From assembly GCA_030532815.1 (NCBI GenBank), contig JAUNKI010000007.1, forward strand, positions 1 through 22,171: a stretch of 22,171 nucleotides of DNA, in the 5' to 3' direction. The position numbers were made by a program, and so were the translations under genes. The notes under the pieces are model-generated. The model was not told the origin of the DNA. It made no database searches and saw nothing but the letters and a program-made list of their open reading frames with translations. Below, one piece after another: positions 1 to 22,171 of the stretch (positions are counted from its first letter, which is position 1; each line of letters begins with the position of its first letter). Origin of the DNA: Leptotrichiaceae bacterium (lineage in GTDB: Bacteria; Fusobacteriota; Fusobacteriia; Fusobacteriales; Leptotrichiaceae).

Positions 1-41
1 ATTATAAATTTATTGAAATATAATTTAAAAGGAAGGATAAA

Positions 42-740
42 ATGTACAGAATAATATTGATAGACATTGACGATACATTATTTGATTATGCTCAGGCTGA
101 AAAATATGCCATAAAAAAAGTATTTGAAGATTTCGGATATTTTAATGATGCCAAAAATGAAAAAAAATATGAAAAAATAAAAAATGAATATAAAATTATA
201 AATGGAATGTTATGGAAAGAATTTGAAAAAGGAAATATAAAAAGTGATGAGCTGAAAGTAAAAAGATTTGAAATATTATTTGAAAAAATGAAATTGAATT
301 ATGATACAGCCGATTTTGCCAAACAGTATTTAAAGAGGTTAAGTGAAGGTACTTTTCTTTTTGATGAAAGCGAGGGACTGTGCAGGTATCTTTACGGAAA
401 ATATAAAATAGCCGTTATAACAAACGGAATGAAGGAAGTTCAATATTCGAGGGTGGAAAATTCAAAAATTGGAAAATATATAAGTAAAATAACAGTATCA
501 GATGATATAGGAATAAGTAAGCCTGATAAGGAAATTTTTGAGTATACGCTGAAGGAATTAGGGCATCAGAATAAAAGTGATGTTATAATGATAGGTGATT
601 CTCTTACAGCAGATATACAGGGAGGAATTAATTTCGGAATTGACACCTGCTGGGTAAATCTGAAAAACAAAAAGAAGGAAAAGGGAATTGAACCGAAATA
701 TACAGTTGAAAAACTGGAGGAATTATACGATATTCTGTAA
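42..740 (+). CDS. HAD-superfamily nucleotidase, YjjG-like
   Basis: A 232-aa soluble HAD hydrolase, probably a 5'-nucleotidase of the YjjG family, which dephosphorylates pyrimidine (including non-canonical) nucleoside monophosphates in the cytoplasm. All four HAD motifs are visible. Motif I is DIDDT with nucleophile Asp8 and acid/base Asp10; motif II is TNG at 127-129; motif III is Lys160 in SKPDKEIF; motif IV is GDS with Asp186 and a further Asp191. The stretch between motif I and about residue 110 is a helical cap of the C1 type. Length fits the family (about 225-235 aa). The start is supported by an AAGGAAGG Shine-Dalgarno just upstream. The stop lies 16 bp before the patatin gene, so the two may be co-transcribed, with no obvious functional link. 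The HAD hydrolase call is firm. The YjjG subfamily and substrate are inferred from overall similarity; other HAD-IA phosphatases cannot be excluded. Confidence 0.85.
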   Translation: MYRIILIDIDDTLFDYAQAEKYAIKKVFEDFGYFNDAKNEKKYEKIKNEYKIINGMLWKEFEKGNIKSDELKVKRFEILFEKMKLNYDTADFAKQYLKRLSEGTFLFDESEGLCRYLYGKYKIAVITNGMKEVQYSRVENSKIGKYISKITVSDDIGISKPDKEIFEYTLKELGHQNKSDVIMIGDSLTADIQGGINFGIDTCWVNLKNKKKEKGIEPKYTVEKLEELYDIL

Positions 741-756
741 AAAGGACTGATTAAAT

Positions 757-2970
757 ATGAAAAGAATGAGAAAAATAATGTATATGGTTTTTTTATTTAT
801 TTCAACAGCAAATTTAGGGATTTCAGAATATAAGGATACGGACAGGGGACAGAGGGAAAAAAAAGAAAATGCTGAAAATTATGAAAATAAGAATATAGGT
901 CTTGTGCTTAGCGGAGGTACGGCTCGAGGGCTTGTCCATATCGGAGTTTTAAAAGTACTTGAAGAGGAAAAAGTACCTGTTCAGTATGTTACCGGAACAA
1001 GCATGGGAAGCATTATAGGAGGAATGTACAGCATAGGCTATACTCCTGAAGAAATAGAAAAAATGGCTACTGAAATGGACTGGTTTTCCCTTTTCAGCGA
1101 CAAAATCGAAAGAAAAGATAAAGGAGCTTTGAGAAATTTAATAGAAGAAAGAAACTCGGCGGTATTACCTATGGAAAATTTTGCTCCTAAACTGCCGTCG
1201 GGAGTAGTGGGCGGAAAAACGGCAAGTGAGCAGCTGAACAGTATATTTTACGGAGTTGTGGATATAAATGATTTCCGTAAGTTTCCAAGAAAGTTTGCAG
1301 CAGTTGCTACGGATTTGGAAACAGGAGAAGGGGTAATGCTGGACAAAGGCTCTATTGCTACAGTAGTGAGATCGAGTTTATCTCTGCCTACAATTTTTTC
1401 TCCTGTGAGGGACGATAACAGACTTTACATAGACGGAGGAATAGTCAGAAATTTACCTGTTCAGGATATTAAAGTCCTGGGAGCTGACTATACAATAGGA
1501 GTAAATGTAGGAGAAGGATTTACAAAAAAGGATGAAGCAAAGCTGAATCTTATAGATGTCATGTCGGATACGGCAACTATTGCAGGAAGGCAGGAAGTGG
1601 AAAGACAGAAAAGAATGCTCGATTTGTATATGGCACCTGAACTTAAAAAAATAGAATCTTCAGATTTTAAGAAAATTAAGGAAATTATAGAGGCAGGAGA
1701 AAAAGTTGCTCGGGAAAATATAGAAGCTATAAGGAAATTAAGCAATCCTTCCATGTTCAATGAACTGGAGAAAAAAAGAAGAGAATTCAGAAACAGCTGG
1801 AAAGAAGAATATGAAATAAAAAAAATTGAAATATCAGGAAACAGAAAATACAAAAAGGAATATTTTGAAAAATTTTTACCTGATTTACCTAAAAAATTAA
1901 ATAAAAAATCAATGGAAGATATAGTAAATAAAATATATCAGAACGGAAATTTCACTACAGTGTATTATGAAGTGAAAAATGACAGTCTGAAATTATCTGT
2001 GCAGGAAAAGCCGTCAGATTATCTTACAATATCAGGTAACGTAAACAATGAAAGTCTGGCAGCTTTAGGTATAGGAGCACAAGGAAATAAAATTGTCAAT
2101 AATGTCAATGTCATATATTCATTAAACGGTATTGTGAACAATGAATACAGTCTGAACGGAGCCTTGTCGGCATTTATCGGAAAGGACTCCAAAACTCTTC
2201 TGCTTACAAGATTTGAGCATAAAAAAGATATTATAAAAAATCAGAATTATGAAGGAAGAAACTTTGAATATGAAAACAGAAAGTTAAAATTCAGCGGAGG
2301 AGTAGGTTTTGAAATAAAGAAAGATATGCTGTTTCTGCTAAGCGGAGGGTATCAGATATCCGATGTGAAAAAACATACGGACGAAAGAAGAAACGGAAAA
2401 GTGAGGTTTCCTTATTATGAGGCACTGTTTACTTATGATACAAGAGACTCAATAATATTTACGACAAAAGGAGTACATTTTACGGTAACGTATACTTTTA
2501 CTGATTCAAAAAATGCCGATTTTAAATCTGTCTATACAAAAGGAGAAATAAATATTCCTGTTACGGAAAAAGTAACGGTAACTCCGAGTATATCATATGT
2601 TTCAGTTAAAGGAGATAAAATCCCTGAAACATACCGTCCTAAACTGGGAGGAATAAAAACGTCCGATTATTCAATGGAATTTTCAGGACTGCCCCCTGAT
2701 AAAATGACAGGAAACAGTATATTTACGGGGAAAATGAAGCTCCAATATAATGTTTCAAAATATGTTTATGCAGATGTTTTCTATGCTTATGCAAATTTAT
2801 CCGATAAAAGTTTTTCTTTGGGGAAAATAAAGAAACGGAATTACGGATTGGGAATCGGAGTAAAAACTCCTTTAGGTCCGTGGTATTTGGGAATATCAAA
2901 AACTCCCGGAGAACATTTCAGATATTTTTTCAACTTTGGATATGATCCTAAAGGATTTGAGGATAATTAA
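757..2970 (+). CDS. Patatin-like phospholipase autotransporter, type Vd (FplA-like)
   Basis: A 737-aa secreted and surface-anchored phospholipase. The N-terminus (about residues 1-23) is a signal peptide. The patatin domain (about 46-240) has the glycine-rich oxyanion motif at 53-59, the nucleophile elbow GTSMGS with Ser82, and the catalytic dyad partner Asp226 in DGG. A POTRA-like segment (about 353-420) follows, and the rest (about 420-737) alternates like a 16-strand BamA/Omp85-type barrel, ending in an aromatic-rich strand. This order is the type Vd autotransporter layout of Pseudomonas PlpD and Fusobacterium FplA, where the barrel carries the lipase to the surface; FplA is a class A1 phospholipase. 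Size is close to those proteins. A weak AAAGGA ribosome site precedes the ATG. The gene stands at the end of a possible two-gene unit and a 523-bp non-coding gap follows. The family is clear; surface exposure and substrate are inferred. Confidence 0.92.
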   Translation: MKRMRKIMYMVFLFISTANLGISEYKDTDRGQREKKENAENYENKNIGLVLSGGTARGLVHIGVLKVLEEEKVPVQYVTGTSMGSIIGGMYSIGYTPEEIEKMATEMDWFSLFSDKIERKDKGALRNLIEERNSAVLPMENFAPKLPSGVVGGKTASEQLNSIFYGVVDINDFRKFPRKFAAVATDLETGEGVMLDKGSIATVVRSSLSLPTIFSPVRDDNRLYIDGGIVRNLPVQDIKVLGADYTIGVNVGEGFTKKDEAKLNLIDVMSDTATIAGRQEVERQKRMLDLYMAPELKKIESSDFKKIKEIIEAGEKVARENIEAIRKLSNPSMFNELEKKRREFRNSWKEEYEIKKIEISGNRKYKKEYFEKFLPDLPKKLNKKSMEDIVNKIYQNGNFTTVYYEVKNDSLKLSVQEKPSDYLTISGNVNNESLAALGIGAQGNKIVNNVNVIYSLNGIVNNEYSLNGALSAFIGKDSKTLLLTRFEHKKDIIKNQNYEGRNFEYENRKLKFSGGVGFEIKKDMLFLLSGGYQISDVKKHTDERRNGKVRFPYYEALFTYDTRDSIIFTTKGVHFTVTYTFTDSKNADFKSVYTKGEINIPVTEKVTVTPSISYVSVKGDKIPETYRPKLGGIKTSDYSMEFSGLPPDKMTGNSIFTGKMKLQYNVSKYVYADVFYAYANLSDKSFSLGKIKKRNYGLGIGVKTPLGPWYLGISKTPGEHFRYFFNFGYDPKGFEDN

Positions 2971-2996
2971 CGGAGTTTTATATTTTTTCGTAATTT

Positions 2997-3016
2997 TGAA
3001 TGTTTGGAAAAATTAA
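2997..3016 (+). repeat. 20-bp direct repeat, copy 1
   Basis: TGAATGTTTGGAAAAATTAA occurs here and again at 3291-3310. The two identical copies bracket MITE copy A and lie in the gap between the patatin and lipid kinase genes. Identity is read directly; why the sequence is duplicated is unknown. Confidence 0.8.
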
Positions 3017-3090
3017 AAAAAATAAAAGATGGCTTTGAATAAAAAATATAATAAGTCATAACTGCAGCAGGAATGTATAATGGAAATATT

Positions 3091-3244
3091 AGAGTGTGTC
3101 TAAAAATTCAAAATTTACAATATTTTCAATTTCTTTTTAACTTTTTAAACTAACAGAGTCATAATAAAATCGATATTCTGTTATTTACAGCTTTTAAAAT
3201 TTCCGTTAAAAATCATTTGTTTTGACAGTTTTCAGATACACCCT
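3091..3244 (-). mobile_element. 154-bp MITE-like repeat, copy A
   Basis: Non-coding element with imperfect terminal inverted repeats: AGAGTGTGTCTAAAA at 3091-3105 and TTTTCAGATACACCCT at 3229-3244. Its reverse complement aligns without gaps to 19765-19918, with 24 mismatches over 154 positions by hand count. The element is flanked by TA on both sides (TTAGAGTG...CACCCTAA), which would fit a TA-targeting transposase, but no clear longer target duplication is present. It contains no ORF, so it would have to be moved by an enzyme encoded elsewhere. Orientation is given as minus so that copy B is plus. Being a repeat is certain; being a MITE is inferred from size, ends and lack of coding capacity. 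Confidence 0.75.
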
Positions 3245-3290
3245 AAGTCAAAATCGATATTTAAATTATTTCGGTGAAAAAAATCGGGAA

Positions 3291-3310
3291 TGAATGTTTG
3301 GAAAAATTAA
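3291..3310 (+). repeat. 20-bp direct repeat, copy 2
   Basis: Second identical copy of the 2997-3016 sequence, 46 bp beyond the right end of MITE copy A. Between the element and this repeat lies a 29-bp stretch (3257-3285) that resembles 11849-11877 upstream of yihY. Confidence 0.8.
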
Positions 3311-3417
3311 TGTGTGAGGTGAGGAGCCTGTAATTTTTAGAAAATAGAGTGTTTTCAGGCATGAAATAATTTTAGTTGAAAATTTTTTGTTAAAACTTTT
3401 TAAACAATATAGGGAAA

Positions 3418-3478
3418 AATAGATGCTCGACAATAAAACAGGATTATACGTTATCCTTAAATTAACGTAAATCTATTT
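3418..3478 (+). promoter_or_regulatory. Structured leader before the lipid kinase gene
   Basis: Outer arms AAATAGAT (3418-3425) and ATCTATTT (3471-3478) are perfectly complementary and enclose a second pairing, ACGTTA (3448-3453) with TAACGT (3463-3468). A competing hairpin, AGGAT (3440-3444) with ATCCT (3453-3457), uses part of the same sequence, so the two inner folds exclude each other. The structure ends 5 bp before the AAGGGG ribosome site of the gene at 3494. It could be a DNA operator, an RNA switch or chance pairing in AT-rich sequence. No known riboswitch class was recognised, and no convincing promoter was found in the rest of this gap. Confidence 0.4.
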
Positions 3479-3493
3479 AATATAAGGGGAAAA

Positions 3494-4396
3494 ATGAAAA
3501 AATCTTTGCTTGTATATAATCCGAAATCGGGAAATTCGGATATAATATTGAATAATTTTGATCTGATTACGTCGAAATTTCTGGAAAAGGGAATTACACT
3601 TACTCTTTACAGTATAAGTACAAAATATGACAGATTGACGGAAATTCTGAAAGATAAAAAGTACGACATTCTTATACTGGCGGGAGGAGACGGAACGCTC
3701 AGCAGAAGTTTAAGTCAACTTTATAATGAAAACATCGAGTTTCCCGAAATTGCTATTTTTCCTACAGGAACGTCCAACGATTTGGCAAAGTCTTTAAATC
3801 TCGGAGATGATTTGGAAAAATGGATGGACAATATAGTAAACGGAAAGGCTGAATTTACGGATTTCGGACTGATAAATGACAGTACGGTATTTCTTTCTTC
3901 CTATGCAGGAGGACTTTTTACAAAAGTATCGTATAATACTGATAAAAACCTGAAAAAGGTTATAGGAAAAGCTGCTTATCATATAAGCGGGCTGGGAGAA
4001 CTTGCAAATATGAAGAAATTTGATTTGAACATAACCCTTGATACAGGAGAAACCGTATGTGAAAAGTCCGTACTGTATATGATTTTAAACGGAAAAAGCG
4101 TAGGAGGGTTTGACGGAATAATTGATAATGCCGATATGAGTGACGGAATAATGAATATTATAATAATAAAAAATATTGAAAATCCCTTTGATATACCTCA
4201 GATTTTCCTTGATCTGATTAATAATAAACTTATTAATTACGTTTATGTGAGAACTTTAACGGCAAAAAGCTGTATTGTTGAAAAAGTAAACGAGGAAATA
4301 GGTGTAAGTATAGACGGAGAAGAAGGAAAAAATGAAAAGGCTGAAATAAAGTTTATAGGAAATAGACTTAAAATTTTTAGAAAAGTAAAAATTTAA
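3494..4396 (+). CDS. Diacylglycerol/lipid kinase family protein (DagK/YegS-like)
   Basis: A 300-aa soluble, membrane-associating kinase of the DAGK catalytic family that phosphorylates lipid hydroxyls with ATP, most often diacylglycerol or a related lipid during phospholipid recycling. The N-terminal domain has NPKSG at 9-13, the nucleotide-binding GGDGT at 64-68, and FPTGTSNDLA at 89-98, a hallmark of the family. The C-terminal beta-rich lipid-binding domain includes an SIDGEEG stretch near the end, typical of these kinases. Length matches DagK and YegS (about 300 aa). The ATG follows a strong AAGGGG ribosome site. The gene stands alone, with a 523-bp gap upstream and 181 bp downstream, so it is probably a single-gene unit controlled by the structured leader. 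The exact lipid substrate cannot be read from the sequence. Confidence 0.88.
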   Translation: MKKSLLVYNPKSGNSDIILNNFDLITSKFLEKGITLTLYSISTKYDRLTEILKDKKYDILILAGGDGTLSRSLSQLYNENIEFPEIAIFPTGTSNDLAKSLNLGDDLEKWMDNIVNGKAEFTDFGLINDSTVFLSSYAGGLFTKVSYNTDKNLKKVIGKAAYHISGLGELANMKKFDLNITLDTGETVCEKSVLYMILNGKSVGGFDGIIDNADMSDGIMNIIIIKNIENPFDIPQIFLDLINNKLINYVYVRTLTAKSCIVEKVNEEIGVSIDGEEGKNEKAEIKFIGNRLKIFRKVKI

Positions 4397-4495
4397 AGAA
4401 TATTGATAAAATAAAGAATATTGAACAAAATATAAGTGTTGTAGGAGAATAAATTATAAATATGGGAAAAAATCAGATTTATTTATATTAAGCTA

Positions 4496-4535
4496 TTGAA
4501 AAAAATTGAAAATATGGTATAAATAAATATATAAT
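4496..4535 (+). promoter_or_regulatory. Promoter for the GH57-vWA gene pair
   Basis: TTGAAA occurs at 4496-4501 and at 4506-4511. The second is 18 bp from TATAAT (4530-4535). The first is 16 bp from TATAAA (4518-4523), which also carries an extended TGG. Either pair would start transcription about 35-50 bp before the ATG at 4578. The rest of the 181-bp gap holds only a 12-bp direct repeat, AAAGAATATTGA, at 4395-4406 and 4413-4424. Confidence 0.55.
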
Positions 4536-4577
4536 GTTTTTAAGTATGAAAGAAAATTCAAATGGAGGTTGTAAGTT

Positions 4578-6167
4578 ATGAAAGGATATTTAAGTTTTGT
4601 TTTACATGCACATTTACCTTATGTAAGGCACCCTGAACACAAAGAATTTTTAGAAGAGGACTGGCTGTTTGAAGCTATTACTGAAACGTATATTCCACTT
4701 CTGGAAATGTTTGAAAATTTGACGAAAGATAGTGTTCCGTGGAATCTCACAATGACTATGTCAGGAACTCTTGTAAATATGTTGAACGATGATTTATTAA
4801 GAAAAAGATATCTTGCTCATATGGATAAGCTGATTGAATTTTGTGAGCTCGAAATAGAAAGATTAAAAGAATATCCTGATATGCTCAAAGTGGCGGAACA
4901 TAACTTATGGTTCAATAAAAGAGCGAAAACTGTATATGAAGACAGGTATATGAAAGATCTAGTAGGAGCTTTCAGAAAATTTCAGAATCAGGGAAATCTT
5001 GAAATAATTCCTGTTACTGCAACACATGGATTTCTGCCGTTAATGAAAGATTATCCTGAAGCTGTAAATGCACAGGTTTACATGGCGAAGAAAGATTATA
5101 TAAAAAATTTTAATAGAGAACCTAAAGGTATATGGCTTGCAGAATGTGCATATTATCCCGAACAGGATAAATTCCTTGAAAAACATGGAATAAGATATTT
5201 TCTTGTAGATGCACATGGAATAATGCACAGTGATCCGAGACCTGTTTACGGCATTTATTCGCCTGTTTATACAAAAAACGGAGTAGCTGCATTTGCAAGG
5301 GATCTTGAATCTTCAGAACAAGTGTGGAGTTCAGAAGTAGGTTATCCAGGAGATGGTGTTTACAGGGAATTTCACAAAGATGCAGGATATGAACTCGATT
5401 ATGAATATGTAAAGCCGTATCTTCACAGTGACGGTGTAAGAAGAAATATGGGAATAAAGTATCATGCCATTACCGATAAAAAAGGCAGCTTTAAAGCATG
5501 TTATGATCCTGATGCAGCTTATGGAAGAGCAAAGGAACACGCATACAACTTTGTAAATAACAGGTCAAAACAGATAGAGTTTCTTGCGTCAAAAATGAAA
5601 CACCGTAAACCTATTGTTGTTTCTCCCTATGATGCAGAACTTTACGGACACTGGTGGTATGAAGGTCCGATTTTTCTGGAATGGGTGTTCAGAGCGGCAG
5701 CCAAGTCAAATTTTTCGACAATAACACCTTATCAATACTTGGAAAGATATCCGACTAATCAGATAGTTGATGTAAGTATGTCAAGCTGGGGTGCAAACGG
5801 ATATTACGATGTATGGATGGACGGCTCAAATGATTATGTTTACAGACATTTACATAAAGCTGCAAAAAAAATGATAGAACTGGCAAACGGCAGAGAGCCT
5901 GAAAATGAGCTGGAATACAGAGCATTAAATCAGGCGGCAAGGGAGCTGCTTATGGCACAGACTTCCTGTTGGGAGTTTATAATGTTTACGGGGACAATGG
6001 TCGGATATGCCCATAAAAAGATAAGTGACCATGTGCACAGACTGTTTAAAATATATGAAGATTTTAAAAACGGAATGCTTGATGAAAGCTGGATAAAAGA
6101 AATAGAATATAGGGATAATATATTTCCTGAAATAGAGTACAGAATGTACAGGACTGACAGGCTTTAG
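4578..6167 (+). CDS. GH57 1,4-alpha-glucan branching enzyme
   Basis: A 529-aa cytoplasmic glycoside hydrolase family 57 enzyme with a C-terminal DUF1957-type helical region, the layout of glycogen branching enzymes such as Thermococcus TK1436. It would cut alpha-1,4 chains and rejoin them as alpha-1,6 branches. The N-terminus has the family signature HAHLPYVRHPE. The nucleophile is Glu189 in GIWLAECAYYPEQ and the acid/base is Asp352 in SPYDAELYGHWWYEGP. Trp-rich C-terminal motifs (SSWGANGYYDVW, TSCWEFIMFTGTMVGYA) fit branching enzymes rather than GH57 amylases or 4-alpha-glucanotransferases. Length fits (about 520-560 aa). A GGAGG ribosome site precedes the start. No other glycogen gene is nearby; the next gene, 39 bp on, is a vWA lipoprotein, so co-transcription does not explain the role. 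Family is certain, branching activity likely. Confidence 0.9.
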   Translation: MKGYLSFVLHAHLPYVRHPEHKEFLEEDWLFEAITETYIPLLEMFENLTKDSVPWNLTMTMSGTLVNMLNDDLLRKRYLAHMDKLIEFCELEIERLKEYPDMLKVAEHNLWFNKRAKTVYEDRYMKDLVGAFRKFQNQGNLEIIPVTATHGFLPLMKDYPEAVNAQVYMAKKDYIKNFNREPKGIWLAECAYYPEQDKFLEKHGIRYFLVDAHGIMHSDPRPVYGIYSPVYTKNGVAAFARDLESSEQVWSSEVGYPGDGVYREFHKDAGYELDYEYVKPYLHSDGVRRNMGIKYHAITDKKGSFKACYDPDAAYGRAKEHAYNFVNNRSKQIEFLASKMKHRKPIVVSPYDAELYGHWWYEGPIFLEWVFRAAAKSNFSTITPYQYLERYPTNQIVDVSMSSWGANGYYDVWMDGSNDYVYRHLHKAAKKMIELANGREPENELEYRALNQAARELLMAQTSCWEFIMFTGTMVGYAHKKISDHVHRLFKIYEDFKNGMLDESWIKEIEYRDNIFPEIEYRMYRTDRL

Positions 6168-6206
6168 AGCCTTGAAAAATAAATAAAAATTTCTGAGAGG
6201 TTTAAT

Positions 6207-7607
6207 ATGAAACGGAAAAAATTGTATTTTATAATATATCTACTTTTAGTATTATGTGTAATTACTTGCGGGAAAAAAACGGCAGAAACCGAAAAAGGAG
6301 AAAAGAAGAACGGAGCTATCAAAAGTCTTTCAGAGGAAGAACTGCAAAATAAAAAGGGACTGTTTTCGGAACATCACCTACCTGTATATGATTATGAGAG
6401 TATAACCGAATATCCTAAAGGACTCCTTGCTCCGTCAGAAAATTCAGAATACAATAAATTCAGCTCAGAACATTTTGATGAAATAGAAAAATATCTGGAT
6501 CAGTTTGAAAAAACAGAAAATGCAAGTGATGAAAAAGTCGATAAAATATTTTCTCAGTTGCTTTATCTTTATGCTGCAGATTATAAAGGTGCAAAAGATT
6601 TGAAAGAATACGGATATATTATATTTAAAAAGGACGGCATAAATCCTGTTACGGGAACTCCTTTAATTGAAAATGCCGAGGTTAATATTGAAATAATCCT
6701 TGATGCAAGCGGAAGTATGGTAAAAAAAATCGGTGATAAAACGATGATGGATATTGCAAAGGAATCCATATATAAAATGCTGGAAACATTGCCTGAAAAT
6801 GTAAATGTAGGGCTGCGTGTATACGGTCATAAAGGAAATAATACCGTAGCAGAAAAGGAAATATCCTGTAAAAGTTCGGAACTTATAAGTCCTATTTCAA
6901 AGCTTGACAAATCAGGAATTAAGGAAAAGCTTTCTTCGATTTCGGCTTCAGGATGGACACCTATCGGAGAATCTATAAAGCTCGGAGCTGAAGATTTTCA
7001 GAAATTTCAGGATAATAAAAATCTGAATATACTGTATATTATAAGTGACGGTATTGAAACATGTGACGGTGATCCTGTACAGTCGGCAAAAAGTATAGAA
7101 AGTATGAATGTAAAACCTGTTATGGGAATTATAGGATTTAATGTTAATCCTTCACAGGAGTTGAATCTGAGAAATATAGCAAAAGCCGGAAACGGACATT
7201 ATGCAACTGCCGATACGGGAGAAGTTCTTATTAAGGAGCTGATGAAAGTACATGAAATTGCTATGAGTAAGTATGACTGGAAATCTTTGGATACGACTGA
7301 TATTCTGAGAGTTTCAAACAGACATACTTTTGAAGGGAATCTGATGCTTTCAAATAATATGGACTTTCTTATTTATCATGAAGTATTTACTTTTGAAGAT
7401 ATGGTCAGATATCTTGAAAGAACAGGTAAGATAGATTCCGTTACAAGAGAAAAACTTTTTAAAAGAATAAATGACAGAAAAAACAAACTTCATGAAATTA
7501 AGAAAGAAATGAAAAATAGAAGAGAAGCGGAAATAGAAAAAATTAAAGCTGAATATACAAAAAGAATCGGAGAAGAAGCATATGTTATACTGCCTGAAAT
7601 AAATTAG
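6207..7607 (+). CDS. von Willebrand factor A domain lipoprotein (YwmC/YwmD-like vWA)
   Basis: A 466-aa exported lipoprotein. The N-terminus has basic residues, a hydrophobic core and a lipobox ending in VITC with Cys21 as lipidation site. Residues about 158-350 form a vWA domain with the MIDAS motif DASGS (Asp166, Ser168, Ser170), a SGWTPIGES segment that supplies the MIDAS threonine, and an ISDGIETCDGDP segment with the further acidic ligand. The GLRVYGHKGNN stretch resembles Bacillus YwmC/YwmD-type vWA proteins. The part between the lipobox and vWA is acidic and unassigned, and the C-terminus (about 400-455) is a charged coiled coil. It probably binds a partner in a metal-dependent way on the inner or outer membrane face; the partner is unknown. 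The gene follows the GH57 enzyme by 39 bp with its own GAGAGG site. The domain is certain, the role is not. Confidence 0.85.
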   Translation: MKRKKLYFIIYLLLVLCVITCGKKTAETEKGEKKNGAIKSLSEEELQNKKGLFSEHHLPVYDYESITEYPKGLLAPSENSEYNKFSSEHFDEIEKYLDQFEKTENASDEKVDKIFSQLLYLYAADYKGAKDLKEYGYIIFKKDGINPVTGTPLIENAEVNIEIILDASGSMVKKIGDKTMMDIAKESIYKMLETLPENVNVGLRVYGHKGNNTVAEKEISCKSSELISPISKLDKSGIKEKLSSISASGWTPIGESIKLGAEDFQKFQDNKNLNILYIISDGIETCDGDPVQSAKSIESMNVKPVMGIIGFNVNPSQELNLRNIAKAGNGHYATADTGEVLIKELMKVHEIAMSKYDWKSLDTTDILRVSNRHTFEGNLMLSNNMDFLIYHEVFTFEDMVRYLERTGKIDSVTREKLFKRINDRKNKLHEIKKEMKNRREAEIEKIKAEYTKRIGEEAYVILPEIN

Positions 7608-7680
7608 AAAAATAGAGATAATGTGCTGTTAAAAAAGCGTTTGAAAATATTATCAATTTAAATTTTTTAAACTGAGAATT

Positions 7681-7757
7681 AATAATTTGCCTGTAAAAGT
7701 CAAAAACCTGTCTAAAGGTTCAATAGCGGATTTTTATTGAGCAAATTATTTTTTTTG
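7681..7757 (+). terminator. Terminator-like three-way hairpin after the vWA gene
   Basis: Perfect 10-bp arms AATAATTTGC (7681-7690) and GCAAATTATT (7741-7750) run straight into a T-run, as at an intrinsic terminator. The 50-nt loop contains two smaller hairpins, AACCT/AGGTT (7705-7709, 7716-7720) and CAATA/TATTG (7721-7725, 7735-7739), so the RNA could fold as a three-way junction. It lies 74 bp after the vWA stop and 72 bp before the next start. It could instead be a leader element of the downstream gene. Confidence 0.55.
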
Positions 7758-7828
7758 GAGAAGGTTTAGATTATAAAAAGTTTTACTATAAGAGTATGAT
7801 TTTTATTATGAAAGAAAGGTAAATTACA

Positions 7829-8632
7829 ATGCTAAGAAATATTTTAGAAAAAAATATAATTTTTAAAAGGATAATAGGTTTTAGTTTAATGGGTTTTATT
7901 ATAACAGAATTGAATATAATATTTATTGCTCGTATAATTTTATGTTTAATTATTGTGGATTTATTAGAGCAGTTGTTTTTTAATATAATAAATAAAGTTT
8001 TAGCAGGAGAAAAATATTCTTTTTGGGTTTTTATGAAGTTTTGTAATTTTATGCAGACAGCATTTTTATTATTTATTCCTTGTGTATTAGGAATAATGTA
8101 TTTTGAAATAAATAACAAAAATTTTAATATTTTTTTTGTATATATGAGTGGTGGGGGTATATATTTTTATATCATAAGGATTATTTTAAATTTTAGAATA
8201 TACATGGAAAAAACATCAAAAAATATAGAAAAAAAAGTGATAGAAAATAAAATAAAAAAGGAAATAGAAAGTAATAATCTGGAATATAAAGAATTTCTAA
8301 TGAGAAAAGTTGAAAAAATGTTAGAAAGTAAAAAATGTTTAAAAGCGTCTAAAACTTTTTCTGATATAATATATGAAGAAAAATATCAAAAAAAATATGA
8401 AGAAATTAAACCGCATATTAAAAAAATAGTAGAAAATAGTAGAGAAAGAGTAAAAAATGCTTTTTTTCAAACAAAGATATTTTTTATGTTTTTAACTATA
8501 ATTGTAATAGGCATAATTTGGTCTGAAAATAAGGAAGGTATGTTAAAATTTTTAACTTTGGAAGCTAATCATTTTAACTTAAAGGAAAGTAATGTAATAT
8601 TGTATTTTCTTGTGTGGAATATTTTTACTTAA
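7829..8632 (+). CDS. Hypothetical membrane protein, very AT-rich
   Basis: A 267-aa protein of no family I recognise. Hydrophobic segments near residues 10-30, 32-48, 65-88 and 95-118 suggest an N-terminal membrane domain. A long Lys/Glu-rich stretch (about 120-210), probably helical or coiled coil and cytosolic, follows, then another membrane helix near 213-232. The last residues (SNVILYFLVWNIFT) begin a hydrophobic helix and stop, so the protein may be C-terminally truncated. The start has a GAAAGG site 10 bp upstream. Its base composition differs from its neighbours: sample 60-bp stretches hold 9 and 13 G+C against 24 in a stretch of the next gene. That suggests recent acquisition or relaxed selection. 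It is isolated between two terminator-like structures, so probably transcribed alone. The ORF looks real because of its length and coherent membrane pattern; function unknown. Confidence 0.7.
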   Translation: MLRNILEKNIIFKRIIGFSLMGFIITELNIIFIARIILCLIIVDLLEQLFFNIINKVLAGEKYSFWVFMKFCNFMQTAFLLFIPCVLGIMYFEINNKNFNIFFVYMSGGGIYFYIIRIILNFRIYMEKTSKNIEKKVIENKIKKEIESNNLEYKEFLMRKVEKMLESKKCLKASKTFSDIIYEEKYQKKYEEIKPHIKKIVENSRERVKNAFFQTKIFFMFLTIIVIGIIWSENKEGMLKFLTLEANHFNLKESNVILYFLVWNIFT

Positions 8633-8673
8633 AAAGTGGATGTTGAAAGATATTATATTAACACTTTTATTAT

Positions 8674-8714
8674 AGAGCGTTTCATGATAATTAATTTATG
8701 AAACAGCTCTTTTT
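8674..8714 (+). terminator. Intrinsic terminator
   Basis: AGAGC-GTTTCAT pairs with ATGAAAC-A-GCTCT (one bulged A) around an AT-rich loop and is followed by five T's. It lies 42 bp after the AT-rich membrane protein gene and cleanly separates it from the cysteine desulfurase promoter. Confidence 0.85.
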
Positions 8715-8752
8715 AAATTTCAAAATTAAAGTATAAAAATTACTGAAATTCA

Positions 8753-8761
8753 TGTTATAAT
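8753..8761 (+). promoter_or_regulatory. Extended -10 promoter for the cysteine desulfurase-thiI region
   Basis: TGTTATAAT is a perfect TATAAT preceded by the TGn extension. No good -35 hexamer sits 17 bp upstream, which extended -10 promoters can tolerate. Transcription would begin about 105 bp before the chosen ATG at 8871. Confidence 0.6.
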
Positions 8762-8870
8762 ATAAAACAAAACAAGTAAAATTTGTTTTTTGAAGAAATG
8801 GAAATTTATAAATCTAAAAAATATAAAAATTAAGCTTAAAAAACACTCGATTAAGGAAAAAGGAAAAGAT

Positions 8871-10019
8871 ATGATATATTTAGACAATGCTGCCAGTACA
8901 AAACCGAAAAAAGAAGTGATAGAAGCAATGACGCAAATAATGGAAAAAAATTACGGTAACCCCGATGCAATTCATGAATTTTCTCACGGGATATTTATGA
9001 AAATAAAAGAAGCGAGAAAAACAATAGGGAATTTTTTAGGGCTGGACTTTTCAAGGATATATTTTACGGCGGGAGGCTCTGACGGTAATAATCTCCTAAT
9101 ACAGGGAATTATAAAAGCAAATTCCCAAAAGAAGAAACATTTGATTACAACAAAAATTGAACATCCTTCAGTTTATGAAACATTCAGACATTATGAAACC
9201 GAAGGATTTGAAGTGGATTTTCTTAATGCGGATAAAGACGGATTTGTAGATCTGGAACAGCTGGAATGTATTTTAAGGGAAGATACGCTTTTAGTTTCAA
9301 TAGGGGCAGTAAACAGTGAAACAGGGGCAATACAGAATATAGAAAAAATAGCTGAAATAATTAAGAAAAAAAACAGGAATATTTATTTTCACACTGATTT
9401 TGTACAGGGCTTGGGCTGTACGGATATAAAGTTCGATAAAATTCCGGTAGACGGGATAACTGTCAGCGGGCACAAAATTTATGCACCTAAAGGAATAGGA
9501 GCAGTTTATATTGCAAATGGAGTAAAATTGACAAATGTAATTTACGGTTCAAATTCTGAAAACGGAATTGTAAAAAGAACAATGCCTGCAGAATTAATAA
9601 CTGCATTTGCAAAAGCTGTAGAATTAGCCGATAGAAATTATAAAAAAGATATGGAACATATGCAAAATCTGAAAATAAACCTTGCAGAAAAAATAAAGAA
9701 GAATATAAGCGATATTAGAATAAATTCCTTGCTTGACACGGAGAAATCCAGTCCGAAAGTTCTGAATGTCTCATTTAGAGGAGTGAAAGGTGAAGTGCTT
9801 ACTCATTTTTTAGGAATGAATGAAATTTATGTTTCCACAGGTTCCGCCTGTTCTTCAAAAAAAGGAAACAGTAAAGTACTCACGGCTATGGGATTGAACA
9901 ATGAAGAAATCGAAGGAGCATTAAGGTTCAGTTTCTCATGGGAAAATACTTCAACAGAAATTGATAAGGTAGTGGAAATTTTGAAAAGCAGTGTTGAAAA
10001 AATAAGAAAAATGAAATAA
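8871..10019 (+). CDS. Cysteine desulfurase, NifS/IscS family (ThiI partner)
   Basis: A PLP enzyme that takes sulfur from L-cysteine as an enzyme persulfide and passes it on. The reading frame is open from a TTG at 8790, but family members begin with (M)IYLDNAAT, and the ATG at 8871 gives exactly this after an AAGGAAAAAGG ribosome site, so I chose it (382 aa). Seen: PLP-phosphate site AGGSDGNN, His98 in IEHPS, the PLP Schiff-base Lys202 in SGHKIYAPKG, and the persulfide Cys327 in STGSACSSKKG on the mobile loop. The next gene is thiI, as in the Bacillus nifZ-thiI pair, so its main acceptor is probably ThiI for tRNA 4-thiouridine rather than an Fe-S scaffold; no iscU or sufU is present. A 355-bp gap separates the two genes, so they may not share one promoter. 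Family certain, partner inferred. Confidence 0.9.
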   Translation: MIYLDNAASTKPKKEVIEAMTQIMEKNYGNPDAIHEFSHGIFMKIKEARKTIGNFLGLDFSRIYFTAGGSDGNNLLIQGIIKANSQKKKHLITTKIEHPSVYETFRHYETEGFEVDFLNADKDGFVDLEQLECILREDTLLVSIGAVNSETGAIQNIEKIAEIIKKKNRNIYFHTDFVQGLGCTDIKFDKIPVDGITVSGHKIYAPKGIGAVYIANGVKLTNVIYGSNSENGIVKRTMPAELITAFAKAVELADRNYKKDMEHMQNLKINLAEKIKKNISDIRINSLLDTEKSSPKVLNVSFRGVKGEVLTHFLGMNEIYVSTGSACSSKKGNSKVLTAMGLNNEEIEGALRFSFSWENTSTEIDKVVEILKSSVEKIRKMK

Positions 10020-10272
10020 TTCAATATGTAATTTTTTCAAAGTAACACTTCCGATAGAGAAACTTTTAAATTTAAAAATATTTATTACATTGCAATCAAA
10101 AAGAAGTAACAATATAAAATTTATTCTGACTAAATAGAAATTTTGTAATACAAAATCAGGTATTCTAAAAAGATAAAAAAACACGGTAAAAAATTAAAAT
10201 TATAAATATTGAATTACTGTTTTCAACTGATAAATTTATTATGATTTTAACTTTATTAATCATATAAAAATA

Positions 10273-10320
10273 GAAAGCTCGGAACACCTATCCGATATTC
10301 GAAAAATTGATATAGCTTTC
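10273..10320 (+). promoter_or_regulatory. Nested hairpin upstream of thiI
   Basis: GAAAGCT (10273-10279) pairs with AGCTTTC (10314-10320). Inside, TCGGA (10279-10283) pairs with TCCGA (10291-10295), leaving an AU-rich third segment. The element sits 54 bp before the chosen thiI start, with no T-run, so it is more likely a leader structure than a terminator. The rest of the gap (10020-10272) is AT-rich, and I see no gene, clear promoter or known RNA in it. Confidence 0.35.
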
Positions 10321-10374
10321 AGTTAAATAATCAGGATAATGAAGAAAATAATCAAAGGAGAAAGGAAATATAAA

Positions 10375-11562
10375 ATGAACTACATGAATACAGCCCTTTT
10401 AAATTCCATAGGACTGTCATACGGAGAGCTGTCTTTAAAAGGTAAAAATAGGGGACAATTTGAAAAAATGTTAAGAAATAGGATAAATAAAGCATTAATC
10501 GGATATGAATTCAAGCTGGAGGAAGATCTATCCAAACTGTATATAAATGTTGAAAATAAAGATATTGAAGGTGTTCTGGAAAAACTGAAAAGAATTTTCG
10601 GAATTGTAGGATTGAATCCATCGGTTAAAATTGAAAGAGATGATGAAATCATAAAGGAAAAAATTCTGGAAGTAGCAAATTATGCCTATGAACATGGAGC
10701 AAGAAATTTTAAGGTGGCTGTAAACAGAAGTAATAAAGGATTTGAAAAAAAATCTATGGACTATGCAAAGGAACTGGGAGCCCATATACTTATAAACAGT
10801 CCTTTTGAAAAAGTGAAAATGAAAGAGTCTGATATACTTATAAACGTGGAAATAAGGAAAAATGTATACATTTATACTGAAAGAGTAAAAACTTACGGAG
10901 GACTTCCTACAGGCTCTACAGGAAAAGGTCTCGTTCTGCTTTCAGGAGGGATTGACAGTCCGGTAGCATCATTTATGATGGCAAAACGGGGAATGAGGAT
11001 AAACTTTGTAACGTTCCACAGCTTTCCCTTTACAAGCAGGAGAGCTCTTGAGAAAATAAGGGAACTGACTGAAATATTGTCGATTTACACAGGGAAAAGC
11101 AGACTTTATGCAATAAATATACTGAAAATTCAGGAAGAAATAAATAACAAGACAAGAAAAGAATTTGCTACAATACTGACAAGAAGAGCAATGATGAGAT
11201 TGGCGGAAAAGCTGTCACATAATATGCAGTATCAGGCACTTATCACGGGGGAAAGCTTGGGACAGGTAGCTTCCCAGACTTTAGGAGGACTGACATGTAC
11301 AAATGCCTCAATGGAAAAAATTCCCGTATTCAGACCTCTTATCGGAATGGATAAAACGGAAATAATAGAAATAGCAAAGGAAATAGGAACTTATGAAAAA
11401 TCAATAGAACCTCATGAAGATTCTTGTGTTATATTTGCACCGAAACATCCTGTTACAAATCCTAAATTAGAAGATATAATTTCCGAAGAAGAAAAAATAG
11501 AAAACTATAATGAAATTCTTGAGGAAATATTTAATGAGAGAGAGTTTTTTAATATAGAATAG
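10375..11562 (+). CDS. thiI: tRNA 4-thiouridine synthase ThiI (no rhodanese domain)
   Basis: A 395-aa enzyme that adenylates uridine 8 of tRNA and replaces its oxygen with sulfur. Order: an N-terminal ferredoxin-like segment with YGELSLKGKNRGQFE; a THUMP RNA-binding domain (about 60-165); a PP-loop ATP pyrophosphatase domain with SGGIDSP at 190-196, TRRAMMRLAE and GESLGQVASQT (292-300). Cys351 in EDSCVIFAPKHP corresponds to the E. coli ThiI cysteine that takes part in thiolation. The rhodanese domain that carries sulfur in E. coli ThiI is absent, as in Firmicutes, so sulfur should come directly from a desulfurase such as the one encoded just upstream. The frame opens at an ATG at 10339, but that start has only a weak ribosome site and adds a non-conserved tail; 10375 has AAAGGAGAAAGGA upstream. 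Very likely the correct family. Confidence 0.95.
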   Translation: MNYMNTALLNSIGLSYGELSLKGKNRGQFEKMLRNRINKALIGYEFKLEEDLSKLYINVENKDIEGVLEKLKRIFGIVGLNPSVKIERDDEIIKEKILEVANYAYEHGARNFKVAVNRSNKGFEKKSMDYAKELGAHILINSPFEKVKMKESDILINVEIRKNVYIYTERVKTYGGLPTGSTGKGLVLLSGGIDSPVASFMMAKRGMRINFVTFHSFPFTSRRALEKIRELTEILSIYTGKSRLYAINILKIQEEINNKTRKEFATILTRRAMMRLAEKLSHNMQYQALITGESLGQVASQTLGGLTCTNASMEKIPVFRPLIGMDKTEIIEIAKEIGTYEKSIEPHEDSCVIFAPKHPVTNPKLEDIISEEEKIENYNEILEEIFNEREFFNIE

Positions 11563-11566
11563 AAAC

Positions 11567-11590
11567 CGAACTTTTTTGTAAAAAAGTTCG
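11567..11590 (+). terminator. Terminator-like hairpin after thiI
   Basis: CGAACTTTTTT pairs with AAAAAAGTTCG around a tiny loop, 5 bp after the thiI stop. The arms contain the A and T runs, so it could end transcription in either direction, but no separate T-run follows on the + strand. Confidence 0.55.
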
Positions 11591-11597
11591 ATCAAAA

Positions 11598-11646
11598 AAC
11601 AGTTTTCACGCTTTTTTTGAAAAAAAAGCTTAGCAAAAAAACTGTT
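11598..11646 (+). repeat. Nested inverted repeat
   Basis: Outer arms AACAGTTTT (11598-11606) and AAAACTGTT (11638-11646) enclose GCTTTTTTT (11610-11618) and AAAAAAAGC (11621-11629). Together with the preceding hairpin and the larger palindrome that follows, it makes a run of three stacked stem-loops between thiI and yihY. Confidence 0.6.
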
Positions 11647-11758
11647 CAACTCAAATTTTACTAAAGCTCAAAAATGCCCGTTCGCTGTAAAAACAAAAAG
11701 GATGTTTTTACGACGCTCACTCCCTGCATTTTTCACGCTGTAAAATTTGAATGTTGAA
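11645..11758 (+). repeat. 114-bp imperfect palindrome (REP-like)
   Basis: Three pairs of arms nest on one axis: 11645-11661 with 11740-11758 (complementary apart from a 2-base insertion), AAAAATGC (11670-11677) with GCATTTTT (11726-11733), and GTAAAAAC (11687-11694) with GTTTTTAC (11704-11711). The centre is richer in G+C than the surrounding gap. Thirteen bases of the right arm (11744-11756) are also the exact reverse complement of 11847-11859, just before yihY, so an alternative fold exists. No ORF is present. It may be a dispersed palindromic repeat or a leader RNA; the rest of the gap (to 11899) shows no clear promoter. Confidence 0.6.
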
Positions 11759-11899
11759 GGGGGCTTAAAATTTAGAAATGGTTTTAAGTGAAAGTGTAGT
11801 TAGATTGTAATAATAGAAATATATACTTGAATTATAAGTAAAAACCCAACATTCAAATTATTTCAACGAAAAAAACCTTTTGAAATTAAAGGAGAATAT

Positions 11900-13180
11900 A
11901 TGAAACTGAAATTCGATATATTAAGGATAAAGGAAAAACTGAGTAAAGAAAACATAAAAAAATATATAAGAGAAATGTTCCAGATGATAAATCTCATTTA
12001 CAAAAATTATAGTGACGGAGAAACCCAAATACTTGCATGTACATTGACATATTTTTCGATGATTGCAGTATTTCCTGTTCTGGCATTAATTCTCGGAATT
12101 ACTAAAGGGTTCGGTCTTGATAAGCTCTTCATACAGAAAATATTTGATCTTGTACCGCAAAACGAGGGAATGGTGAGGACTGTCCTTGATATAGCGAACA
12201 AGCTTCTGGCGTCTACTGAGGGAAGTATCCTTACAGGGGTCGGAGTTGTAATATTAATTAATTCAGCTATAAAAGTATTGATGATGCTTGAAGATTCCTT
12301 TAATAAAATATGGCGTATAAACAAAAATCGTTCCATAACGAGAAGAGTGGTAGATTATGTGGCAATAGTATTTTTAGGTCCGATATTGTTCATTGTAATA
12401 ATAGCAACAAATTCTTTTGTTGCTGAAAAAATGAGTACATTTTTTTTCGGAGGAGCGATTATTATAAATGTTTTTTTGCACATATTAGGACCTCTGTTTT
12501 ATATATTTCTGTTTACACTTTTATTTTATATAATACCGAATACTAACGTAAAATTAAAACCTGCTCTTATATCGGGAATAATAACGGCATTTCTCTGTTT
12601 TATACTGAAATTTGCATTTACATGGCTTCAGTCGTTCATTACGAGATACAATGCCATTTACGGGAGTTTGGCTTTAATACCTATATTTCTTACATGGGTT
12701 CAATATATATGGGTAACTATACTGTTGGGAGGACAAATTGCTTTTTCAATACAGACATCCGACGAATTTTTATATAATGAAAGAATTGAAATGCCGATAA
12801 AATTGAAAAAAGAAGCGGGACTGTTGATTTTATCACTGATAATAAACAGATTTAAACAGAAGGAAGAACCTTATACGCACGGTGAACTGACTAAAAAATT
12901 GGGAATGGAGGCACTGTTTATAAAAGATATATTGTCGGAACTTGAAAAAATGAATTTTGTAAATGAAGTTATAACGGACAAAAATGAAGAAGCCAAATAT
13001 CAGATAGCATATGATCCTGAAGCTCTTTCCCTTGAAACGTTCATAAACAGATTTGAAGGAAAGAATTCTGACTATTACGGCAATATTTTCAATAATTTGA
13101 CTGAAGAAGAAAAAGAACTTCTTGAAAATATAAAGGAAAAAACGCTGTTTAAGGATAAGGAACTTCTGAAAAATATATAG
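11900..13180 (+). CDS. YihY/BrkB (UPF0761) family inner-membrane protein with C-terminal winged-helix-like domain
   Basis: A 426-aa integral membrane protein. The N-terminal 290 residues match the YihY/virulence factor BrkB family: ACTLTYFSMIAVFPVLALILGI near 46-67, the conserved loop with VLMMLEDSFNKIWRI near 126-140, and further membrane segments near 108-128, 152-172, 185-211, 222-240 and 255-283. This was once annotated as ribonuclease BN, which is no longer accepted; the molecular function is unsettled. Family members from E. coli are about 290 aa, so the 140-residue cytoplasmic tail is an extension. Its first part (about 300-372: THGELTKKLGMEALFIKDILSELEKMNFV) reads like a winged helix. 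A GGAG site precedes the ATG. rmuC begins 27 bp after the stop, so the two are likely co-transcribed. Confidence 0.88.
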   Translation: MKLKFDILRIKEKLSKENIKKYIREMFQMINLIYKNYSDGETQILACTLTYFSMIAVFPVLALILGITKGFGLDKLFIQKIFDLVPQNEGMVRTVLDIANKLLASTEGSILTGVGVVILINSAIKVLMMLEDSFNKIWRINKNRSITRRVVDYVAIVFLGPILFIVIIATNSFVAEKMSTFFFGGAIIINVFLHILGPLFYIFLFTLLFYIIPNTNVKLKPALISGIITAFLCFILKFAFTWLQSFITRYNAIYGSLALIPIFLTWVQYIWVTILLGGQIAFSIQTSDEFLYNERIEMPIKLKKEAGLLILSLIINRFKQKEEPYTHGELTKKLGMEALFIKDILSELEKMNFVNEVITDKNEEAKYQIAYDPEALSLETFINRFEGKNSDYYGNIFNNLTEEEKELLENIKEKTLFKDKELLKNI

Positions 13181-13207
13181 GGAACTTAATAACGGATTGG
13201 AGAAAAA

Positions 13208-14581
13208 ATGGAAACTGAAACGATAAATAATATACAGATATTAAGAAACCATATGGAAAATAACGACCGTATTATTCTTATATTAGTTATAATAACGGGA
13301 CTTTTATGTACAGCGATTCTTTTCTATATTTTAAAAACAGGTAAAAAACAGGAGGAAGAACTGTTCTATTTAAAAGATGAAATTGAGAAAATATTGACAG
13401 AAGGTTTTGTAGCAAGTACCGAAAAAAATATAACTGAAAATTTTAAGCAAATCAGTGAAATGGAAAAAAGTATAACCTTGAATACAAAAAATAACCTGTT
13501 GCAGGGAATTAACGAGCTTAATAGAGAATTATCGGGGAATAATGAGAAATTACTTATAAAATTTACGGACTTCGGGACGAAATTAGGTCTGACAATGAAT
13601 GAAAATAATCAAAGATTGTCGGAAAATATTAATAAATTTAAGGACGAATTTAAAAAGGAAATAAATGATGATTTTGAAACATTGAACAGAAAAATTGAAA
13701 ACAGACTTGATATGATGAACACAAAAGTGGAGGAACGTTTATCCAAAGGTTTTGCAGAAACGACAAAAACTTTTGGAAATGTACTGGAAAGACTCGGCAA
13801 AATTGATGAAGCCCAGAAAAAAATCGAAGCACTGTCGAGTAATGTCGTCTCTTTACAGGATGTACTGACTGATAAGAAAAGCAGGGGAATATTCGGAGAA
13901 GTACAGATGTATCAGATACTCGGTTCCATATTCGGAGAAAAAAACGATAAAATATACAGAAAACAGTATAAACTGTCCAACGGAACAATGGCTGATGCCG
14001 TTATATTCGCCCCTGAGCCTATGGGAAATATAGCTATTGATTCCAAATTTCCCCTTGAAAATTACAGAAGAATGTATGATAACGAACTTACACTTCCGGA
14101 AAAGGAAAGTGCAAGAAAAGAATTTTCGTTAAATCTGAAAAAGCATATTGATGATATTTCTTCAAAGTATATAGTTCAGGGAGAAACAGCCGAACAGGCT
14201 ATATTGTTTTTACCTGCTGAAGCCGTGTTTGCCGAAATAAATGCCTACCATACGGAAATAATAGAATATGCATACAGGAAAAATGTCAGAATAGCTTCGC
14301 CTACAACTCTTATGTCCGTTCTTACGACATTGCAGGTAATAATGATGAACATTGAAAGAGACAAATACGCACATATTATTCAGGAAGAGTTGATGAAGCT
14401 GAATAAGGAATTCGACAGATATCAGGAAAGATGGAGTATTCTTGAAAAAGACATTGAAAAAGTAACGAGAGATGTAAAGAATATAACGACAACGTCAAAT
14501 AAAATAACTAAAAGATTTAATGAAATATCAAATGCAGATTTTACCGAAAAAGTAACTGTAAAAAATGAAGAACTTCAATAA
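13208..14581 (+). CDS. rmuC: RmuC-family protein, predicted membrane-anchored nuclease
   Basis: A 457-aa protein of the RmuC family (DUF195), linked in E. coli to limiting inversions at short inverted repeats. A single membrane helix at about 21-42 anchors it. A long coiled coil (about 45-215) follows, then a predicted PD-(D/E)xK-like nuclease domain (about 222-400) with SRGIFGEVQ (Glu231), MADAVI (Asp263) and IDSKFP (Asp278, Lys280), and ILFLPAEAVFAEI and VRIASPTTLMSVL as family landmarks. A charged coiled tail ends the protein. The start has TTGGAGAAAAA upstream. Its proximity to a region dense in inverted repeats (11567-11859) is suggestive, but nothing shows a direct link. Biochemical nuclease activity is predicted from the fold only. 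Confidence 0.92.
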   Translation: METETINNIQILRNHMENNDRIILILVIITGLLCTAILFYILKTGKKQEEELFYLKDEIEKILTEGFVASTEKNITENFKQISEMEKSITLNTKNNLLQGINELNRELSGNNEKLLIKFTDFGTKLGLTMNENNQRLSENINKFKDEFKKEINDDFETLNRKIENRLDMMNTKVEERLSKGFAETTKTFGNVLERLGKIDEAQKKIEALSSNVVSLQDVLTDKKSRGIFGEVQMYQILGSIFGEKNDKIYRKQYKLSNGTMADAVIFAPEPMGNIAIDSKFPLENYRRMYDNELTLPEKESARKEFSLNLKKHIDDISSKYIVQGETAEQAILFLPAEAVFAEINAYHTEIIEYAYRKNVRIASPTTLMSVLTTLQVIMMNIERDKYAHIIQEELMKLNKEFDRYQERWSILEKDIEKVTRDVKNITTTSNKITKRFNEISNADFTEKVTVKNEELQ

Positions 14582-14602
14582 TTGTTGTATAGTAAAATAA
14601 TT

Positions 14603-14631
14603 TTGAAAGAAAATGTAGATAATGGTATAAT
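14603..14631 (+). promoter_or_regulatory. Promoter of the aromatic amino-acid cluster
   Basis: TTGAAA (14603-14608) and TATAAT (14626-14631) are separated by exactly 17 bp, and TGG before the -10 adds an extended -10. It lies 22 bp after the rmuC stop and 80 bp before the pheA start. The leader contains no T-box motif or Phe-codon-rich peptide that I can see. Confidence 0.8.
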
Positions 14632-14710
14632 AATCAGAAATAACTGTCGGAAACTCAGAATAAAAATAAAAACAGGGCAGAGTGAAATTTAAACTGAAAA
14701 GGGGATTGCC

Positions 14711-15910
14711 GTGAATAATACAAGTAAAGAAGAAAAAGAATTTCAGAAAGAATTTTCCGATTTGGAAGAAATAAATAAAAAGTTGCATATGATAGACAGT
14801 GAACTTGTAAAATTAATCGGAAAAAGATTTGAAATAATGGAAGAAATAATATCAGGAAAAGAAAAAGGACTTGAATTTTCGGATAAAAATACGAAAACGG
14901 AAATAATAAAAGAAAATATTGATAATATAGGGGACAGAGATTTTAAAAGATATGTCGAACTTATATTAAAGGATATTATGGATACAGGCAGGGAATACGG
15001 AAACTTTAAAAGGGGAACATCTGCACAGTATGTAAACAATCTGGAATTTTACGGCAAAAAAATAGGTTATACAGGCATACCGGGTTCTTATGCTTATGAA
15101 GTTCTTATAAATTTAATAAGAAATAGTGAAAATTCGGGGAAATATGAAGAAATTGAAAAAAATATTTATAACTGGAATTCCCATAAGGAATTAGTCCGCA
15201 AAGTAAGTACAGGTGAAATGGATATAGGAGTTATTCCCATTGAAAATTCCTTAGTAGGAGAAGTAAGGGACAGTATAGACCTTATAAATAATGCAGACAT
15301 ATATATAATAGGAGAAGTAAAACATAAAATAGAACATAATCTGCTGGGAATAAAAGGGAGCAAAATAGACGACATAAAAAATGTGTATTCTCATGAGCAG
15401 GCATTTCTTCAATGTTCCAAGTTTTTGGAAAATCATACTTCGTGGAAAACCGTAAAAATGTCAAATACTGCACTCAGTGCAAAATATATTATGGAAACGG
15501 GAGTTCCGGAAAATGCATGTATAGCAAATATGAAAACGAAAGAAATGTACAATCTTGAACTACTGAAAGAGGATATAAATGATTCAAAGGAAAATTATAC
15601 GAGATTTTTCGTAATATCCAATAAAAATATTATTTCGGAGGGAAGTAATAAAATAAGTATCATTACAAGTACCAAAAATGAAGCGGGGGCATTAATGGAT
15701 CTGCTGAAAATATTTTCGGATTACAGTCTGAATATGGTCAGCCTGAAATCAAGACCGATAATAAACAAACCTTGGAGATATTATTTTTATATTGATTTTG
15801 AAGGAAGTCTGAAAGACGGAAAAGTTAAGGAAGCTCTTGAAAAAATACGCCTTAAATCGAACTATCTCCAAATTCTCGGAAATTACAGAGTGTATAACCT
15901 GACAATATGA
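14711..15910 (+). CDS. pheA: PheA: chorismate mutase-like domain, prephenate dehydratase and ACT domain
   Basis: A 399-aa P-protein that makes phenylpyruvate from prephenate. Three parts: an AroQ-like helical domain (about 15-100), prephenate dehydratase (about 115-300) and a C-terminal ACT domain (about 312-395). The dehydratase has GIPGSYAYE (122-130), IPIENS, YSHEQAF and the catalytic TRF at 297-299. The ACT domain has GAL (326-328) and KSRP (346-349), matching the Phe-binding GALV and ESRP motifs, so Phe feedback is likely. In the mutase domain only Arg39 and Lys50 match E. coli Arg28 and Lys39; the positions of Arg11, Arg51, Glu52 and Gln88 seem lost, so mutase activity is doubtful. Translation starts at GTG (14711), six bases after AGGGGAT. 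First gene of the cluster and directly behind the strong promoter. Dehydratase call is firm. Confidence 0.93.
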   Translation: MNNTSKEEKEFQKEFSDLEEINKKLHMIDSELVKLIGKRFEIMEEIISGKEKGLEFSDKNTKTEIIKENIDNIGDRDFKRYVELILKDIMDTGREYGNFKRGTSAQYVNNLEFYGKKIGYTGIPGSYAYEVLINLIRNSENSGKYEEIEKNIYNWNSHKELVRKVSTGEMDIGVIPIENSLVGEVRDSIDLINNADIYIIGEVKHKIEHNLLGIKGSKIDDIKNVYSHEQAFLQCSKFLENHTSWKTVKMSNTALSAKYIMETGVPENACIANMKTKEMYNLELLKEDINDSKENYTRFFVISNKNIISEGSNKISIITSTKNEAGALMDLLKIFSDYSLNMVSLKSRPIINKPWRYYFYIDFEGSLKDGKVKEALEKIRLKSNYLQILGNYRVYNLTI

Positions 15911-15956
15911 AAAATGAAAGATTGAATTAAATAAAATATTTGAAAAATTTTAAATT

Positions 15957-15998
15957 ATACCGGCAAAATATTTTTTAAATAATGCTAAAATCCGGTAT
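15957..15998 (+). promoter_or_regulatory. 7-bp inverted repeat between pheA and the DAHP synthase gene
   Basis: ATACCGG (15957-15963) and CCGGTAT (15992-15998) are perfect complements separated by an AT-only-like 28-base spacer. The right arm ends 18 bp before the DAHP synthase ATG and just ahead of the AAGGAAAGG ribosome site. No T-run follows, so it is not a standard terminator. It could be an operator half-site pair or an RNA hairpin that affects translation. Confidence 0.4.
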
Positions 15999-16015
15999 TT
16001 AGAAGGAAAGGAAAA

Positions 16016-17038
16016 ATGATGATTATAAAAATTGACGGAAGTGTAAATTATGACACATTAAAAGGGATAATTGAAAGACTTGAAAATGAAAATAGAGTAA
16101 AAGTGGAACTTATCAGAGGAAAGGAATATTCAATACTCGGATTGGTGGGGGATATAAGTACTATAGACATTAAACATATACAGTCTCTTGATTATGTACT
16201 TGATGTTCAGAGAATACAGGAACCGTATAAAAGAGCAGGGAGAAAATTTAAATCAGGAGATACGACAGTAAAAGTCGGAAATGTGGAAATAGGAGGAAAT
16301 AATCTTGTAATGATGGCAGGACCGTGTTCGGTAGAAAGTGAGGAACAGATACTGGAAACGGCAAGAGCCGTAAAAAAAGCAGGAGGAAATATACTAAGAG
16401 GAGGAGTAGTAAAGCCGAGAACATCTCCTTATGCTTTTCAGGGGTTGGGAATGGAAGGAATAAAACTTATGAAAAAGGCTAAAGAGGAAACAGGTCTGCC
16501 TATAGTATGTGAAGTAATGTCCATAGAACAGCTCCATGAATTCGGACCTCATCTGGATATGATACAGTTAGGTGCAAGAAATATGCAGAATTTTGATTTA
16601 CTGAAAGAAGTAGGAAAAACTAAGATTCCTGTACTGCTTAAAAGGGGATTGAGTGCCACAATAGAAGAATGGCTCATGTCTGCAGAATACATACTTGCAG
16701 GGGGAAATGAAAATGTTGTATTGTGTGAAAGGGGAATAAGGACATATGAAACTGCATATAGAAATGTAATCGACCTGAATGCGGTTCCTATGATAAAGAA
16801 AGTAAGTCATTTGCCTATAATAGTGGATTCTGCACACGGGACGGGGAAATTCTGGATGGTAAAGCCTCTTGCAATGGCAGGTGTTGCAGCAGGAGCTGAC
16901 GGATTAATGGTCGAAGTGCATCCTGAACCTGATAAGGCACTCTCTGACGGTCCTCAGTCATTAAAACCTGAAGTATTTGAAGATTTGATGAAAGATGTGG
17001 AAGCGGTAGCAAGTGTTTTAGGAAAAAGTTTTAAATAA
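16016..17038 (+). CDS. aroF: 3-deoxy-7-phosphoheptulonate (DAHP) synthase, type I-beta
   Basis: A 340-aa enzyme that condenses phosphoenolpyruvate with erythrose 4-phosphate, the first committed step of the shikimate pathway. Residues 1-75 form a ferredoxin-like regulatory domain, and a TIM barrel follows, as in Thermotoga maritima DAHP synthase, where this domain gives Tyr/Phe feedback. Metal ligands are Cys104 (GPCSVES), His274 (DSAHGTGK), Glu300 (VEVHPEP) and Asp311 (SDGPQS), each two residues beyond the T. maritima positions, with RGGVVKPRTSPYAFQG and LLKRG for substrate binding. Two adjacent ATGs (16016, 16019) follow AAGGAAAGG; either could be used. The gene sits between pheA and tyrA, the two branch genes whose products would inhibit it. 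Unlike Bacillus AroA(G), the N-terminus is not a chorismate mutase. The symbol follows common naming of this class and is a convention. Confidence 0.95.
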   Translation: MMIIKIDGSVNYDTLKGIIERLENENRVKVELIRGKEYSILGLVGDISTIDIKHIQSLDYVLDVQRIQEPYKRAGRKFKSGDTTVKVGNVEIGGNNLVMMAGPCSVESEEQILETARAVKKAGGNILRGGVVKPRTSPYAFQGLGMEGIKLMKKAKEETGLPIVCEVMSIEQLHEFGPHLDMIQLGARNMQNFDLLKEVGKTKIPVLLKRGLSATIEEWLMSAEYILAGGNENVVLCERGIRTYETAYRNVIDLNAVPMIKKVSHLPIIVDSAHGTGKFWMVKPLAMAGVAAGADGLMVEVHPEPDKALSDGPQSLKPEVFEDLMKDVEAVASVLGKSFK

Positions 17039-17070
17039 ACCGGAATTGTATTTTGGGAAAGCAGGAGAAA

Positions 17071-17964
17071 ATGAAAAGTGAAAACAGAAATATTAATTAT
17101 AAAAAGAGAATATCCGAAACAGTTGTAACAATAGTAGGTCTGGGAGTAATAGGAGGTTCTTTTGCACACAGTCTGCAAAATATAGGTGTTAAGGAGATTT
17201 TCGGAGTGGATACTGATGAGAGAACTTTATTTAAAGCAAAAGAAAGAAAAATTATAACAGAAGGATTTACAAATCCTGAAATCCCCCTTGGAAAATCCGA
17301 CCTTGTCATAATTTCTCTTTATCCTGAAATAATGAAACCTTTTATTTTAAAATATATAGGTGATTTTAAAGAAGGAGCAGTTGTTACCGATGTTACGGGA
17401 ATTAAAGGGAAAATAATGGAAGATTTGAAACCTGTTCTGAAAAAATCGAGTAAAAATATTGATTTTATTTTCGGACATCCTATGGCAGGGAGAGAGAAAA
17501 GAGGAATTGATTTTGCCGATTCGGAAGTTTTTAAAAATGCCAACTATATACTTATAAAAAATGATGAAAATAAAAAGGAAAATGTGGAATTTTTAACGGA
17601 AATAATAAAAAATATAGGATTTAAAAATGTGAGCCTGCTTACGGGAAAGGAACATGATGAAATAATTGCTTTTACAAGCCAGCTTACTCATGCTATTGCT
17701 GTTGCTCTTGTAAACAGTGATAATCAGAAATATAATACTGACAGATTCATAGGAGATTCATACAGAGATTTAACGAGAATTGCCAAAATAAATGAAGATT
17801 TATGGTCCGAGTTGTTTATGGGAAATAAGGAAAATCTCCTTGAAGTAATTAAACAGTTTGAAAATGAGCTTGACATAATTAAAACTGCACTTAAAAATAA
17901 TAATACGGAAATTTTAAAGGAAAAATTCATTGCTTCAACTTTAAGAAGGGAAAAAATAGATTAA
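17071..17964 (+). CDS. tyrA: Prephenate dehydrogenase TyrA
   Basis: A 297-aa NAD(P)-dependent enzyme that oxidatively decarboxylates prephenate to 4-hydroxyphenylpyruvate on the way to tyrosine. The Rossmann fingerprint GLGVIGGS lies at 23-30 and Asp47 (GVDTDE) favours NAD. His136 in FGHPMAGREKRG is the likely catalytic histidine, SQLTHAIAVAL (His207) and YRDLTRIA (Arg232, Arg236) are further family motifs in the helical C-terminal domain. The frame continues upstream to a TTG at 17053, but only the ATG at 17071 has a GCAGGAG ribosome site, and the extra residues are not conserved. No ACT or chorismate mutase domain is attached. The gene starts 32 bp after the DAHP synthase stop. Arogenate specificity cannot be ruled out. 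Confidence 0.93.
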   Translation: MKSENRNINYKKRISETVVTIVGLGVIGGSFAHSLQNIGVKEIFGVDTDERTLFKAKERKIITEGFTNPEIPLGKSDLVIISLYPEIMKPFILKYIGDFKEGAVVTDVTGIKGKIMEDLKPVLKKSSKNIDFIFGHPMAGREKRGIDFADSEVFKNANYILIKNDENKKENVEFLTEIIKNIGFKNVSLLTGKEHDEIIAFTSQLTHAIAVALVNSDNQKYNTDRFIGDSYRDLTRIAKINEDLWSELFMGNKENLLEVIKQFENELDIIKTALKNNNTEILKEKFIASTLRREKID

Positions 17965-18036
17965 TTTTTATGGAAGATTTTCCGACACTTGCAAAGTATT
18001 TAAAAGTATATTGAATAAAAATAAGAGGTGTAAATT

Positions 18037-18624
18037 ATGGAAAATAAATATATAAGAAAATTAACAGGGGATAATGTATACCTGTCACCGATATCTCTTG
18101 AGGATGCGGAAAAGTATACTCACATGGTTAATGATATTAAAGTTTCTGTAGGACTTGGTCAGTCTGCCTATACAGGAATTGTAGATTTTGAAAGTGAGAA
18201 GGAATTTTTAACTTTATTGAAAAAAGAAAAAAATTTTGCAGTGAGATTAGTCGAAAATGATGAGTTGCTCGGTAATATAGGATTTAATTCCCTTGATTTT
18301 ATAAACAGAGCAGGAGTAATAGGAATAATGCTCGGAAATGAGAGGCATCAGGGGAAAGGATACGGAACAGAAGCGGTAAATCTTATACTTGATTACGGTT
18401 TCTTCCTTCTTAATTTAAGAAGTATATCCCTGAGTGTATTTGAATATAATGAGATTGCCTATAACCTTTATAAAAAAGTGGGATTTAGGGAAGTCGGAAG
18501 GCTTAGAAAGAAAATAGAAATAATGGGGCAAACTTATGATGAAATAATAATGGATATATTAAAAGAAGAGTTTCAGCCTGTTTATATAAAAAGAGAAATT
18601 ATAAAAAGGTACAGATTAAAATAA
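18037..18624 (+). CDS. GNAT-family N-acetyltransferase (RimJ/RimL-like)
   Basis: A 195-aa cytoplasmic acetyltransferase. Motif A for acetyl-CoA binding, RHQGKGYGTEA, spans 103-113 after the beta strand GVIGIMLGNE, and the C-terminal part has NEIAYNLYKKVGF (138-150), the usual alpha4 and motif B in RimJ/RimL and SpeG-like enzymes, followed by MDIL at 172-175. A clear AGAGGTG ribosome site precedes the ATG. Substrate unknown: protein N-termini, polyamines or small molecules are all possible. It lies in the middle of the aromatic cluster, 72 bp after tyrA and 18 bp before aroB. That close spacing implies co-transcription with aroB, but nothing in the protein suggests a role in the pathway. Possibly a passenger gene. 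Confidence 0.85.
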   Translation: MENKYIRKLTGDNVYLSPISLEDAEKYTHMVNDIKVSVGLGQSAYTGIVDFESEKEFLTLLKKEKNFAVRLVENDELLGNIGFNSLDFINRAGVIGIMLGNERHQGKGYGTEAVNLILDYGFFLLNLRSISLSVFEYNEIAYNLYKKVGFREVGRLRKKIEIMGQTYDEIIMDILKEEFQPVYIKREIIKRYRLK

Positions 18625-18642
18625 TTATGGAAGGAGAAAAAA

Positions 18643-19740
18643 GTGAGAAAACTTAATGTAGGTTTAGGGAAAAATTCTTATGACATAATTATCGGAGAAA
18701 ATTATACGGAAAATTTTTCAGAGTATATAAAAAAAGTATATTCAGGAAATAATTTATTTGTAATAACAGACAGTAATGTTCATGAAATATATAAAAATAA
18801 GTATGATGAAATGTTCGGATATTTTAAATATACGGTATATGTACTGAAAGCAGGAGAAAAAAATAAGCACATCGGAGTTATGCAGGGAATTTATTCAGCT
18901 ATGATTAAAGCGGGAATAAAAAGGAATGATATGATAGCAGCTTTCGGAGGGGGAGTCACGGGAGATATTGCAGGATTTGCAGCAGCATCTTATTTAAGGG
19001 GAATTGATTTTATACAGATACCTACAACGATAGTCTCCCAAGTAGACAGCAGTGTAGGCGGTAAAGTGGGAGTTGACTTGCCTGAAGGGAAAAATCTTGT
19101 AGGAGCATTTTATCAACCTCGTCTTGTACTGATTGACTCGTCATTTTTAAATACGCTTACAGACAGGTATTTTTATGACGGATTTGCAGAAATAGTAAAA
19201 TACGGATGTATATGCGATAAGGCTCTATTCAGACAACTTACGGATATTGTAAAAAATACCGTTGAGAATGGAAAGAAACATATTGGAAAATATAAAGAGA
19301 TACTAAGAAAAGAGCTGATGAAAAATATAACGGATTTAATATACAAGTCATGTGAAATAAAAAAGAAAATAGTGGAAAAAGACGAAAAAGAAAGCGGACT
19401 AAGAATGATACTGAATTTCGGGCATACAATAGGGCATGCCATAGAGCAGTATACCGATTATGAAAAATATTCCCATGGAGAAGCTATTTCCACAGGAATG
19501 ACACACATGGTAAAAATAGGGGAAAAAAAAGGAATTACTGAAAAAGGCTGTTCCGAAAAACTGGAATATTTACTGAGAGGACTGAATCTTCCCACAGATA
19601 TAGAATATTCCCGAAATGAAATAGCTGAAATAATGAAAAGAGATAAAAAAAGTGTAGATGACGGAATAAATTTCGTGTTTTTAAAGGAAATAGGAAACGC
19701 GGAAATAATTAAAATGAAGGAAAAAGAAATTTTTGAATAA
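18643..19740 (+). CDS. aroB: 3-dehydroquinate synthase AroB
   Basis: A 365-aa NAD- and divalent-metal-dependent enzyme that cyclises DAHP to 3-dehydroquinate. The NAD-binding GGGVTGDIAGF spans 102-112. PTTIVSQVDSSVGGKVGVDLPEGKN (127-151) is the signature substrate loop. Metal ligands are Glu183 (FAEIVKYG), His261 (NFGHTIGHA) and His278 (SHGEAIS). Length matches the family (about 350-365 aa). Translation starts at GTG (18643) after AAGGAGAAAA. There is a Lys/Glu-rich stretch between about 205 and 250, present in many members in shorter form. The stop is followed not by the next pathway gene but by a 237-bp gap with MITE copy B. Confidence 0.96.
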   Translation: MRKLNVGLGKNSYDIIIGENYTENFSEYIKKVYSGNNLFVITDSNVHEIYKNKYDEMFGYFKYTVYVLKAGEKNKHIGVMQGIYSAMIKAGIKRNDMIAAFGGGVTGDIAGFAAASYLRGIDFIQIPTTIVSQVDSSVGGKVGVDLPEGKNLVGAFYQPRLVLIDSSFLNTLTDRYFYDGFAEIVKYGCICDKALFRQLTDIVKNTVENGKKHIGKYKEILRKELMKNITDLIYKSCEIKKKIVEKDEKESGLRMILNFGHTIGHAIEQYTDYEKYSHGEAISTGMTHMVKIGEKKGITEKGCSEKLEYLLRGLNLPTDIEYSRNEIAEIMKRDKKSVDDGINFVFLKEIGNAEIIKMKEKEIFE

Positions 19741-19764
19741 AAAACAGGAAAATGACATTCTGTC

Positions 19765-19918
19765 AAGGTATAGCTGAAAACTGTCAAAATAACGGATTTT
19801 TAACGGAGATTTTAAAAATTGTAAAAAATAGAATGTCGATTTTATTATAATTCTGTTAATTTAAAAAGCAAAAAAGAAATTGAAAATATTATAGATTTTG
19901 AGTTTTCATACACACCTT
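19765..19918 (+). mobile_element. 154-bp MITE-like repeat, copy B
   Basis: Same element as 3091-3244 in opposite orientation, ungapped, with about 84% identity by hand count (130 of 154). Ends are AAGGTATAGCTGAAAA (19765-19780) and TTTTCATACACACCTT (19903-19918), imperfect inverted repeats. It fills most of the aroB-aroA gap. TGACA/TGTCA (19753-19757, 19761-19765) forms a small hairpin that touches its left end. No target duplication is obvious. Non-coding. Confidence 0.75.
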
Positions 19919-19926
19919 AATATAAA
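19898..19926 (+). promoter_or_regulatory. Hybrid promoter at the end of MITE copy B, for aroA-aroC
   Basis: TTGAGT (19898-19903), inside the right end of the element, is 17 bp from TATAAA (19921-19926), which lies just outside it. Transcription would begin about 45 bp before aroA. In copy A the corresponding hexamer is TTGAAT, but the position 17 bp on reads TATTTC, a poor -10. So the promoter would depend on where this copy landed. Seen in sequence; activity is inferred. Confidence 0.55.
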
Positions 19927-19977
19927 ATATGAATGACGAAAATAATAAGAAAAATAATGGAAAAGAGGATAAAATAA

Positions 19978-21270
19978 ATGAAAGTGAAAATCAAACCCGG
20001 AACATTAAAGGGAGAGATAAAAATTCCCCCGTCAAAGAGCTATTCCCATAGAGCGATAATAGCAGCTTCTTTAGCGGAAAACAGTGGGAAATCCGAGATT
20101 TCCAATCTAAAATTTTCAGTAGATATTAAAACTACTACGGAAATAATGGAAAACTGGGGTGCAGATATTATAAAAGGAGAAGATTCCCTTGTAATAAAAG
20201 GAAACGGAGGAAAAATAGTTCCCGATGATAAATATACTCAGTGTAATGAATCAGGTTCCACAGTGAGGTTTTTAATACCTGTAGGACTTACGTCGGAAAA
20301 CGAATTTATATTTGACGGAAAAGGAAAACTTGCAGAAAGACCTCTTGATTCCTATTACAGAATATTTGAAAAACAGGGGATTTTTTATGAAACGGAAAAA
20401 GGAGGGCTGCCTTTAAAAGTAAAGGGAAAATTACAGTCGGGAACATATGAAATAGACGGAAATATAAGTTCACAGTTTATAACGGGGTTGCTTTATGCTT
20501 TACCCTTACTTGAAGGAGATTCCGAAATAAAAGTGAATAAAACTCTCGAGTCTAAAGGATATGTGGATTTGACACTGGAAATACTGGAATTGGCAGGAAT
20601 AAAAGTGAGAAATAACGGATATGAAAATTTTGAAATTAGAGGAAATCAGATATATAAGCCGTTTAATTATACTGTTGAAGGTGATTATTCTCAAGCGGCT
20701 TTCTGGATAGTTGCAGGAATAATAGCAGGAAAACAGGGTAATGAAATCAAATGCCTGAACCTTAATAAAAAGTCATTACAGGGCGATAGAGAAATAGTGG
20801 AAATAACCGAAAGAATGGGTGCAGACCTTGAGATACACGATGACCATATTATCATAAGACCTTCTGAAACAGAGGGAACTGTAATAGATATATCCCAGTG
20901 TCCCGATATAGGACCTATTCTTACTGTACTTGCAGCGTTAAGTAAAGGAAAGACCGAAATTGTAAATGCTGAAAGGCTGAGAATAAAAGAGTCGGACAGG
21001 ATAACTTCAATTAAAACCGAACTGAATAAAATAGGTGCCGAAATAGAAGAAACGGAAAACAGCCTTATTATTTACGGAAAGGATAAATTTAAGGGAGGAG
21101 TTACAGTAAGTGCATGGAATGATCACAGAATAGCCATGGCACTCGCAGTTGCTTCCATAAAATGTGAGAAAGAAATTATAATCGAAGAAGCGGAAAGTGT
21201 AAAAAAATCTTATCCTCACTTTTGGGAAGATTTTAAAAAAATAGGCGGAAATATAACTGAAGTTTTTTAA
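19978..21270 (+). CDS. aroA: 3-phosphoshikimate 1-carboxyvinyltransferase (EPSP synthase) AroA
   Basis: A 430-aa two-domain enzyme that joins phosphoenolpyruvate to shikimate 3-phosphate. Shikimate-phosphate and PEP sites are clear: PSKSYSHR with Lys20, Ser21 and Arg25; ESGSTVRF at 91-98 (Arg97); AERPLDS (Arg121); SSQFITG (Ser164, Ser165, Gln166); catalytic Asp310 (CPDIGPI, like E. coli Asp313) and Glu338 in KESDR (like Glu341); and DHRIAMALA near the C-terminus. The PEP loop ESGSTVRF differs from the enterobacterial NAGTAMRP. This resembles clostridial-type sequences, and glyphosate sensitivity cannot be called from it. Start is ATG 19978 with an AGAGGATAA site. It is preceded by MITE copy B with a possible promoter, and aroC starts 23 bp after its stop. 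Confidence 0.95.
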   Translation: MKVKIKPGTLKGEIKIPPSKSYSHRAIIAASLAENSGKSEISNLKFSVDIKTTTEIMENWGADIIKGEDSLVIKGNGGKIVPDDKYTQCNESGSTVRFLIPVGLTSENEFIFDGKGKLAERPLDSYYRIFEKQGIFYETEKGGLPLKVKGKLQSGTYEIDGNISSQFITGLLYALPLLEGDSEIKVNKTLESKGYVDLTLEILELAGIKVRNNGYENFEIRGNQIYKPFNYTVEGDYSQAAFWIVAGIIAGKQGNEIKCLNLNKKSLQGDREIVEITERMGADLEIHDDHIIIRPSETEGTVIDISQCPDIGPILTVLAALSKGKTEIVNAERLRIKESDRITSIKTELNKIGAEIEETENSLIIYGKDKFKGGVTVSAWNDHRIAMALAVASIKCEKEIIIEEAESVKKSYPHFWEDFKKIGGNITEVF

Positions 21271-21293
21271 AAGGAAAGGAAATAGGAGGAAAA

Positions 21294-22171
21294 ATGGGAG
21301 CGAATTTCGGGAAAAACTATTGTATATCAATATTCGGAGAATCTCACGGAGCGGCTTTAGGCGTTAATATTGACGGAATACCCGCAGGAACTGAACTTGA
21401 TTTGAAATTTATTTCAGAGGAAATGAGAAGAAGAGCTCCGGGAAAATCCGAACTGTCTACACCGAGAGCGGAAAAAGATGAGTTTGAAATTCTCAGCGGA
21501 TATGTAAACGGAAAAACAACGGGGTCCCCTCTTGCCATGATAATAAGAAATATGGATCAGCGATCGAAAGATTATAGTGAAATAGCTCGTAAACCAAGAC
21601 CCGGTCATGCTGACTGGTCGGGAATGAATAGATATGACGGCTTTAATGATATTAGAGGAAGCGGACATTTTTCAGGAAGAATAACGGCTTCACTGGTTTT
21701 TGCAGGAGCAATAGGAAAGCAGATATTAAAAGAAAAGGGGATTTTAATAGCTGCTCATATAAAATCCGTAAAGGATATAAAAGACAGAGATTTCAGAGAA
21801 GAGGATATTTCAGCGGAAAATGTTGAAAAACTTAGAAATATGTTATTGCCTGTATTAAACGGGGAAATTATTTCGAAAATTCAGGAAACTATACTGAAAG
21901 CAAAAGAAGAAGGAGATTCTGTAGGAGGAACGGTCGAAGTAATGATTACAGGATTGAAAGCAGGAATAGGAGATCCGTTTTTTGAGTCAATGGAAAGTGA
22001 ACTTGCGAGAATGATGTTTTCTATTCCCGCAATTAAAGGTCTGGAATTCGGGGCGGGATTTTCCATAACTGAAATGACAGGATATGAAGCTAACGATGAA
22101 ATGTACTATGATGAAAAAGGAAATGTAAAATCCTACACTAACAATAACGGAGGAATAACAGGAGGAATAAC
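21294..22171 (+). CDS. aroC: Chorismate synthase AroC (partial, cut by window end)
   Basis: The first 292 codons of chorismate synthase, which removes phosphate from EPSP using reduced FMN to give chorismate. Translation from the ATG at 21294, after a strong AGGAGG, begins MGANFGKNYCISIFGESHG, with His18 in the conserved GESHG motif. STPRAEKDEFEILSG, KPRPGHADWSGMNRYDGFND and RGSGHFSGRITA are the family FMN- and substrate-binding signatures; the last has the HFSGR form common in anaerobes rather than the proteobacterial one. The usual length is about 360-380 aa, so roughly 75-90 residues lie beyond the window. No stop occurs in the window, and there is no sign of a break. Co-transcribed with aroA (23-bp gap). 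Confidence 0.95.
   Translation, partial: MGANFGKNYCISIFGESHGAALGVNIDGIPAGTELDLKFISEEMRRRAPGKSELSTPRAEKDEFEILSGYVNGKTTGSPLAMIIRNMDQRSKDYSEIARKPRPGHADWSGMNRYDGFNDIRGSGHFSGRITASLVFAGAIGKQILKEKGILIAAHIKSVKDIKDRDFREEDISAENVEKLRNMLLPVLNGEIISKIQETILKAKEEGDSVGGTVEVMITGLKAGIGDPFFESMESELARMMFSIPAIKGLEFGAGFSITEMTGYEANDEMYYDEKGNVKSYTNNNGGITGGI

Follow-up and report, generated by a model that had tools for sequence, protein, structure and literature searches.

Two inverted repeats in a Leptotrichiaceae contig are probably copies of one TA-flanked, IS5-type MITE family

The window, a stretch of 22,171 nucleotides of DNA from a Leptotrichiaceae bacterium, was analysed as a whole and contains two inverted repeats, A and B. 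Judged from sequence, these most probably (about 90%) belong to one IS5-type, more precisely IS427-type, MITE family, whose members are about 152 bp long, carry no gene and would be moved in trans. We observed a family of at least 37 copies, TA-type ends with flanking TA, an insertion sequence (IS) in Leptotrichia that has ends in common with MITEs of that genus, and one empty site with a single TA; together, these argue that the window copies are non-autonomous MITEs of the IS5 family. Bacterial MITEs are short and non-coding, have terminal inverted repeats in common with full IS, duplicate their target and occur in many, mostly intergenic copies. The window family resembles bacterial MITEs in general in each of these respects, and differs in that its sequence and host are absent among the literature matches listed, which also named no MITE for Leptotrichia or its family. 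The family of the window MITEs appears to be so far undescribed; the MITE kind itself is well known and ordinary mobile-DNA biology (bacterial MITEs are reviewed in PMC10969869). For the Leptotrichiaceae, the analysis adds a MITE family, a candidate IS partner for it and a rule for its targets; the dispersed repeats that the family explains in the assembly of the window's genome number at least 37 and are mostly intergenic.

Copy A (3091-3244, reverse-complemented) and copy B (19765-19918) align over 154 columns with no gaps and 24 mismatches, 18 of which are transitions (BLAST within the window, E 9.7e-47), just as the initial annotation had described a gapless, inverted pair of 154-bp copies in which transitions dominate. 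When TA is counted as target duplication, the element proper measures 152 bp in each copy (Table 1), and the TA that had been placed on both flanks of copy A is there. The next-best match to A or B in the window is AT-rich and 41 bp long (E 2e-4), and TAATAT, on one side, is the only sequence that the two copies have in common outside their ends. The description of the copies as non-coding was also borne out: neither holds a gene, and an antisense ORF (19458-19787, minus strand) merely enters copy B by 22 bases. Since this ORF also overlaps aroB, it is unlikely to be a real gene.

Table 1. Positions of the two MITE copies, their terminal inverted repeats and their flanking dinucleotides in the window
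Feature	Position	Strand	Remark
MITE copy A, 152 bp	3092..3243	-	9.9% from family consensus
Neighbours of copy A			patatin/BamA-like gene / diacylglycerol-kinase-like gene (names by eye from translations)
TA, target duplication beside right end of copy A	3090..3091		
TA, target duplication beside left end of copy A	3244..3245		
Left terminal inverted repeat, copy A	3227..3243	-	GGGTGTATCTGAAAACT
Right terminal inverted repeat, copy A, read inward	3092..3108	+	GAGTGTGTCTAAAAATT
MITE copy B, 152 bp	19766..19917	+	11.8% from family consensus
Neighbours of copy B			aroB / aroA (names by eye from translations)
CA flanking copy B, probably a TA target duplication that has decayed	19764..19765		
TA, target duplication of copy B	19918..19919		
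Left terminal inverted repeat, copy B	19766..19782	+	AGGTATAGCTGAAAACT
Right terminal inverted repeat, copy B, read inward	19901..19917	-	AGGTGTGTATGAAAACT

We searched the window's genome (G000; 1.85 Mb in 230 contigs, 82.5% complete) with both copies. Copy A gave at least 33 matches (best 40 of 165 candidates scored) and copy B at least 37, three of them just 24-56 bases long (best 40 of 184 candidates scored); since just 40 of the candidates were scored in each case, these copy numbers are lower bounds. A family profile built from 31 sequences, 27 from G000 and four from the genome G002, and thus partly from the copies that it scores, recognised 37 of 40 candidate stretches in G000 (poorly aligned rows L026, L027, L028 and L053 had been omitted from it). 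This amounts to at least 37 copies, some of them partial, and the remaining three stretches contain a lone end-like sequence only. The initial annotation had proposed to look for numerous copies that share their ends; these were found, and the outcome that it had set against a mobile element, two copies only and blurred boundaries, is not what we found. Two copies that are inverted, separated by about 16.5 kb and 84% identical could also stem from an old segmental duplication, in which non-coding DNA was copied in reverse orientation inside the contig. However, the 37 copies lie on many contigs with differing flanks (one pair, L018/L020, has a common right flank) and have TA-type ends, and homologues occur in Leptotrichia. 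We rejected a segmental duplication on copy number and ends, and its probability is close to nil.

The MITE family is old and decaying in G000. Mean divergence from the consensus is 14.4% over 31 near-full copies, with 497 transitions and 160 transversions, and two copies (L016 and L026) have large internal deletions. No overlap of more than 20 bases with an ORF of at least 100 codons was seen for 34 of the 37 copies, five of which were judged on just 500-700 bases.

The family consensus reads TA-GGGTGTGTCTGAAAACT...AGTTTTCAGACACACTC-TA and is predicted to fold with about 38 bases paired at each end, interrupted by short bulges. The imperfect inverted repeats that the initial annotation had seen at the ends are therefore present, and its length of 15-16 bp for them gives way to about 38 bases per end in the consensus. 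A 19-bp end, with up to three mismatches allowed, matched 38 times in G000 and once when the reversed control was used. The profile match reached both ends in 22 copies, the other 15 of the 37 being partial or end-decayed. Among these 22, TA was present on both sides in nine, on one side in 12 and on neither in one; end positions were extrapolated without gaps and the profile contains TA columns, so that the TA count is somewhat biased towards TA. The 26 aligned left ends had TA (15), TG (7), CA (3) or CG (1), and the 31 aligned right ends TA (22), CA (5), CG (3) or TG (1); TA makes up 9.2% of the dinucleotides of the window. Targeting of TA, suggested before from copy A, extends across the family in that every departure from TA is TG, CA or CG. 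Just outside the copies, T precedes TA at 23 of 26 ends and A follows it at 27 of 31.

The initial annotation had also advised looking for a complete IS whose terminal repeats match, and one was found in Leptotrichia buccalis. We took the genome G030 as L. buccalis (the genome paper of strain C-1013-b is PMC3035221) and genus g3 as Leptotrichia, a sister genus of the window's organism whose members live in the mouth. A 17-bp end, with at most one mismatch, is present in eight of the 33 genomes of the family Leptotrichiaceae and occurs 47 times in G030. Ends of this type (GGGCGTGTCTGAAAACT) bound an IS present in six copies, five of 945 bp and one of 935 bp, all six with TA on both sides. The two ORFs of the IS, which lie in different frames, are DUF4096 (PF13340) and DDE_Tnp_1 (PF01609), and both score above the cut-off of 110 bits for NF033580, 'IS5 family transposase' (150.7 and 133.4). 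In the five 945-bp copies ORF1 (125 codons) and ORF2 (148 codons) are open; the 935-bp copy has a shorter ORF1 of 97 codons, and a seventh copy is partial and has a stop. Many copies with common ends, together with a full IS whose ends match, bear out the initial reading of A and B as MITEs.

The L. buccalis IS resembles the IS427 group of the IS5 family in its two different-frame ORFs, its IS5-family transposase and its 2-bp duplication. In tables of PMC3281130, elements of this group are 832-865 bp long, nearly all have 2-bp duplications and one has 4, and some have two overlapping ORFs and a frameshift motif. The L. buccalis IS differs from the group in its length of 945 bp, its placement there being by likeness only, whereas the window elements differ in having no ORF at all. 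We propose that an IS of the IS5 family and IS427 type would supply the DDE transposase, which would recognise the shared end GGGYGTGTCTGAAAACT, would insert the MITE at TA, often within YTAR, with duplication of the TA, and would act in trans on the geneless MITE. The transposase of the L. buccalis IS, or a lost relative of it, may thus have moved the window's copies.

Duplication of TA is also typical of IS630/Tc1 elements, and the MITE could have been moved by another TA-targeting transposase, for example of the IS630/Tc1-mariner type, still unseen in the genus. The failure to find an intact IS5-type transposase with these ends in G000 would fit such a mover. An intact cognate transposase was found neither in G000 (82.5% complete) nor in G001 and G002, and NF033580 was above cut-off in none of the three, with three weak matches of 25 bits in G001. 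ORF2 of the L. buccalis IS recovered stop-bearing fragments only in G000 (53 residues, 32%) and G002 (43 residues, 44%); the C88 fragment was rejected as a parent because it is too weak. Against an IS630/Tc1-mariner mover, the 17-bp end type terminates an IS5-family element on both sides in L. buccalis, beside homologous MITEs, and that IS also matches the MITE right end over most of the 23 bases that follow. In addition, G038 contains a broken relative of the IS, in pieces 71% and 65% identical, between two GGGCATGTCTGAAAAC-type ends. We regard a mover other than an IS5-type transposase as very unlikely.

Besides the IS, L. buccalis carries elements of about 150 bp with IS-type ends that are homologous to the window MITEs. 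We fetched 20 of them, and TA flanked both sides in 14 according to raw coordinates, as it did in the remaining six once trimmed BLAST ends were read by eye; when MITEs and IS are counted together, all 26 of 26 are flanked by TA on each side (six trimmed ends read out). Among the 20 L. buccalis insertions that raw coordinates place between TA and TA, 14 read YTA...TAR. Mean divergence from the consensus is 2.6%, and four pairs at different sites are identical over the stretch compared, which indicates recent activity: the family amplified recently in L. buccalis. Its members provide insertion markers of two ages, decayed in one genus but still fresh in L. buccalis.

Between the MITE consensus sequences of G000 and Leptotrichia, 114 of 150 positions are identical. 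Over the first 40 bases of the right end, compared by eye, the MITE matches the IS end at 33 positions in G000 and at 36 in L. buccalis. The left end parts from the two IS ends beyond base 17 when compared without gaps, and the L. buccalis IS is therefore not the parent of the MITE over its whole length. These alignments point to a relative of the L. buccalis IS, rather than that IS, as the MITE parent.

Matches of more than 100 bases to an L. buccalis MITE copy were found in G000, G002 and 10 of the 13 Leptotrichia genomes, that is, in 12 of the 33 genomes searched; the remaining genomes had shorter, low-scoring matches or none among the matches listed (up to 25 scored candidates for each genome). 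We built a midpoint-rooted tree from the 68 distinct sequences among 73, after dropping matches of fewer than 110 model positions and second matches nearby. In this tree the copies from Leptotrichia group in a single clade (support 0.995) that branches from within the G000 copies, and the copies from G000 and G002 are intermixed. We read the tree as suggesting separate amplifications in two genera; the nesting of the Leptotrichia clade would also allow a transfer between genera or a misplaced root. A further account, which we think unlikely, has an orphan MITE family outlive its transposase in one genus and re-amplify in another, perhaps travelling between species on plasmids, with its interior kept for an extra role. 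A plasmid of Leptotrichia hofstadii appears to carry one MITE copy. The L. buccalis IS had no whole match among plasmids; a 55-bp end matched on NZ_AP019824.1 (L. hofstadii) and 57 bp in an Aeromonas record. Copy B was without a match in the phage collection, and the exact 19-base consensus end was absent from the viral contigs searched. On these three results, a phage or plasmid origin was rejected.

We also compared sites with and without an element. At the site of one L. buccalis MITE (L160), none of 12 other Leptotrichia genomes has the full insert. When the joined flanks were used as a query, six of the 12 aligned over nearly the whole query with 89-96% identity, two (G034 and G004) aligned at 68%, and the other four gave two partial alignments each, adjacent to one another except in G037, where 125 bases separate them. 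Within the six, the junction is a single TA in four, which come from other Leptotrichia species, with a one-base length difference just beside it, and a deletion spans the site in two. For A and B, too, a comparison of empty sites had been proposed. The element is absent in comparable relatives: it is missing from both sites of G001, where a short spacer stands instead, and from site A of a related MAG (L179). In G002, site B is occupied by 115 other bases, which could be a decayed copy, and the gene next to site A has no match. A base-exact junction for A or B was not obtained in these relatives, whose flanks or spacers are too diverged.

Finally, a dispersed regulatory or structured-RNA element under selection, whatever its origin, would be consistent with a consensus that folds into one long hairpin and with the five copies that lie at most 25 bases from an ORF (L002, L008, L022, L024 and L030). 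The folding of the copies argues against it. RNAalifold detected no base pair common to the 29 copies aligned (alignment A1, the 31 near-full copies except L016 and L026, which have the large internal deletions), and in 147-nt stretches neither window copy (z -0.95 and -0.85) has a better fold than shuffled sequences, whereas a young copy from L. buccalis has one (z -6.16). A young copy that folds beside old ones that do not is what is expected of decaying terminal repeats. There is also no Rfam match in the window. With neither such a match nor a common fold, a structured RNA was rejected, and a selected element of this kind seems highly improbable. Conservation means over ten bases range from 0.60 to 0.93 with no simple pattern along the element, and are highest at 11-20, 91-100 and 131-140; the place of an interior block among the three highest would favour selection. 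Taken together, fold and conservation pattern fit decaying terminal repeats of a MITE better than a kept RNA. The conservation of the interior block at 91-100 sits outside the account of terminal-repeat decay.

The spacer between the genes that flank copy A measures 523 bp in the window versus ∼45 bp in the same-genus genome G001 and the related MAG L179, and hence more than the MITE alone was gained at this site. We also observed an exact 20-bp direct repeat, TGAATGTTTGGAAAAATTAA, on either side of copy A with a spacing of 294 bp, which had no further match in the window's own genome (G000) at 0 or 1 mismatch. G001 gave no match to the MITE. Three weak matches (25 bits) to the IS5-family transposase model NF033580, located in open frames of 319–339 codons, were present in this genome, and these sequences probably represent another transposase type.

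Two further MITE copies in G000, L018 and L020, lie near contig ends; their bodies and right flanks are almost identical and their left ends are unlike, perhaps because of segment duplication or as an artefact of assembly. Locus L311 weakly resembles the L. buccalis transposase across 53 residues (32%), in a stretch interrupted by a stop and close to the end-like sequence AGGCTGTATCTGAAAAA; it could be a dead IS. Three isolated end-like sequences of G000 (L308, L309, and L310; 3 mismatches), which are not followed by a MITE body, are perhaps remnants of other elements.

Locations of features discussed in the text
Feature	Sequence	Position
20-bp repeat, left	window	2997-3016
20-bp repeat, right	window	3291-3310
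L018	G000:C106	91-245
L020	G000:C208	89-242
Transposase-like fragment	L311 (G000:C88)	1068-1272
NF033580 match	G001:C1	380175-380669
NF033580 match	G001:C1	525192-525686
NF033580 match	G001:C1	1281907-1282401
Apparent plasmid family member	NZ_AP019824.1	25359-25413
Apparent plasmid family member	G031:C2	25363-25505

One full copy of the L. buccalis IS has an aroB-like reading frame nearby (right flank of locus L148), a neighbour shared with copy B in the window, probably by coincidence. A 34-kb plasmid of Leptotrichia hofstadii appears to carry a family member, which might provide a route between species.
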